From contig CM055269.1 in the NCBI GenBank assembly GCA_029237695.1, positions 27,500,956 through 27,564,955 of the forward strand: a stretch of 64,000 bases of DNA, read 5' to 3'. Source of the DNA: Conchocele bisecta. Lineage: Eukaryota; Mollusca; Bivalvia; Lucinida; Thyasiridae. Below, piece after piece: positions 1 through 64,000 of the stretch. Numbering within the stretch: the stretch's first letter is position 1; the number at the start of each line of letters is the position of its first letter. Both the position numbers and the translations under genes were made by a program. The notes beneath the pieces are model-generated. The model saw only the letters and a program-made list of their open reading frames with translations, had not been told where the DNA came from and did not search any database.

Positions 1-80
1 NNNNNNNNNNNNNNNNNNNNNNNNNNNNNNNNNNNNNNNNNNNNNNNNNNNNNNNNNNNNNNNNNNNNNNNNNNNNNNNN
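1..80. other. Assembly gap (N run)
   Basis: The first 80 positions are N. Nothing can be said about them. Confidence 0.99.
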
Positions 81-1265
81 GGGGTCAAAAATGGGTGTGG
101 CCCGTGGGGTTAAATTTTATTTTTGACCAAATATGGTCAGGTCTATATCAAATCGAAGGTATCAAAGAGGCGATTGCTCTGGTACATTTTTTGTCAAAAT
201 TGGATGGTCATGTCATCCAAGATGGCCGCCAAAAGGTCAAAATGTCGTTCTTTATTAGAGATTTAAAAATTCTTCTTCACACGAACCGCTTGGCCCATGG
301 TGGCCAAACTTCACAGTTATGGTCCATGGGTGAAGCCTTTTCAGATTTGTGAAAACGTAGGTCATCGCTAATCCAAGATGGCCACCGTCTAAAAATAGCA
401 CAAATTCTTAAAAAATCTTCTAATGAACCGCCAGCCGGATTTCGACGAAACTTGGTAGGAATGATCGATGTACAATGCTCTTTCAAAGTTGTTAGAATGG
501 TGACCCCGGGGTCAAAAATGGGCGTGGCCTGTGGGGTCAAATTGGGGTCAAATTTTATTTTTGACCGAATATGGTCGTGTCTATATCAAATCAAAGGTAT
601 CAAAGAGGCCATCGCTCTGGTACATTTTTGTTGAAATTGGATTGTCTTGTCATCCAAGATGGCCACCGAAAGGTCAAAAGGTCGTTCTTTTATTAGAGAT
701 TTCAAAATTCTTCTTCACACAAACCGCTTGGCCCATGATGGCCAAACTTCACAGTTATGGTCCATGGGTGAAGCCTTTTCAGATTTGTTAAAACGGAGGT
801 CGTCGCTAATCCAAGATGGCCGCCGTCTAAAAAATATCACAAATTCTTAAAAAATCTTCTCATGAACCGCCAGCCGGATTTCGACGAAACTTGCTAGGAA
901 TGATCGATGTAGAATGCTCTTTCAAAGGTGTTAAAATGGTGACCTCGGGTTCTAAAATGGGCGTAGCCCGTGGTGTCAAATTTTATTTTGACTGAATATG
1001 CTCAGGTCATATATCAAATTGAAGGTATCGATGAGGCGATTGCTCTGGTGCAATATTTGTCGGAATCGGATGATATGTCATCCATGATGGCCGGCAAAAG
1101 GTCCATTTATTCAAGATTTTAAACGTCTTTTTCTTAGGAACCATATGGCCGATGCTGGCCAAACTTCATAGTAAGTTGAGATCCTTGGGTGAAGCATTTT
1201 CAGATTTGGTAAAATGAGAGTCATCGCTTAATCCAAGATGACCGCCATCTAAAAATAGCACAATT
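81..1265. repeat. Tandem repeat, unit about 440 bp, nearly three copies
   Basis: The block AATGATCGATGTA recurs at about 460 and 899, giving a period near 440 bp. Each unit carries CCAAGATGGCCGCC-like and CTTGGCCCATG-like segments. The third copy (about 960-1265) is more diverged. Short open frames inside are not shared between units, so I treat the block as non-coding. Confidence 0.85.
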
Positions 1266-2156
1266 TTTTTAAAACACATGTGAACTCAATGTCACATTCT
1301 CCTCTGGTGTTCATGGAGTCAGGTGAGCGAATTAGGGCCATCATGGCCCTCTTGTTTATTTTCCCCAGCGGAATCCCTGTAAAACGCGTCATTTTCAGCA
1401 TGCTCAACAAATTCATTGCAGTAACCTCATTGTCGGCAAATACCGAAGATGCAATATTAACCCTTTCAACACCACAGGCCTGTATAGTGGTAGTGGCAAA
1501 TAGTGTAGATCCAGATGAGCTGGCTCATCAGGATCTGCATTTTTGCAAGTAACTTTCTTATTTTTGAGTATGAACACACCCCCCTTTTCATAAACAGACT
1601 AGCCTGAAAAAAAAATTTTGGACGATTGGATTGGTTGCAAAATTGATATATCAAAATCCATTCCAGTTACGTAGAGGCGAAAGGGTTAATCATGTTAACC
1701 CTTTCAAACATACAGACCATAAAGCTAACATTTGCAATCACTGTGACAAGGTAAATACAAAGTATGCATGCCATGAGGAGAATGGTTCAGAAACATGTAC
1801 ATTGTGTATATTAAAAGAAGGACAGTCCCCGAGGTCAACTGGCATATTTATACGACTGGTCAGGGCATGTCACATATGGCACGGTGAGAGATATGTTCTG
1901 CCTTAAAGGTACATGCCCACTCGGTAGACACAAAATAATTTTACAGGAATTAAATAAGTGTATAAGTGTGTAACTATTCCAATAGTTCTAAACATTACGA
2001 GTCCCGCTATACAGATATGATCTTTAAGTAATATGTATTTTACTGATACATGTAGTGACTCGCGGTGTTATCAGGCTATTTTCATATGCAAATGAGGCAT
2101 GAAACATGTACGGTTTTCGCCCCAGATATCAGCTAGTGTGAAATTTTATGTCCGAT
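1266..2156. other. Gene-poor flank 5' of Polinton 1
   Basis: Positions 1486-1552 look like a dispersed repeat. A 91-codon open frame on + at 1631-1906 contains a CNHC...CTLC cysteine pattern that could be a fragment of a zinc-ribbon protein. I do not recognise it and it may be chance. No clear exon boundaries are visible. Confidence 0.5.
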
Positions 2157-2318
2157 AGTAGTATAGGAGAGTCACAATGATACAAGTGATACAATGATAC
2201 AATGGCTCCCACACGAAATTTGTTATCATTGTGACTCTCCTATACTACTTGGATTTTCCCCCACTGTTCGGTGGGTATGTTAAAGAATGGAACATATTTT
2301 TCATCAACCGCGAGACCA
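2157..2318 (+). repeat. Left terminal inverted repeat of Polinton 1, with hairpin cap
   Basis: The inner part (about 2204-2318) matches the reverse complement of 19367-19490. The outermost 92 bases (2157-2248) form their own hairpin: AGTAGTATAGGAGAGTCACA at the tip is repeated in reverse complement ending at 2248, giving 26-bp perfect arms. Confidence 0.85.
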
Positions 2319-2484
2319 TATATTTCTGGCATGAGAATATACACCCTATTAGAGTCCCTATGTTATACTCAGTATATATAATAACATAATGGTTCTAGTT
2401 AAGTGTGCGTGACTGAAGACAGGTAGTCATGAGAGGTGTCATCGCACCGGTATTTACGAATATTGCAAACATCACCGTGCATGG

Positions 2485-2760
2485 ATGCGAAGAGGTTCCG
2501 TTTCGCCTCGCCCATGTCGGCATTGTGGAGTAGGGACCAAAGCCGAGTCATTGCTATGTCCACCATGCGGTGGCATTCAGGCTACTCATCGAATGGTTAA
2601 CAAGGGATTACGTGCTCGCAAGTATTATCGTTTAGTAATACTTGAAATCGGGAAGTCAGTTAGAAAGATAGAATCGATCAAAAAACATTATCAAACTACT
2701 TTTATAAATTGGAAATTGAACAGAAAAAACACTACAAATATTATTAGAGAAAATGGATAA
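2485..2760 (+). CDS. Small zinc-finger-like protein found only in element 1
   Basis: A 91-residue frame with CRHC near residue 11 and CPPC near residue 26, a C-x2-C...C-x2-C zinc-ribbon pattern, followed by a basic helical C-terminus. The same frame stays open upstream to the stop at 2410 and adds further Cys/His residues (ERCH, EYCKHH) but has no ATG there. The true protein may therefore be longer with its start lost, or begin at 2485. It overlaps the next frame by 8 bases (ATGGATAA). No counterpart is visible at the matching end of element 2. A nucleic-acid-binding role is only suggested by the cysteines. I do not recognise the family. Confidence 0.5.
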   Translation: MRRGSVSPRPCRHCGVGTKAESLLCPPCGGIQATHRMVNKGLRARKYYRLVILEIGKSVRKIESIKKHYQTTFINWKLNRKNTTNIIRENG

Positions 2761-2995
2761 TAAAATACAATGGGAATTGAAAGTTTTTAATGGCTGTGTC
2801 GAAGAAGTTTACGACGAATACGGGGGTTATAGTCCTATATATAAATTCTATAAATTGAAAACACTAGGCGACATTGAATACATGAAATATCAGCGTAATT
2901 TATTACGCTCCGATAAAAACGTTGCATTTACAATATTATACCGACAATTATGCGAACTATACAAGAGGCAAATACAAACATTAAGACGGATATGA
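2753..2995 (+). CDS. Small unknown protein, overlapping the zinc-finger frame
   Basis: An 80-residue frame starting at the ATG that overlaps the end of the 2485-2760 frame in the ATGGATAA overlap. It is rich in Tyr, Lys and Glu with no hydrophobic segment and no motif I know. Its TGA stop (2993-2995) lies inside the left arm of the 2991-3135 palindrome, so the palindrome may have landed in the 3' end and shortened it. There is no copy in element 2. Codon use is AT-rich, unlike the GC-richer capsid genes of the same element. Confidence 0.4.
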   Translation: MDNKIQWELKVFNGCVEEVYDEYGGYSPIYKFYKLKTLGDIEYMKYQRNLLRSDKNVAFTILYRQLCELYKRQIQTLRRI

Positions 2996-3135
2996 CGTAC
3001 TAAAAGGGTCATTAATGTACTACCCTGCATGATGCTGCATCATGCAGCATGATGCTGCATCATGCTACCTGCATGATGCTGCATGATGCAGCATGATGCA
3101 GGGTAGTACATTAATGACCCTTTTAGTACGTCATA
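2991..3135. repeat. Long palindrome with ATGATGCTGC core repeats
   Basis: TATGACGTACTAAAAGGGTC at 2991 is matched by its reverse complement ending at 3135. Arms run about 47 bp with one mismatch, and the centre is made of alternating GCATGATGCTGCATCATG repeats that can pair in many registers. It could be a foldback MITE or a replication-related structure. Confidence 0.85.
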
Positions 3136-3228
3136 ATAACCTATATTATTAAATAAAAACGAACTTGTTATATACAAAAAAAAAATAGATGGGGGGGGGG
3201 CAGGGGGTGTGCTGTACGGGTAGCTATA

Positions 3229-3361
3229 AACCCGGCTAGCCACAAGACGAGATGAGAAAGAGAAAGAGAAAGAACACAGAAGGTGGTTAGCCGGGTTGGC
3301 CCAGAAGGGTTTTACTGGCGCGGGTTCGAGCCTCGACGGGACCTGAAACTTTTTTTTTTTT
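3229..3361 (+). ncRNA. Candidate Pol III RNA: hairpin, B box, T-run terminator
   Basis: Arms AACCCGGCTAGCCAC (3229-3243) and GTGGTTAGCCGGGTT (3283-3297) pair over 15 bases with one G-U and enclose a purine-rich loop of GAGAAAG repeats. Downstream lies GGTTCGAGCCT (3323-3333), a good tRNA-type B box, and a run of 12 T (3350-3361) suitable for Pol III termination. Element 2 has the same architecture on the minus strand (56521-56639), with different arm bases that still pair. The 5' end does not fold into a full tRNA (no matching acceptor stem), so I call it a tRNA-like or VA-RNA-like gene, not a tRNA. Confidence 0.6.
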
Positions 3362-3400
3362 ATTACTGATTATTATGTTTACTGATTTAAATTGTTTACT

Positions 3401-3447
3401 GCACCGATATAATTAATTTTAAGAACATTAATTAATTATATCGGTGC
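3401..3447. terminator. AT-rich hairpin at the 3' end of the 3436-4086 gene
   Basis: Perfect 18-bp arms starting GCACCGATATAATTAATT (3401-3418) and matched by 3430-3447, with an 11-base loop. The stop codon of the minus-strand gene lies in the arm. Element 2 has a similar hairpin at about 56392-56452. Confidence 0.5.
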
Positions 3448-4086
3448 TGTAACATTTCCTCCGACTTTATCTCCAAGTTTTACCCTAAATTTATCCCAAT
3501 CAGTACACTCAATATTGGGCATGGTGGCGCGCGCTTTGATTCTAATATCATTTTTTAATTTTTCATATCTCCTCATTTCTTTCATAACGGATTCAAACTC
3601 TAAATTTTATATTTTCTTATCGGCCAACGCTTTGGACACTATAATGTCGATGCTATTTTTCTTAGACCTGGCGAGAACGGATGTTCTATCATGTTTTCTA
3701 CATTTTTTCTCGAGTTTTCCACCCGACGCCCTAATTACCATACAAAGTATTCCAGATAAAACGGTAATTTCACTCAAAACCCCTGCAAGTGGAACCGTTA
3801 CAATTGTAGATAGCGTTGCAGCAGTCCCCGCACCACTCAGTACAGATAAACTTGCCAGAACCGTACTAGAGGCTTCAGCTATATTCGCCGCGCGCTTACA
3901 TTTTTTAGCGTTTCTTTTTCTATTTCTACATTCTCTAACTAAAATATCCTGCATAGCGACGATATTATTCAACCTAAAATCTGAACTTCTTTCGTTACTT
4001 GGATATAGTGTTGATGGAGTGGTATTGACAATTGGATACAGTGTTGGTGGATTGGTATTGACAATTGGAAGCGGTGATTCGTTCAT
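3436..4086 (-). pseudogene. Hydrophobic helical accessory protein of the Polinton, one nonsense
   Basis: The first 159 codons run from ATG at 4086 to a TAA just after 3607. The same frame then continues open to the TAA at 3436, and this tail is similar in element 2, so the stop is probably a nonsense mutation. The N-terminus carries two copies of an IVNT-PxTLYP repeat. A middle basic segment (NRKRNAKK) precedes a long Ala/Ser/Val/Thr-rich hydrophobic stretch (about residues 70-118) that could span a membrane once or twice. The C-terminal tail contains the conserved DWDK and KLGDKVGGN. The homologue is 55756-56423. No function is recognised. Its position beside the fibre-like gene suggests a virion or membrane role. 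Confidence 0.6.
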
Positions 4087-4117
4087 GATTTTCTATATTA
4101 GTATTTTACAAATTAAG

Positions 4118-5799
4118 TTAAATTAGTAATGAGACAATAGTGGAAGAACTCGCTGGGTCAGCGATTTTCGTAACAAATTTAATAATACTACCTTCGGAAA
4201 GTCTAATTAGATCATCACCGGCGAACAAAACCACCGACGAACTATCTCCAGCGAGTTTAGTGTCTCCAATTGCCTGTTCTTTCCCATCCAGTACGAGATT
4301 TATCATGACCGCGCCCACAGGTTTACCATTAGCATTAACCGAGCAGACCGCCATTCGGGGAAGTGTACCTGGAACTGTCATGGCGTACCCCCCACATTTA
4401 TTACTAGCTTTGGCACCGAACGAATATTCAGAGAGCTCTCAACCAATGGGCCCCGCTTCTCAGCCCAAACTGTTATGACACGTTTTTGTGTTTTCATTGT
4501 TTTCAACAATCCGGCAAGCCCCCCGATAGAGGTATGGGCCTCAGCACGAATATTTTCAGAGGCCTCCTCAAGAGCTTTGGTCGCGGCTCTACGAGCATGT
4601 TTCAGTTTATCGGAAACTTCGGTTATTTTCCCGTCTAGTTCAGTAAGTACAGCTTCTCTGATGAGAGAGTCCTCTGAGCGCCACACCCCATAAGCCTCCG
4701 TAATGGCCGACTGGTGGTCTTCTAGGGCTTTTTCAACACCAAACCGGGCCTCTTTTTGAAATTCAGTTATTTTTCCTTCTAGTTCAGCAACCGCCGCTTC
4801 TCTGATGAGAGAGTCCTCTGAGCGCAACACCCCATAAGCCTCCGCAAGGGCCGCCTTGTGGTCTTCTCGGACTTTGTCAATACCCGTTCAGACCCCCTCA
4901 ACACCCAACCGGGCCTCCTTTCGAAATTCGGTTATTTTTCCGTCTAGTTCAGTAAGTGCCGCTTCTCGGATGAGAGAGTCCTCTGAGTGCAACACCCCAT
5001 AAGCCTTCACAAGGGCCGCCTTGTGGTCTTCTCGGACCCCCTCAATCCCCAACCGGGTCTCTTTCCGAAATTCGGCTATTTTCCCGTCTAGTTCAGTAAG
5101 TGTCGCTTCTCTGCTGAGAGAGTCCTCTAAGCGCAACGCATCATAAGCCTCCGTAAGGTCCAACTGGTGGTCTTCTCGGACTTTATCAATACCCAACCGG
5201 GTCTCTTTTCGAAATTTGGTTATTTTCCCGTCTAGTTCAGTAAGTGCCGCTTCTCTGATGAGAGAGTCCTTTAAGCGCAACGCATCATAAGCCTCCGTAA
5301 GGTCCGCCTGGTGGTCTTCTCGGACTTTATCAATACCCGTTCGGACTCCATCAAGATCCAACCGGGTCTCTTTCCGAAATTTGGTTATTTGTTTTCCTAG
5401 TTCGGTAAGTGTCGCTTCTCTGGTGAGAGAGTCTTTTAAGCGCAACGCATCATAAGCCTCCGTAAGGTCCAACTGGTGGTCTTCTCGGACTTTATCAATA
5501 TCCAACCTGGCCTCTTTCCGAAATTTTGTTATTTTTTCACCTAGTTCGTTTAGTTCCGTATGCGTTTCTTCACGACTTTGTGTATTCACAGCCAGGGCAT
5601 ATTCTCTAAGTTGTGATAGTAGACTCTTGTGAATTTTTTCATTGACCACCGATATAGTTCTTTTGATCAAGGCCTTTGTTTTTTGGGTAGTTAAAAAGTC
5701 GCCCTCTGTTGGGATGAATCCCCCTTCTGCCGGTTCCAAATTCTTTGAATTTGTCACCCAATCGGAAGAACTACCTGGTCCGTATATTATCATTTTCAA
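4118..5799 (-). pseudogene. Coiled-coil fibre-like protein with C-terminal beta domain, broken
   Basis: After a short N-terminal segment (GPGSSSDW) the protein has about six tandem heptad-rich repeats of 46-56 residues (EDHQ...EAYD..R..DSL.REA.LTEL...ITKFRKE), predicting a long coiled coil. The last about 110 residues are beta-rich (MAVCSVNANGKP, then INLVLDG and FVTKIAD) and look like a C1q/TNF-type jelly roll, the layout of a trimeric fibre with a head. Breaks: a TGA at 4888-4890 in a CGA context and a 1-base shift near 4435. The likely start is ATG 5799. Element 2 carries the homologue at 54439-55753. The receptor-binding fibre role is inferred from architecture only. Confidence 0.65.
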
Positions 5800-5856
5800 T
5801 AATGTTGATAATATATATTACGAACATGCGTTTAATTCTAATTTTCTTAAAATTGA

Positions 5857-6537
5857 TTAATTTGAAATTTCTAGGACGACCGAAATCGGGTAATCGTTCT
5901 TCAACACTCGCCCTTTATCATCAAGAATAGAAATCTTCAACTCGTGGATGTGTCCCGATTCCAAAACTTTCATCTCGGGGTGTGGGAAGTCTAAGGTAAC
6001 AGTCTCGCCAAAGAAACAGTCGCTGGCGGGCACGGTTTTCAATAATGTGCTGGGAGCTCCGTCTACTATGTTGTACGATGTGTTCACCCGATCCAGGTGC
6101 ACCCTGCGAGTTTTGGTAAAGGCTAGATCCACAGGCACCTCTCCAACAAAGTTTTGGCCCCGAGGGGAAACAATCGTTTTAAGTGGGTGGCTGAAACCGA
6201 GGCGAATGCCTAACGAATTTGACATAGTTATCACAGCGCCTTCGGGGGCAGTTAATGTTGCAAGTCCGGTAGCCTTTGATACTGTGAGGTTGGCTTCGTC
6301 GCCAAGCTCTGTGGAAACAAAGTTTATGAGCTGTCTTGCTCCCCACAGTCCGTGATGCAGCTTTACACCTACTTGTTGTCCATCCTTCACATAGTAAAAC
6401 CCTTCGTGCTCCCCAAAGTTTCGCCAGCCTACCGTGAAGGTGATTGATCTAAGGCTTACCCGGCGTTGTCCGCAGCAGTTGTCGATTAACTTTTGAAGTT
6501 CACAACTCTTTTGAACATTAGTGATAGTAGCAAACAT
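5857..6537 (-). CDS. Candidate minor capsid (penton-type) or virion protein, intact
   Basis: 226 residues from the ATG at 6537, or 231 from an in-frame ATG at 6552. I prefer 6537 because the second homologue aligns from there (ITNVQK). It is beta-rich throughout, with no membrane segment, and has a conserved ending ISVVLEISN. The size and beta content fit the single jelly-roll minor capsid protein of Polintons, but I cannot show the fold by eye, so it could instead be another virion surface protein. It is divergently placed to the 6552 gene with only 14 bases between ATGs. The element 2 copy (53705-54386) is broken. Confidence 0.55.
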   Translation of the reverse strand: MFATITNVQKSCELQKLIDNCCGQRRVSLRSITFTVGWRNFGEHEGFYYVKDGQQVGVKLHHGLWGARQLINFVSTELGDEANLTVSKATGLATLTAPEGAVITMSNSLGIRLGFSHPLKTIVSPRGQNFVGEVPVDLAFTKTRRVHLDRVNTSYNIVDGAPSTLLKTVPASDCFFGETVTLDFPHPEMKVLESGHIHELKISILDDKGRVLKNDYPISVVLEISN

Positions 6538-6551
6538 AATAATATCTTTCA

Positions 6552-7985
6552 ATGGATACCAAAGAATTTAGCTTTAATTATAATGCAAAGTACGCGGTCG
6601 GTGGTAAATACACGCAAAAATACGTTGTTAACCGCCTTGTACACCCAACCGTAACGGTTAGACCGGACAGTGGATTTGCCACCAACTTCCCAGACATCTT
6701 TGAACAATATAGGCTGCCCAAGATTAATACGACGGAGGCGGTAAACGGGTGGAAAGCAACACCGATGCAGTTTGGGAAGAACCAAATAAATTTCGCTGTA
6801 TGGTGCGCAACAGCCGGGTGTGGAGTTTCACATAAAGACCATCTGACATCCAAGAATGTCATGCTCCGAAGTGTCTACAACTTTCATGCGTATTATACTA
6901 TTAGGAGGATTCTGAAAGAACTAGGTATTTCACTACCTCAAGACGATGCCTGGGATCCCATTTCCAACGCATACGACCGTATGGCGTTTGAAAGACTGTG
7001 TAACGAATTTAACGTTTCAAAAGACGCGGACTGGAGACAGAAAGCATTTCCTACCAGCACCGGCCTCGGGGACGTTCTCATTCGGGGCCAGTCCGGGAAT
7101 TTGACGCAGACTGATTTCAGACACGATCACTCCGGCGACCACATTGTCAGTCGGAACGCCGGGAATTTTTACCCGGCAACGATGACCTTCGGGCCGGAAG
7201 TGTCTGGAGGTCGGCACTGTGGCGTGTTTTCTTGTAAAATGTTACCTCCGAAACGGGCTCACATCGATTACATACAGCAGGCTGCTGAGGTTCAGGACGC
7301 GTGGGGTACATTTATGTTAGATACGGGTCTAGGGTTCACGCAGGCCGGGGTTACTCGCCTCAACGACTCCATTCGCACGTACGTCTGGGCCATCCTCGGC
7401 GCACAGAAGCAAACTCGCAGTTCTATACTGGGCACGGGAACGGCGTTTGATGCACAAAAACAATTCTTGGCACTTGTAGAGGACGCCATCTCAGCTAGGG
7501 TGTACCTGGAGAAGGCGATCCAGAATTATCAAGACGTTTTGCAGAATGCCAGCACTCCAGTAGACTATGTATTTGGAATAGGTCTTTATATGGCGCCGAG
7601 CAATATGATACTACGAGACGATCCGGTTGACGGTTACAATAATCAGATCGTAATCGCCACCGCCAATCATAAAATCGGCCACAACGGTAACGTGAACACG
7701 GATATCATCATGCGCACCCCCAACATGATTGGGCGCGGAGTTGTAAGTGGAACCGATTTCATAAAACCCCCAATTCACGAATTAGCCACCCCATCAAGTT
7801 CATTTGAACCCGTTGTTTCACCCACAGCAATAGGACACCCAATTCACGAATTGAGTTCCCCCAATTCACGAATTGGAACAGGAGCGGAAACATCAATCGA
7901 GATTGGAAGCACAACAAACGAGGAGGAGAAATTAGGGCTCGTCGTTGCCCTCGTGGCGATCGGACTACTCGCGCCTTGGTTTTAG
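6552..7985 (+). CDS. Conserved Polinton structural-module protein, 477 residues
   Basis: An open 477-codon gene. Conserved landmarks are NFAVWCATAGCGVS (about residues 81-94), LNDSIRTYVWAILGAQ (about 270-285), VDYVFGIGLYMAPSN (about 338-352) and a hydrophobic C-terminus (LGLVVALVAIGLLAPWF) that may anchor in a membrane. I know this family as a companion of Polinton capsid genes but not its function. A penton or internal-membrane role is possible. Residues about 405-450 are a low-complexity linker coded largely by in-frame short palindromes (PIHEL, PNSRIG), absent or different in element 2. Its end overlaps the convergent 7965-9257 gene by about 20 bases. Confidence 0.75.
   Translation: MDTKEFSFNYNAKYAVGGKYTQKYVVNRLVHPTVTVRPDSGFATNFPDIFEQYRLPKINTTEAVNGWKATPMQFGKNQINFAVWCATAGCGVSHKDHLTSKNVMLRSVYNFHAYYTIRRILKELGISLPQDDAWDPISNAYDRMAFERLCNEFNVSKDADWRQKAFPTSTGLGDVLIRGQSGNLTQTDFRHDHSGDHIVSRNAGNFYPATMTFGPEVSGGRHCGVFSCKMLPPKRAHIDYIQQAAEVQDAWGTFMLDTGLGFTQAGVTRLNDSIRTYVWAILGAQKQTRSSILGTGTAFDAQKQFLALVEDAISARVYLEKAIQNYQDVLQNASTPVDYVFGIGLYMAPSNMILRDDPVDGYNNQIVIATANHKIGHNGNVNTDIIMRTPNMIGRGVVSGTDFIKPPIHELATPSSSFEPVVSPTAIGHPIHELSSPNSRIGTGAETSIEIGSTTNEEEKLGLVVALVAIGLLAPWF
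7770..7906. repeat. Cluster of four short palindromes inside the 477-residue gene
   Basis: CCAATTCACGAATTA at 7770-7784, CCAATTCACGAATTG at 7839-7853, CCAATTCACGAATTGG at 7861-7876 and CAATCGAGATTGG at 7894-7906. All keep the reading frame. The last is absent from the aligned place in element 2. Confidence 0.85.
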
Positions 7986-9257
7986 GAACTCTCGAGAGAG
8001 TAAAAGTAGGAGACCGGCGATTGCCACGATTAAAGCCCAAGTATTCTTGGCGAGCCATCCGGCCGTTTTTGCTAATATAGATAGCAAGTAAGAAACGATA
8101 CTTTCGATCAGTCCAGGTAGTGCGGCAGCCGCCTTTTCGGCTAATTTAGCCAGGAGACTGGCGAGGGATTTTAGTTGTTTTTTTACCCACTCCTTGGCTC
8201 CACCGGATGGCGCGGGTGGTGGTGTGGGTGGTGGCGCGTGTGGTGGCGCCGCACCACAAGTGAAAGCTAGAACTATGGTTGATATAGTCATGCCGAGAGC
8301 TGTGAGGATGCTTACTATCGTGATGCCCTGCTCTCTGAACAGAGTGCGAAGACGCTCACCGAGTGTCGTCTTCTCGTGCAGGACCCTCGAGATTGTTTCG
8401 CGGATCCGACTTATTTGTGTGCGGAGTGCCTCACGGTTAGTCGAGGCAGCCTGCAAGCTAGCTTCTCTTTCGTCCCGCAACGACCGCAGTCGTTCGTTCG
8501 GCGATCCGCTCGGTAGATTCTATATCACCACGGGCTTCCTCCAGTTTTCTTTCTTCTAGCGCGATATGTTCATCCAGCGCCGAGAGTTTGGAGAGGTTAA
8601 GGACCAGTTCGCCCGGACCGTTTGTAGAGCCTTATCGAGTCCACGGAGTTCGCGAAGAGGTAACGGTGGGTCATCGTTGAGTATTTCGTTTTCGCTGAAC
8701 GTGGTCTCCATCGTGTTAATAGCGTCGGTGGCTATTTGAGGGACCTCGCTGAGCTCTACCGTTTCTATCGCGGCGGCCGTCTTCGCCATCGTTTCGTCGG
8801 TAGACTGTAGGGCCTCTACAGCGCGGGTTGGCATACTTGTTTTACCACGCTTCCAATCTGGAAATCTGAGTTCGTTCCTTACGATTTGGCCACCGCCCGG
8901 GTTTCCGGCAATGGTGCTCAGCGCTAGGGGTTAACCGGTCCTCTTGTTGACTATTGGGAGATTTGATGCTGCTTTTAGTCGCAATCTACCGTTAAGATCA
9001 AATTTGAACTTGGAGTAGTCACGACCGACAGATGGGACCAGACCTTTTTCTGCCAAACTGTTGTAGTAGTCGTTTACAGCTCCCTCGAATAATTCCAGAC
9101 TTTGACTAGTGGTAGCGCCACCTAATTCCCCCTATTGTGATTGGATTAGAGGTGGATTCCCTATCGCATCTATGAAGGGCGTTTCGTCTTGGCCGAGGTC
9201 ATCCTCGACGTAATTGTCTCTGCCGATTTCATCCATGTCAATATCGTAATCAGCCAT
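7965..9257 (-). pseudogene. Coiled-coil/Pro-Ala/membrane protein of the Polinton, broken
   Basis: Starts at ATG 9257 with an acidic N-terminus, then a conserved block (SVGRDYSKF, LSTIAGN, RAVEALQ) and a long helical coiled coil ending RTLFREQGITI. A hydrophobic segment, a Pro/Ala-rich linker, a GGAKEW motif, a Lys/Ala-rich amphipathic region (KAAAALPGLI) and two hydrophobic C-terminal segments (AGWLAKNTWALIVAIAGLLLL) follow. This domain order is that of a conserved Polinton protein of unknown role, probably membrane-associated in assembly. Breaks: TAG 9132-9134, TAA 8931-8933, and frameshifts near 8600 and 8490. The homologue in element 2 is 51062-52377. Confidence 0.7.
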
Positions 9258-9261
9258 CTTT

Positions 9262-9284
9262 ATAATTTTCTTAAAATTAATTAT
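9262..9284 (-). promoter_or_regulatory. AT-rich motif directly upstream of a start codon
   Basis: On the minus strand AATTTTAAGAAAATTA ends 5 bases before the ATG at 9257. Near-identical motifs precede ATG 5799 (at about 5839-5860) and ATG 11598 (at about 11571-11591). Possible virus-type promoter element. Confidence 0.4.
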
Positions 9285-9328
9285 GTATTAAAGAAAAAAC
9301 CATATGAGTTTAATAGTTTCACTAAATT

Positions 9329-10599
9329 ATGTCTTCGAGTCAATACGGTCGCAAACTCAATCCATACCGCAGACTGCGTGAGCCCCTCGGGGCAAAAGTC
9401 GTGAGACAGAGTGTCGTTATTACGAACAACCCATCGACGATCGACCAGAACCAGCAGCTCTTAGTCCGCTTCCCCAACCACGGAGCTAACGACGTCATTG
9501 TGCCGGGTACTGTTCGCCTCGCTTTCACTATTTCGCTGACGTCGACGGACGCGGACCGAACCGTCGTTCAGAACCTGGGTCGCGCCATCGTCAAGAAGAC
9601 CATGATAATGATTTCTGGTAATGAGGTGATGTCGATCGATGACAGCGACGTCTACCATTGTTATCAGGACCTGTGGAAGACGGCGCAAGAGCGCGAAAAC
9701 GCGGTCTATCAGGGTATTCACACCAGCAAAAATAAGAACGTAACCACACTTAGAATCGGGGTTGGTAACAAGGCAGATAACAACGCGAGCGACAACGCGG
9801 TCACGGGCGCTTAAGGCAACCGTTTCTACATCCCGCTCGACTTTGAGTTGCTGGAGAGTCACATGCCCTACTATCAGAGTGCTTTGGCTGACCGCCTCGA
9901 ATACGAACTAACGTTCAACGACTACGGCCGAGTTCTCATAGCACCGACATGTTATCGACGTATACGATCGATAATGTTTCGCTGGAGTACGACATGGTCA
10001 CGATGCCCGAACTCGCGCGATTGATCAGAACCCAGTACGCCGGGCGCGTTGCCATACTTTACGACCGAGTTCTTCGTCATCGTAAGATGAAGAAAAACAA
10101 AGGTGACACATTGTGAAATATTATACTGATATAGGTATACTGATGTTGTTCGAGGATGCTCGGTTCGCGTTCGGGGCTAGAAAAACCTACAAATTCTATA
10201 ACCCCAAAATCACAAAGGTAGAGGTGACGATCGAGGGAATACCCAATCAACTCTACAGCGCGGGTCTTCGCGCGCAACAGCAGTGGGGCGAAGTAAGAAA
10301 GCAGTTTGCTGCCGGCTCTAAGCGCGGAGGTTGCCGCGGTTGCCAAAGACCTGCAGCTCTCGGCCGTCTCCCTCGCGGAGTTCCTGAATACCAAATACGC
10401 CTTATGGCTAGACATGCGAGCCAGCGACGACGACCAAATACACGGCAGCGGACGCCAAGTTGAGAACGCTAGTGAGGGTGTGACGATCCAGATAACCAAA
10501 GAGGCGGATGGAAATGGGCCATTGAACGTGTACTTATATATAATTACAGACGCACAACTCAACATCGAAGATGGTCGATACGTCTCAGCACTCTACTAA
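9329..10599 (+). pseudogene. MCP: Polinton major capsid protein (double jelly roll), broken
   Basis: The sequence is the characteristic Polinton major capsid protein: VPGTVRLAF, VVQNLGRAIVKKT, SIDDSDVYHCY, RFYIPLDFELLESHMPYYQS, RVLRHRK, KVEVTIEG and the ending LNIEDGRYVSALY. It would form hexon-type pseudo-hexameric capsomers. Breaks: TAA at 9812-9814, a 1-base loss near 9945, a TGA plus short deletion at about 10110-10135, and a shift near 10310. The start ATG 9329 follows a 71-base spacer after the divergent gene. The 3' end overlaps the ATPase start by 29 bases. Element 2 has a copy open over 336 codons but lacking the C-terminus (49988-50998). Confidence 0.92.
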
Positions 10600-11260
10600 A
10601 TCTAACGATTTATTAATTAAAAATTTAGTAAAAATTAAGAAAATTAGCGATCAATACCAATTCGCGATTGGAGATGCCCACTCTGCCATAATATGTGGGC
10701 AGACAGGATGTGGAAAAACGGTTTTCATCCTCAACTTGCTCGAGGGGTCCTACCGCGATGTCTTTCGTCACATTGTGATCCTGTGTCCCACTGTGCGGCA
10801 CAACGATACTTATCAGCGGCGCCCGTGGATATGGACAGACCCTGAGGTATACGTTATTTACCCCGGTTATAGGCTTCACGATTGGTTGCGTGGTTTATAC
10901 CAAAGATTCCAGGGTGAGCCCACCCTATATGTGATTGACGATTGCTCGGCCAAGGCGGCGATGACCAAAAAGAAGGACATGCTCTCCGAGCTCGCATTTT
11001 CTGGCCGCCATGCTGGGCAAAGCGTATGGATCTCCACTCAAAAGTACAACGCCGTCCTCAAGGATCTGCGCGAGCAAACGAAATGGGTCGCCCTCTTTCA
11101 CTGCAAGGACCGAGACTCATTCGATGACTGTCTTCGAGAGAATGACGTTATCCCAACGCGCGAGGAGCGCCTGGAGGTTCGACAGATGCTTTCGGAAACT
11201 AAGCACGCCAAGCTTCTGCTAAAGACTGATCAACCAACTGCTTATAAAGTTATCAATTAA
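10571..11260 (+). CDS. ATP: FtsK/HerA-type genome-packaging ATPase, intact
   Basis: 229 residues. Walker A GQTGCGKT at residues 43-50, Walker B LYVIDD at 119-124, and a downstream QSVWISTQ segment that fits the sensor position of packaging ATPases. Length and order fit the A32/FtsK-HerA ATPases of Polintons, which pump genomic DNA into capsids. The start overlaps the end of the capsid gene by 29 bases in another frame. A CCAATTCGCGATTGG palindrome (10657-10671) codes residues near Gln30-Gly34 and is absent in element 2, whose copy also lost the N-terminus. Confidence 0.93.
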   Translation: MVDTSQHSTKSNDLLIKNLVKIKKISDQYQFAIGDAHSAIICGQTGCGKTVFILNLLEGSYRDVFRHIVILCPTVRHNDTYQRRPWIWTDPEVYVIYPGYRLHDWLRGLYQRFQGEPTLYVIDDCSAKAAMTKKKDMLSELAFSGRHAGQSVWISTQKYNAVLKDLREQTKWVALFHCKDRDSFDDCLRENDVIPTREERLEVRQMLSETKHAKLLLKTDQPTAYKVIN

Positions 11261-11597
11261 TTAATTTTATAATTAATTTTATAATTTTCTTAAAATTATT
11301 TATAAAATTAATTAGCAATTACTTAACGCTCGTCAGTAACTGCTGAGTAAATGCTTAACAATGCTTTTTCAATTGCTCAACAATGCATAGCAATTGCTGA
11401 ACAATGCTGAACAAATGCTTAACAAATGTTGAACAAATGCTGACCAATGGTTAACAATGTTAACAATTTGGTGCTCCGCTGCGAGCTTTGTTGCGAGCAT
11501 AACGGTGATCATAAGTATCGGGTGGTGCGCTTGGCAATATTTTAAAGTTATGAGACTTGTTAGAATAGTTAAATTAATTTTAAGAAAATTAGCAATA
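11261..11597. repeat. Intergenic spacer with 10-11 bp tandem repeats
   Basis: AT-rich start with two motifs like AATTTTCTTAAAATTA (about 11283 and, inverted, 11571). Between about 11330 and 11465 imperfect units such as TGCTTAACAA and TGCTGAACAA repeat about a dozen times. The equivalent spacer in element 2 also holds short tandem repeats, but of a different sequence. Confidence 0.7.
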
Positions 11598-12335
11598 ATG
11601 AACTGCGACGAACTTCTCGATCAGCTAATAGAAACCTCAACTCCGGCTGCCGACACGGTATCTTTCCTGAAAGATAATGAAACATCAACTCCGACAGAGC
11701 AATCGGGGTCAACTCCAATTTCGATTGGGTTGAGTGCAACTCCAATCGTGATTGGGGCCGATACGAATGAAAATGAAAATGCTGCGCGACGAGAGCGGCT
11801 AGCTGCGCTGGTTGCTGGGGGACAATCGGAGCATTATCTCGGTAGGCGTCTCTCAGTTTGTCAGGTGGATAAGATGTCAGATGCGGAGATCGATAAAATG
11901 TACGCGCGATACGAATCTAGGTTAGGTGCGGAGATGACAAAAACTCTTGGATCGGCGGCTATTCATTTGTACGCTACCGCCGTTAGTATACTTCTCCCTA
12001 TACCAAACACCGCGGGGTTGATTCGCGATCTAGAGACTGACCCTTTTATAGGACACACTCTTAGAACAGCCTGCTGCTCAATTTATCACAAGTTTGGAAT
12101 GTACTTAGCTCCGCTGACAACATCGTTGACCACGGGTCAACACTGTCAATTTGGACATATATGCCCACGAACTATAAGCTCTAATATTAATATTATAAAT
12201 GATAACACAAGACACACCTGCGAGAGTGACGGAACCCCAGCAATCGGGGATTGTGGTTCAATCGGAGATTGCTGCAGCTCCACAGGAGCCCTCAACATCC
12301 AATCGAGATTGGACGAATCCGGTTGCACGACATAA
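11598..12335 (+). CDS. Conserved Polinton accessory protein (RRERLAALVAGG family)
   Basis: 245 residues from ATG 11598 (MNCDELLDQL). The same start context exists in element 2 at 49177. The first about 60 residues are a variable linker with repeated DTVSFLK and palindrome-coded segments. The conserved core is RRERLAALVAGGQSE, then SVCQVDKMSD, MYARYESRLG and a helical, mildly hydrophobic region (LYATAVSILLP, DPFIGHTLRTACC). I recognise it as a recurring Polinton protein without assigned function. The last about 45 residues overlap the next gene in a second frame. Upstream spacer contains the AATTTTAAGAAAATTA motif. Confidence 0.7.
   Translation: MNCDELLDQLIETSTPAADTVSFLKDNETSTPTEQSGSTPISIGLSATPIVIGADTNENENAARRERLAALVAGGQSEHYLGRRLSVCQVDKMSDAEIDKMYARYESRLGAEMTKTLGSAAIHLYATAVSILLPIPNTAGLIRDLETDPFIGHTLRTACCSIYHKFGMYLAPLTTSLTTGQHCQFGHICPRTISSNINIINDNTRHTCESDGTPAIGDCGSIGDCCSSTGALNIQSRLDESGCTT
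11715..11755. repeat. Two short palindromes in the N-terminal linker
   Basis: CCAATTTCGATTGG at 11715-11728 and CCAATCGTGATTGG at 11742-11755, in frame, coding ISIG and IVIG. Confidence 0.8.
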
Positions 12336-12780
12336 AAACCCAATAAGACAGGCATCTGGGCGGGCGGCGTCTGCCACCCGAAAAGTTCAACAAGATAAAA
12401 TACTCGCCGAGCTTCGAGAGGCCAAACAGTCGTTGCAATCGGGGACGGACACAGCAAAACATCTGAAGACAGAGCAATCGGGTTCAACATTGTTGAGTGC
12501 AACAACACCCCCAATTCACGAATTGGAAGCACACTCAACCCAATCGAAATTGGAGTTGAATCCGATTGAACCACAACACCCCCAATTCACGAATTGGAGT
12601 TGGGTTGCTTGTTGTGGTCTGGCAGTTGTTGGTGCCCTGTGTGTGTGGAAATACCCCCTATTACACCAATCCTTATCGAAAAAACAACCAGCCAGTGTTC
12701 CGAAGAAAGTTACGAAACACCAATCGCAATTAGATGTGCCCCATTTAAACATTGATCGCGATCCCTTTTATATGCAATAA
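12199..12780 (+). CDS. Single-pass membrane accessory protein of the Polinton
   Basis: 193 residues. A conserved N-terminal basic/helical block (NPVARHKNP, GRAASATRK, DKILAELREAKQSL) is followed by a linker built largely of palindrome-coded repeats (IHELE, PQFTNW), one membrane segment (WVACCGLAVVGALCVW) and a short tail ending in LNIDRDPFYMQ. Its homologue 47957-48580 keeps all these blocks but has a different linker length. It overlaps the preceding gene by 137 bases. A membrane-linked assembly role is likely by context. The exact function is unknown. Confidence 0.7.
   Translation: MITQDTPARVTEPQQSGIVVQSEIAAAPQEPSTSNRDWTNPVARHKNPIRQASGRAASATRKVQQDKILAELREAKQSLQSGTDTAKHLKTEQSGSTLLSATTPPIHELEAHSTQSKLELNPIEPQHPQFTNWSWVACCGLAVVGALCVWKYPLLHQSLSKKQPASVPKKVTKHQSQLDVPHLNIDRDPFYMQ
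12299..12597. repeat. Cluster of short palindromes inside the 193-residue gene
   Basis: CCAATCGAGATTGG at 12299-12312, CAACATTGTTG at 12485-12495, CCAATTCACGAATTGG at 12511-12526 and again at 12582-12597, and CCAATCGAAATTGG at 12540-12553. The group makes up most of the linker before the membrane segment. Confidence 0.85.
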
Positions 12781-12795
12781 TTATAATTATCAACA

Positions 12796-13029
12796 ATGGC
12801 TGAACAAGATGGTAAAATGATAGTGAATGCGCTTTATCACGCCGTGGTGATATCGGGTTCCAGTATCGGGTATGCTCGACTATGAAAGATGGCCCTAGGA
12901 GGGTCCGCTCCCAAATTGGACTTTACTGTGAGAGACGTAGGGCTCGCGACCTTAGATGTAGCGGCCGCAGTTTGGACCCGAGATTATCTAATTAAAGTTG
13001 GAATTCTACCTGTTAATATATGGAAATAA
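12796..13029 (+). pseudogene. Small two-helix membrane protein, one nonsense
   Basis: From ATG 12796 (MAEQDGKMIVNALYH) the frame meets a TGA at the position where element 2 has GGA (Gly after YARL). It then continues open to TAA 13027-13029, ending ILPVNIWK. The homologue 47712-47924 is open. Two hydrophobic stretches (LYHAVVIS...IGYARL and ATLDVAAAVWTRDYLI) suggest a small membrane protein, a type regularly present between ATPase and integrase in Polintons. The stop is immediately followed by the ATG of the next gene (TAAATG). Confidence 0.65.
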
Positions 13030-13461
13030 ATGGCTTCGATCGGAATAATGATAGGTTTTGCGCTTGTAAACGCATTGGCGTTCAGCGGTAGCAACTTTAT
13101 ATTCTCGAAAATGAGAAGCTCGAACGTGGATAAAGATCGCAAGCGTCACGATTTAGCTGTAGAACAACTCAATAGCGCAAAGGAAGCGTGGTCGAAAAAA
13201 CGAACCGCCCATCTGGACTGGGTCAACAAAGAGCTTCACCGCGAGAATCACGCCGCGCAATCTTTCCAGAATTTTGAAGAAGCCAACCGCGAGTACGCGC
13301 TGGCATATCCATAGAAAAGTCTCGCACTGCTGGATCGCGAGCCCCAACTTTCAGATTTCTATGTAACGTTAGAGCCCCAAAAAGACCGCGATATCGCGTT
13401 CATCGTCGTGGGAATGGGTGTGGTGGGTATCGTCACCTACTATATCCAATCGAGATTTTAA
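13030..13461 (+). pseudogene. Conserved Polinton membrane protein, one nonsense
   Basis: Homologue of 47264-47710. N-terminal membrane segment (MIGFALVNALAFSGSNFIFSK), a long charged helix (RKRHDLAVEQL, AWSKKRT, LDWVNKEL), the PQLSDFY motif, then a C-terminal membrane segment (AFIVVGMGVVGIVTYYI). A TAG at 13312-13314 interrupts it where element 2 has CAG (Gln). The C-terminus ends inside a half palindrome (CCAATCGAGATTTTAA), so its last residues differ from the copy in element 2. The family is a well-conserved Polinton component of unknown role. Confidence 0.7.
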
Positions 13462-13532
13462 ATTAATTAATAATTTTTACAAAATTAATAATTATTTTAA
13501 ATTCTTTTTTATAAAGATATATATATAGAACG

Positions 13533-13886
13533 ATGTCAGTTGACGAACTATATTTTTCTATGATCGATGTAGGCTACACTGCCCTTAAACACCGTATAGC
13601 TGGTGCAAAGGGTATGATTCGTCTGGCCCGAGATTCTCTCGAGACGTGGCGGGAGGATGAGAAAGCGGCCACCCTTTTCGCAAAGCGGATGTTAGATTCC
13701 TCCGAATTAGATTCCTCCGAGTTAGATTTTCCCAAGTCCCTTCAGAACTTAACCCCCAATCGCAATTGTACTTCCAACAAAGGTTTATTATTAACGACGC
13801 AGCTACCGGACTATCTGGCGAGGGCATGTTGGAGATTGTCCGATATATTAGAATACATCACATACGATGAACACGCGCAAACTTAA
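13533..13886 (+). CDS. Small conserved protein preceding the integrase
   Basis: 117 residues, with conserved DVGYTALKHR, TWREDEKAATLFAKRMLDSSE and LARACWRLSDILEY. Mostly helical, with no membrane segment. A duplicated SSELD segment and a palindrome (CAATCGCAATTG, about 13758) account for length differences from the copy in element 2 (46895-47203). Its last 20 bases overlap the integrase start in a second frame, in both elements, suggesting co-expression. I do not recognise a function. Confidence 0.65.
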   Translation: MSVDELYFSMIDVGYTALKHRIAGAKGMIRLARDSLETWREDEKAATLFAKRMLDSSELDSSELDFPKSLQNLTPNRNCTSNKGLLLTTQLPDYLARACWRLSDILEYITYDEHAQT

Positions 13887-14868
13887 TACCAAACTATCGG
13901 TTCGCCTAATGCGCAAGCTAGCGAACACATACTACAGCCCCCGCGGCTACTGGAAGGGACTCGCGGCCATCAAGAACCTAGCGGCGGCGACCAAGGTTTC
14001 AGAAAACGCTGTCAAGGAATGGCTCAAGAAGCAGGCCATCTGGCAGATCTATTTACCCGCGCCTCACAATATTCAGCGCCCGAAATTCGACGTGCCGGTG
14101 CCGAACCAAGTTCACCAAGCAGATCTCCTGTTTCTCCATCACGATCGCGTCGGTCGCAAGACGTACAAGTACGCTCTGACAATCGTTGACATAGCGAGTC
14201 ATTATAAGGGGGCTGAGCCGTTGGCCACTAAAGAGTCTAAGGAGGTGGCCGAGGCTCTTTCCCGAATATATAAGAGGAGTCCTCTCAAATGGCCGAATCT
14301 TCTCCAGGTCGATCCCGGCCGCGAGTTCATGGGCGCGGTCTCTCATCTATTGCCTAAGCACAAAGTTTCTATCAGACGCGGCCGCTTCAACATCCACCGG
14401 AACCAGGGGATCGTGGAGCGGTTCAATCGAACCCTGGCTGAGAGGCTGTTCGGACACCAATATGCCAAAGAACTTGTAAACCCTCATACGCGATCGACCG
14501 AGTGGGTGGCTAGACTGCCCGCCGTGGTCTCCGTACTGAACGGAGAGGTGACCAGATTGATAGGTAAGAAGCCTGTAGATGCCATCAAGTCTAAAAATAT
14601 GACGAGCAAGCCCTCTGCCGTCTCGCGCGGGCGACTCGTTGGTTTAGAGGAGCAACGGCTTCCATCGGATGTTGACGTCCGGTACCTCCATCAACCGGGA
14701 GAGCTCGAAGGTGGCAGCCGCCGCGCGACTGATCCCGTGTGGTCTCTGAATGTATATCATCTGGATCGCTCTATTACCAAACCCGATGAGCCCGTGCTCT
14801 ATTATTTGGCTATTTATTGGTCCATCTCGCGGGTTTGTTCGCGAAGAACTTCTTATGGTGCCTTCTGA
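13867..14868 (+). CDS. INT: Polinton integrase (retroviral-type, D,D-35-E)
   Basis: N-terminal helical DNA-binding region (about residues 1-60, with NLAAATKVSENAVKEWL like a helix-turn-helix), then a catalytic rve core with Asp86 (VHQADLLFL), Asp149 (LLQVDPGREFMG) and Glu184 (NQGIVERFNRTL), spaced D149-E184 = 35. A C-terminal beta domain (DVDVRYLHQPGELEGG...VWSLNVYHLDR) follows. The catalytic triad is intact. A roughly 4-base insertion near 14805-14815 shifts the frame, so the final about 20 residues differ from the element 2 ending (GFVREEL). The enzyme would insert linear Polinton DNA with a short target duplication. The active-site region looks functional but the tail is damaged. Confidence 0.93.
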   Translation: MNTRKLNTKLSVRLMRKLANTYYSPRGYWKGLAAIKNLAAATKVSENAVKEWLKKQAIWQIYLPAPHNIQRPKFDVPVPNQVHQADLLFLHHDRVGRKTYKYALTIVDIASHYKGAEPLATKESKEVAEALSRIYKRSPLKWPNLLQVDPGREFMGAVSHLLPKHKVSIRRGRFNIHRNQGIVERFNRTLAERLFGHQYAKELVNPHTRSTEWVARLPAVVSVLNGEVTRLIGKKPVDAIKSKNMTSKPSAVSRGRLVGLEEQRLPSDVDVRYLHQPGELEGGSRRATDPVWSLNVYHLDRSITKPDEPVLYYLAIYWSISRVCSRRTSYGAF

Positions 14869-14939
14869 CACCCAGCTGCCCCCGGATCGTCAGAGTCTTT
14901 AGTATTCTCCCCTTTTTTCAGAGTTCTTTTTTTTTTTAC

Positions 14940-17900
14940 CTATCCTATAGGCTCGGTGTGTAACCCGTCTTCCATCACTCTCCTCTTGTCGTAGTACGCC
15001 GACAACCCCAACTTCTCCTGCTTGTACGTCTTCATCACCCCGTTAACCATTCGGAATCCCCTGTTCTCCGCCATGTCCCTACCCCCTTCGAGAGCACTCT
15101 TGTACCTTCCCCAAGTCAGATCGTTAGATCTCTTCGACATCCTCTTGGCCGAGTGCTTAGATTTTCCGTCACCGCTCACGTAGTAACACTTGCTACACAG
15201 AGCGATGGCTCTATCTCCCTCAAGTTCCAGCTTGAACAGTCCCGGAGTTCTGTTGCTCCACGCGTCCCACGCCAACCACTCGGCCTTCTCCTTATTGAAT
15301 TTTCTCTTCATCTTCTTTCTCACCACCTTCGCCAGCGTCTTCTCCGAAAGCGCGAAGTACATGCTGTCAGTGTCCATCTGTATCAGTTCGAAATCTCCGC
15401 GATCCACGTACTTGTCCAAGTACAACTCGAGCATCCGGAGCTTGGCCAACTGGTAAACCGCTATGCCACACTGAAACGGTCTGTTGATCACCACTCGAGT
15501 CTTCATGCTCGATATCTCGTAAGCCTCCCCAATCTCCTCCAGGTCTTCGAACCACACCGACCTCAGTGCCCGGTCGACAGTCTTCTCATCCTTCGTATAT
15601 GTGGGGTTCATGTGTCTCTCTTGTGCCTCTATCAGCTTGCCACAACACGCGTTGCCAACCAGTTTGAATATCTACGCCAACACCGCCTTGCTATTGTCGA
15701 CGTCCCCCGTCCGTCTGGCAGCGGTGACCTCTTCCACGAACCATTGAAACGGTTTGCCGGGCGTGTAGTCTATCACCCTATGCACCGCCTTGACGATCAG
15801 ACCGTGCTCCAGATACCACTTTAGCAGTGGGGAGTATATGATCATCTTCTTGGCGGACATTGCCCCCACGAGCTTTCTCTGTCCTCTCGACCCTTTTCCT
15901 CCCAGTCCCGGCCAGGTAGTCCTTCATGTGCTGCGGAACCTCGTTCTCATCGACTTCTCGATTAACAAACAGCGGTGAAATTTCCGAGAACTTGTCTCTC
16001 AACGTTTCCGGGACCTCTATATCCAACTCCGCAAATCCGAACCAATCTTCATTCCTGACCTTCCTCACGAAACAGTCTATATACGACTGTCTTTCCGGGT
16101 CGTCACACGTCCATATCGTGTCCTCCCCGCACGGCATGTCTTTCAACAGGGTAGACAGATACAGCGCATTGGCGTCGTACCCCATCACCGCCTTGCACAT
16201 CTTCTCCTCCCGACTACCTACCTGACCCTTGATCGTCGACCTGCCAGCCTCTGCGTATCTGGAGAACACTATGGACGGACCACCGACCAATCCCTGCTTC
16301 ATCATCTCGTAAGTTTCAGACTTCGGTGACCACAGCTCGGGCTTGTCCGCCTTCCCATCGATCGACCCGCGGAGTAGGTACTGAAGGGAAACACCTGGCA
16401 GAGACACAGTATCCTTGAGTAAATCCACACCAATTCCCCTGTAGAACTCCGTAATTTTAGTCAGAGCCTCCAGGAACGGTCCTACATCCAAGTCGGTTGT
16501 AAGTGTTTTTGCAACAATTCCTTGAACGTCTTCAATCCCATTTTCTCGGAAATAACCTTCTTACACTCTTTCCACTCTGACAACAACAGTAGGAACTCAC
16601 CCTTCAACTTCGAGTACCACTCGGGATAGTCTGGCAGCCCCGGATGGTCGAGCTTGTCCGCGCTATCGAACCACTCGTACGGGAAGTGAGACTTTATCGT
16701 TTTACAGTCGTACGCCTTAACCCACCGGTCGTACGTGGTACCGGGTTCCAGATACTGGATGATGTCGAGAAATCTAAACTCCGGGGTAAACAGAAACATC
16801 GTCGTGCTCTCTTTCCGACCATCACCTTATTCATGGTGGCCGCCAACTTCTCGACAAAGTACTGCTTGATGAGGTTCAGGTCGTACCTGCTACAGTTGAA
16901 CCCCACCACCGGGACTTGGTCAATCCAAGAGATAATCTTTGCTTGCTGAGACTTCGATAACACATCTATGTCGGCCGGCAGATACTTCTTCCTAACCCCC
17001 TCCCTGATTTCCTTGCCTCTCATCTGTAGCTCGGTCACGAACTTCTCAACTAGCGTGTCAGGATCTCGTTCGCAGATGTGTGTGATCCCTTCATACATCG
17101 TATCCCCCAACGACACCGATATAGAAACGTGCTCGACCTCGAAGGTCAGGTCTTTGGTGGGTCGTGTGGTTTTCGACTTGTCGAGATACGCCTCGAAGTC
17201 GTATACTATCTGGTGAGGGTACAGAGTCGTCTCCTCCTCGCGCGTCGATTGTGGATAGTAGGTATTCACCTCATTCAACCACTCGCACTCCCACATCACA
17301 ACCAGTTCGTAACCCTCATCCCTTATCTTGGCGTCTTGAATTTTCGTCCCGTTGTACAGCGATCTCGCGTTACCTCTCATGCAATGCCTCGGACACCCGT
17401 GCCAGTAGCATCCGTGAAACTGAAACACGGTCTCGGTCTCGTGACAGTAACCGTCGACCGGATCGCCGGCCACCCACCTCTCACCACCGTGACCACAGTC
17501 GGCGTGATGTATGTGCTTTCCCACCCTCTCCTCTTCTCTGTTCAACCATTGAATCGACCTCGCGCTCGCTGACCCCTTATGATAGAACGCCTTCTCGTAG
17601 GCCGACTGTGGTCTATCTACCCTCTTACATGGACATATCACCACGGTCTTCCCACCCATGCAGGTGGTCGCGTGCCTGTGCATGTTACACGACTTTGTGA
17701 ACCGTTGTTGACATCCGGTGCACCCGTACTCGTTCGTCATCTTGCAGAGGTTCGTTATGAGAAATGAGTGACCTCCAAACATTCCTATCATCATGATCTT
17801 CTCCCCAACCGCGTCGTAGTTTGCCAGAGACTTCATTAGGTACCACATTCCGTCGGTGGTGGGCTCGTAAACGCAAATGCCCAACTTGAAGCGCTCTTCT

Positions 17901-18883
17901 ACCTTCTTAATATCCTCCAGGGGGGTTCCCTTACTACCCGGTCCGTTATCGTGCCCGAGGTATTCGCGAGCCAGAGCTCGTGCCTTCCTACAGCACCCGT
18001 CGGATCTCCCTCCACGGTGGATGGCTATGCACCTAAACAGACACAAGTAGTCGTCGTACGTGTCGACGGAATACATTCCCTTTTTCTGTCTTAACCTGTC
18101 TGGCAGTCTTCCCGCTCCCATGAGAAGTTGTTGCGTATCGATGATCATCTTCACCTCTACCGATATCCTACGAACGAAGGTCCATTTTTTTTTTGTGTTT
18201 GGTCTATCAACTTTGTCGATGTCCATTCGACCTTTCTCTCTATTGGATATCCAACTCTCCGCTTTGGAAATCTCGTTTATCCACGGACTGCCCTTTGATT
18301 GTTTGTGATAGATCATCGTTTCGTCGGTCTCGATGTTCCTAATACGATAAGAGCACAAATACCTCAGAAAACATGCCGTGGTTATCTCTGGGCGAATTTT
18401 ATTCATTATGCGATTAGCGATCTCCCCATCTACCCCCCTCTCGAAAGTCCATACTATCTTCCTCCTACCCCTATCAACAGTTTCCCTAACTTCGGCTTCT
18501 TCGGCGAGAATCCTGGGACCCTCCTCCACCAAAGCTCTGGAAATATCTCTCCTACTCTTAGGAGGTCTCCCCACCAACCCTTGATAAATCTTATTGTAGT
18601 ACGCCTTATATAGTGGTTTTCTACGTGCGCTGGGATCTTCTTTTACACGCTGCGCGTAAGCAGTGGCACGCAGACTGGCCGTCGTCTCGTTCTCCAATTT
18701 CTCGGAGCGTTTTTCGGGGTCAGCGGGCAGTCGTCCGGTCGAAACCGCACGTCGCAGCCTCTCCTCGTAGACGACGGCTCGCGCGTCACTTATCCTATCT
18801 GCTATATCTTTCTTGAGTCTCAAACCTCTTAGGAAAATTCCCCAACTCTTAGCTTGCTCTCTCATTTGCTTTATGGTAGACAT
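14940..18883 (-). pseudogene. POLB: Protein-primed family B DNA polymerase of Polinton 1, broken
   Basis: Likely start ATG 18883 (an upstream in-frame ATG at 18901 lies in the leader repeat). Order of parts: SAP-like helix pair (KQMREQAKSWGI...LRLKKDIA), basic helical region, a block with CLFRCIAIH and GGHSFLITNL, a C2HC finger (CTGC...H....C), an endonuclease-like block (PVDGYCHETETVFQFHGC, GYELVVMWECEW), Exo I VYDFEAYLD (at 17186-17206), Exo II VVGFNCSRYD, polymerase motif A GYDANALYLSTL, motif B KLVGNACCGK and motif C QMDTDSMY (about 15356-15385). Breaks: shifts near 16800, 16500 and 15880, and TAG 15672-15674 just before motif B. It replicates the element from its ends in intact copies. 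It converges with the integrase gene. Confidence 0.93.
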
Positions 18884-18884
18884 T

Positions 18885-19185
18885 ATACTGAGTATAACCA
18901 ATAGATTTTTATCTTTAATAGGGTGTCAGTTGTTATTTTATTTTTAATAAATGTATGACAAATTGCTGTATTTATACTGAGTATAACTTATGGATTTCTT
19001 ATCTTTAATAGGGTGCCAGTTGATATTTATGACAGATTGTTGTAATATACTGAGTATAACTTATGGATTTCTTATCTTAAATAGGGTGTCAGTTGTTATT
19101 TTATTTTTAATAAATGTATGACCGATTGTCATATATACTGAGTATATAACCAATGGATTTCTTATCTCTAATAGGGTGTATTCAC
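18885..19185 (-). repeat. Tandem leader repeats upstream of polymerase (4 units)
   Basis: Units of about 72-88 bp start at about 18888, 18975, 19047 and 19135. Each has TATACTGAGTATA, GGATTTCTTATCT and AATAGGGTGTCAGTT in + orientation. The unit next to the gene contains the putative start ATG. One copy of the CACCCTATTAGAG...ACTCAGTATA segment also lies at the opposite end (about 2331-2375). Confidence 0.85.
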
Positions 19186-19254
19186 CTTATCGATTATTGC
19201 ACAACACTACCTGGTGTTTCATCTTCAGGTTTATATTTATTAACAGCTTTCGCT

Positions 19255-19336
19255 TCGTGGTCGTGTGGGCTAAGGCGCCACTCTATGGAGACGTGGGTTG
19301 TGGGTTCGAATCTCGGCTAGACCTAAAACTTTTTTT
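19255..19336 (+). ncRNA. tRNA-like sequence with T run near the right end
   Basis: GTGTGGGCTAAGGCGCC resembles a type II tRNA D arm/A box, GGGTTCGAATCTCG is a B box, and TAGACCTAAAACTTTTTTTT ends in a T run. The 3' part matches the 3' part of the 3229-3361 RNA candidate (GGTTCGA, CTCG, GACCT, AAACTTTTT). No full acceptor stem pairs, so a working tRNA is unlikely. Confidence 0.5.
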
Positions 19337-19366
19337 TATTTTATTTTTTTTTTTGCTGTGGGAAAT

Positions 19367-19527
19367 ATATGGTCTCGCGGTTGATGAAAAATATGTTCCA
19401 TTCTTCTCATACATACCCACCGAACAGTGGGGGAAAATCCAAGTAGTATAGGAGAGTCACAATGATAACAAGTTTCGTGTGGGAGCCACCACACGTAGTC
19501 GGTGGCTTCCATATAAACTTGTATCAT
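19367..19527 (-). repeat. Right terminal inverted repeat of Polinton 1 (tip damaged)
   Basis: The reverse complement matches 2204-2318. Beyond the shared segment a hairpin (GGGAGCCACC paired with GGTGGCTTCC, loop around 19495) ends in CTTGTATCAT, where the expected GTGACTCTCC...ACTACT tip is missing. Confidence 0.75.
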
Positions 19528-20832
19528 ATATAATGTATAATAATGTCCATCAATATGTGGGACAATGGTGAATGAATGTTTATTTTGCCAGAAAATGTAT
19601 CCAATGGTGTCTCTGATATAAAGAACATGTGTGCCTACTGAGTGGGAATGTACCTTTAAAGTTATTTTGAATATCTGAACTATCATCAGTAAATGACGTC
19701 AGAAGTTAATGAAAACCTCAGATCACATGCGAAGAACTCACTCTGAAACTTTGGCCAACTTTTGACATCAATTACATTAAACACGGGCCTCTATTTATTT
19801 TAATTTAAATCAGTGAACTGTGAGAAAATCTCATACATAGACCTATAACTGGGCCGGACTCTGATATTACTGCCCTTACTGTTTGCCAATATCAATTGCG
19901 ATAAAATACAATACCTTTCGAAAGTGACGTTTAACATCCTTACAAAATTCAATGATATATGCAATTGAATTTCTATATATTGTTTTTAATTCTCAGTGCC
20001 ATTTACAGAAAACAGGCCTTTTCTCAAAATGACTACCGGTATTAGCGAAACATGGTGATACAAGAAGAGAGGTAATTCCGCCCAGAGACGGATCCATATT
20101 GTACTCTGAGCTCCAGATAAGGTGTGTATTGGCGTATTTTATGCACTTATTTTGCTGAATACGCATTGATTATCAACAAACTCCCAGCAAAGTGAAAATA
20201 CGCATTCATTTTCAAATTGAGTAGTGGAAATACTGTAATAAGGTGGAAAATTTACTTAGTTCAGCTGCAAAAGCACTCAAATAAGTGAATGTTTTAATCT
20301 GTTTTATGTTTGTTTTGACCATTTGTTCCCTCTTTAATAATGAAGAAAATCAATAATCCATTTATAACAATATAAGACGCACTTAATTTCAAATCGGGGT
20401 TACACTATTCTTTAGACAAACAGCTTATCTGGAGCTCTGTGTATTTATAATGGATTGACTGATACAGGTAGAATTTACAGTCAATATAGAATCAGATCAG
20501 TTGAAATACACGAGTCATGATCACAACATTTTCTGAGCCAGTCGCTAACATTGGAACACAAATTTTTAGTTTGGTCTGCCATAGCTCTGGCTCAACCAAT
20601 CAAACTATTTAATTTTGACTACGAGATTTGAGTATATGCTCATAAAAGTTTGCCTTATCACCGACCACACAGATTGGCAAAGTGGACCTTGCTGTAGTGA
20701 CCAATGCAGACCCTCCCAGATCATCATACCCATCGACAGTCTGATCGGAGTATGCAATGTTCGTCATTTAGTCTGGACAACATCCATGTTTCCTAAAGTT
20801 CAGGTGATTATCAAACTTCGAAGCGTAATAGT
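19528..20832. other. No gene seen
   Basis: AT-rich sequence without convincing exons or recognisable repeats. Confidence 0.5.
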
Positions 20833-21190
20833 GGATTAGTTGTCCTATTGGTCACATATTGAAGGGATCAGTGAACAAATGGGGCCAAGTCCATAAAGTA
20901 CTTAGCCCCCTTAATCCACTCACCCCTTCAAGTGTAGCCCCAATTATCATGGATTTGTGCCTTCTCATTGATTCACGCCCCTAGAAAACAAGGGCCCGTT
21001 TCATTAAACTTCGGATTAGTTGTCCTATTGGTCACATATTGAAGGGATCAGTGAACAAATGGGGCCAAGTCCATAAAGTACTTAGCCCCCTTAATCCACT
21101 CACCCCTTCAAGTGTAGCCCCAATTATCATGGATTTGTGCCTTCTCATTTATTCACGCCCCTAGAAAACAAGGGCCCGTTTCATTAAACT
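20833..21190. repeat. 180-bp tandem duplication (2 copies)
   Basis: GGATTAGTTGTCCTATTGG occurs at 20833 and 21013. The two 180-bp units are almost identical, so the duplication is recent. Each unit ends with AGGGCCCGTTTCATTAAACTT, the start of the neighbouring MITE. Confidence 0.95.
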
Positions 21191-21335
21191 TCTTACGACT
21201 AAAATGTTCGAAAGTGCAAAATTATGATAGTCTGTAAATTTCACATTAGCAATGTACGTTTTCTTGTAAACAATTATTGGATTTACATGTATTGAGCATA
21301 GGCTGCATATGCATATGCTTAGTGAAACGCGCCCA
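21168..21335. mobile_element. Foldback MITE, same family as 30968-31191
   Basis: Begins GGGCCCGTTTCATTAAACTT, contains AAAATGTTCG and AGTGCAAA, then TTGAGCATAGGCTGCATATG, and ends GTGAAACGCGCCC. The central part is shorter than in the other copy. Confidence 0.7.
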
Positions 21336-21387
21336 AGTGAATAAGCATATTCTAAGAATAGTGTTCATTGAACATTATTGTAAAAAG

Positions 21388-23880
21388 GTATTTTTAAGTT
21401 TTTGGTTAAGTTTTTTGGTTAAGGTTTTTGGTTAAGTTTTTGGTTAAAGTTTTTGGTTAAGTTTTTTGGTTAAGTTTTTTGGTTAAAGTTTTTCGTTATA
21501 CTATATCTCTGCAACTGCTTTGCCCATTACCTTGAAACTTCACATGGGTGTTTATCATCATCTATATTTTCATTCTACCCCCTCCCGTGCGGCCCCTGTG
21601 CCCAATGTCAAGGTCAAATTGCTTTGAAGTTTTTGGTTAAGTTTTGGTTAAGTTTTTTTGTTAAAGTTTTTTCTTATACTATATCTCTGCAACTGCTTTG
21701 CCCATTACCTTGAAACTTCACATGGGTGTTTATCATCATCTATATTTTCATCCTACCCCCCTCCCATGCGGCCCGTGTGCCCAATGTCAAGGTCAAATTA
21801 CTTTGAAGTCTTTGGTTAAAGTTTTTGGTTAAAGTTGTTTGGTTAAAGTTTTTTGTTATATTATATCTCTGCAACTGCTTTGCCCATTACCATGAAACTT
21901 CACATGGATGTTTATCATCATCAATATTTTCATTCTACCACCCACCCGTGCGGCCCCTGTGCCCAATGTCAACATCAAATTACTTTGAAGTTTTTGGTTA
22001 AAGTTTTTGGTTAAAGTTTGTTCATGTACTATATATATATGCACCTACTTTGCCCATTACCTTGAACCTTCACATGACTGTTTATCATCATCCATATTTT
22101 CATTATACCCCCCACCAGTGCGGCCCCTGTGTCCAATGTCAAGGTCAAATTACTTTAAATTTTTGTCGCGCCCGCTTGCGGAAAGCGCGATATAGTCGGC
22201 ACTTTGGCGTACGTACGTGTGTCCGGTTAAAGTTTTGGTTAAGCTTTTTGCTTAAGTTAAGATTTTTGGTTAAAGCTTTTGGTTAAGTTTTTTAGTTAAA
22301 GTTTTTGGTTAAGTTTTTTTGTTAAAGTTTTTCGTTATACTATATCTCTGCAACTGCTTTGCCCATTACCTTGAAACTTCACATGGGTGTTTATCATCAA
22401 TCATCTATATTTTCATTCTACCCCCTCCCGTGCGGCCCCTGTGCCCAATGTCAAGGTCAAATTGCTTTGAAGTTTTTGGTTAAGTTTTGGTTAAGTTTTT
22501 TGGTGAAAGTTTTTTGTTATACTATATCTCTGCAACTGCTGTGCCCATTACCTTGAAACTTCACATGGGTGTTTATCATCATCTATATTTTCATTCTACC
22601 CCCCTCACATGAGGCCCGTTTGCCCAATGTCAAGGTCAAATTACTTTGAAGTCTTTGGTTAAAGTTTTTGGTTAAAGTTGTTTGGTTAAAGTTTTTTGTT
22701 ATATTATATCTTTGCAACTTCTTTGCCCATTACCATGAAACTTCACATGGGTGTTTATCATCATCCATATTTTCATTCTACCCCCACCCGTGCGGCCCCT
22801 GAGCCCAATGTCAACATCAAATTACTTTGAAGTTTTTGGTTAAAGTTTTTGGTTAAAGTTTCTTCATGTACTATATATATGCACCTACTTTGCCCATTAC
22901 CTTGAACCTTCACATGACTGTTTATCGTCATCCATATTTTCATTCTACCCCCCACCCGTGCGGCCCCTGTGTCCAATGTCAAGGTCAAATTACTGTAAAG
23001 TTTTTGTCGCGCCCGCTTGCGGAAAGCGCGATATAGTCTGCACTTTGGCGTACGTACGTACGTACGTACGTACGTACGTATGTGTGTCCGGTTAAAGGTT
23101 TTGGTTAAGCTTTTTGGTTAAAGTTTTTGGTTAAGTTTTTTAGTTAAAGTTTTTGGTTAAGTTTTTTTGTTAAAGTTTTTCGTTATACTATATCTCTGCA
23201 ACTGCTTTGCCCATTACCTTGAAACTTCACATGGGTGTTTATCATCATCTATCTTTACATTCTACCCACTCCCGTGCGGCCCCTGTGCCCAATGTCAAGG
23301 TCAAATTGCTTTGAAGTTTTTGGTTAAGCTTTTTGGTTAAGTTTTGGTTAAGTTTTTTGGTTAAAGTTATTTGTTATACAATATCTCTGCAACTGCTTTG
23401 CCCATTACCTTGAAACTTCACATGGGTGTTTATCATCATCTATATTTTCATTCTACCCCCACCCGTGCGGCCCCTGTGCCCAATGTCAACATCAAATTAC
23501 TTTGAAATTTTTGGTTAAAGTTTTTGGTTAAAGTTTGTTCATGTACTATATATATGCACCTACTTTGCCCATTACCTTGAACCTTCACGTGACTGTTTAT
23601 CATCATCCATATTTTCATTCTACCCCCACCCGTGCGGCCCATGTGTCCAATGTCAAGGTCAAATTACTGTAAAGTTTTTGTCGCGCCCGCTTGCGGAAAG
23701 CGCGATATAGTCGGCACTTTGGCGTACGTACGTATGTACGTGTGTCCGGTTAAAGTTTTTGGTTAAGCTTTTTGGTTAAGTTAAGTTTTTTGGTTAAAGT
23801 TTTTGGTTAAGTTTTTTAGTTAAAGTTTTTGGTTAAGTTTTTTGGTTAAAGTTTTTAGCTCGACTATTCGAAGAATAAGT
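21388..23880. repeat. Satellite A, about 170-200 bp monomers with higher-order structure
   Basis: Eleven monomers marked by TGCCCATTACC separated by GGTTAAAGTTTTT linkers. Monomers fall into types (a) GTCAAATTGCTTTGAAG, (b) ACTTTGAAGTCTTTGG, (c) CAACATCAAATTAC, (d) ATATATGCACCTACTTTG followed by TTGCGGAAAGCGCGATATAG and a TACG run. They follow in a-b-c-d order in units of about 0.8 kb. Confidence 0.9.
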
Positions 23881-23895
23881 AGAGCTTATGTTGTC

Positions 23896-23898
23896 ACC

Positions 23899-23939
<41 letters not shown>

Positions 23940-23940
23940 T

Positions 23941-23996
<56 letters not shown>

Positions 23997-23997
23997 A
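23896..23997. repeat. CGTCGG hexanucleotide microsatellite
   Basis: About 16 GGCGTC units, preceded by the palindrome-like GCTCGACTATTCGAAGAATA (about 23868). The same arrangement recurs at 26043-26131. An Arg-rich or Pro/Thr-rich reading frame across it is a repeat artefact. Confidence 0.95.
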
Positions 23998-23999
23998 CG

Positions 24000-26086
24000 C
24001 CTTGGTTAAGGTTTTTAGTCAACCTTGTATATGGAATACAACTGGCCCTACACCCACCATACTTGCACAACTTCATCTCCTAGTGATGTACATCAATAAC
24101 CCCTGATCTATATTTGACCTTCACCTACATTTCCTCTTGAATTACTTACTTAATTCCCCTTGGTTAAGATTTTTAGTCAACCTTGGTTAAGGTTTTTAGT
24201 CAAGCTTGTACATGGAATAATATTGTGCATACATACACCATACTTGGACAACCTTTTCTCATAGGAATGTACATCAATAACCCCTGATGTATATTTGACC
24301 TTGACCTACATTTCCTCTTTAATTACTAAGTTGATTCCCCTTGGTTAAGGTTTTTAGTCAAGCTTGTATATGGAATACTCCTGGCCCTACACCCACCATA
24401 CTTGAACAACTTCATCTCCTAGTGATATACATCAACAACCCCTGACCTATATTTGACCTTGATCTACATTTAACCTTGAATTACATAGTTAATTCCCCTT
24501 GGTTAAGGTTTTTAGTCAACCTTGGTTAAGGTTTTTAGTGAAGCTTGTACAAGGAATACTAGTGTGCATACAGACACCATACTTGGACAACCTTTTCTCA
24601 TAGGGATGTACATCAATAACCCCTGATCTATATTTGACATTGACCTAACATTTCCTCTTGAAATTACATAGTTAATTCCCAATTGGTTAAGGTTTTTTAA
24701 GTCAAAGATTGTATATGGAATATTACCTGGCTTATACACCCACCATATCCATTGACAACTATTCATCTTCCTAGTGATGTACATCAACTAACCACTGACC
24801 TATATTTCAACCTTCACCTACATTAACCTTGAATTACTTAGCTAATTCCCCTTGATTAATTTTGGTTTTTAGTCAATCTTGGTTAAGGTTTTTAGTCAAG
24901 CTTGTACATGGAATACTATTGTGCATACAGACACCATACTTGGACAACCTTTTCTCATAGGGATGTAAATCAATAACCCCTGATCTGTATTTTACCTTGA
25001 CCTACATTTCCTCTTGAATTACTTAGTTAATTCCCCTTGGTTAAGGTTTTTAGTCAAGCTTGTATATGGAATACTTCTGTCCCTACACCCACCATACTTG
25101 GACAACTTCATCTCCTAGTGAAGTACATCAACAACCCCTGACCTATATTTGACCTTGACCTACATTTAACCTTGAATTACATAGTTAATTCCAATGGTTA
25201 AGGTTTTTAGTCAGCCTTGGTTCAGGTTTTTAGTCAAGCTTGTACATGGAATACTAGAGTGCATACAGACACCATACTTGGACAACCTTTTCTCATAGGG
25301 ATGTACATCAATAACCCCTGATCTATATTTGACATTGACCTACATTTCCTCTTCAATTAATTAGTTAATTCCCCTTGTTTAAGGTTTTTAGTCTAGCTTG
25401 TATATGGAATATTCCTGGCCCTACACCCGCCATACTTGGACAACTTCATCTCCTAGTGATGTACATCAACAACCACTGACCTATATTTGACCTTGTCCTA
25501 CATTTAACTTTGAATTACTTAGTTAATTCCCCTTGGTTAAGGTTTTTAGTCAAGCTTGTACATGGAATACTATTGTGCATACTAACACCATACTTGGATA
25601 ACCTTTTCTCATAGCGATTTACATCAATAACCCCTGATCTATATTTGACCTTGACCTACATTTCCTCTTTAATTACTTACTTAACTCTCCTTGGTTAAGG
25701 TTTTTAGTAAAGCTTGTAGATGCAATACTCCTGGCCCTACACCAACCATAATTGGACAACTTCATCTCCTAGTGATGTACATCAATAATCCCTGACCTAT
25801 TTTTGACCTTGACCTATTTTTATCCTTCGATTACCTTCTTATTTCCCCTTGGTTAAGGTTTTTAGTCAAGCTTGTATATGGAATATTCTTGGGCCTACAG
25901 CAACCATACTTGGAAAACTTCATCTCCTAGTGATGTACATCAATAACCCCTGACCTATATCTGACATTGACCTACATTTAACCTTGAATTACTTACTTAA
26001 TTTCCCTTCGTTAAGGTTTTTAGTCAACCTTGGTTAAGGTTTTTAGCTCGACTATTCGAAGAATAAGTAGAGCTTATGTTGTCACC

Positions 26087-26124
<38 letters not shown>

Positions 26125-27690
26125 ACCGTCACGCCTTGGTTAAGGTTTTTAGTCAAGCTTGTATATGGAATACTACTGGCCCTACACCCACCATACTTGG
26201 ACAACTTCATCTCCTAGTGATGTACATCAATAACCCCTGATCTATATTTCACCTTGACCTACATTTCCTCTTGAATTACTTGGTTAATTCCCCTTGGTTA
26301 AGGTTTTTAGTCAACCTTGGTTAAGGTTTTTAGTCAAGTTTGTATATGCAATACTATTGGCCCTACACCCACCATTCTTGGACAACTTCATCTCCTAGTG
26401 ATGCACATCAATAACCCCTGATCTATATTTGACCTTGACCTATATTTCCTCTTCAATTACTTACTTAATTCCCCTTGGTTAAGGTTTTTAGTCAGCCTTG
26501 GTTAAGGTTTTTTTTCAACTTCTACATTGAATACTATTGTGCATCCAGACACCATACTTCGACAACCTTTTCTCATACGTATGTACATCAATAACCCTGA
26601 TCTATGTTTGACCTTGACCTACATTTCCTCTTCAATTACTTACTTAATTCCTTTTGGTTAAGGTTTTTACTCAACCTTCTATATGAATACTACTGGCCCT
26701 ACACCCACCATACTTGGACAACTTCATCTCCTAGTGATGTACATCAACAACCCCTGATCTATATTTGACCTTGACCTACATTTCCTCTTGAATTACTTAA
26801 TTCCCCTTGGTTAACGTTTTTAGTCAAGCTTGTAGATGGAATACTCCTGGCCCTACACCAACCATACTTGGACAACTTCATCTCCTAGTGATGTACATCA
26901 ACAACCCCTGACCTATATTTGACCTTGACCTACATTTAACCTTGAATTACTTACTTAATTCCCCTTGGTTAATGTTTTTACTCGACCTTGGTTAAGCTTT
27001 TTACTCAAGCTTGTACATGCAATACTATTGTGCATACAGACACCATAATTGGACAACCTTTTCTCATAGTGATGTACATCAATAACCCCTGATCTATATT
27101 TGACCTTGACCTACATTTCCTCTTTAATTACTTACTTAATTCTCTTTGGGTAAGGTTTTTAGTCAAGCTTGTAGATGGAATACTCATGGCCCTACACCAA
27201 CCATACTTGGACAACTTCATCTCCTAGTGATGTACATCAACAACCCCTGACCTAATATTTGAACCTTGACCTACATTTAACCTTAAATTACTTACTTAAT
27301 TCCCCTTGGTTAAGGTTTTTACTCAACCTTGGTTAAGGTTATTAGTCAAGCTTGTAGATGGAATACTATTGTGCATACATACACCATACTTGGATAACTT
27401 TTTCTCATAGGGATGTACATAAATAACCCCTGACCTTTATTTTACCTTCACCTACATTTAACCTTGAATTACTTGGTTAATGTTTATAGTCAAGCTTGTA
27501 TATGCAATACTTCTGGGCCTACATCAACCATACTTGGACAACTTCATCTCCTAGTGATGTACATCAATAATCACAGACCTATATTTGACCTTGACCTACT
27601 TTTATCCTTGGATTACTTAGTTATCTCCCCTTGGTTACGGTTTTTACTCAAGCTTGTATATGGAATACTCCTGGGCCTACAGCAACCATA
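24000..27690. repeat. Satellite B, about 165-bp monomers, two alternating types
   Basis: More than 20 monomers beginning CTTGGTTAAGGTTTTTAGTC. Type 1 has CTGGCCCTACACCCACCATA and CTCCTAGTGATGTACATC. Type 2 has ATTGTGCATACAGACACCAT and CTCATAGGGATGTACATC. The types partly alternate. No coding frame is kept between monomers. Confidence 0.9.
26043..26131. repeat. Second CGTCGG block embedded in satellite B
   Basis: The same GCTCGACTATTCGAAGAATA leader and GGCGTC run as at 23868-23997, shorter (about 7 units), followed by CACGCCTTGGTTAAGG. Confidence 0.9.
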
Positions 27691-28560
27691 CTTGGAAAAC
27701 CACGCACCTACGTCCAAGGTCAAGGTCACTGTTGAAGGTCAAAGGTCAAACCTATTGAAATTCCCTTCCGCTCTATATCTTCTACACCGATGCATGGATT
27801 ATCAAATGGCTTGGCACAAATGTTTCTCATGATGAGAAGGTGTGTCGCGATCAATAACCACGCACCTACGTCCAAGGTCAAGGTCACAGTTGAAGGTCAA
27901 AGGTCAAACCTATTGAAATTCCCTTCCGCTCTATATCTTCTACACCGATGCATGGATTATCAAATTGCTAACCACGCACCTACGTCCAAGGTCACAGTTG
28001 AAGGTCAGAGGTCAAACCTATTGAAATTCCCTTCCGCTCTATATCTTCTACACCGATGCATGGATTATCAAATGGCTTGGCACAAATGTTTCTCATGATG
28101 AGAAGGTGTGTCGCAATCAATAACCATGCACCTACGTCCAATGTCAAGGTCACAGTTGAAGGTCAAAGGTCAAACCTATTGAAATTCCCTTCCGCTCTAT
28201 ATCTTCTACACCGATGCATGGATTATCAAATGGCTTGTCAAAAATGTTTCTCATGATGAGAAGGTGTGTCACAATCAATAACCACGCACCTACGTCCAAG
28301 GTCAAGGTCACAGTTGAAGGTCAAAGGTCAAACCTATTGAAATTCCCTTCCGCTCTATATCTTCTACACCAACGCATGGATTATCAAATGCCTTGGCACA
28401 AATGTTTCTCAGGATGAGAAGGTGTGTCTCGATCAATAACCACACACCTACGTCCAAGTTCAAGGTCATAGTTGAAGGTCAAAGGTCAAACCTATTGAAA
28501 TTCCCTTCCGCTCTATATCTTCTACACCGATGCATGGATTATCACACTATGCCCAGGGTC
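27691..28560. repeat. Satellite C, 158-bp monomer, six copies
   Basis: Units at about 27702, 27859, 27974 (short), 28122, 28280 and 28439 start CCACGCACCTACGTCCAAGG and include CCCTTCCGCTCTATATCTTC. Open frames of about 66-120 codons in this block repeat the same peptide, but the 158-bp period is not a multiple of three and I regard them as non-coding. Confidence 0.9.
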
Positions 28561-28904
28561 AAGGTCACAGACTTGATGCGTTTGAAACCTTAACGCTCGG
28601 CTAAATGGCTTATAATAAAAAATGCCTCATTTTCTTTGGCTGCCAGTGGGGGTATTCGTGTGCCGACAGGCCACATTTCTAGTTTCCCTTGGTTAATGTT
28701 TTTAGTCAACCTTGGTTAAGGTTTTTATGCAGGCCGCAGCCACCTTCTTTGTCAAGCTATGTGTACATCGACAACCCTCGTAGTCGAGCTATGCTGTTCT
28801 CCTACAGCTCTTGTTATGCAGGCCGCGGCCACCTTGTTTGACAAGCTATGTGTACATCGACAACCCTCGTAGTCGAGCTATGCTGTTCTCCTACAGCTCT
28901 TGTT
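28561..28904. repeat. Spacer with an 89-bp duplication
   Basis: ATGCAGGCCGCAGCCACCTT to CTCCTACAGCTCTTGT appears twice, at about 28727-28814 and 28816-28903. The rest is satellite B remnants. Confidence 0.85.
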
Positions 28905-30150
28905 CGTTATACTATATCTCTGCAATTGCTTTGCCCATTAGCTTGAAACTTCACATGGGTGTTTATCATCATCTATTGTTTCATTCTACCTCCTCCCGTG
29001 CGGCCCCTGTGCCCAATGTCAAGGTCAAATTGCTTTGAAGTTTTTGGTTAAGCTTTTTGGTTAAGTTTTGGTTAAGTTTTTTGGTTAAAGTTTTTTGTTA
29101 TACTATATCTCTGCAACTGCTTTGCCCATTACCTTGAAACTTCACATGGGTGTTTATCATCATCTATATTTTCATTCTACCCCCTCCCATGCGGCCCCTG
29201 TGCCCAATGTCAAGGTCAAATTACTTTGAAGTCTTTGGTTAAAGTTTTTGGTTAAAGTTTTTTGGTTAAAGTTTTTTGTCATACTATATCTCTGCAACTG
29301 CTTTGCCCATTACCTTGAAACTTCACATGGGTGTTTATCATCATCCATACTTTCATTCTACCCCCACCCGTGCGGCCCCTGTGCCCAATGTCAACATCAA
29401 ATTACTTTGAAGTTTTTGGTTAAAGTTTTTGGTTAAAGTTTGTTCATGTACTATATCTATGCACCTACTTTGCCCATTACCTTGAACCTTCGCATGACTG
29501 TTTATCATCATCCATATTTTCATTCTACCCTCCACCCGTGCGGCCCCTGTGCCCAATGTCAAGGTCAAATTACTTTAAAGTTTTGTCGCGCCCGCTTGCG
29601 GAAAGCGCGATATAGTCGGCACTTTGGCGTACGTACGTACGTACGTACGTGTCACCGGTTAAAGTTTTTGGTTAAGCTTTTTGGTTAAGTTAAGTTTTTT
29701 GGTTAAAGTATTTGGTTAAGTTTTTAGTTAAAGTTTTTGGTTAAGTTTTTTGGTTAAAGTTTTTCGTTATACTACATCTCTGCAACTGCTTTACCCATTA
29801 CCTTGAAACTTCACATGGGTGTTTATCATCATCTATATTTTCATTCTACCCCCTCCCGTGCGGCCCCTGTGCCCAATGTCAAGGTCAAATTGCTTTGAAG
29901 TTTTTGGTTAAGTTTTTTGGTTAAGTTTTGGTTAAGTTTTTCGGCTAAAGTATTTTGTTATACTATATCTCTGCAACTGCTTTGCCCATTACCTTGAAAC
30001 TTCACATGGATGTTTATCATCATCTATATTTTCATTCTACCCCCTCCCATGCGGCCCGTGTGCCCAATGTCAAGGTCAAATTACTTTGATGTTGTTGGTT
30101 AAAGTTTTTGGTTAAAGTATTTTGGTTAAACTTTTTCCATCTACTATATC
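28905..30150. repeat. Satellite A, second block (six monomers)
   Basis: Order a-b-c-d then a-b, with the same TTGCGGAAAGCGCGATATAG and TACG run at about 29592-29650. It resumes on the far side of satellites B and C, so those lie within the A array. Confidence 0.9.
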
Positions 30151-30967
30151 TCTTGTTTTAGTGTCCATGCCTCGCCCAAGGCGCGACATGCAGGCCGCGG
30201 CCATCTAGTCTAAGTTACAGTTACATACAATTGTGATTTACCACCTATTTTGTGATTTTTCTACATACTTCCTTAATCTGAAGAGGGTCAGTTCGCAAAT
30301 TATTCATAAAATGTGATATCATTATGGTGATTTCTATGTGAATCTGGACATCACCATATTTAAATTTGATGCATCTAGGCAGCAACACTTCTTTATTGTA
30401 CAAGTGATCAAGGAATGTCACTCAAATGTGCAAAAAGTTGTAGGGTACGAACCTGACGAGAAGTTTCAACATCAAGTAGGTGTCTTGGGTGGGTTATTTT
30501 TAGGGACTCTAAGACTTGCATAGACAACAATTCCTTATGTGCACTCATAGTCAAGTGTTTGAACTTTATGTTGATGTATACATTTTCAGGAATTAATCAG
30601 AATATAAGACACAATATGAATGTATGTGCTTAGGGGCAGTGACTATAATACCCATTTTGTCAGTCTGTGCTAGTAAGCCTTTGGCAACAACAAGTATGTG
30701 TGCAGATCGAGCTGTTGTGTCCAAAAGCATTAATGAGTGCAAATACTGTTAATATGAATAAATTTGAATGGAACACAGGTTACTAGTATTTTAAAAGCAT
30801 TAGGTATGGTGACACCTAAGAAATAACAAAGCTGTCCAAACGATTTCTTTTTGTTAGATATAGATGTGTGTTAACATTATTCTGTTTACATAGTGATAAA
30901 CACCCTTGCACTGATTTGAGTCTATGTTGCTTGAAAAACCGACATTGTACCCGTTCAATAGATACAG
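30151..30967. other. No gene seen
   Basis: AT-rich unique-looking sequence. A 61-codon frame at 30338-30523 has no recognisable feature. Confidence 0.45.
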
Positions 30968-31191
30968 GGGTCCGTTTCACTATACTTCGTACGAATAAAA
31001 TGTTCGTAAGTGCAAACTTATGATAGTCTGTCAATTTCACATAAACAATTATTGAATGTACATTTATTGAGCATAGGCTGCAAATGCAGTCTATGCTCAA
31101 TAAATGTAAATACATCAATTGAAATTGCCAAACGATCCTAAATTTGCACTTACAAACATTTTAGTCATACGAAGTATAGTGAAATGGGCCC
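30968..31191. mobile_element. Foldback MITE, near-perfect palindrome of about 224 bp
   Basis: The left arm GGTCCGTTTCACTATACTTC pairs with GAAGTATAGTGAAATGGGCC at the right end. The arms run through ATTGAGCATAGGCTGCAAAT in the centre. Loop-less structure, no coding capacity. Confidence 0.85.
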
Positions 31192-33169
31192 GAGGCACAC
31201 AAATAGTGACTTGCTTTGTGTAGCCTATTACCCAATCCCCGACTCCCTATAAAAACACATCTACTCCTGGCTCCCAGTTCAGCGGTACACTACTTAACGA
31301 CAGGAACCAGTATCCTGTCTGTGAATCGTATGAACTTGACTAGCTCAAACCCTCACAGATCCGACCCACCCGGGTACAGATCTCGCCGACATTGAAACAC
31401 TCTCCCGTAGGATATGTGGAGAAGTCAAATACCATACAGATTTCACCAATGCAATGACAAACTTATGTAAAGGAATTGGTTTCAACTGTCTTTTCAGGAA
31501 AAATTCAAACACAATGGGTCCATGTGTATATATTCGAAGAAGATTGTCTTTGGCACACTAGGTTTGCTATGACACACGGGACATAACATGTTTAAAGATA
31601 CATGCCCACGCAGCAGGTTACACTGTACTACTACTTTCCATTTTCTGTCATGCCTTATATGAGCCATTTGTTTACCCACTAACGAGTTATGTTTAATTAC
31701 GGCGCGTGTTAATTGGTGTTAAATCGCATTTTATATGCCGCGACCAGAAAGTGTATTTTCCGACCTCGTGCTATTTTTACCAACACGCGTCACGTGACAC
31801 GGTCAATCATATCACATCTTTGACATGCGCAGTGAAATATCGGAAGTTGAGAATAAAAATCTCTGTTCGAGTCCAAATCTAAATAACAAAAGCGAGAAAT
31901 TACTGGATACTGGACGCTAGCCGAGTTAGGGGGCATTTGGGCAGGTTTTTTTACGGAAAACTCAACACATAACTTTTCATGAAATTTCCACCATAATGCC
32001 ACACTTTGGTGCTCTACGTGTTGACATGCACAGCTAAGGGGAACAAATGTTAGAAAATCGTGTTTTGGGACAATTTGTGCCCGATTTTGGACGGGAACAG
32101 CAATTATGGTCGATAAATGGAACAGCCAGGCACTTCACCATTTGTATTTTCCGCAGTAAAAAATAGTTCCACATTTGATAAAAATATTTCTCAGCTACAG
32201 ACTCTGTAATTGTACAAACGAATACAAATAATACACAGGATTGATAAATAAAACCGATATTAATTAATTTAGATCAAGCTTTATCTACTTTTCTCAAAAC
32301 GCGCTCATGCGCAATAATTTACGTCTGCTTGTAATTTGGAAAGATTCGGCGTTTTGTTCTCCGATCGGTAGGTGTTAAAACTGTTTAAATCGGTACATCC
32401 CAAGACTTACTAGTCTCACAAATCGTTAAAAAGATCATACTATAGCCATATCATCTCCAGAAACATGGTACAAGTACTGGTTCATGCGCAGGTCCCGATA
32501 ATTGCAGTAAAGTGTTTGACTTGTGTTACCCCACCCACTTCGTTGACCTTCGTAATCTGAAACCACCGAGTGCTGACAAAGATAAAACAGGGATGCGACT
32601 TGTAAATAGTTTTGTTGTGTGACAGTTAACTTTGTTGCTCATTGTATGTATTTATTTTGGTCGATCTTTGGGATTCTCTTTTGTCTTGAAAACAAAGTGT
32701 GTTCTAGACGGAAAGTTGCAAAAAATGTCTGCAAAATTTTGTTTGGTCATATTGTAACGTCCCTATGTCGTATCCGTCTTCAGCAAATCGGTATAAACCA
32801 GATATTTACTGTTCACGCAAGGGAATGGTAGCGGGCCCTCGTAAATCGGGGTAGGGAAATTTAACGACAATATCTACTGGGCAATGAAAAGACGACAGTG
32901 ACGAGATTTTAGTAACATCTGATATTTTGATAATAGTTCTAACATGCAGTATTACTCAACGTGTACAATTAAAGAGTGGTGACAAACTATGATAACAACG
33001 ATGAGGGTGATCTGATTATGGACATATAATGACTAATATGAGATGTACACATGGCAAGATACAAAAGCACAACAGGCGACTGTGGGAGTAAGCAGACTCA
33101 AGAAAGGATATTAGCGCATGTAAACACGGACTAGATTTATGCTAAACTCACACTAACGCAAACCCGAGT
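31192..33169. other. No gene seen
   Basis: Mixed unique sequence. I find no frame with codon-like structure and no repeat inside the window apart from a short AAAGATACATGCCCAC motif (about 31596) that also occurs near 1905 and, inverted, near 19640. Confidence 0.45.
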
Positions 33170-34085
33170 CATGGTGGGGAATCACGAAGCTGGGGTGGGA
33201 AATAATGCTGGGTGGGGGAGTCACACAGCGGGGATCACGAAGCTGGGGTGGGAAATAATGCTGAGTGGGGGAGTCACACAGCGGGGATCACGAAGCTGGG
33301 GTGGGAATAATGCTGGGTGGGGGAGTCACACAACGGGAATCACGAAGCTGGGGATGGACTAATGCTGGGTGGGGGAGTCACACAGCGGGGATCACGAAGC
33401 TGGGGGTGGGAAATAATGCTGGGTGGGGGAGTCACACAGCGGGGATCACGAAGCTGGGGGTGGGAAATATTGCTGGGTGGGGGAGTCACACAGCGTGGAT
33501 CACGAAGCTGGGGTGGGAAATAATGCTGGGTGGGGGAGTCACACAGCGGGAATTACAAAACTGGGGGTGGGAAATAATGCTGGGTGGGGGAGTCACACAG
33601 CGGGGATCACGAAGCTAGTCACACATCGGGGATCACGAAGCTGGGGGTGGGAATAATGATGGGTGGGGAGTCACACAGCGGGGATCATGAAGCTGGGTGT
33701 GGGAACTAATGCAGGAGGACACGAAGCAGGGTCAGGAATCGCACAGCAGGGGTTGAGGGAGGGGGTACGAAGCTATGGTGGCGAGTCACACATCTGGGGG
33801 CGGGTCAGGAAGCTCGTTGGGGACTAATGTTGGGTGGGGAGTCACACAGCAGCTGGGTGGGGAATTACACAGCATGTGGGCACACAGCAGGGGTGGGAGT
33901 CACACAGCCGGGGGTCACGAAGCTGGGGTGGGAATCATGACACATAGCTGAATGGTGGGGCACACAACAGCTAGGACGCATGACAATGGAATGGGGATCA
34001 CCTAACAGGGGTGGGAGGGGGGCACGAAGTTAGGGTGGGCGTCACACAGAAGGGGGTCATGAAGCTCAAATTGGGAATCGTATCG
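33170..34085. repeat. Minisatellite, 52-bp unit
   Basis: GGGAGTCACACAGCGGGGATCACGAAGCTGGGGTGGGAAATAATGC-type units (about 52 bp) repeat about ten times to about 33720, then decay to 34085. Open frames across it are repeat artefacts. Confidence 0.92.
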
Positions 34086-35574
34086 CAATTGGGAAAAAGT
34101 GGGTGGGGTAATGGGATATTGGCATTATTATGGTTCCAGCCAATATTAATAATCAATAATGCCAGAATGACGTTCAAATCATCACATCTCACGACTAACG
34201 GACCATTGGTAACATCGTCGGTGAGTAATGTTTAAGGGGGAAGGATATTTGGGCCTTGGGAGTTCTGAGACGCGAGTTGCGTCTCGAGTTGCGTCGCTCG
34301 GGACAAAGTCGCCAACTGACAGATTTCACTCCTATTTATAGGTGTTGTCAGGCGGAGTTGGACAAGTTCCGTGACTTACGGAACTTCTCCAACCTCCCGC
34401 ATAGTGATTGGCTGGATTGTATGGACGGAATAGCCAAAACTAGCACAGCCAGTAAACATGGCGGCTGCATTCAACACCCACAGGAAATGCCAACAAACTA
34501 TTGTGAATTATAACGAACTAAACAAGTTTCCTGCTGTGTGAAGACGAAAATCATAAACTATTGACAAGTGTGAACATTCAGGCATGCATCTGAGATCGTG
34601 GTAAGTTGTGTGCACAAAATGACAGACGTGTTTTGTTGTCCAAAATGTGTGATAAATTCGAAGCGAGGAATACGCAATACACAAGCGTGTATAGCGATGC
34701 TTCGCTGGCTGGGTCGCTTCAATATCATTGGCAGTAACAAGTAGTCGGACTGTACCAATAGCCGGACAAACATGATTAAACTTCTCAGTGGAAACAACCA
34801 TTTGAACCGTCTCGTTGAGACGGTTGAAATGACTGGACACAACATATAGACTCCTTCTTCCCAACTCCGGGGGTACGAACAACTCTGTGGGTTTAGGTTT
34901 TTGCACGCTGTAACATTTCACACGAGTGCAAAGTTTTGACAGCTTTGACCCAGCGTCTGTAGATACCGGTCTGTAGATATGCAATGTTAACACAGAACAG
35001 AACATGGTCTACTCAACTGTCTCCCAAGTTTGTGTCATGAAACCAGTATGGGATTTTTTTACTAAAAAAAGACAGTTACTTTTGTATACTGTCTCCATTT
35101 CAAGGGCTTATATTTCCAAATCAATTAACTAAACTACAAACAAGTTTGGATGAAATGCGAAATGATGGACCACACGTTTGACAGGGGTGAACATTTTGAG
35201 ACTGTTAACTTCCTGCCCCGGGCACCTGCAAGATGGCGGACGGCTGAGAGGTCAGAAATGTTTATTGTTCGTTTATTTGTTTTATTATGGTGTTTTCACA
35301 TGTTTCAAAGGAAACAAATATGTAAAGCAATCAATGTTTAAATGTAGATTAATACCCAAAAGTCCCCGGATGTTCTTTACACCCACGGAGTTCGGCAGTA
35401 AGAGGCTACTTTCAATGGGAAAAATAAGAGGGAAATATTTGGAAAATGTTCAGAATGTAAAGGGTTAAAGACACATGCAGACTGCATGCATAATTGCTTA
35501 TGTATTTTATATTTGGAAAATACTCAGAATGTAAAGGGTTAAAGACACGTGCATACCGCATGCATAATTGCTTA
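34086..35574. other. No gene seen; 75-bp duplication at the end
   Basis: No supported exon. AATGTAAAGGGTTAAAGACAC...GCATAATTGCTTATGT is present twice at about 35440-35505 and 35515-35575. The second copy ends at the LTR element boundary. Confidence 0.5.
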
Positions 35575-35618
35575 TGTCCCGGTACGTAACTCACTGTGGG
35601 GAGGAAGTGTGTATTCGT

Positions 35619-35644
35619 GCCCGGCTAGCTCAGTCGGTTAGAGC
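35619..35644 (+). other. 5' half of tRNA-like sequence in 5' LTR
   Basis: GCCCGGCTAGCTCAGTCGG includes a canonical A box with a pairing GCTC/GAGC D stem. The other half is at 36897-36958. Confidence 0.75.
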
Positions 35645-36896
35645 ACAAGCGATTGAACTCCCCACCCACATAGCCCCTTAGATAAATCAATCTGGTCCGA
35701 CTAGTACGTATATAGACTACATGTGACACAGTCCGCCAGCGATTCGAATTTTTGAACATCGATATGTCGGTCAAATTTAACTGCAGTGTAACGATTCTGG
35801 TGACATATTAATGACGAGGTGTTGTACTTTTATACTATATGGTTATATAACCGTTTTCCCGTAGACAACCTTACCAGATAAGTGAGAATGTACAGTCACC
35901 ATCACGGTATTTTCCCTGCGAAGCTCATCACCACCATCCACTTCCGGTTTATTTAAACAGCTGGTGCAGTGCCGCAGTGAATAATGCTTGGAGACGGAGA
36001 ATCACTCAGAAAAGATGGAGGATGCGGCTGAGGGTCAGATTTTAAAATTGTGCCTAGAAGGGCACAATGTGATATTTACAGGCCAGTGTGGAACCGGAAA
36101 AACTGTATTAATGCGGTAATTTGTTTTCTCTGAATGCTGGCGTGTATTAGATGGGCCGTATTAGATCTACTGCAAAAACATACGAATGCATTAGCTTGTA
36201 GCACCCGTTCTCGACGGGCACTGTCTTTAATTTCTCGTGCTATTAATTATGTGTTACAAATGAATTACAATCTATACAATATCCATGCGATTTTTCCATA
36301 CATTACTGGCACATGGAAGCAGTGGTTCATTGTTTATTAACCCAGGTACATGTACATGTATGACTGTGAATGGAATATTTGGCTTATGGTATTTGTGAAT
36401 ATTCAAACATCTGATATTCTATCACATTAATTCTTTAAACCTGATAAGAATAAACACTATAAATGAGAAGCATTACCGATGTTTCATTGACTGGTTGGCG
36501 AACAGTGCAGTCCCTGATCAGATGCACATGCTGATCTGGGGCTGTACTCGTCGCATAACCCATAAGCCCCATTTATCCAGTCACTGCCACATATTAGTTT
36601 TCTTCTAAATCAAGATTACAGGTGTCTCTTGAAATCACGGAATCCATGTATCACCACCCGTATGTTGTGCATGACTACACGACTGCGTATATTAAAATAT
36701 GTGCATTCACTTAGCACATTAAAACATAATAAAACAGATCATATGCACACAACATCCATTGGACGTCGTCCTACACCCAAAGAGACTGCACAGACAATCG
36801 GATGCACATGGATACTCGGAACTCGTATATTTATAATAGTATGGGTGTGGGGGGGGGGTGGGCTCTGAATGTGGAGAGGGAACTTCAATCGCCTGT
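35645..36896. mobile_element. TIR DNA transposon nested in the LTR, carrying a helicase exon
   Basis: It is flanked by a perfect 9-bp duplication GGTTAGAGC (35636-35644 and 36897-36905), which is single in the intact 3' LTR. Terminal inverted repeats are ACAAGCGATTGAACTCCCC and, from the right end, ACAGGCGATTGAAGTTCCC (16 of 19 match). The 1252-bp interior has no transposase but contains a PIF1-like first exon (36015-36115) with its upstream region. A 9-bp duplication fits Mutator-like or Merlin-like transposons. The superfamily is not proven. Confidence 0.8.
36015..36115 (+). CDS. First exon of a PIF1-like helicase (captured fragment)
   Basis: ATG 36015 opens 33 codons plus two bases before a splice donor GGTAATT at 36116. 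The peptide includes a Q-rich start (EGQILKLCLEGHN) and a Walker A loop FTGQCGTGKT with a following VLMR, the pattern of PIF1/RecD2 helicases. No later helicase motif or downstream exon is seen before the transposon end at 36896, so this is a captured gene piece rather than a gene. It could be expressed as a truncated or chimeric transcript. The start is chosen by match to the helicase N-terminal box. Confidence 0.7.
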
Positions 36897-36994
36897 GGTT
36901 AGAGCGATGGTACGGTAAACCAGAGGTCCCGAGTTCGAGCCCCGGACCGGTGCACATGTTTCTCACCCTGTGACATTTGGCACCCTGTGACATT

Positions 36995-37012
36995 TGGCGC
37001 CCAACGAGGGAC
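36995..37012 (+). promoter_or_regulatory. Primer-binding site of the TRIM (tRNA-Lys type)
   Basis: TGGCGCCCAACGAGGGAC follows the 5' LTR. Its first 12 bases, TGGCGCCCAACG, are complementary to the 3' end of eukaryotic tRNA-Lys ending CGTTGGGCGCCA. Confidence 0.75.
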
Positions 37013-37117
37013 CGTGACTGCTATCTATTATACTACCCAAAATCTACCAAAAATATGGAATTCAGAGACAAATTAAATATAGAATTCGTCGACCAATTCC
37101 AATTTGGCTGGGTAGTA

Positions 37118-37251
37118 TGTCGCGGTACGTAACTCTCTGTGGGAGGAAGTGTGTATTCGTGCTAGCTCAGTCGGTTAGAGCGATGGTACGGTAAACCAGA
37201 GGTCCCGAGTTCGAGCCCCGGGCCGGTGCACATGTTTCTCACCCTGTGACA
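37118..37251 (+). repeat. 3' LTR of the TRIM, containing a tRNA-like sequence
   Basis: 134 bp. Inside it, TAGCTCAGTCGGTTAGAGC (D arm/A box), TGGT-ACGGTAA-ACCA (anticodon-like arm) and GAGTTCGAGCCCC (T arm/B box) follow in tRNA order, and GGGCCGGTGCAC would close the acceptor stem. The sequence GGTTAGAGC...GTAAACCAGAGGTC resembles tRNA-Thr. Confidence 0.8.
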
Positions 37252-40200
37252 CTTATGTATTTTATATTAAAGTATTTATATTAATTACATAGGGTATAGT
37301 GTTGATACTAAATGTATACATTACGTGCTTTTAATGCATTAATTTAGCTACTTTGTTTTTGGCGAGTGTGAAATACCGGAGACAAGCCAGCGATAGATAA
37401 CATTCCGATAGATAGGCTCTTTCGGTCTTTCTGGCAAATTCCGGTTTAAGTGGTTCAGCAACTGAAAGGAATTCTGCATAAATCGTGTATTACACTGCAG
37501 CTCCATTATAACGCGATGGTCGGGGTCCAAGATTTCAAATCGCGATCGAATCCGATAGCATTATAAAATTTCGGGACATGCACGGGTGCTGGTATCATCC
37601 GCATTTCGGTTACCAACTATTGCGGGAATTCCATTAGCAACGGACCTATATACAATCATGTCATTTGAACAGAAGTTAAAGTAATTATTCATAAAATCAT
37701 GCTTATTAAGTTGTATAGTGCTCGCGATAGACAGACGCTTATTACAATGTATACTGCTCGCGATCAACTGGCGCTTAAAAGGATTAATTGATAATAAATA
37801 ATGGTCACGTGTCCTGCCTATTCATGCGGACGATTAGCTGTTGATACGTGCATAATCTCATATTGGTGAATGAAATTTACGATTTACGCGAGACATCATG
37901 ATTATCGTGGGCTGCAGTGCAAACAATAGACCACGTGATCCCATACTCAGATAATGCTGAATGTATTGTTTCAGATTGCACACAAACACCAGTCTATTTA
38001 TAGAATGCTAAATATTACACCTGTCAAGTAAAACACGGATATATGTCTCATAACATTGACATTACTTGGTGACACAAAGCGGTAGTTATCTCAAGAACTT
38101 TCTAAACCCGGTATGACATGCGCGGTAGTTGTACTTTGATGACTGTCACAAACATCGCGTTTCTTTATACAATTTAACATAGTATTGAATTTAATAATGT
38201 TGTGTTTATCGGTTTGGTCAGGCCTTGTAGTGCAGCGGCTAGCATACTGTTATTCATACTAGTGACCTCCCAGTGGGCACACGGCGTCAGATTGACGTTG
38301 GATTCACGTCGCGACGTCGCCAACCAAAATACAACGTATATGTGGCGTCAATACAGCACCGTTGTATTTACATCGGTATTTGACGTCAAAACAACGTCGT
38401 ACAACTGACCTGTTTCCACAGTGTTGAGATATTTTTTCATTTTATTTACTGGAATCTTTCAGAATAGTATATAGTAGCAAGGGATTCAAACTAATTTGAA
38501 GCATTCCGACAAGTACGTATCAATCCACCGCACCAAACGTTGTATTTAAGTCGGGATCTGACATCAAAACAACGTCGTACAACTGAGCTGTTTTAACAGT
38601 GTTGATCGAGCTATATGTTTTCACTTCATTTTCTGGAATCTTTCAGAACAGTATATAGCAAAATTAAGGGGACAAAAACTAATCTGAAACAGCCCGACAA
38701 GTGTATTTCAAGTGTATCGACTCATCCAGTCGCACCAATGCCGGGAAATTTCGACACTTTTCGGATACCCGCGAGATTGTTTCGCAGACTAAGTAGAGTT
38801 ACCTCCCTTCTTTTCCGCGCACGTGTTTTGTAGGTGGCGCTGTCGATATTTATCAATTTTATCACTTTAATTTTGATAACAACGGTTATTTTTGTTTGCT
38901 GTGCTGTGAGGTCTTTATTATTTCTAACTACCAAAATAAACATGTGTGATTAACCAAACAATCAGTACATTTTATAATAATTAAGTTTCCTATTTTCTTT
39001 CCCCGGTGTTCACCACGTGACTTCCGGCCGTTTGCGCGCCATTAAAGTTGTTCAGTTTTCAGTTTTAAATTCTCCCGATTTAGTCGCCCACAGTGTAAGT
39101 ACAAACATTATACATGTAACACATTTAATTACATCTGTTCGGCGTTTCTGCCTGATAGTATCATTAGTGATATTTCGCAGTGAATCTAGCGTGAGTTGTG
39201 TTTTACCTTTGCAGTCACAGCTGTCATGTGTTTTCGCGCCTGGCATATCAACGGGTTCCGGGTCATCTCGTACCCAGTCCATGTCATACCCAGTCCATGT
39301 CGTACCCGGTTTGGTCATAGGTACGACAAATTAAGTCATCTCGTACCCAGTCCAAAACATATATATAAGGTGGGGTAAAATATATTACTTTTTATGCATA
39401 TTTAGACTTGAAATTTGATTTTAATGTTATTTTCATATAATGAAATAGTACATCGATTGGTTTTGGGTAAGGAATTGCCAAAAGTTGATGTGCAGGTTAT
39501 ATGTAAGGTGTCATATCGTACCCAGTCCAAACTTTCTGAGAGACATCGGCAGCGGATTCGCATGTTCAGGATCCGGGGGAATCAATAAGTGCCATTTTCT
39601 CGTGTCGCGTGGTCTACACTTTGCACAAAGTTTAAGGATTTTGCTATATCCGGGCTAGACTAACTAGTTCGTTTTAGAATTTTTTTTGCTATTCTGACAT
39701 TTAACCTTTCTGAGACGAACCCGATCCGCATCATTTCTTCGTCGAAACCAAAAATAGACAGTAAAGTAATATTTTCGGAAGAATTGATACCTGGCAGATT
39801 AATAAAGTATTTCTACATACTTATTCAGCTAAAATATGGGTTATTTATCGTGTTTTACACTTTTATTTAACAAAAACTCGATAAACTTAACATCAAAAAT
39901 TCGCATGTGTTACGGACGACGTCCGACTACTGTCGACTACTGCCGAAAACATTCGACCAATCGCCTGAATTAATAATGAATTATTATCCTCCAAAATCGG
40001 AGAGCGTATAACATACTGAAACACGGTGTTTCAATAACAGTAACTGAAATCGGCTTACGGAAAATAATCGGAGAATTTACGGAGAATTACACGTGACTCG
40101 CGACTGTCAACAATTTGAACGGAAAAGTTTGCAATCGCTTCAGAAAATATATAAAAAGGAAATAAACACGATTAATCGACCGATAACGACTTTATTTTAA

Positions 40201-41038
40201 CAGATATTTGTTATTTATCATACAAACATACTTTCCATGGCGAAAATCAGACAGTACATGCCGTATTCGGCTCATAATCGACCATTGTAAATTTTACAAT
40301 GGTCATCTACGAAGGAAGAATAGGAACCCGGGCTTGTCCATAAATGACTGAAAAATGTCCGATTGAAAAACGTTATTTTGGAACAAGCTAGCAGGTCTAT
40401 ATCAGGGCCTATCGTTAATATTATACCCAGTGTTTATATCGTATAATAAAAAACATTGAACGAAATCCGCCATGTGAGTTAGTACTCACATTTCAGAGCA
40501 CACACATATATATTTGGTAAACTTTGTGAAATTACGAAGGTACAATATTACACGGCGTGTCTCGTATGAGAAGATATATCGGCAAACACAGTCTGATTAG
40601 AGTGATTGATTGATTATCAGTGTTTAACGGCCTATCAATAGCTAAGGTCATTTAAGGCCGGTTCAACGGGATGGATTTTCCCGTATTCAACCTGTCTACA
40701 ATGAGGGAAATTCCCGAAATCTGAACTCAATATTTACATAACTATATATTCAGTCCTGAAATTAGAATATCCTGACCTGGTGCCAGGTCCATGCCGCACC
40801 AGAGTCACTTAGCTCTGCCCCAAAGTAATAGGATTAGCTATATTAAAGCTTATTACTTCTTAATGGAGCGTAACAGGACTTACAGTCTGATTAGAGTCTA
40901 TGTTGTTTGTGCTATTTCGAATTGTATGTTTTATTCACGGCTACGACGTGCCTCAAATATCGGCGAAAAGTCTGATTATGGTCTTCATTGTTTAAGATTG
41001 TCATTAACTCAGTCATTAACACTGACTACGTTGAATCA
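37252..41038. other. Gene-poor region between TRIM and Polinton 2
   Basis: An imperfect duplication lies at about 38340-38480 and 38534-38660 (AAAACAACGTCGTACAACTGA, TCTGGAATCTTTCAGAA). Repeated CTCGTACCCAGTCCA motifs sit at 39246-39350 and 39510. Otherwise no recognised gene. Confidence 0.5.
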
Positions 41039-41247
41039 AGTAGTATATAGGGAGTTATAATGATACCACCAACCTACACACCACCCCTAAGATCCATCTA
41101 CAGTCCCACACCCCTCAAATTTGTGTATAAACTGAATAGACAAACAGTGCAGACCACCTATAGAATACAGAGCCAAGTTAGACAACTGTGTACTTCTAAA
41201 ACGGGTCGTCCTTGTCAGAGTAGTCTCTCTTATACCATACATTTCCA
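41039..41247 (+). repeat. Left terminal inverted repeat of Polinton 2
   Basis: AGTAGTATATAGGGAGTTAT at the tip through CCATACATTTCCA at 41247 matches the reverse complement of 56841-57050 with scattered differences. Confidence 0.92.
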
Positions 41248-41269
41248 TTTGGTCAGATTCATTAATTAA

Positions 41270-41580
41270 TTAATTATTTAATTATTATATTTGCTAACAT
41301 ATAGGAAGTATGACAATATTAATTAATTATTTAAAACTCAACACCCCTATTATTATATAGAAAATATAATAATTAAATATTTAAATAATTAATTAATTAT
41401 TTAATTATTTTAATAAAAGTATATTTGCCAACATATAGGAAGTATGAAAATATTAATTAATTATTTAAAACTGAACACCCCTATTATTATATAGAAAATA
41501 TAATAATTAAATATTTAAATAATTATTTATTAATTATTTAAAAAAAAGTATATTTGCCAACATATAGGAAGTATAAAAAT
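41270..41580 (+). repeat. AT-rich tandem leader repeats upstream of polymerase
   Basis: Units of about 131-133 bp start at about 41287, 41421 and 41550 (ATATTTGCCAACATATAGG). The first two contain AACTCAACACCCCTATTA or AACTGAACACCCCTATTA, and the third leads into the polymerase ATG. Confidence 0.85.
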
Positions 41581-44500
41581 ATGCTTGCGAGAAATTTCTT
41601 TGGACGAAGAAAAATGAGAAAAGTTATGGATGAGAAAATTATTCCGCCTCAACTGATTAACGGTGTAGAAAAGCTTCATATAACTAGAGATCAACTGCGA
41701 AAACAAGCGGACGCTCTCAACATACCATACAGTAGACGCCTAAGAGTTCCTGGGTTGACAAAAACTAATAAAATTTCAAGCTAAAGAAACGAAAACTAGT
41801 AGTTATTCAAACATTGAGTTCAACCACGGTTTAAACCAAGGCTTAAAACAAGATTTGAAAATGTTACCACAAGTTGAAAAACTCAGAGCAGAAGCCTCAT
41901 CGCTAGGGTTGACATACAGTAAACGCCTAAGAGTTCCAGGGTTGACAAAACTCTTGAACGAGGCTAAAAACACAGCTTTCACGACTAGGTTTAAAAGGGC
42001 CTACAAGCGAGGTGCCTTCAATAATATAGACAATGCTGATAAAATTGGGCATAGACTTGTGGAAGAGAGTATTATGAGTCTGCGTGCCAATGCTATCGCG
42101 CAGAAAAAGACCCCACAGAAAGTGGTGGCGAAGTTGAACCGGGGGGGGGAAAGAAAGTTGGTGAAACAACGCAATAGCCGACGAAGGTGACAAGATATTA
42201 GGCAGCCACGACGAAAGTAAGAAACGGGTGGAGAAAGGTAGGAGAAACATAGAGCTTTCTTTTCGTAAGGGTATAGACGGGACAATATCTGAAAGGATAG
42301 TTGACAAGTTGGCTCCGATGCTGACGAGCAACTTCTATCTGAGATACTCTTTTTCTTACGAACTAGCACATATAGAAGAGAAAGCCAGTCGTGGTAGAGC
42401 GAAAACTATAATATTTTACAAAAACCTCGGAGGTAGCAAATGGATGAGTTCTTACGAGGAGGTACGTACATGGGTGAAGAGACAAGAAGAAACTCGTATG
42501 AACCTGGATAAGATAGATAGACCAAACACGAAATGGACGTTTGTCCGGTGGGTAGACGTATTCGTAAAACTAGTTTTAGGTGATAGGAAGCAAGACACAG
42601 GGTTAGCCTCAACAGTAGCATCCGGAGGACCTCTTCCGGATTGGTTGAGGAACAAGAAGGGTATATACGCGTTAGATAAATACAACGCCGATTTGTTTCT
42701 TTTCAGATGTCTAGCTATTCATTTGGAAGATGTTCGAGCGGAAAGGTGTTGTGATAAGGCACGAAGCATGGCTAAAGAGTATTTCGCGAAAAACAAGAAA
42801 ACCGCGAGAGGACCGGTTCCTTTTGAGGACATGAAGAAAGTGGAGGAATGTTTCAGAGTAGGAATAGAAGTGTACGAACCAACGGAAGAAGGAGTGTGGT
42901 ATTTGAGAAAGACACCGGCACACTACGAGGATGTAGGAGAGAAGAAGATGACGATAGGATTGTTCAAAAACCACGCGTTCCTCGTGACAAACATAAAGAA
43001 TCTAACAAAAATCTACTGTTGCTACGACTGCAGACAGAAATTCACAAACGCCAGCAACATGAAGAGGCACGCAGCAATATGCAGGAGGGGAGAGACCGTA
43101 GTCGTGTGCAAATGTAAGATGATAGACAGACCAATGTCCGCGTTTGAAAAAGCCTTCTACCCAAGATCGCACGCCAGCAAAATGTCGATAGACTGGATAA
43201 AATCTTTAGAAGGCAATCACATACACACCGCCAGGTGTGGACACGGAGGAGAAAGGTGGGTTGCAGGGGCTCCGGTCGACGGATACTGCAGGGAGACAAA
43301 TACCGTGTACCAATTCCACGGCTGTCACTGGCACGGATGTCCACTCCACACAAGGCGCATGGGTAAAAAGTATAAAAAGAACTATCGATAGGGACGCGGC
43401 AATAATCTCAGCCGGATACACACTCGTGGTTATTTGGGAGTGCAACTAGAATTCACGAAATCATCCACAAGTAGAACAGACGGCCCCGGAGACAGTGTGG
43501 TACCCGCACCAAATAGTGTACGACTTTTAAGCTTACCTAGACGTCAACGGAGGGGAGGTAAAAACTCGAGATCTAGAGTACGAGGTTGCCCACGTTCCGA
43601 TAAGTGTTTCAGTAGGCGACAGTCTCTCAGGAACGACAACACACATTTGCGAGAGAGATCCTGAAGTTTTGGTATCAAAGTTCTTAAGGGAGTTGAAAAG
43701 CATAGGTAAAAAGATCAAAATCGATGTGCACCGCAAGTACATGCCGACTGATATGGACAAACTCCCGGAAACACAAGTCAAAGCTATAAAGAGATGAATA
43801 GAACAGGTTCCCGTGGTAGGATTCAACTCTAGTAGATACGACATAAACCTGATAAAGAAACATCTCGTTGGGAAACTGGCTGACACAACCGATAAAGTTA
43901 TGGTAGGTAAGAAGACAAACACGACGATATTTCTGTTCACTCCGGAATTCAGATTTCTAGACATTGCTCTGTACATGGGACCCGGAACTAGTTACGACAA
44001 GTGGATCAAGGCATACGACTGCTCGATGCACAAGTCTTTCTTTCCCTACGAGTGGTTCGACTCCCAAGAAAAGTTGGACTATGATGGTTTACCACCCATC
44101 GAACACTGGTATTCCAAACTGCGAGGCAGATACCTTATTACAGAGAGTGAGCTAGAAGCGTGCAACACGATCTACAAAGAGAAAAACATGAAAACGTTCG
44201 CGGACTGGCTGCGATACTACAACGACCTGGACGTCGCACCGTTCTTGGAAGCGGTCGGGAAAATGTGTAACTTTTACAAAGACAGAGTAGTGGATATTCT
44301 TAAAGACGCAGTAACGCTACCCGGTGTGGCTCTGTAATATTTGTTGCGAGGAACCATCAAGGAGGATGTGAAAAGCTATAGAACAAAGGAAAACGCCGCC
44401 GCATACGCAAAATGTCCACCACTGTACGCACCCGAAAAGGAAACTTACGATATGCTGCAGGGAACTCTTGTCGGAGGACCGTCTATAGTGTTTTCGAGAT

Positions 44501-45858
44501 ACGCGGAAGCCGGAGTATCTAACATCCGCACGAATAAAAATAAGAAATGCGGAGTGGTGCTCGGTTACGACGCTAATGCACTGTACCTGTCGACTCTGAA
44601 GAAAGTGATGCCTTGCGGTAAAGAGATCATCCGACACGTTGGAGAACCTACAAACCAGATGGTTGTGGACAGATTCTCGCAAAGAACTTTGAAGTCCGAG
44701 TGGTTCGGATTTGCGGAGGTGGATATCGAGGTGCCGAAATATTTACGAAAACACTTTTCGGAGATGTCGCCGCTGTTCACAAACAGGGTTGTTAAAGAAG
44801 AAGAGGTTCCAGAGCACATGTTGGTTCACCTAGAGAATACAGGTAGGAACAGGGGAGACGGTAAGAAACTAGTGGGAACTCTGTCTACAGAGAAGACGTT
44901 TCTGTACGCGCCGCTACTGAAGTGGTATCTGCGACACGGATTAGAGATAACTGCTGTGTACAGAACTTTGGATTACCAAGAAGGAAAGCCGTTCGAATGG
45001 TTCGTAGACGAAGTAACCGCAGCACGTAGAACAGGAGATGTCGACAGTAGCAATGCCGTTGTGGGCGAGATATTCAAGTTGGTGGGCAACTCTTGTTGCG
45101 GAAAGATGATCGAATGTTCCGAGCGCCATCTAAACACAACGTATACTAACAACGAGAGCTGCGTTGACAAAGCATTGAGATCCGCATTCTTCGAAGATAT
45201 CGAGGAGATTGGAGACGCTTACGAGATATCTAGCAGGAAACCGAGAGTAGTAATGACTAGACCGTTTCACTGTGGGATAGCAGTTTATCAGTTGGCAAAG
45301 TTGAGGATGTTGGAGTTCTACTACGACTTTCTAGATAAATACGTTGACCGAAGCAATTTCGAGTTGATACAGATGGATACAGACAGTATGTATATAGGAA
45401 TTTCCAGCAACAGCCTGGATTCTATAATAAAGTCGGATATGATTGACTCTTTCGAAAGAGAGAAACGAGATTGGATAGCTTGGGATAAGTGGAGCAACCG
45501 CGAGCCAGGACTCTTCAAGATGGAGTTCCGCGGACACTGAGCGATTGCCTTGTCTAGCAAGTGCTATATTGTCGAAAAAGTTCCCGAAAAAGGAAGTCGG
45601 GAAGAAGAAGACAAACAAATTAAACCGGATGATGTTATGAAACATTCCGCCAAAGGTATGTCCAAGAGAACAAACAGTCTGAACTGGGATAGATACAAGA
45701 AAGCGTTGGAGGGTGGTCTGGACATTGGAAAAAACAGGGGTTTTAGAATGAACAGTGGAGTCATGAAGACTTACTCACAGAAAAAGTTGGGACTATCCGC
45801 GTACTACGATAAGAGGAGGGTGTTACCCGACGGTATCCACACGGAACCGTTGATGTAA
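41581..45858 (+). pseudogene. POLB: Protein-primed family B DNA polymerase of Polinton 2, broken
   Basis: ATG 41581 follows the leader repeats. The N-terminus holds two SAP-like units with a shared YS+RLRVPGLTK motif. Frame changes occur after 41784, near 42190-42228 and near 43350. From about 43360 to the end one frame is used, with stops at TAG 43447, TAA 43528 (at the Exo I glutamate), TGA 43795, TAA after GVAL at about 44335, and TGA 45538. Recognisable parts: LFLFRCLAIH (Cys of element 1 is Phe here), KNHAFLVTNI, C2HC finger, PVDGYCRETNTVYQFHGC, VVGFNSSRYD, YNDLDVAPF, GYDANALYLSTL, KLVGNSCCGK and QMDTDSMY. It ends at TAA 45858 in LHTEP/IHTEP-like context. Confidence 0.92.
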
Positions 45859-45882
45859 TAAAACGAATCAAGATTGAAATTA

Positions 45883-46914
45883 CTATGTAAAATGGTAATC
45901 CGGAGGCAGCTGGGTGTCAGAAGGCACCGCAAGAAGTTCTTCGCGAACAAACCCGCGCGATGGACCATCATCCAAATAGTAGAGCACGGGCTCATCGGGT
46001 TTGGTAATAGATCGATCCAGATGATATACATTGAGAGACCACACTGGATCAGTCGCGCGGCGGCGGCCACCTTCGAGCTCTCCCGGTTGATAGAGATACC
46101 GGACGGTAACATCCGATGGAAGCCGTTTCTCCGCTAGACCAACGGGTCGCCCGCGCGAGACGGCGGATGGTTTGTGCGACACCATTTTCGCCTTGATAGC
46201 ATCTACAGGCTTCATACCGATCAATCTGGTCACCTCACCATTCAGTGCCGAGACCACAGCGGGCAGCCGTGTCACCCACTCGGTCGATCGCGAATGAGGG
46301 TCTACAAGCTCTTTGGCATATTGGTGCCCGAACAGCCTCTCAGCCAGGGTTCGATTGAACCGCTCCACGATCCCCTGGTCCTGGTGGATGTTGACGCGGC
46401 CGCTTCTGACAGAAACTTTGAGTTTAGACAATAGATGAGATACCGCGCCCATGAACTCGCGGCCGGGATCGACCTGGAGAAGATTCGGCCACTTGAGAGA
46501 ACTCCTTTTATATATTCGCGAAAGAGCCTCGGCCACCTCCTTAGACTATTTAGTGGCCAACGGCTCAGCCCCCTTATACCGACTCGCTATGTCAACGATT
46601 GTCAGTGCGTACTTGTACGTCTTGCGACCGACGCGATCGTGAGGAAAAAGTAGGAGGTCTGCTTGGTGGACTTCGTTCGGCACCGGCACGTCGAATTTCG
46701 GGCGCGGAATATTGTGAGGCGCGGGCAAATAGATCTGCCAGATGGCCTGCTTCTTGAGCCATTCCTTGGCTGCGTTTTCTGAAACCTTGGTCGCCGCCGC
46801 CAGGTTCTTAATGGCAGCGAGCCCCTTCCAGTAGCCGCAGGGGCTGTAGTATGTGTTCGCTAACTTGCGCGCTAGGCGAACCGATAGTTTGGTATTAAGT
46901 TTGCACATGTCCAT
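45883..46914 (-). pseudogene. INT: Polinton integrase of element 2, one nonsense
   Basis: Same family as 13867-14868. A TAG at 46546-46548 replaces the Glu codon of the ATKES segment, cutting the protein between the first Asp (VHQADLLLF) and the second (LLQVDPGREFMG). Otherwise the frame is open, keeps the Glu of GIVERFNRTL, and has the full C-terminus (LNVYHLDR, GFVREELLAVPSDTQLPP) that element 1 has lost. The ATG at 46914 overlaps the end of the upstream small gene, as in element 1. It converges on the polymerase gene with a 24-base spacer. Confidence 0.92.
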
Positions 46915-47203
46915 CGTATGCGAGGTATTCTAATAGATCGGACAATCTCCAACATGCCCTCGCCAGATCGTCCGGTAACTGCGTCGGCGATACTAAACCT
47001 TTGTTGGAAGTCCAATCGCGATTGGATTGGAACAGGAGTGGGAACTCGGAAGAATCTAACATCCGCTTTGCGAAAAGGGTGGCCGCTTTTTCATCCTCAC
47101 GCCACGTCTGTAGAGCGTCTTGGGCCAGACGGCCAACTAAACGGTGTTTAAGGGCCGTGTAGCCTACATCTATCAAAGCGTAATAAAGCTCGTCAACTAA
47201 CAT
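46895..47203 (-). CDS. Small conserved protein preceding the integrase, intact
   Basis: 102 residues, homologous to 13533-13886 (DVGYTALKHR, WREDEKAATLFAKRMLDSSE, ARACWRLSDLLEY). A palindrome CCAATCGCGATTGG (47012-47025) codes SNRDW in the middle, at the place where element 1 has a different palindrome. A (TA)n run at 47208-47232 lies just upstream. Function unknown. Confidence 0.65.
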   Translation of the reverse strand: MLVDELYYALIDVGYTALKHRLVGRLAQDALQTWREDEKAATLFAKRMLDSSEFPLLFQSNRDWTSNKGLVSPTQLPDDLARACWRLSDLLEYLAYDGHVQT

Positions 47204-47208
47204 CGTTC

Positions 47209-47239
<31 letters not shown>

Positions 47240-47263
47240 TAAAACAAATTTTTTTTAAATTAA

Positions 47264-47710
47264 TTATTGCTTTTTGCTTATTGCTTTTCCAATGTAGTAG
47301 CTGACGAGACCCGTTGCAACCATTCCCACGACGACGAACGCGATCTCGTGGTCTTTTTGGCCCTCTGACGGTACATAGAAATCTGAAAGCTGGGGCTCGG
47401 GATCCAGCGGCGCGAGACTTTTCTGCGGATATGCCCGCGCGTACTCGTGGATGGCGTCGTCAACGTTCCGGAAAGTTTGCACGGCGTGATTCTCGCGACG
47501 AAGATCTTCGTTGATCCAGTCCAGACGGGTGGTTCGTTTTTGCGACCATTCTTCCTTTGCGCTATTGAGTTGTTCTACAGCTAAATCGTGACGCTTGCGC
47601 TCCTCATCCGCGTCCGAGCTTTTCATTTTCGAGAATAGAAAGTTGCTACCGCTGAACGCAAATGCGTTCACCACCGCGCCACCTATCATCATTGCGATCG
47701 CACTAGCCAT
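47264..47710 (-). CDS. Conserved Polinton membrane protein, intact
   Basis: 148 residues. N-terminal membrane segment (GGAVVNAFAFSGSNFLFSK), charged helix (RKRHDLAVEQLNSAKEEW, LDWINEDLRREN), PQLSDFYVPSEGQKD, and C-terminal membrane segment (AFVVVGMVATGLVSYYIG) with a KKQ end. Full length compared with the interrupted copy in element 1, and a recurring protein of animal Polintons. Two membrane anchors joined by a coiled segment suggest an internal membrane or assembly role. Starts one base after the stop of the upstream small gene. Confidence 0.75.
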   Translation of the reverse strand: MASAIAMMIGGAVVNAFAFSGSNFLFSKMKSSDADEERKRHDLAVEQLNSAKEEWSQKRTTRLDWINEDLRRENHAVQTFRNVDDAIHEYARAYPQKSLAPLDPEPQLSDFYVPSEGQKDHEIAFVVVGMVATGLVSYYIGKAISKKQ

Positions 47711-47711
47711 T

Positions 47712-47924
47712 TTATTTCCATATATTAACGGGTAGAATTCCCGCTTTAATTAGATAATCTCGGGTCCAAACTGCAACCGCTACATCCAAGGTCACCAGCC
47801 CTACGTCTCTCACGGTAAAGTCCAATTTGGGAGAGGGCCCTCCTAAAACCATCTTTCCTAGTCGAGCATACCCGATACTGAAAACCGATATCACCACGGC
47901 GTGATAAAGCGCATTCACTATCAT
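47712..47924 (-). CDS. Small membrane protein of the Polinton
   Basis: 70 residues from the ATG at 47924 (MIVNALYHAVVIS). Two hydrophobic helices (ALYHAVVISVFSIGYA and LVTLDVAVAVWTRDYLI) are separated by a short LDFTVRD turn, and it ends ILPVNIWK. Compared with element 1, five bases near the start are missing, so the ancestral upstream ATG (MAEQDGK) is out of frame and the start shown is internal to the family. It could still make a near full-length product. Confidence 0.65.
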   Translation of the reverse strand: MIVNALYHAVVISVFSIGYARLGKMVLGGPSPKLDFTVRDVGLVTLDVAVAVWTRDYLIKAGILPVNIWK

Positions 47925-47956
47925 TTTACCATCTTGTCCATTGTTGATAATTATAA

Positions 47957-48580
47957 TTATTTCATATAATAGGGATCGCGATTAATGTTTAAATGGGGCG
48001 CAATCGGTTTCGTAACTTTCTTCGGAACCGACTCCAACACCAATCGCGAATTGGGAGGTGCGGTTGGGGGTTGTTTCGAAAGGTAGTTCCACGCACTTAG
48101 GGTGCCCACAACTGCCAGACCACCACCAGCAACCCACGGGATGATTTTCCAATCAGGTTCAACAATGTTGATGTAATAGGGGGTAGGAGCTACAGCAATC
48201 GGGGATTCCTGCGGAGATTGAACCGCAGCTGTCTTCGGGTGTTTTGCTGTTTCTGCCCCCAACCCCAATTGTGATTGGGGCTCCAGCTCAGGAGCGGCCG
48301 GAACAGATAACGACTGTTTGGCCTCTCGAAGCTCGGCGAGTATTTTATCTTGTTTAGCTTTTCGGGTGGCAGTCGCTGCCCGCCCAGCTGCCTGTCTTTT
48401 TGGGTTTTTATGTCGTGCAATTGGGTTCATCCAATCTCGATTGGGAGTTGAGGGTTCCCCCAACGTGCTCGGGTTCAACAGTGTTGAGGTTGGAGGATCA
48501 ATCGGAGTTGAAAGTGCAATCTGGTTCAACAGTGTTGAGGGCAGTTCCGTCACTCTCGCAGGTGCGTCTTGTGTCATCAT
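47957..48580 (-). CDS. Single-pass membrane accessory protein, intact
   Basis: 207 residues, homologue of 12199-12780. Conserved NPIARHKNPKRQAAGRAATA and DKILAELREAKQSL, a variable linker with several palindrome-derived segments, a membrane segment (WVAGGGLAVVGTLSAWNYL) and a tail ending LNINRDPYYMK. The N-terminal linker carries two CAACAGTGTTG palindromes and one CCAATCTCGATTGG. It overlaps the preceding gene's 3' end. Confidence 0.7.
   Translation of the reverse strand: MMTQDAPARVTELPSTLLNQIALSTPIDPPTSTLLNPSTLGEPSTPNRDWMNPIARHKNPKRQAAGRAATATRKAKQDKILAELREAKQSLSVPAAPELEPQSQLGLGAETAKHPKTAAVQSPQESPIAVAPTPYYINIVEPDWKIIPWVAGGGLAVVGTLSAWNYLSKQPPTAPPNSRLVLESVPKKVTKPIAPHLNINRDPYYMK
48040..48537. 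repeat. Cluster of short palindromes in the 207-residue gene
   Basis: CCAATCGCGAATTGG 48040-48054, CCCCAATTGTGATTGGGG about 48263-48280, CCAATCTCGATTGG 48431-48444, CAACAGTGTTG 48476-48486 and 48527-48537. Positions differ from those in the element 1 homologue. Confidence 0.85.
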
Positions 48581-49177
48581 TTATAATATTAATATTAGAG
48601 CTTATAGTTCGTGGGCATATATGTTCATATTGACTGTGTTTAGACGTGGTCAACGCGGTTGTCAGCGGAGCTAAGTACCTTCCAAACTTGTGATAAATTG
48701 AGCAGCAGGCTGTTCTAAGAGTGTGTCCTACAAAAGGATCAGTCTCTAAATCAATAATCAACCCCGCGATGTCAGATATAGGGAGAATTGCACTGACAGC
48801 GGTAGCGTACAAATGAATAGCCGCCGCCCCAAGAGTTTCGTCATCTCTGTCCCCAATTTAGATTCGTATCGTGCATACATTTTATCAACCTCGACATCTG
48901 ACATTTTATCCACCTGACAAACTGAGAGACGCCTATCGAAATACTGCTCCGATTGTCCTCCAGCAACCAGCGCAGCTAGCCGCTCGCGTCGCGTCATGTT
49001 TTCATTTTCTTTCAGGAAAGATACCGTATCAGCAGCCGGGCCATCTTTCAAACCCTTGTCGGTAGTCGTTGCAATCCCCGATTGCTCTTTCAGGAAAGAT
49101 ACCGTGTCGGTAGTCGTGCCGGTAGTCGGAGCGACTGTTTCTTCCATTAGCTGATCGAGAAGTTCTTCGCAGTTCAT
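48498..49177 (-). pseudogene. RRERLAALVAGG-family accessory protein, frameshifted
   Basis: ATG 49177 (MNCEELLDQL). The linker has a repeated DTVSFLKE. The conserved core RRERLAALVAGGQSEQY, SVCQVDKMSDVEV, MYARYESKLG and EMTK is followed by a 1-base deletion near 48834, after which the homologous segment continues in another frame (YATAVSAILP, DPFVGHTLRTACC). Element 1 has an open copy at 11598-12335. Function unknown. Confidence 0.65.
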
Positions 49178-49247
49178 TATTTTATTTTTAATAATTAGTA
49201 CTATTCTGTTTGTAATTATAAAATTAATTATGAGTAACAGCATCAAT

Positions 49248-49440
49248 CCAATCGCGATTGGAGGAATTGAAGTTGCGAATAATTCAGTAATATTTAGTAG
49301 ATTATTTATTAAATAATTCAGTAATTCAGTAATAATTCAATAATATTTAGTAGATATTAGTAGATATTAGTAGATATTAGTAGATATTAGTAAATATTAG
49401 TAGATATTAGTAAATATTCAGTACTTAATTGATAACTTCA
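49248..49440. repeat. Spacer with 10-bp tandem repeats and one palindrome
   Basis: CCAATCGCGATTGG at 49248-49261, here in non-coding DNA. From about 49305 to 49425 the unit TAGTAGATAT (with TAGTAAATAT variants) repeats about ten times, at the same place between ATPase and accessory gene as the TGCTTAACAA repeats of element 1. Confidence 0.8.
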
Positions 49441-49992
49441 TAATATGTGGGTTGATCTGTCTTTAACAACAGCTTGGCGTGCTTAGTTTCCGAAAGCATC
49501 TGTCGAACCTCCAGTCGCTCCTCGCGCGTTGGAATAACGTCGTTCTCTCGAAGACAGTCATCGAATGAGTCTCGGTCCTTGCAGTGAAAGAGGGCGACCC
49601 ATTTCGTTTGCTCGCGCAGATCCTTGAGGACGGCGTTGTACTTTTGAGTGGAGATCCATACGCTTTGCCCCGCATGGCGGCCAGAAAATGCGAGCTCGGA
49701 GAACATGTCTTTATTTTTGGTCGTCAATCACATATAGGGTGGGCTCTCCCTGGAATAGTTGGTATAAACCACGCAGCCAATCGTGAAGCCTGTCGCCGGG
49801 GTCAATGACGTAGACCTCAGGGTCGGTTCATATCCACGGGCGCCGCTGATAAGTCTCGTTGTGCCGCACAGTGGGACACAGGATCACAATGTGTCGAAAG
49901 GCATCGCGGTAGGAGCCCTCGAGCAAGTCCAGGATGAAAACCGTTTTTCCGCATCCTGTCTGCCCACATATTATGGCAGAGTGGGCATCACC
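49425..49992 (-). pseudogene. ATP: Packaging ATPase of element 2, 5' truncated and broken
   Basis: The first about 33 codons are missing, joined directly to the truncated capsid gene near 49990-50005. Walker A GQTGCGKT is intact. TGA at 49828-49830 replaces the Trp of WIWTDPE. A 23-base deletion removes the end of the Walker B region (after VID) and shifts the frame. The C-terminal 100 residues are open (SELAFSGRHAGQSVWISTQ). The protein cannot be functional. Confidence 0.88.
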
Positions 49993-50998
49993 AATTGGTA
50001 AACTGCTTTCTGACTTCGTCCCACTGCTGGTGTGCACGAAAGCCCGCGCTGTAGAGTTGATTGGGGACTCCCTCGATCGTCACCTCTACCTTCGTGATTT
50101 TGGGGTTATAGAATTTGTCGGATTTTCGAGCCCCGAGCGCGAACCGAGCATCGTCGAACAACATCAGTATACCTTTCATCGAGCGGGCGGGTACGTTGAC
50201 ATTAATATTCCACAATGTGTCGATTTTGTCTTTCGTCATCTTGCGGTGACGAAGAACTCGGTCGTAAAGTATGGCAACGCGCCCGGCATACTGGGATCTG
50301 ATTAATCGCGCGAGTTCGGGCATCGTGACCATGTCGTACTCCAACGAAACATTGTCGATCGTATACGTCGATGCTATGTCGGAGGCTATGAGAACTCGGC
50401 CGTAGTCATTGAACGTTAGTTCGTATTCGAGGCGGTCAGCCAAAGCACTCTGATAGTAGGGCATGTGACTCTCCAGCAACTCAAAGTCGAGCGGGATGTA
50501 GAAGCGGTTGCCGTAAGCGCCCGCGACCGCGTTGTCGCTCGAGTTGTTATCTGCCTTATTACCAGCCCCGATTCTAAGTTTAGTTACGTTCTTATTTTTG
50601 CTGGTGTCAATACCCTGATAGACCGCGTTTTCGCGCTCTTGCGCCGTCTTCCACTGGTCCTGATAACAATGGTAGACGTCGCTGTCATCGATCGACATCA
50701 CTTCATTACCAGAAATCTTTCTCATGGTCTTCTTGACGATGGCGCGACCCAGGTTCTGAACGACGGTTCGGTCCACGTCCGTCGACGTCAGCGAAATAGT
50801 GAAAGCGAGGCGAACAGTCCCCGGCACAATGACGTCGCTAGCTCCGAGGTTGGGGAAGCGGACTAACAGCTGCTGGTTCTGGTCGATCATCGATGGGTTG
50901 TTCGTAATAACGACACTCTGTCTCACGCCTTTCGCCCCGAGGGGCTCCCGCAGTCTGCGGTATGGATTGAGTTTGCGACCGTATTGACTCAAAGACAT
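49988..50998 (-). pseudogene. MCP: Polinton major capsid protein of element 2, C-terminus deleted
   Basis: 336 open codons from ATG 50998 with all landmark segments of the family (VPGTVRLAF, VVQNLGRAIVKKT, SIDDSDVYHCY, DFELLESHMPYYQS, RVLRHRK, VNVPARSMKGILMLFDD, KVEVTIEG). After QQWDEVRKQF the frame runs into ATPase DNA and stops at 49988. About 90 C-terminal residues present in element 1 (ending FVSALY-like) are gone. Apart from this deletion the gene is better preserved than the copy in element 1. The start is 63 bases from the divergent 51062 gene. Confidence 0.93.
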
Positions 50999-51061
50999 AT
51001 TTAAATACTCTATTAAACCCGTATGGTTTTTTCTTTAATACATAATTATATAATTATAAAG

Positions 51062-52377
51062 ATGGATGATTTTGATAGTGACGAATTCGGCAGAGACGAT
51101 GACCTCGATGATGATGACATGGATGATGATAACGAAACGCCCTTCATGGAGACTCCAGTTCCAATCCAATCGGGATTGGAGGAAATAGGTGGCGCTACCA
51201 ACACCATTAGTCTAAGTCGAGAATTACTCGAGTCAGCTGTAGACGACTACTACAACAATTTGGCAGAAAAATGTGTGGTCCCTTCTGTCGGCCGCGACTA
51301 CTCCAAGTTCGAATTGGATCGGCGTGGTAGGTTGCGACTAAAAGCATCAAATATCGAGCTCGTCAACATGAGGACCGGAAAACCCCTATCGCTGAACACC
51401 ATTGCTGGAACCCGGGGCGGTTGCGAAATCACAAAGAACGAACTAGGATACGTAGATTGGGCGCGTGGTAAAACAATTATGCCGGCCCGCGCTGTAGAGG
51501 CCCTATAGTCTACCGACGAAACGATGGCGAATACGGCCGCCGCGATAGAAACGGTCGAGCTCAGCGAGATCCCTCGTGTAGCCTCCGACGCTATTCGCAC
51601 GATGGAGATCAGCGAAAGCGAGATAGATGGAATACTCAGCACGATGGATGACCGACCGTTACCTCTTCGCGAACTCCGGGGACTCAATAAGGTTATGCAA
51701 ACAGTCCGGGGCGAATTGGTCCATAACATCGCCAAACTCTCGGCGCTGGATGAACATATCACGCTAGAAGAAAGGAAACTGGAGGAAGCCCGTGGCGATA
51801 GAGAATCTACCGAGCGAATCACCGAACGCCTGCAGTCGTTGCTGGAAGAAAGAGCAGCTCGCTCGGAGGCTGCATCGACTAACATTGAGGCTCTCCACAC
51901 CCAAATAAGTCGGATCCGCGAAACAATCTCGAGGGTCCTGCATGAGGACACGACACTCGGTGAGCGTCTTCGCACTCTGTTCAGAGAGCAGGGCGTCACG
52001 ATATGAAGCATCCTCGCTTCTATCGGCATGACCATATCGACCATAGTTCTAGTTTTCACTGGTGGTGCGGCGGCTGCACCCGCACCAGCACCCGCCCAGC
52101 ACCCGCGCCAGCACCCGCGCCATTCGGCGGAGCCAAGGAGTGGGAAGAAAAGCATCTAAAAGCCCTCGCCAGTCTCCTGGCTAAATTAACCGGAAAGGCG
52201 GCTGCCGCGCTGCCTGGGCTGATCGGGGGTGTAGTCTCCTACTTGTTATCTATATTATCAAAAACGGCCGGATGGCTCGCCAAAAACACTTGGGCTTTAA
52301 TCGTGGCGATCGCCGGTCTGCTACTATTCTCCGCCACCAATAGAGATTGGAAGTTCCCAAAACCAATGCGCGAGTAG
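51062..52377 (+). pseudogene. Coiled-coil/Pro-Ala/membrane protein of element 2, broken
   Basis: Homologue of 7965-9257 with start ATG 51062 (MDDFDSDEFG, strongly acidic). SVGRDYSKFELD, LNTIAGTRGG and RAVEAL precede a TAG at 51506-51508 (CAG in element 1). The coiled coil ends RTLFREQG before a TGA at 52004-52006, and a shift occurs in the Ala/Pro-rich repeat at about 52080-52120. The tail keeps KAAAALPGLIGG and AGWLAKNTWALIVAIAGLLL. Two palindromes (51166-51179 and 52337-52350) code SGLE and TNRDW insertions. Confidence 0.7.
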
Positions 52378-52551
52378 TAAATCACCACGAGGGCGACGAC
52401 GAGCCCTAATTTCTCCTCCTCTTGGGATGTAGTTCCCGCTCCTGTTCCAATTTCTCCAATCGCGATTGGAAGAATTGGGGGTACTGGGGTGGGTGGTTGC
52501 GGTTTTATGAAGTCGGTTCCACTTACTACCTAAACACCCAATCGAGATTGG
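52338..52551. repeat. Short palindromes at the convergent gene ends
   Basis: CCAATAGAGATTGG about 52337-52350, CCAATCGCGATTGG 52456-52469 (nested inside CCAATTT...GAATTGG arms), and CCAATCGAGATTGG 52538-52551. The last is directly followed, on the minus strand, by the premature TAG of the 477-family gene. Confidence 0.85.
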
Positions 52552-53720
52552 ATGAACCCGACCGTCTTGGGGGTGTGCTTGATGATATCCGTGTTCACGT
52601 TACCGTTATGGTCGATCTTTTGTTTGGCTGTGGCGATTACGATCTGATTATTGTAACCGTCAACCCGGTCGTCTCGTAGTATCATATTGCTCGGCGCCAT
52701 ATAAAGACCTATTCCAAATACATAGTCTACTGGGGTGCTGGCATTCTGCAAAACGTCTTGATACCGCCTGATCGCATCCGGGAGGTCTACCGGAGATGAG
52801 ATGGAGTCCTCGACATTTGCCAAGAACGCCTTCCCGTCTCCTATTATAGAACTGCGCGCTTGCGCTTGTGCGCCGAGGACGACCCAGACGTATGTGCGAA
52901 TGGAGTCGTTGAGGCGGGTAACCCCACCCTGCGTAAACCCCAGACCTTTATCTAACATAAATGTGCCCCAAGCGTCCTGGACCGCAGCAGCCTGCTGTAT
53001 GTAATCGACGTGAGCTCGTTTCGGAGGTAACCAATTGCAGGATGAGACGCCGCATTGCCGACCTCCAGACACTTCCGGCCCGAAGGTCATCGTTGCAGGG
53101 TCAAAATTCCCTGCGTTCCGACTGACAATGTGGTCGCCGGAATGATCGTGTCTAAAATCAGTCTGCGTCCAATTCCCGGACTGGCCCCGAATGAGAACGT
53201 CCCCGAGTCCAGTGCTGTTAGGAAATGTTTTCTGTCTCCAATCCGAATCTTTTGAAACGTTAAATTCGTTACACAGTCTTTCGAACGCCCTATAGTCGTA
53301 TGTGTTGGAAATGGGATTCCACCCGCCGTCTTGAGGTAGTGGAGTACCTAGTTCCTTTAAAAGTCTTATAATGGTGTAGTACACATTAAAGTTGTAGACA
53401 CTTCGGAGCATGACATTCTTGGATGTCAGATGGTCTTGATGTGAAACTCCACATCCGGTTGTTGCACACCATACGGCGAAATTTAGCTGATTCTGCCAAA
53501 ACTGCATCGGTGTTGCTTTCCACCCGTTCACTACCTCTATGGTAGTAATCTTGGGCAGCCTATATTGTTCAAACATGTTAGGGAAATTGGTGGCAAAGGC
53601 ACTGTCCGATCTAACTGTTATAGTTGGGTGTACAAGGGGGTTAACAACGGCTTTTTGCGTGTATTTACCTCCGACCGCGTACTTCGCATTATAATTAAAG
53701 CTAAATGCCTTTGTATCCAT
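52360..53720 (-). pseudogene. 477-family structural-module protein of element 2, premature stop
   Basis: Homologue of 6552-7985. ATG 53720 opens 396 codons with NFAVWCATTGCGVS, LNDSIRTYVWVVLGAQ and VDYVFGIGLYMAPSN. The frame ends at TAG 52530-52532, right after a palindrome-coded FIQSRLGV segment absent from element 1. Beyond the stop the homologous linker and hydrophobic tail remain recognisable. The palindrome insertion therefore coincides with the truncation. The 5' end overlaps the divergent 53705 gene by 16 bases. Confidence 0.8.
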
Positions 53721-54386
53721 TGATCACTAATGTTCAAAAAGAGAGTTGTGAACTTAAGAAGTCAATCGACAACTGCTGCGGAAAACGCAGGGTAGGCCTC
53801 AGATCAATCACCATCACGGTTGGGTGGGAGAATGTGGGGAAGAGTGAAGGGTTTGGGTATGTGAAGGATGGACGCTCAGTAGGTGTAAAGCTGCCTCCCA
53901 GACTGTGGAGTTTTAGACAGGTCAAAGATTTTGTCACCTCAGAGCTTGACGGTATAATCAACCAAGGCTACCGGGCTCGCAACAATGACCATCGGCCCAG
54001 ACAGCCGGGTAAGGATCTCCCCGGCGTTGGGTATTCGATTCGGTTTTAGAGAGACATAAGCCGCAAATAAAGGATTGTTTGCCCCTGGTGAGTACGTCGG
54101 TGATAACCCGGTGGACTTAGCCTTCACAAAAACTCTCAGGGTGCACCTGGATCGGGTGAACACATCGTACAACACGGTAGACGGATCTCCCAGCACATTA
54201 CTGAAAACCGTGCAAGCCAGTGATTGTTTCTTTGGGGAGACTGTGACCTTAGACTTCCCATGCCCCGAGATGAAAGTTTTAGAATCGGGACATATCCACG
54301 AATTTACGGTCTCTATTCTTGATGATCAAGCGAGAGAGTTAAAGAACTATTACCCGATTTCGGTCGTCCTAGAAATTTCCAATTGA
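53705..54386 (+). pseudogene. Candidate minor capsid protein of element 2, broken
   Basis: Homologue of 5857-6537 (ITNVQK, NCCGKRRVGLRSITITVGW, YVKDGRSVGVKL, then VDLAFTKTLRVHLDRVNTSY, ETVTLDF, ISVVLEISN). The native start region has been lost and the present ATG 53705 lies inside the divergent neighbour. A shift near 53950 and a stop at about 54050 separate the two halves. The identity as minor capsid is as uncertain as for element 1. Confidence 0.6.
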
Positions 54387-54438
54387 GTATAGGTGCCCCA
54401 ATATTATAATTAATTTAAAGATAATTTTAAAATTAATT

Positions 54439-55753
54439 ATGAGTATATACGGACCAGGTAGTTCTTCCAATTCCAATCGGGATTGGGTGACAGATTCAAA
54501 GAATTTGGAACCGGCAGAAGGGGGATTCGTCCCGACAGAGAGCGACTTTTTAACTACCGGAAAAACCAAGGCCCTGATCAATAAAACTATATCGGAGGCC
54601 ACAAACGGGATTCACAGGAGTATAGCACATCTTAGAGTAGAGGTGCTGACGGCGACTGCACACAAGTTGGGGAAGAGGCCCGGGCGAAAATTGAGGGAGT
54701 CCGAACGGGTATTGAGAAAGACCATGAGGCTTATAGGGTGTTGCTCTCAGAGGACTCTCTGAACAGAGAAACAGCACTTATTGAACTAGGAGGAAAAATA
54801 ACCAAATTTCGAAAAGAGGCCCGAACGGGTATTGAGAAAGCCCGAGAAGACCACCAGGCGGCCCTTACGGAGGCGTATGGGGTGTTGCGCTTAGAGGACT
54901 CTCTCAACATAGAAGCAGCACTTACTGAACTAGGCGAAAAAATAACAAAATTTCGAAAAGAGGACCGAACGGGTATTGAGAAAGCCCGAGAAGACCACCA
55001 GGCGGCCCTTACGGAGGCTTATAGGGTGTTGCGCTCAGAGGACTCTCCCAACAGAGAAGCAGCACTTACTGAACTAGGTGAAAAAATAACAGAATTTCGG
55101 GAAGAGGCCCGGTTGGGGGTTGAGGGAGTCCGAACGGGTATTGAGAAAGTCCGAGAAGACCACCAGTCGGCCCTTACGGAGGCATATGGGGTGTTGCGTT
55201 CAGAGGACTCTGCAGCACTTACTGAACTAGATGGAAAAATAACCGAAGTGTCAGAAAAACTGAAACGTGTTCGTAGAGCCGCGAACAAAGCACTTGAGGA
55301 TACCTCTGAAAAGATTCGTGCTGAGGCCCATACCTCTATCGGGGGGCTTGCCGGACTGTTGAAAACAATGAAAACGCAAAAACGTGTCATCACAGTTTGG
55401 GCTGAGAAGCGGGGCCCCTTGAATGAGGGTCTCTATGAATATTCATTCGGTGCCAAAGCGAGCAATAAATATGGGGGATACGCCATGCCAGCTACACTTC
55501 TCCGAATGGCTGTCTGCTCAGTTAATGCTAATGGTAAATCTGTGGACGCGGTCGTGATAAATCTTGTAGTGGATGGGGAAGAACGAGGGTTGGAGTCAAT
55601 AAACTCGCTGGAGATATTTCATCGGTGGTTTTCTTCGCCGGTGACAATCCAATTAGACTTTCAGAAGGTAGTGTTATTAACTTTGTTACGAAAATCGCTG
55701 ACCCAGCAAGTTCTTCCACCATTGTAACATTGTTAATTGAACTTGATTTGTAA
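54439..55753 (+). pseudogene. Fibre-like coiled-coil protein of element 2, broken
   Basis: ATG 54439 (MSIYGPGSSS). Homologue of 4118-5799 with fewer coiled-coil repeats (units at about 54730, 54870, 55013 and 55180, spacing 143-167 bp) and the same SIGGLAGLLKTMKTQKRV segment before the beta-rich head (MAVCSVNANGKS, INLVVDGEE). Shifts near 54750 and 55590. The repeat number differs from element 1, consistent with unequal exchange in the shaft. A CCAATCGGGATTGG palindrome (54473-54486) adds four residues relative to element 1. Confidence 0.65.
54473..54486. repeat. Palindrome insertion with an empty site in element 1
   Basis: CCAATCGGGATTGG lies between GTAGTTCTTCC and GTGACA. Element 1 has GTAGTTCTTCCGATTGGGTG at the same place (about 5755-5780, minus), 12 bases shorter. 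Confidence 0.88.
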
Positions 55754-55755
55754 TC

Positions 55756-56423
55756 ATGAACGAATCACCGCTTCCAATTGTCAATACCAATCCATCAACA
55801 CTGTATCCAATTGTCAATACCAATCCATCAACACTGTATCCAATTCGCGAAAGATGTTTAGATTTTAGGTTGGATAATATCGTCGTTATGCAGGATAGTT
55901 TAGTTAGTGAATGTAAAAATAGAAAAAGAATCGCTAAAAAATATAAGCGCGTTGCAAATTTAGCAGAGGCATCTAGTACGGTTCTGGCAAGTTTATCTGT
56001 AATGAGTGGTGCGGGGACTGCCGCAACGCTATCTACAATTGTAACAGTTCCAATTGCTGGGGTTTTGAGTGGAATTACAGTTATATCTGGAATACTTTGT
56101 ATGTTAATTAGGGTGGCTGGTCGAAAACTTGAGAAAAATGTAGAAAACATGATAGAATATCCGTTCTCGCTAGGTCTAAGAAAAATAGCATCGACGTTAT
56201 AGTGTCCAAAGCGTGGGCCGATAATGAAATATCAAATTTAGAGTTTGAATCCGTTGTGTAAGAAATGAGGAGATATGAAGAATGAAAAAATTATATTAAA
56301 ATCAAAGCGCGCGCCACCATGCCCAAGATTGAGAGTACTGATTGGGATAAATTGAGGGTAAAACTTGGAGATAAAGTCGGAGGAAATGTTACAGCACCAC
56401 CATCCCGGAAATTTTATAATTAA
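55756..56423 (+). pseudogene. Hydrophobic helical accessory protein of element 2, broken
   Basis: Homologue of 3436-4086. Two IVNTNPSTLYP repeats, the NRKRIAKK basic segment and the Ala/Val/Ser/Thr hydrophobic stretch (VLASLSVMSGAGTAATLST) are preserved. A frameshift near 56160-56180 ends the open frame at 56202, and stops at about 56260 and 56283 interrupt the conserved tail (DWDK, KLGDKVGGN) that ends at TAA 56421-56423. It starts 3 bases after the fibre gene stop. Confidence 0.6.
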
Positions 56424-56520
56424 TTTTAACAAAAATAATTAATTATATTGGTGCAGTAAACAATTTAAATCAGTAAACAATTTAAATTATCAGTAATAAC
56501 GCCCTAAGCCAAAAAAAATA

Positions 56521-56639
56521 AAAAAAAGTTTTAGGTCCCGCCGAGGCTCGAACTCGCGCCAGCAAAATCCTTCTGGGTCCACCTCGCTAAGCACTCGCTT
56601 TAAATCTCTTTTCTTCTCTTTTTTAGGCTTAGCGAGGTG
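56521..56639 (-). ncRNA. Candidate Pol III RNA of element 2: hairpin, B box, T run
   Basis: On the minus strand: arms CACCTCGCTAAGC (56639-56627) and GCTTAGCGAGGTG (56592-56580), 13 perfect pairs around a purine-rich loop, then ACCCAGAAGGATTTTGCTGG, the B box AGTTCGAGCCTCG, GGGACCTAAAAC and a T run. Compared with element 1 the arm sequences differ but pairing is kept, while the downstream block is nearly identical. Confidence 0.62.
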
Positions 56640-56840
56640 TGTTACGCTCACATCTCCTCCAACCCATCATTGAACTGTTACCGCGGACCCCTCCTCCTCA
56701 TTACCTCCATCCGCTAGAATGCGTGGAGCAGCCAGAGTGAATTTATGTGGCGAAACCTGTCTCAGCGCTGAGAGTATTGCTGGCGTCCCAGCAATATATA
56801 TATGTGTTTATTTCTCGTATATAAACCTAACTTTTGTTGG
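56640..56840. other. Sub-terminal region without gene
   Basis: Contains no counterpart of the two small frames (2485-2995) that occupy this position in element 1. Confidence 0.5.
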
Positions 56841-57050
56841 TGGAAATGTATGGTATAAGAGAGACAACTCTGACAAGGACGACCCGTTTTAGAAGTACAC
56901 AGTTGTCTAACTTGGCTCTGTATTCTATAGGTGGTCCGCACTTTTTGTCTATTCAGTTTATACACAAATTCGAGGGATGTGGGACTGTAGATGGAGCGTA
57001 GGGGTGGTGTGTAAGGTTGGTGGTATCATTTTAACTCCCTATATACTACT
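56841..57050 (-). repeat. Right terminal inverted repeat of Polinton 2
   Basis: Matches 41039-41247 in reverse complement, ending CTCCCTATATACTACT. Confidence 0.92.
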
Positions 57051-58886
57051 AATTAAAATGTGTTGTTTGATGGGTTTTTTTATCAATATTTCATAACAAA
57101 GACATATTTTGACAGCTCTTGTAAATCTTCTTCATCAAAGACGATTCTCGTGTGATGCCAAAACATGGTTTTCAGTAACAAATACGATACAAATGATGAC
57201 AAGCGACGACAATTTTCTTTCCCCGGTCTGTTAGGTTTAAGCTAGTATTACATTATGTGTTTACATTTCTAGTATTAAATCATCTATTTGCATGGAAATG
57301 ATTTCATAAAAGAGTCAATAAAACATGGTATTTCCCTAATTAAATTCTTTATTATTTATCATAACCCATACAGATAGTACGTGTATTGGAACTTGAAACA
57401 GCTAATTAACTGTTTGTTTGTTTGTCTTGATCATATCCGGGGGACAGGAAATCATTATGACAACATCCTGACCAAACTGGGTTAATCCCACTGCACATTC
57501 CATCCAATCATCGAATATACTAGTTCTTTCTTACCACTTGATTGTATGCATACTTAAGTAAGACTTAATAGGACATTAATACATAATAGAACAGTTCCTG
57601 GAATAAAATTAAATTAAAGAAAAAAAATATAAAAATTACTATGGGTACGAGATGGTAGGGTATGGGTACGAGATGACCAAAAGGTGGGTACGAAATGACC
57701 AAACCGGGTACGACATGGAATGGGTACGAGATGACCAGCTACCATCTTAAATGACAATGTTATAAGTATTTGCTCTGACCCTGAAGTCTTTACCATGGTT
57801 TTATTCACCTTTGTTAGCGGGTGGATCTTGTTCAGTTGGCTTCTAGAGCCATCTGATCAAGATCTATCATAGACATAGAAATTTGGCTTTCACTACCATT
57901 ACAGCCATAGATCGACCCCATAGGGCTATGTATCGGTCAGATTGCGAAAAACGCAATCTGGATTTTGTGATTTAAATACAATTAAGTCCAATCACTTTGA
58001 AACTGCGATGACCATTAATAAACACATTATTTACCAATAAATAGTTCAAATATGTGACCTACCTAGTAAAAGAAACAACTTGTTGCTATTCTAAACAGTC
58101 TTAAAACCGTTGACCTATATCTCCAAATCAACATGACGCCCGCCATCTTGGAAATTTTCCGTAACAAATAATTTGATTACGTCGATACTATTTTTACCGA
58201 TATGATGTAATCTGGTAAGCGTGATTTGTCGAAATAAATACCTCGTGCTTCCGGTTTATGAGCTATCCATTTTCATTGGTCGACTTACCTCGGTGACACT
58301 TGGGAATACTTCGAACGGATGTAAACAGCATGAAATGAAAACCGATACACTAGTGAATAGGACCGATTCCAGTCTATATACAGAGATATATAGACATGGC
58401 ATTCTAGTCTAGATCTACCAGTGTTCTTCATATTTGGTTAGACATGACTATAGTTCGAACGAGTTCGCGTTTTACATACGTCACCTCAAGGTCAAGGTCA
58501 CTGTTACTATTTATAGAAAATATTTGTAAGCACTGTAGGGACTTCGTTTATTGACCGATTTTAATGAAACTTCATATTTGGGTTTGGTAGGACTATACAT
58601 GTAGGTCGAACAAATTTGTGTTTCACTTGCGTTGCATCAAGGTCATTACTATTAGTAGAAAATTATTGTCATCACTGTTAGTTTATGGATACAAGTTCAT
58701 AGAGGTCGATCATTACAGTAATACCAAAACTGTTATGAAGACTTTTGGATTACTGTTGGGGGTTGCCGGGGATACATATGCGGTTGTCCTCAACCGAGCT
58801 TTTCTAGTTAATATTATATTAACAATTGCATGGTTAGATAGATTTCTATGTGCATCCATGATCATTTTGTAATTATAGACAATGGA
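57051..58886. other. Gene-poor region between Polinton 2 and transposase
   Basis: GGGTACGAGATGACC-type motifs repeat at 57648-57738, an inverted copy of 39246-39320. A CAAGGTCAAGGTCACTGTTA repeat lies at about 58488-58640. No exon recognised. Confidence 0.5.
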
Positions 58887-60674
58887 ATGTCTTATCTGAG
58901 GCGCTGGAGAAAGTTGAGAGCCGACGCAACAGCTTACTCGCAAGAAAGTAGCAGTGATAATGATGAAGATACTGAACCATTGACAGTTGCAAGTGAAGCC
59001 AGTAACTCTGATGAATCTAGTCCTGCATTAACAGATAATGAAAGTGAATCTGACTTTGGATTTGAAGAGGGTGTTCTTTCATCGGATTCAGATGTTTCCA
59101 TCGAACAGGATTTGGTAGAAGAACAACCATCAGTCAGAGAAGAATTCGCTTCGTGGATAACAGAGAATCAGTGTCGTCGACCTGGTGTAGATTCATTGCT
59201 GGATATTTTGAGAAGACAGGGACTTGACCTGCCAAAAGATTCCAGAACTCTGCTGCAGACACCAAGAGTTGTTCCAACTGAGGAAAAATGTGGAGGAACA
59301 TATGCTTACTTAGGATTGAAAACATCTATAACTAAAGAGTTGTCATCTGCAAGTGAAGAGTATATTCAGAAACTTAATCGTATTGAGTTATTGGTAAATA
59401 TTGACGGTGTACCAGTTTTTAAATCTTCTGGGACTCAGTTTTGGCCCATACTCTGTTGTTTTGATGATTATAATCCATTCCTGGTTGCCCTTTTCTACGG
59501 AGATCACAAACCAAATTCTGTAACAGACTTTCTTCAAGAGTTCTTGACAGAGTATGAGGAAATTAGACAGATTGGCATAGTCTTTGAACAAAAAACATTG
59601 AGTGTAAAGATCAAAGCTTTTATATGTGATGCTCCTGCTAGAGCGTTTCTTAAATGTATCAAGTGACACACAGGTTACTATGCATGTGAAAGGTGTACTA
59701 TTCGAGGTGACTATAAATCTAATACAGTTGTTCTTTTGGGAGATTCTCAGTTGCGGACAGATGAATTATTTTCAAATAGAGCGTATACTGATCATCAGGT
59801 TGGTGTTTCTCCATTACAAAATTCAGCTATAAAATGTGTTAAAGAAGTGTGTTTGGACTATATGCACCTGATGTGTCTTGGCACTGTAAAACGACTGTTG
59901 CATTTCCTAAAACAAGGTCCAAGTCAGTGTCGCTTATCACAACGCCAACTTAATGACATATCAAGCACACTTGTTGCTTTTGTTGGGAAATTACCTTCAG
60001 AATTTGCTCGACAGCCAAGACCACTTAGTGAACTGGATAGGTGGAAGGCAACTGAATTTAGACAGTTTATGTTGTATACTGGGCCGATCGTCCTTCGAAA
60101 AGTACTTCATAGAGATACGTACAAACATTTCTTATGTCTCACCGTTGCCATTTCCATCTTGTTAGACAGCTGTAATTCAAAACGAGAAGCTTACCTGGAC
60201 TATGCTCAGCAACTTTTACACTACTTTGTTAGCAAGTTTGGAGAAATTTACACATACAGTTTTGTTGTATATAACATCCACAACTTAAAGCATTTGACAG
60301 ACGACTCTAGGTATTTACAGTGCTCGTTAAACAAGATTTCTGCATTTCCATTTGAGAACCACCTCCAAGTAATTAAATGACTTGTACGAACTGCCAAAAA
60401 TCCAATTGGACAAGTGGTGAAAAGACTAAGTGAATTGGAGCAAGCCGGTGTCAAACGGTGTAAAAAAAAAGTGTACACTAACCTCTCATTGGTGTCAGCA
60501 AACCAACGAAATGGATGGCTACTACTTCAAAATGAAGACTTTGCTTTTGTGCTAGAAAAAAGAGATGGTGGACGCTTGTTATGTGACATTTTCCGACAAA
60601 GATACACAGATTCTTTCTTTACAGAACCGTGTGATTCAAAACTATTGAATATTGTGTATCTCAAAGACACTTAG
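58887..60674 (+). pseudogene. DDE transposase (Transposase_21/CACTA-like group), two TGA stops
   Basis: One reading frame of 595 codons plus stop from ATG 58887, interrupted only by TGA 59664-59666 and TGA 60378-60380. Features: acidic Ser/Glu/Asp N-terminus (to about residue 90), LLDILRRQGLDLPKDSRTLL, a first catalytic-type block LLVNIDGVPVFKSSGTQFWP, DAPARAF, a zinc-like YYACERCTIRG, DYMHLMCLG, LSELDRWKATEFRQFMLYTGP and SAFPFENHLQ. This order matches animal transposases related to Transposase_21. The family name is from memory of motif style. The second TGA could be a deaminated CGA (Arg expected), the first a changed Gly codon. A long single exon is typical of a transposon gene. Confidence 0.75.
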
Positions 60675-60824
60675 AGAATCAATAAACGTCGAAGGCTTGT
60701 AGAGGCCGAAGAAGTTACGCGGAAAGCTGTCTGTCTCCCATATCAGCGGGGATGTGTGCTGCTCCCTATATTGCATGGCATGGAAAAGTGAACATGTGTA
60801 TGTATATGAATGTACACTAGTAAC

Positions 60825-61649
60825 TAGAGCTGGGACGGGTAGTAATTTTGGACCCTATTACCCGCGAGTACCCGAGTACCCGGTGTCACTTATTTCCATT
60901 GGAATAAAATACATACTACTTCCACATTAGAGTTGTGTTTCCTTTGTCCCATGACCTCCGGACATCATTATGGCCAGTAACACAAACAAAAACCAAGTTT
61001 GGCAATACTTTTCTTTAATTCAAGAAAAAAATGCCATCTGTTAATAGCGGAGTTGTGTATTGGATCGATCAATAATGCTGGTACCCGGCTTATTATTTAA
61101 CACGTGTGCAAGAGGCACATCGTTCTGCATTCATTTTTTAGTAGCTGGTTCCGGGCTTGTCAATCACCGTGTTAAATCGCTACGATGTATGTTTGGCTTT
61201 CCTCCAGAAAACAACTGGGGGTGGTGGGGGGGGGGGGGGGGGGGGGGCTAAATTATTTTAGCCGTCTATCGCCCCCCCCCCCCCCTCCCCAGCCTAACCC
61301 AGAACAGAAGTGACATTATTGAACACCCATGCAAACATAATTATAGTTTCTGGAACACCGTCCTCCCTACCACCACCCAGTTTTTTTTTTCTGGAAAAGC
61401 AACATGTAGGACTTCCATGTAGGAATAGCGTGAAGAGGCGAGACTCCTGTGACCACGGAACGATCGTGATCAATGATATGCAGCCTGGCAGATAAAAGTT
61501 CGCTTATAAAACCCATATAAATGAATGTTTAAAGAACTTAATGTTATGTGCAAATTACCCGCGGGTATCGGGTAACGATTTTGTACCCGGGTAGGAGCGT
61601 TACCCTATATACCCGGGACCCGGGTACTCGAGTACTCGTCCCAGCTCTA
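60825..61649. mobile_element. Non-autonomous hAT-type element
   Basis: TIRs TAGAGCTGGGACGGGTA and, reversed at the right, TAGAGCTGGGACGAGTA, with a perfect 8-bp target duplication CTAGTAAC (60817-60824 and 61650-61657). Sub-terminal regions are rich in ACCCGGGTA-like motifs on both sides. The interior has a long G run (about 61220-61247) facing a C run (about 61272-61286) and no transposase. Confidence 0.88.
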
Positions 61650-62650
61650 CTAGTAACTGGGCCATAATTAAAATTATTTGTTCCTTCTTTGCCAACTGAC
61701 TCCCTAAATTTCCATACTCAACAAATTTGATTTTCTTTTTTTTTCTTTTTGGTCAAACACACCTGTTCGCTCCACAATTATCAATTATCTGAATGCATGT
61801 TTTGCATTCACTTTTAATAGGCAAATTTAGATTTCAACATTGTCTTTGGGGAGAACCCCTAAGACCCCCCCCCCCCGCCCCCCTCCACCTTACAGTCAGT
61901 TTACTTTTCATTTTCACATTAATATAACTTGTGATTGATCATTTACTCATCACTATAGTAATGTCCTGTTATTCAAAATAGTGGTTACTTAATTGCCATT
62001 GCATCCGTAATTAATACAGAACTGTTCATCCAATCTTTATGCCTAAATTATCGACATCAAAGGATATAATTCTATAAATTGCTGTAGTTTTAATGTAATA
62101 TTTCTATATATTTTAATGAAAAATTCTATATTCCTATATATATTTTATAGGACCGAAATGGCTGGACAGTCTGACAAACACAAAACATATTAAAAACAGT
62201 CGTATTTAATAACTACTTATATGTGTGTTCATAATACTACACCATGTTTAATTTTGGGCAATTATTTTATTATTTTGTTCATTGTCACATTTATGTATAT
62301 ATGTACATTTATTACATAACATGGGCTCTGGGAGTGTAATAATACCCTTTCGATATTTTCAGTAGTGGAATAACAAAGCGTGTGCCCCACGCGCATCAAC
62401 GGTACGGTCCACATTGACGTGACATCATGTCATGGCTGTTTCGCTTCCGTTTCTACTGTAAAAAACAGAACAAAACTCGTTATTCTACTCGATTTTAGTG
62501 TTATGTAATAATAGAATATTGCATTCGTGTCTATATATTATTGAAATTCATTACACTCGTCCGAAGCCTCGCATTGTATCATTTTGACGGACTTGTGTAA
62601 ATAATTTTGATAATACATGGACACTCCTGCTATATATCCTCTATGTATAG
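61650..62650. other. No gene seen
   Basis: AT-rich sequence with a short C-rich tract (about 61867-61887). Confidence 0.5.
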
Positions 62651-62853
62651 TATGTCCTGGGTCCGAGCTGTTTGGCGTGAAGTCTTGCGAGAGGAGGAGG
62701 AGGTTATCCAGGCAAACTGGATAGTCAGTGGACAAGTCCACTGGCCCAAGAAGTTGGATGCGAACAAGGCCATGAAGGATGGGAGATGTCCACAGGATGG
62801 AGGGAAAACAAAATGGCTTTCATTCCCTTTGATAAAAGAGAAATTTAAATCAG
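62651..62853 (+). CDS. Possible exon of an unknown transposon-type protein
   Basis: An open segment between a possible acceptor (TATAG at 62650) and a donor CAGGTATTAG at 62853/62854. It encodes SWVRAVWREVLREEEEVI, NWIVSGQVHWPKKLD and TKWLSFPLIKEKFKSG. The W...V.WP...W.SFPL.KEKF spacing is like small proteins accompanying animal transposases of the upstream type, but I cannot name it. It could be an exon of the same transposon as 58887-60674, or unrelated. Confidence 0.35.
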
Positions 62854-63090
62854 GTATTAGTCACACTCACACATGTGTCATTTCATAGATCATAATTTGA
62901 GAAACAACAATTTAACTGGTCATCGGTCCATCACTATCGGATATGGATTTTGTTTTAAGGATTCTAGTCCAGTAACCAGATATGTAACCAGAAATGTATT
63001 GACTTCATCTATTACATGCATGTGAAGGTATTGGGGAGTGCAACATTTTGACTTTATATATGGAGTGTGTATCGGGAGACATTATACAAT

Positions 63091-63216
63091 TATTGACTTG
63101 GTAGAATTATGGTAGCATTGAATATGGTGTGATATGGACCTGAGGAGGGAAATATTGCCCTTCTCAGGTCCATATCACACTAGATTCAATGCTACCATAA
63201 TTCTACCAAGTCAATA
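63091..63216. repeat. Foldback with arms of about 54 bp
   Basis: TATTGACTTGGTAGAATTAT at 63091 is matched by its reverse complement ending 63216, with an 18-base centre (GAGGGAAATATTGCCCTT). A related single-arm copy follows at about 63300-63340. Confidence 0.9.
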
Positions 63217-63419
63217 GTTGTTTTGTTATAAAACATTTAGAGAATGAACTCTGTGCTCAATATACAGAGCTAGTAAAATGATTGGACGAAGTGGGGCGTA
63301 TCACACCATATACAATGCTACCAAGTCAGTAATTGTTTTGTTATATAATTAAGGTTATAAAACATTTTGAGAATGAACTCTGCTCAATACACGTGCAAGT
63401 AAAATGATTGGACAAGTTT

Positions 63420-63685
63420 TTTTATTATTACTATTGTCTTTATTTATACTCGATAACCTGTTTAGCCTGTGGCTAATCTTCTACAGGGTCGAGTCGCCCG
63501 TATGAACCGATATGGGTTCACAGCTACCAGAGTCCGCCCTATGGGTATAGGTTATGATCAAGTGTGAAAGTGTCTTTCTCAAGGACACAACCTAGTCGCC
63601 CCGGCTGAGGCTCGAACCTGGGACCCTTTGATCTCAAGTCATGCGCTCTACCACTGAGCTAACCAGCCCCACTGGCGTTAGCCAA
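63420..63685 (-). mobile_element. tRNA-derived SINE
   Basis: Reading the minus strand: a tRNA-like head at about 63605-63672 (GGGGCTGGTTAGCTCAGTGG with A box, then CCAGGTTCGAGCC B box), a central part TTGTGTCCTTGAGAAAGACA, and a T/A-rich 3' tail near 63420. Acceptor and T stems do not pair well, so it is not a functional tRNA gene. The central GTGTCCTTGAGAAAGACACTT resembles the conserved domain of Nin-type SINEs. That assignment is tentative. Confidence 0.65.
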
Positions 63686-64000
63686 TCTTTACCGACTTCA
63701 AATAAAATCATGTTTGTGTTATGTCTTAAGGTCTATTTTACAATATAATCACGTCGGCTTGGCGATGCACTGTGTATGACAAGCTTTGGGGTGGCCAAAT
63801 ATATGAGATATTTATTATAGACACCTCCAAATCCATGCGCTATTCATGTTTATCCTTCACTTGCATTTGGCTACCCAGCCAATCAGAACTTGTTTATCTA
63901 TAAATCATATAACAATTTGTATGTAACACCTGTACTAGCATACATGCAATTGTATGTTGACATCTAAAATTAAAGTACAAGTTTATCCTGTTATTCAGAC
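63686..64000. other. No gene seen
   Basis: Unique-looking AT-rich sequence to the window end. Confidence 0.5.

Follow-up and report, generated by a model that had tools for sequence, protein, structure and literature searches.

We lean towards the view that a small set of related palindromic micro-repeats, with the cores CCAATCGNGATTGG, CCAATTCACGAATTGG and TCAACANTGTTGA, spreads within a Polinton lineage of this animal genome by ectopic copying. In the regions examined, the palindromes are Polinton-borne, dispersed and variable in presence between element copies. Insertions bring flanking DNA that recurs at palindrome sites elsewhere that are not orthologous, in many cases inverted.

Palindromes in two Polintons

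The window, a stretch of 64,000 nucleotides from the bivalve Conchocele bisecta, holds two Polintons in opposite orientation. P1 (2203..19488, + strand) has terminal inverted repeat (TIR) arms at 2203-2287 and 19404-19488, with matching that continues inward to 2326 and 19362, and P2 (41075..57013, - strand) has TIR arms at 41075-41247 and 56841-57013, with the repeat extending about 40 nt further out. No target-site duplication was found at the element ends used, which are approximate. Across the aligned columns of six segments, P1 and P2 are 86-93% identical. Besides the TIRs typical of Polinton/Maverick elements, a Pfam scan recovered in P1 an A32-type packaging ATPase (PF04665, 40.1 bits, cut-off 22.8) and a sub-threshold match to a retroviral-type integrase (rve, 25.7 bits, E 1.4e-5, cut-off 32.6) and, for the major capsid protein (MCP), Capsid_N on the P1 ORF below its cut-off (19.1 bits, cut-off 24) and not on the P2 ORF. 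Four ORFs scanned in the expected region gave no polymerase family, their sole match being a zf-C2H2 below threshold; the Polinton sequence does show a DTDS motif, a candidate sign of protein-primed DNA polymerase B. Between the MCP and ATPase genes, P2 carries a deletion that ends at P1's palindrome; on this thin evidence, the palindrome may have been involved.

We counted 29 palindrome sites in the window, and the coordinates given in the original prediction do hold palindromes: 18 sites are exact CCAATN4-6ATTGG, four carry CAACANTGTTG, in every case within TCAACANTGTTGA, and seven are degenerate. P1 contains eight exact CCAAT-type sites and one TCAAC-type site. Along its + strand lie the degenerate class II palindromes CCAATTCACGAATTAG (7770..7785, in the tail of the penton-like gene) and CCAATTCACGAATTGA (7839..7854), both encoding PIHEL; the class II palindrome CCAATTCACGAATTGG (7861..7876, encoding PNSRIG), whose P2 orthologue has a palindrome nested in its loop; the degenerate class I TCAATCGAGATTGG (7893..7906); and CCAATTCGCGATTGG (10657..10671) at the ATPase N-terminus, where bins 10500-10999 hold 14 palindromes across 19 copies. 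Gene A has CCAATTTCGATTGG (11715..11728) and CCAATCGTGATTGG (11742..11755), both within 11700-11757, an inverted near-copy of 12509-12568. Gene B has CCAATCGAGATTGG (12299..12312, SNRDW; orthologous to P2 48431), CAACATTGTTG (12485..12495, STLL), CCAATTCACGAATTGG at 12511..12526 (PIHEL) and 12582..12597 (PQFTNW), CCAATCGAAATTGG (12540..12553) and the degenerate CCAATCGCAATTAG (12720..12733). Two more degenerate palindromes are CCAATCGAGATTTT (13446..13459) and CCAATCGCAATTGT (13756..13769, predicted as 13758), the orthologue of P2 47012; the degenerate site at 9131..9144, listed without a strand, is a decayed orthologue of P2 51166.

P2 contains ten exact CCAAT-type and three TCAAC-type sites. 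On its - strand, CCAATCGCGATTGG occurs at 47012..47025, at 49248..49261 immediately upstream of gene A, and at 52456..52469, nested in the loop of a class II palindrome. Gene B carries CCAATCGCGAATTGG (48040..48054), CAACAATGTTG (48160..48170) and CCAATTGTGATTGG (48265..48278), and the same strand holds CCAATCTCGATTGG (48431..48444, PNRDW), CAACAGTGTTG twice (48476..48486 and 48527..48537), CCAATAGAGATTGG (52337..52350) behind the penton-like ORF, and a further CCAATCGAGATTGG (52538..52551). The + strand has CCAATCGGGATTGG at 51166..51179 and again at 54473..54486. The expectation that most palindromes sit in frame and in linkers was borne out, with 24 of the 29 sites inside ORFs that we assigned to Polinton genes (the assignment is our own, and overlapping ORFs exist).

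The predicted confinement to Polintons held in the window and in the genomic regions examined. Satellite and other window DNA contained no CCAAT-type and no TCAAC-type palindrome, and chance expectation for the exact CCAAT-type was a mean of 0.07 per element, with a maximum of 1 (60 order-1 resamplings). Among 5-base arm words containing G or C, CCAAT ranked top in P1 (8) and CAATC/CCAAT in P2 (11/10); A/T-only arm words reached 8 in P1, a tie with CCAAT, and 31 in P2, and the highest count of any arm word in 30 shuffles was 4 (P1) and 6 (P2). Enrichment of 8-mers, dominated by tandem and AT-rich words, did not reveal the family. Across the source genome, CCAATN4ATTGG occurred 20,687 times and its reversed control 1,166 times. 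Nineteen of 20 genomic regions around palindrome places were Polintons, the remaining one having an off-family centre; these regions had been picked for holding palindromes and surround the places at the head of the list for one contig, between 27,565 and ~2.77 Mb, with those near 2,244, 2,425, 2,430 and 2,557 kb left out. Preset control DNA (five 6-kb regions, 30 kb in total) contained none. Equal density in unrelated DNA, which the original prediction had named as speaking against it, was thus not found. Perfect, one-mismatch and two-mismatch copies numbered 46, 39 and 55, against a background of 0, 0 and 9, a series that fits birth and decay.

Empty and filled alleles and the candidate sources of inserts

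Comparison of 21 copies, selected because they bear palindromes (one of the 21 pieces contains N), revealed empty and filled alleles coexisting at the same sites. At the coil site (54473), 13 of 16 copies were empty, two carried the 12-nt in-frame palindrome insertion and one carried a different 9-nt in-frame insert. The penton-tail insertion at 52538 was present in 2 of 19 copies, namely P2 and, in altered form, L050. A single penton-tail dyad had received five different inserts. Of the palindrome-making insertions, 25/29 had a length that was a multiple of three; lengths varied (12, 15, 18, 21, 30 nt and others). Junctions shared short sequences, TTCC plus GATTGG at 54473 and GATTGGG at 52538. 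A preference for dyad centres was not significant (7/29 versus 39/328, p = 0.08).

Several inserts matched other palindrome sites. The insertion at 54473 has its match at 51166, and that at 52538 shares 23 identical nt with 48423-48445, around the CCAATCTCGATTGG palindrome, and 29 of 31 positions with 48423-48453. Likewise, 47011-47046 matches the penton tail at 52431-52470 in inverted orientation, with one 4-nt gap and one mismatch. Within the window, apart from some exceptions, the palindromes are carried by those non-orthologous exact matches of at least 17 nt that are neither TIR/subterminal nor tandem nor local; these measured 28, 24, 23, 21, 19, 18 and 17 nt. We scored ten P1/P2 insertions for sources, comprising nine of the 13 clean ones of at least 12 nt (leaving aside three located in the coil array and a tandem one) and the 52555 insertion, which fails the flank rule for clean indels. 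Those at 54473 and 52538 scored 18 and 25 where 12 shuffles reached at most 12, leads of 6 and 13 points; none of the other eight lay more than 2 points above the shuffle maximum, which three non-palindromic insertions topped by 1-2 points.

In the census of the 21 copies, whose rows are non-independent since alleles of a single site recur, source-like scores of at least 16 were reached by 16/23 palindromic inserts versus 4/45 other insertions, the latter taken from the top of a shuffled list. With shuffles that kept the core (two of the 23 rows had none), a score of 18 was reached by 13/23 palindromic inserts versus 3/138 shuffles. A first source test, limited to each copy's own piece, had brought out no difference (6/25 versus 15/60). 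Of the 14 non-palindromic cases shown for it, 12 fell within the coil tandem array or AT-rich DNA, both of which the later source test excluded. A template-switch origin for all indels in general was rejected, with only one of 19 clean P1/P2 indels yielding a family palindrome.

Proposed routes of spread and competing explanations

Copying of palindromes between sites is well supported by these data; its enzymology we infer. Template switching is the most likely route, the other candidate being short-tract conversion between elements. Polintons replicate by strand displacement, which would expose the single strands required. Because the arms are self-complementary and common to family members, a strand that has stalled or been displaced, with one arm at its end, could pair with either strand of another copy, would copy the palindrome plus some flank, and would then return. 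Frame-preserving insertions into disordered linkers would survive, insertions into folded domains would be lost, and copies would later decay through mutation. As the copies are fossils, host gene conversion after insertion would be indistinguishable from copying during element replication. More tentatively, and with somewhat less confidence than in ectopic copying itself, the palindromes may be self-propagating micro-replicators with a core of 13-16 bp, whose shared self-complementary arms would convert mistakes in Polinton replication into further copies of the palindromes. These would nest within one another and so supply viral structural proteins with new linker sequence, whichever the strand or frame, thousands of times in one genome.

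The original prediction had offered micro-mobile sequences, protein-binding sites and replication by-products as possible readings. The first gains support from the presence/absence alleles and the ectopic copies with flanks; together with dispersal, such alleles are a feature shared with mobile palindromic micro-repeats of the GC-cluster kind. They would also suit a specialised micro-transposon, or a MITE-like element, that a recombinase moves, which we nonetheless consider quite improbable: insert length is not constant as in MITEs, inspection of the 29 listed inserts by eye showed no constant target duplication, and the empty allele often holds one arm beforehand. Variable lengths, short junction homologies and both orientations, along with the absence, by eye, of a constant target duplication, fit by-products of replication or recombination better than a transposase. 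The pre-existing arm, seen at 54473 and in gene B, would equally suit purely local hairpin synthesis, in which each palindrome arises when an adjacent half site is duplicated in inverted form. This too we hold to be improbable, as the same words stand at unrelated places with common flanks, longer flank identity links non-orthologous sites, and the other 18 of the 19 clean P1/P2 indels make no family palindrome.

The main rival, unlikely in our judgement though ahead of the other alternatives, is that the palindromes are recognition sites under selection, many of which a Polinton or host protein needs per element for packaging, silencing or transcription (for example, a CCAAT-box factor). Dispersed DNA uptake sequences and phage stoperators are analogies. 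The prevalence of one consensus whose centres are few in kind (GC 25, GA 11, CC 4, TC 4 and GT 2 among the 46 perfect copies) accords with such sites, as does the finding of palindromes in several genes and in every one of the 19 Polinton pieces, which were chosen for holding them. However, the gap separating the CCAAT arms ranges between 4 and 6, a second word (TCAACA) is in use, and the copied flanks would be unneeded for binding alone. Only four orthologous P1/P2 site pairs exist (8 of the 29 sites), two of them decayed in P1 and one with a nested insertion in P2. Symmetric compensatory change is scarce (2 of 55 two-mismatch copies), though fossils decay under any model. Were the sites recognition signals after all, they would amount to an unknown self-recognition code of Polintons. 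Least credible, and very improbable, is a protein-level or compositional effect by which linker peptides or codon bias generate the words. The palindromes do occupy hypervariable linkers, which are S/T/P/Q-rich in gene A relatives; yet the 24 ORF-borne sites use all three frames (phases 0/1/2, 6/10/8), gene A and gene B read near-copies of one DNA sequence from opposite strands, and resampled sequence fails to produce the words. Nor did the peptides recur in related proteins, with the PIHEL-type pattern in 0 of the 120 penton relatives listed and the TPIxIG pair in none of 15 aligned gene A relatives.

Comparison with known palindromic repeats

Several known systems come closest to these palindromes. 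The suggested likeness to bacterial palindromic insertion elements stood for in-frame placement but not for size, a constant unit or peptide: Rickettsia palindromic elements (RPEs) are palindromic repeats placed in frame within unrelated genes, as found here, but measure ~150 bp with a conserved peptide (PMC10969869), whereas our cores span 13-16 bp, use all frames and are carried by a virus-like animal transposon. The GC clusters of yeast mitochondria (GC42) are palindromic micro-repeats that proliferate, merge and shuffle, with flank co-conversion discussed, but are 42 nt long, reside in an organelle genome and have a putative target-site duplication (PMC4478555). The Pithovirus M1/M2 inverted repeats are palindromic repeats that have invaded a DNA virus, with recombination possibly multiplying them, but their TIRs are 54 and 47 bp, intergenic and with a putative TA duplication (PMC10664404). 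PARCELs share dyad-symmetric coding sequences and a suggested within-genome shuffling, but are tandem 25-residue protein repeats of unicellular microbes (PMC2996958), and the palindromic (A)n/(T)n repeats of Fusarium mitochondria are optional and tied to nearby indels and SNPs, but have mononucleotide-run arms and lie in a mitochondrial genome (PMC7218506).

The palindromes described here may thus be among the smallest spreading DNA repeats. If so, very short palindromes would spread by homology-seeded copying inside protein-coding genes of a virus-like element in an animal, and a DNA-level process would shape disordered viral protein regions irrespective of frame. The very many copies in one genome would serve for working out sources, junctions and rates, making the origin of mobile palindromic repeats testable. 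No relatives were found by tblastn in the DNA collections viral_contigs and genome_contigs, and no homologue of the gene B protein scored; protein relatives served as peptides only. TCCAATCGNGATTGGA was found in 39 viral stretches, at one position in each, with the wider motif at a second place in 2 of the 39.

Palindrome counts and carrier elements

Every palindrome of the original prediction was present in the window sequence, where we counted 29 sites: 18 exact CCAATN4-6ATTGG palindromes, four of the TCAACANTGTTGA type and seven degenerate forms. The exact CCAAT type occurred eight times in P1 and ten times in P2, the two Polintons of the window, and, as had been claimed, not at all in the satellites and other window DNA. 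These numbers also exceeded what base composition provides, as order-1 resampling gave a mean of 0.07 per element and a maximum of one in 60 runs. With all words counted, the most frequent 5-base arm words containing G or C were CCAAT (8) in P1 and CAATC (11) and CCAAT (10) in P2; some A/T-only arm words equaled or exceeded these counts, and across 30 shuffles the most frequent arm word reached 4 in P1 and 6 in P2. The palindromes are real, strongly non-random and Polinton-associated.

P1 (terminal inverted repeats 2203-2287/19404-19488) and P2 (41075-41247/56841-57013) lie in opposite orientations, share 86-93% identity over the aligned columns of six segments and have a satellite block and other DNA between and around them. 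The labels penton-like, gene A, gene B and coil are provisional ones coined for this analysis. The penton-like protein had 630 relatives at E up to 0.001, and among the 120 listed at least one is named as a protein of Mactra antiquata, a bivalve. Three of the 47 gene A relatives (P0130, P0132, P0133) are named as symbiont-MAG proteins and are likely clam host DNA left in bacterial assemblies, the hosts of these symbionts presumably being lucinid clams. From these relatives, the host of the Polintons would likely be a bivalve. As side observations, the coiled-coil gene (4613-5560 and 54726-55260) is made of ~144-bp tandem repeats, of which P1 has more than P2, and both elements have, at corresponding places (3999-4069 and 55773-55845), 33-bp tandem repeats that contain CCAATTGTC and TCAACACTG words. 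Towards its right end, P1 has TTATACTGAGTATAA-type palindromes within a 163-bp tandem array (18883-19148). Between MCP and ATPase, P2 is missing roughly 350 bp (10307-10667/49995-50000), the end of this gap coinciding with the P1 ATPase palindrome.

Searching the source genome (1.89 Gb in 1,196 contigs, with the window at C5:27,500,956-27,564,955) returned 20,687 places for CCAATN4ATTGG and 1,166 for the reversed control pattern, which likewise has complementary arms. Nineteen of 20 ten-kb regions taken around the first listed places of contig C1 were Polintons, as judged from tblastn searches in which ten Polinton ORF products served as queries; the sole region without matches, L054, had an off-family palindrome centre, CCAATGCTTATTGG. 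Exact palindromes were absent from five preset 6-kb control regions of C1. Together, these results assign the family to Polintons within the DNA covered here.

Position in genes and turnover among copies

ORFs assigned here to Polinton genes contained 24 of the 29 window sites, six in phase 0 (PIxIG, PIHEL), ten in phase 1 (SNRDW, PNSRIG, STLL) and eight in phase 2 (QSxLE, QFTNW). Gene A and gene B, moreover, carry near-copies of one 58-60-nt segment on opposite strands. A peptide motif could be proposed as the cause of the palindromes, but their occurrence in all three frames, with the near-copies read on both strands, speaks against it. Across 21 copies (P1, P2 and 19 Polinton pieces from the fetched regions, picked because palindromes were present), most of the 104 exact palindromes were concentrated in a few bins: a single 250-bp bin of the penton tail accounted for 28, two bins of gene B for 33 and two of the ATPase N-terminus for 14, with 6 and 8 more in bins 8500 and 9000, respectively. 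None fell in these copies' MCP core bins, integrase bins from 14,000 or polymerase bins up to 16,250, the limit covered by at least five copies. Leaving out A/T-only words, the arm words recurring most beyond one per copy were CCAATC with shifts, CCAATT and TCAACA.

Four sites were orthologous between P1 and P2: 12299/48431 was intact in both, 13756/47012 and 9131/51166 had decayed in P1, and 7861/52456 carried a second palindrome nested in its loop in P2. For most of the remaining sites, the P1/P2 alignments made showed no equivalent in the other element. Comparing more copies made the direction of change clear at two sites. The coil site (54473 in P2) showed CACCCAATC-GGAAGAAC or a close variant of it in 13 of 16 copies, was filled by CCGATTGGAATT between CACCCAATC and GGAAGAAC in two (P2 and the fetched region L059) and held a different 9-nt insert in one (region L050). 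The penton-tail insertion at 52538 was present in 2 of 19 copies (P2 and, in altered form, L050), and the penton-tail dyad CACCAATC^GAAATTGG had received five different inserts, one of them a TCAACAATGTTGA module. Among clean pairwise indels of at least 6 nt, we counted 454 distinct inserts, 29 of which made a family palindrome; insert length was a multiple of three in 25/29 palindromic versus 199/328 other non-simple cases (p = 0.008), p-values being guides only, as census rows are not independent.

A possible rival explanation is that the palindromes are recognition sites under selection. The mismatch spectrum comprised 46 perfect, 39 one-mismatch and 55 two-mismatch copies against a background of 0, 0 and 9, and only 2 of the 55 two-mismatch copies had symmetric double changes, which speaks for birth and decay over maintained dyads. 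Decay itself is expected in fossil copies under any model.

Sources of the inserted sequence

With known tandem arrays and matches above 85% A/T removed beforehand, non-orthologous exact matches of at least 17 nt with a palindrome were found in the window at 11709-11736/12532-12559 (28 nt, inverted), 12504-12527/12575-12598 (24 nt), 48423-48445/52537-52559 (23 nt, inverted), 7858-7878/12508-12528 (21 nt), 47011-47029/49244-49262 (19 nt, inverted), 48472-48489/48523-48540 (18 nt) and 49247-49263/52454-52470 (17 nt, inverted). Other matches of this length were the terminal inverted repeats, a subterminal pair (19320/56517, 21 nt), a tandem pair at 56454 (17 nt), a local inverted repeat (3401-3447, 17 nt) and a local duplication in gene A (49008/49086, 20 nt). 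Since the 23-nt match holds the flank variant of P2 and not that of P1, this segment probably arose by copying within the P2 lineage.

Flank-to-flank scores at non-orthologous sites reached 34, 27, 25 and 23, all above the highest score, 21, that 40 shuffles of the flanks produced. Among ten P1/P2 insertions tested, both palindromic ones had a clear source (18 and 25 versus shuffle maxima of 12); three others surpassed their own shuffle maximum by 1-2 points and five did not. Over the 21 copies, 16/23 palindromic inserts but 4/45 sampled others had a non-orthologous match scoring at least 16 (p = 5e-7; rows not independent; inserts that were AT-rich, tandem or in the coil array left out). A score of 18 was reached by 13/23, versus 3/138 when palindrome cores were kept and the rest shuffled. 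An earlier source test within each copy's own piece gave no difference (6/25 versus 15/60). By eye, region L047 has a piece resembling the coil-gene start (AATTCTTTGAATTTGTCACCC) within gene B near P1 position 12527, next to a CCAA(T) arm; the left flank of this piece has a likeness in region L060.

Probable ectopic copying and related systems

These sequence comparisons lend good support to the view that the palindromes were dispersed by ectopic copying. One arm often already stands in the empty allele (CCCAATC at the coil site, GATTGGG in the penton tail, GTTGA in gene B), the insert brings the other arm plus flank that adjoins another palindrome elsewhere, and junctions have short words in common (TTCC, GATTGG, GACAGA). 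All three features fit a model in which the shared arms anneal, copying follows and the strand then returns. As the arms are self-complementary, either strand could serve as template, and inverted copies would be accounted for in this way. Protein-primed strand displacement, the presumed replication mode of Polintons, would expose single strands; the data agree equally well with host repair converting one integrated copy by another.

Rickettsia palindromic elements are similar in their in-frame palindromic insertion but differ in being ~150 bp long and encoding conserved peptides (PMC10969869), yeast mitochondrial GC clusters are similar in spread, merger and shuffling (PMC4478555), and pithovirus repeats in multiplication via recombination, which has been considered for them (PMC10664404). 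Our literature search, with subscription papers mostly outside its scope, found no mention of repeats like these in Polintons, leaving novelty unproven.

A second, AT-rich palindrome type resembling TAATTTTCTTAAAATTA was seen at 5840-5854, 9263-9279, 11281-11299, 11575-11591, 13471-13487 and 54422-54435, mostly in spacers between Polinton genes, and is possibly a promoter signal. Ectopic matches were found for inserts of this sequence too.
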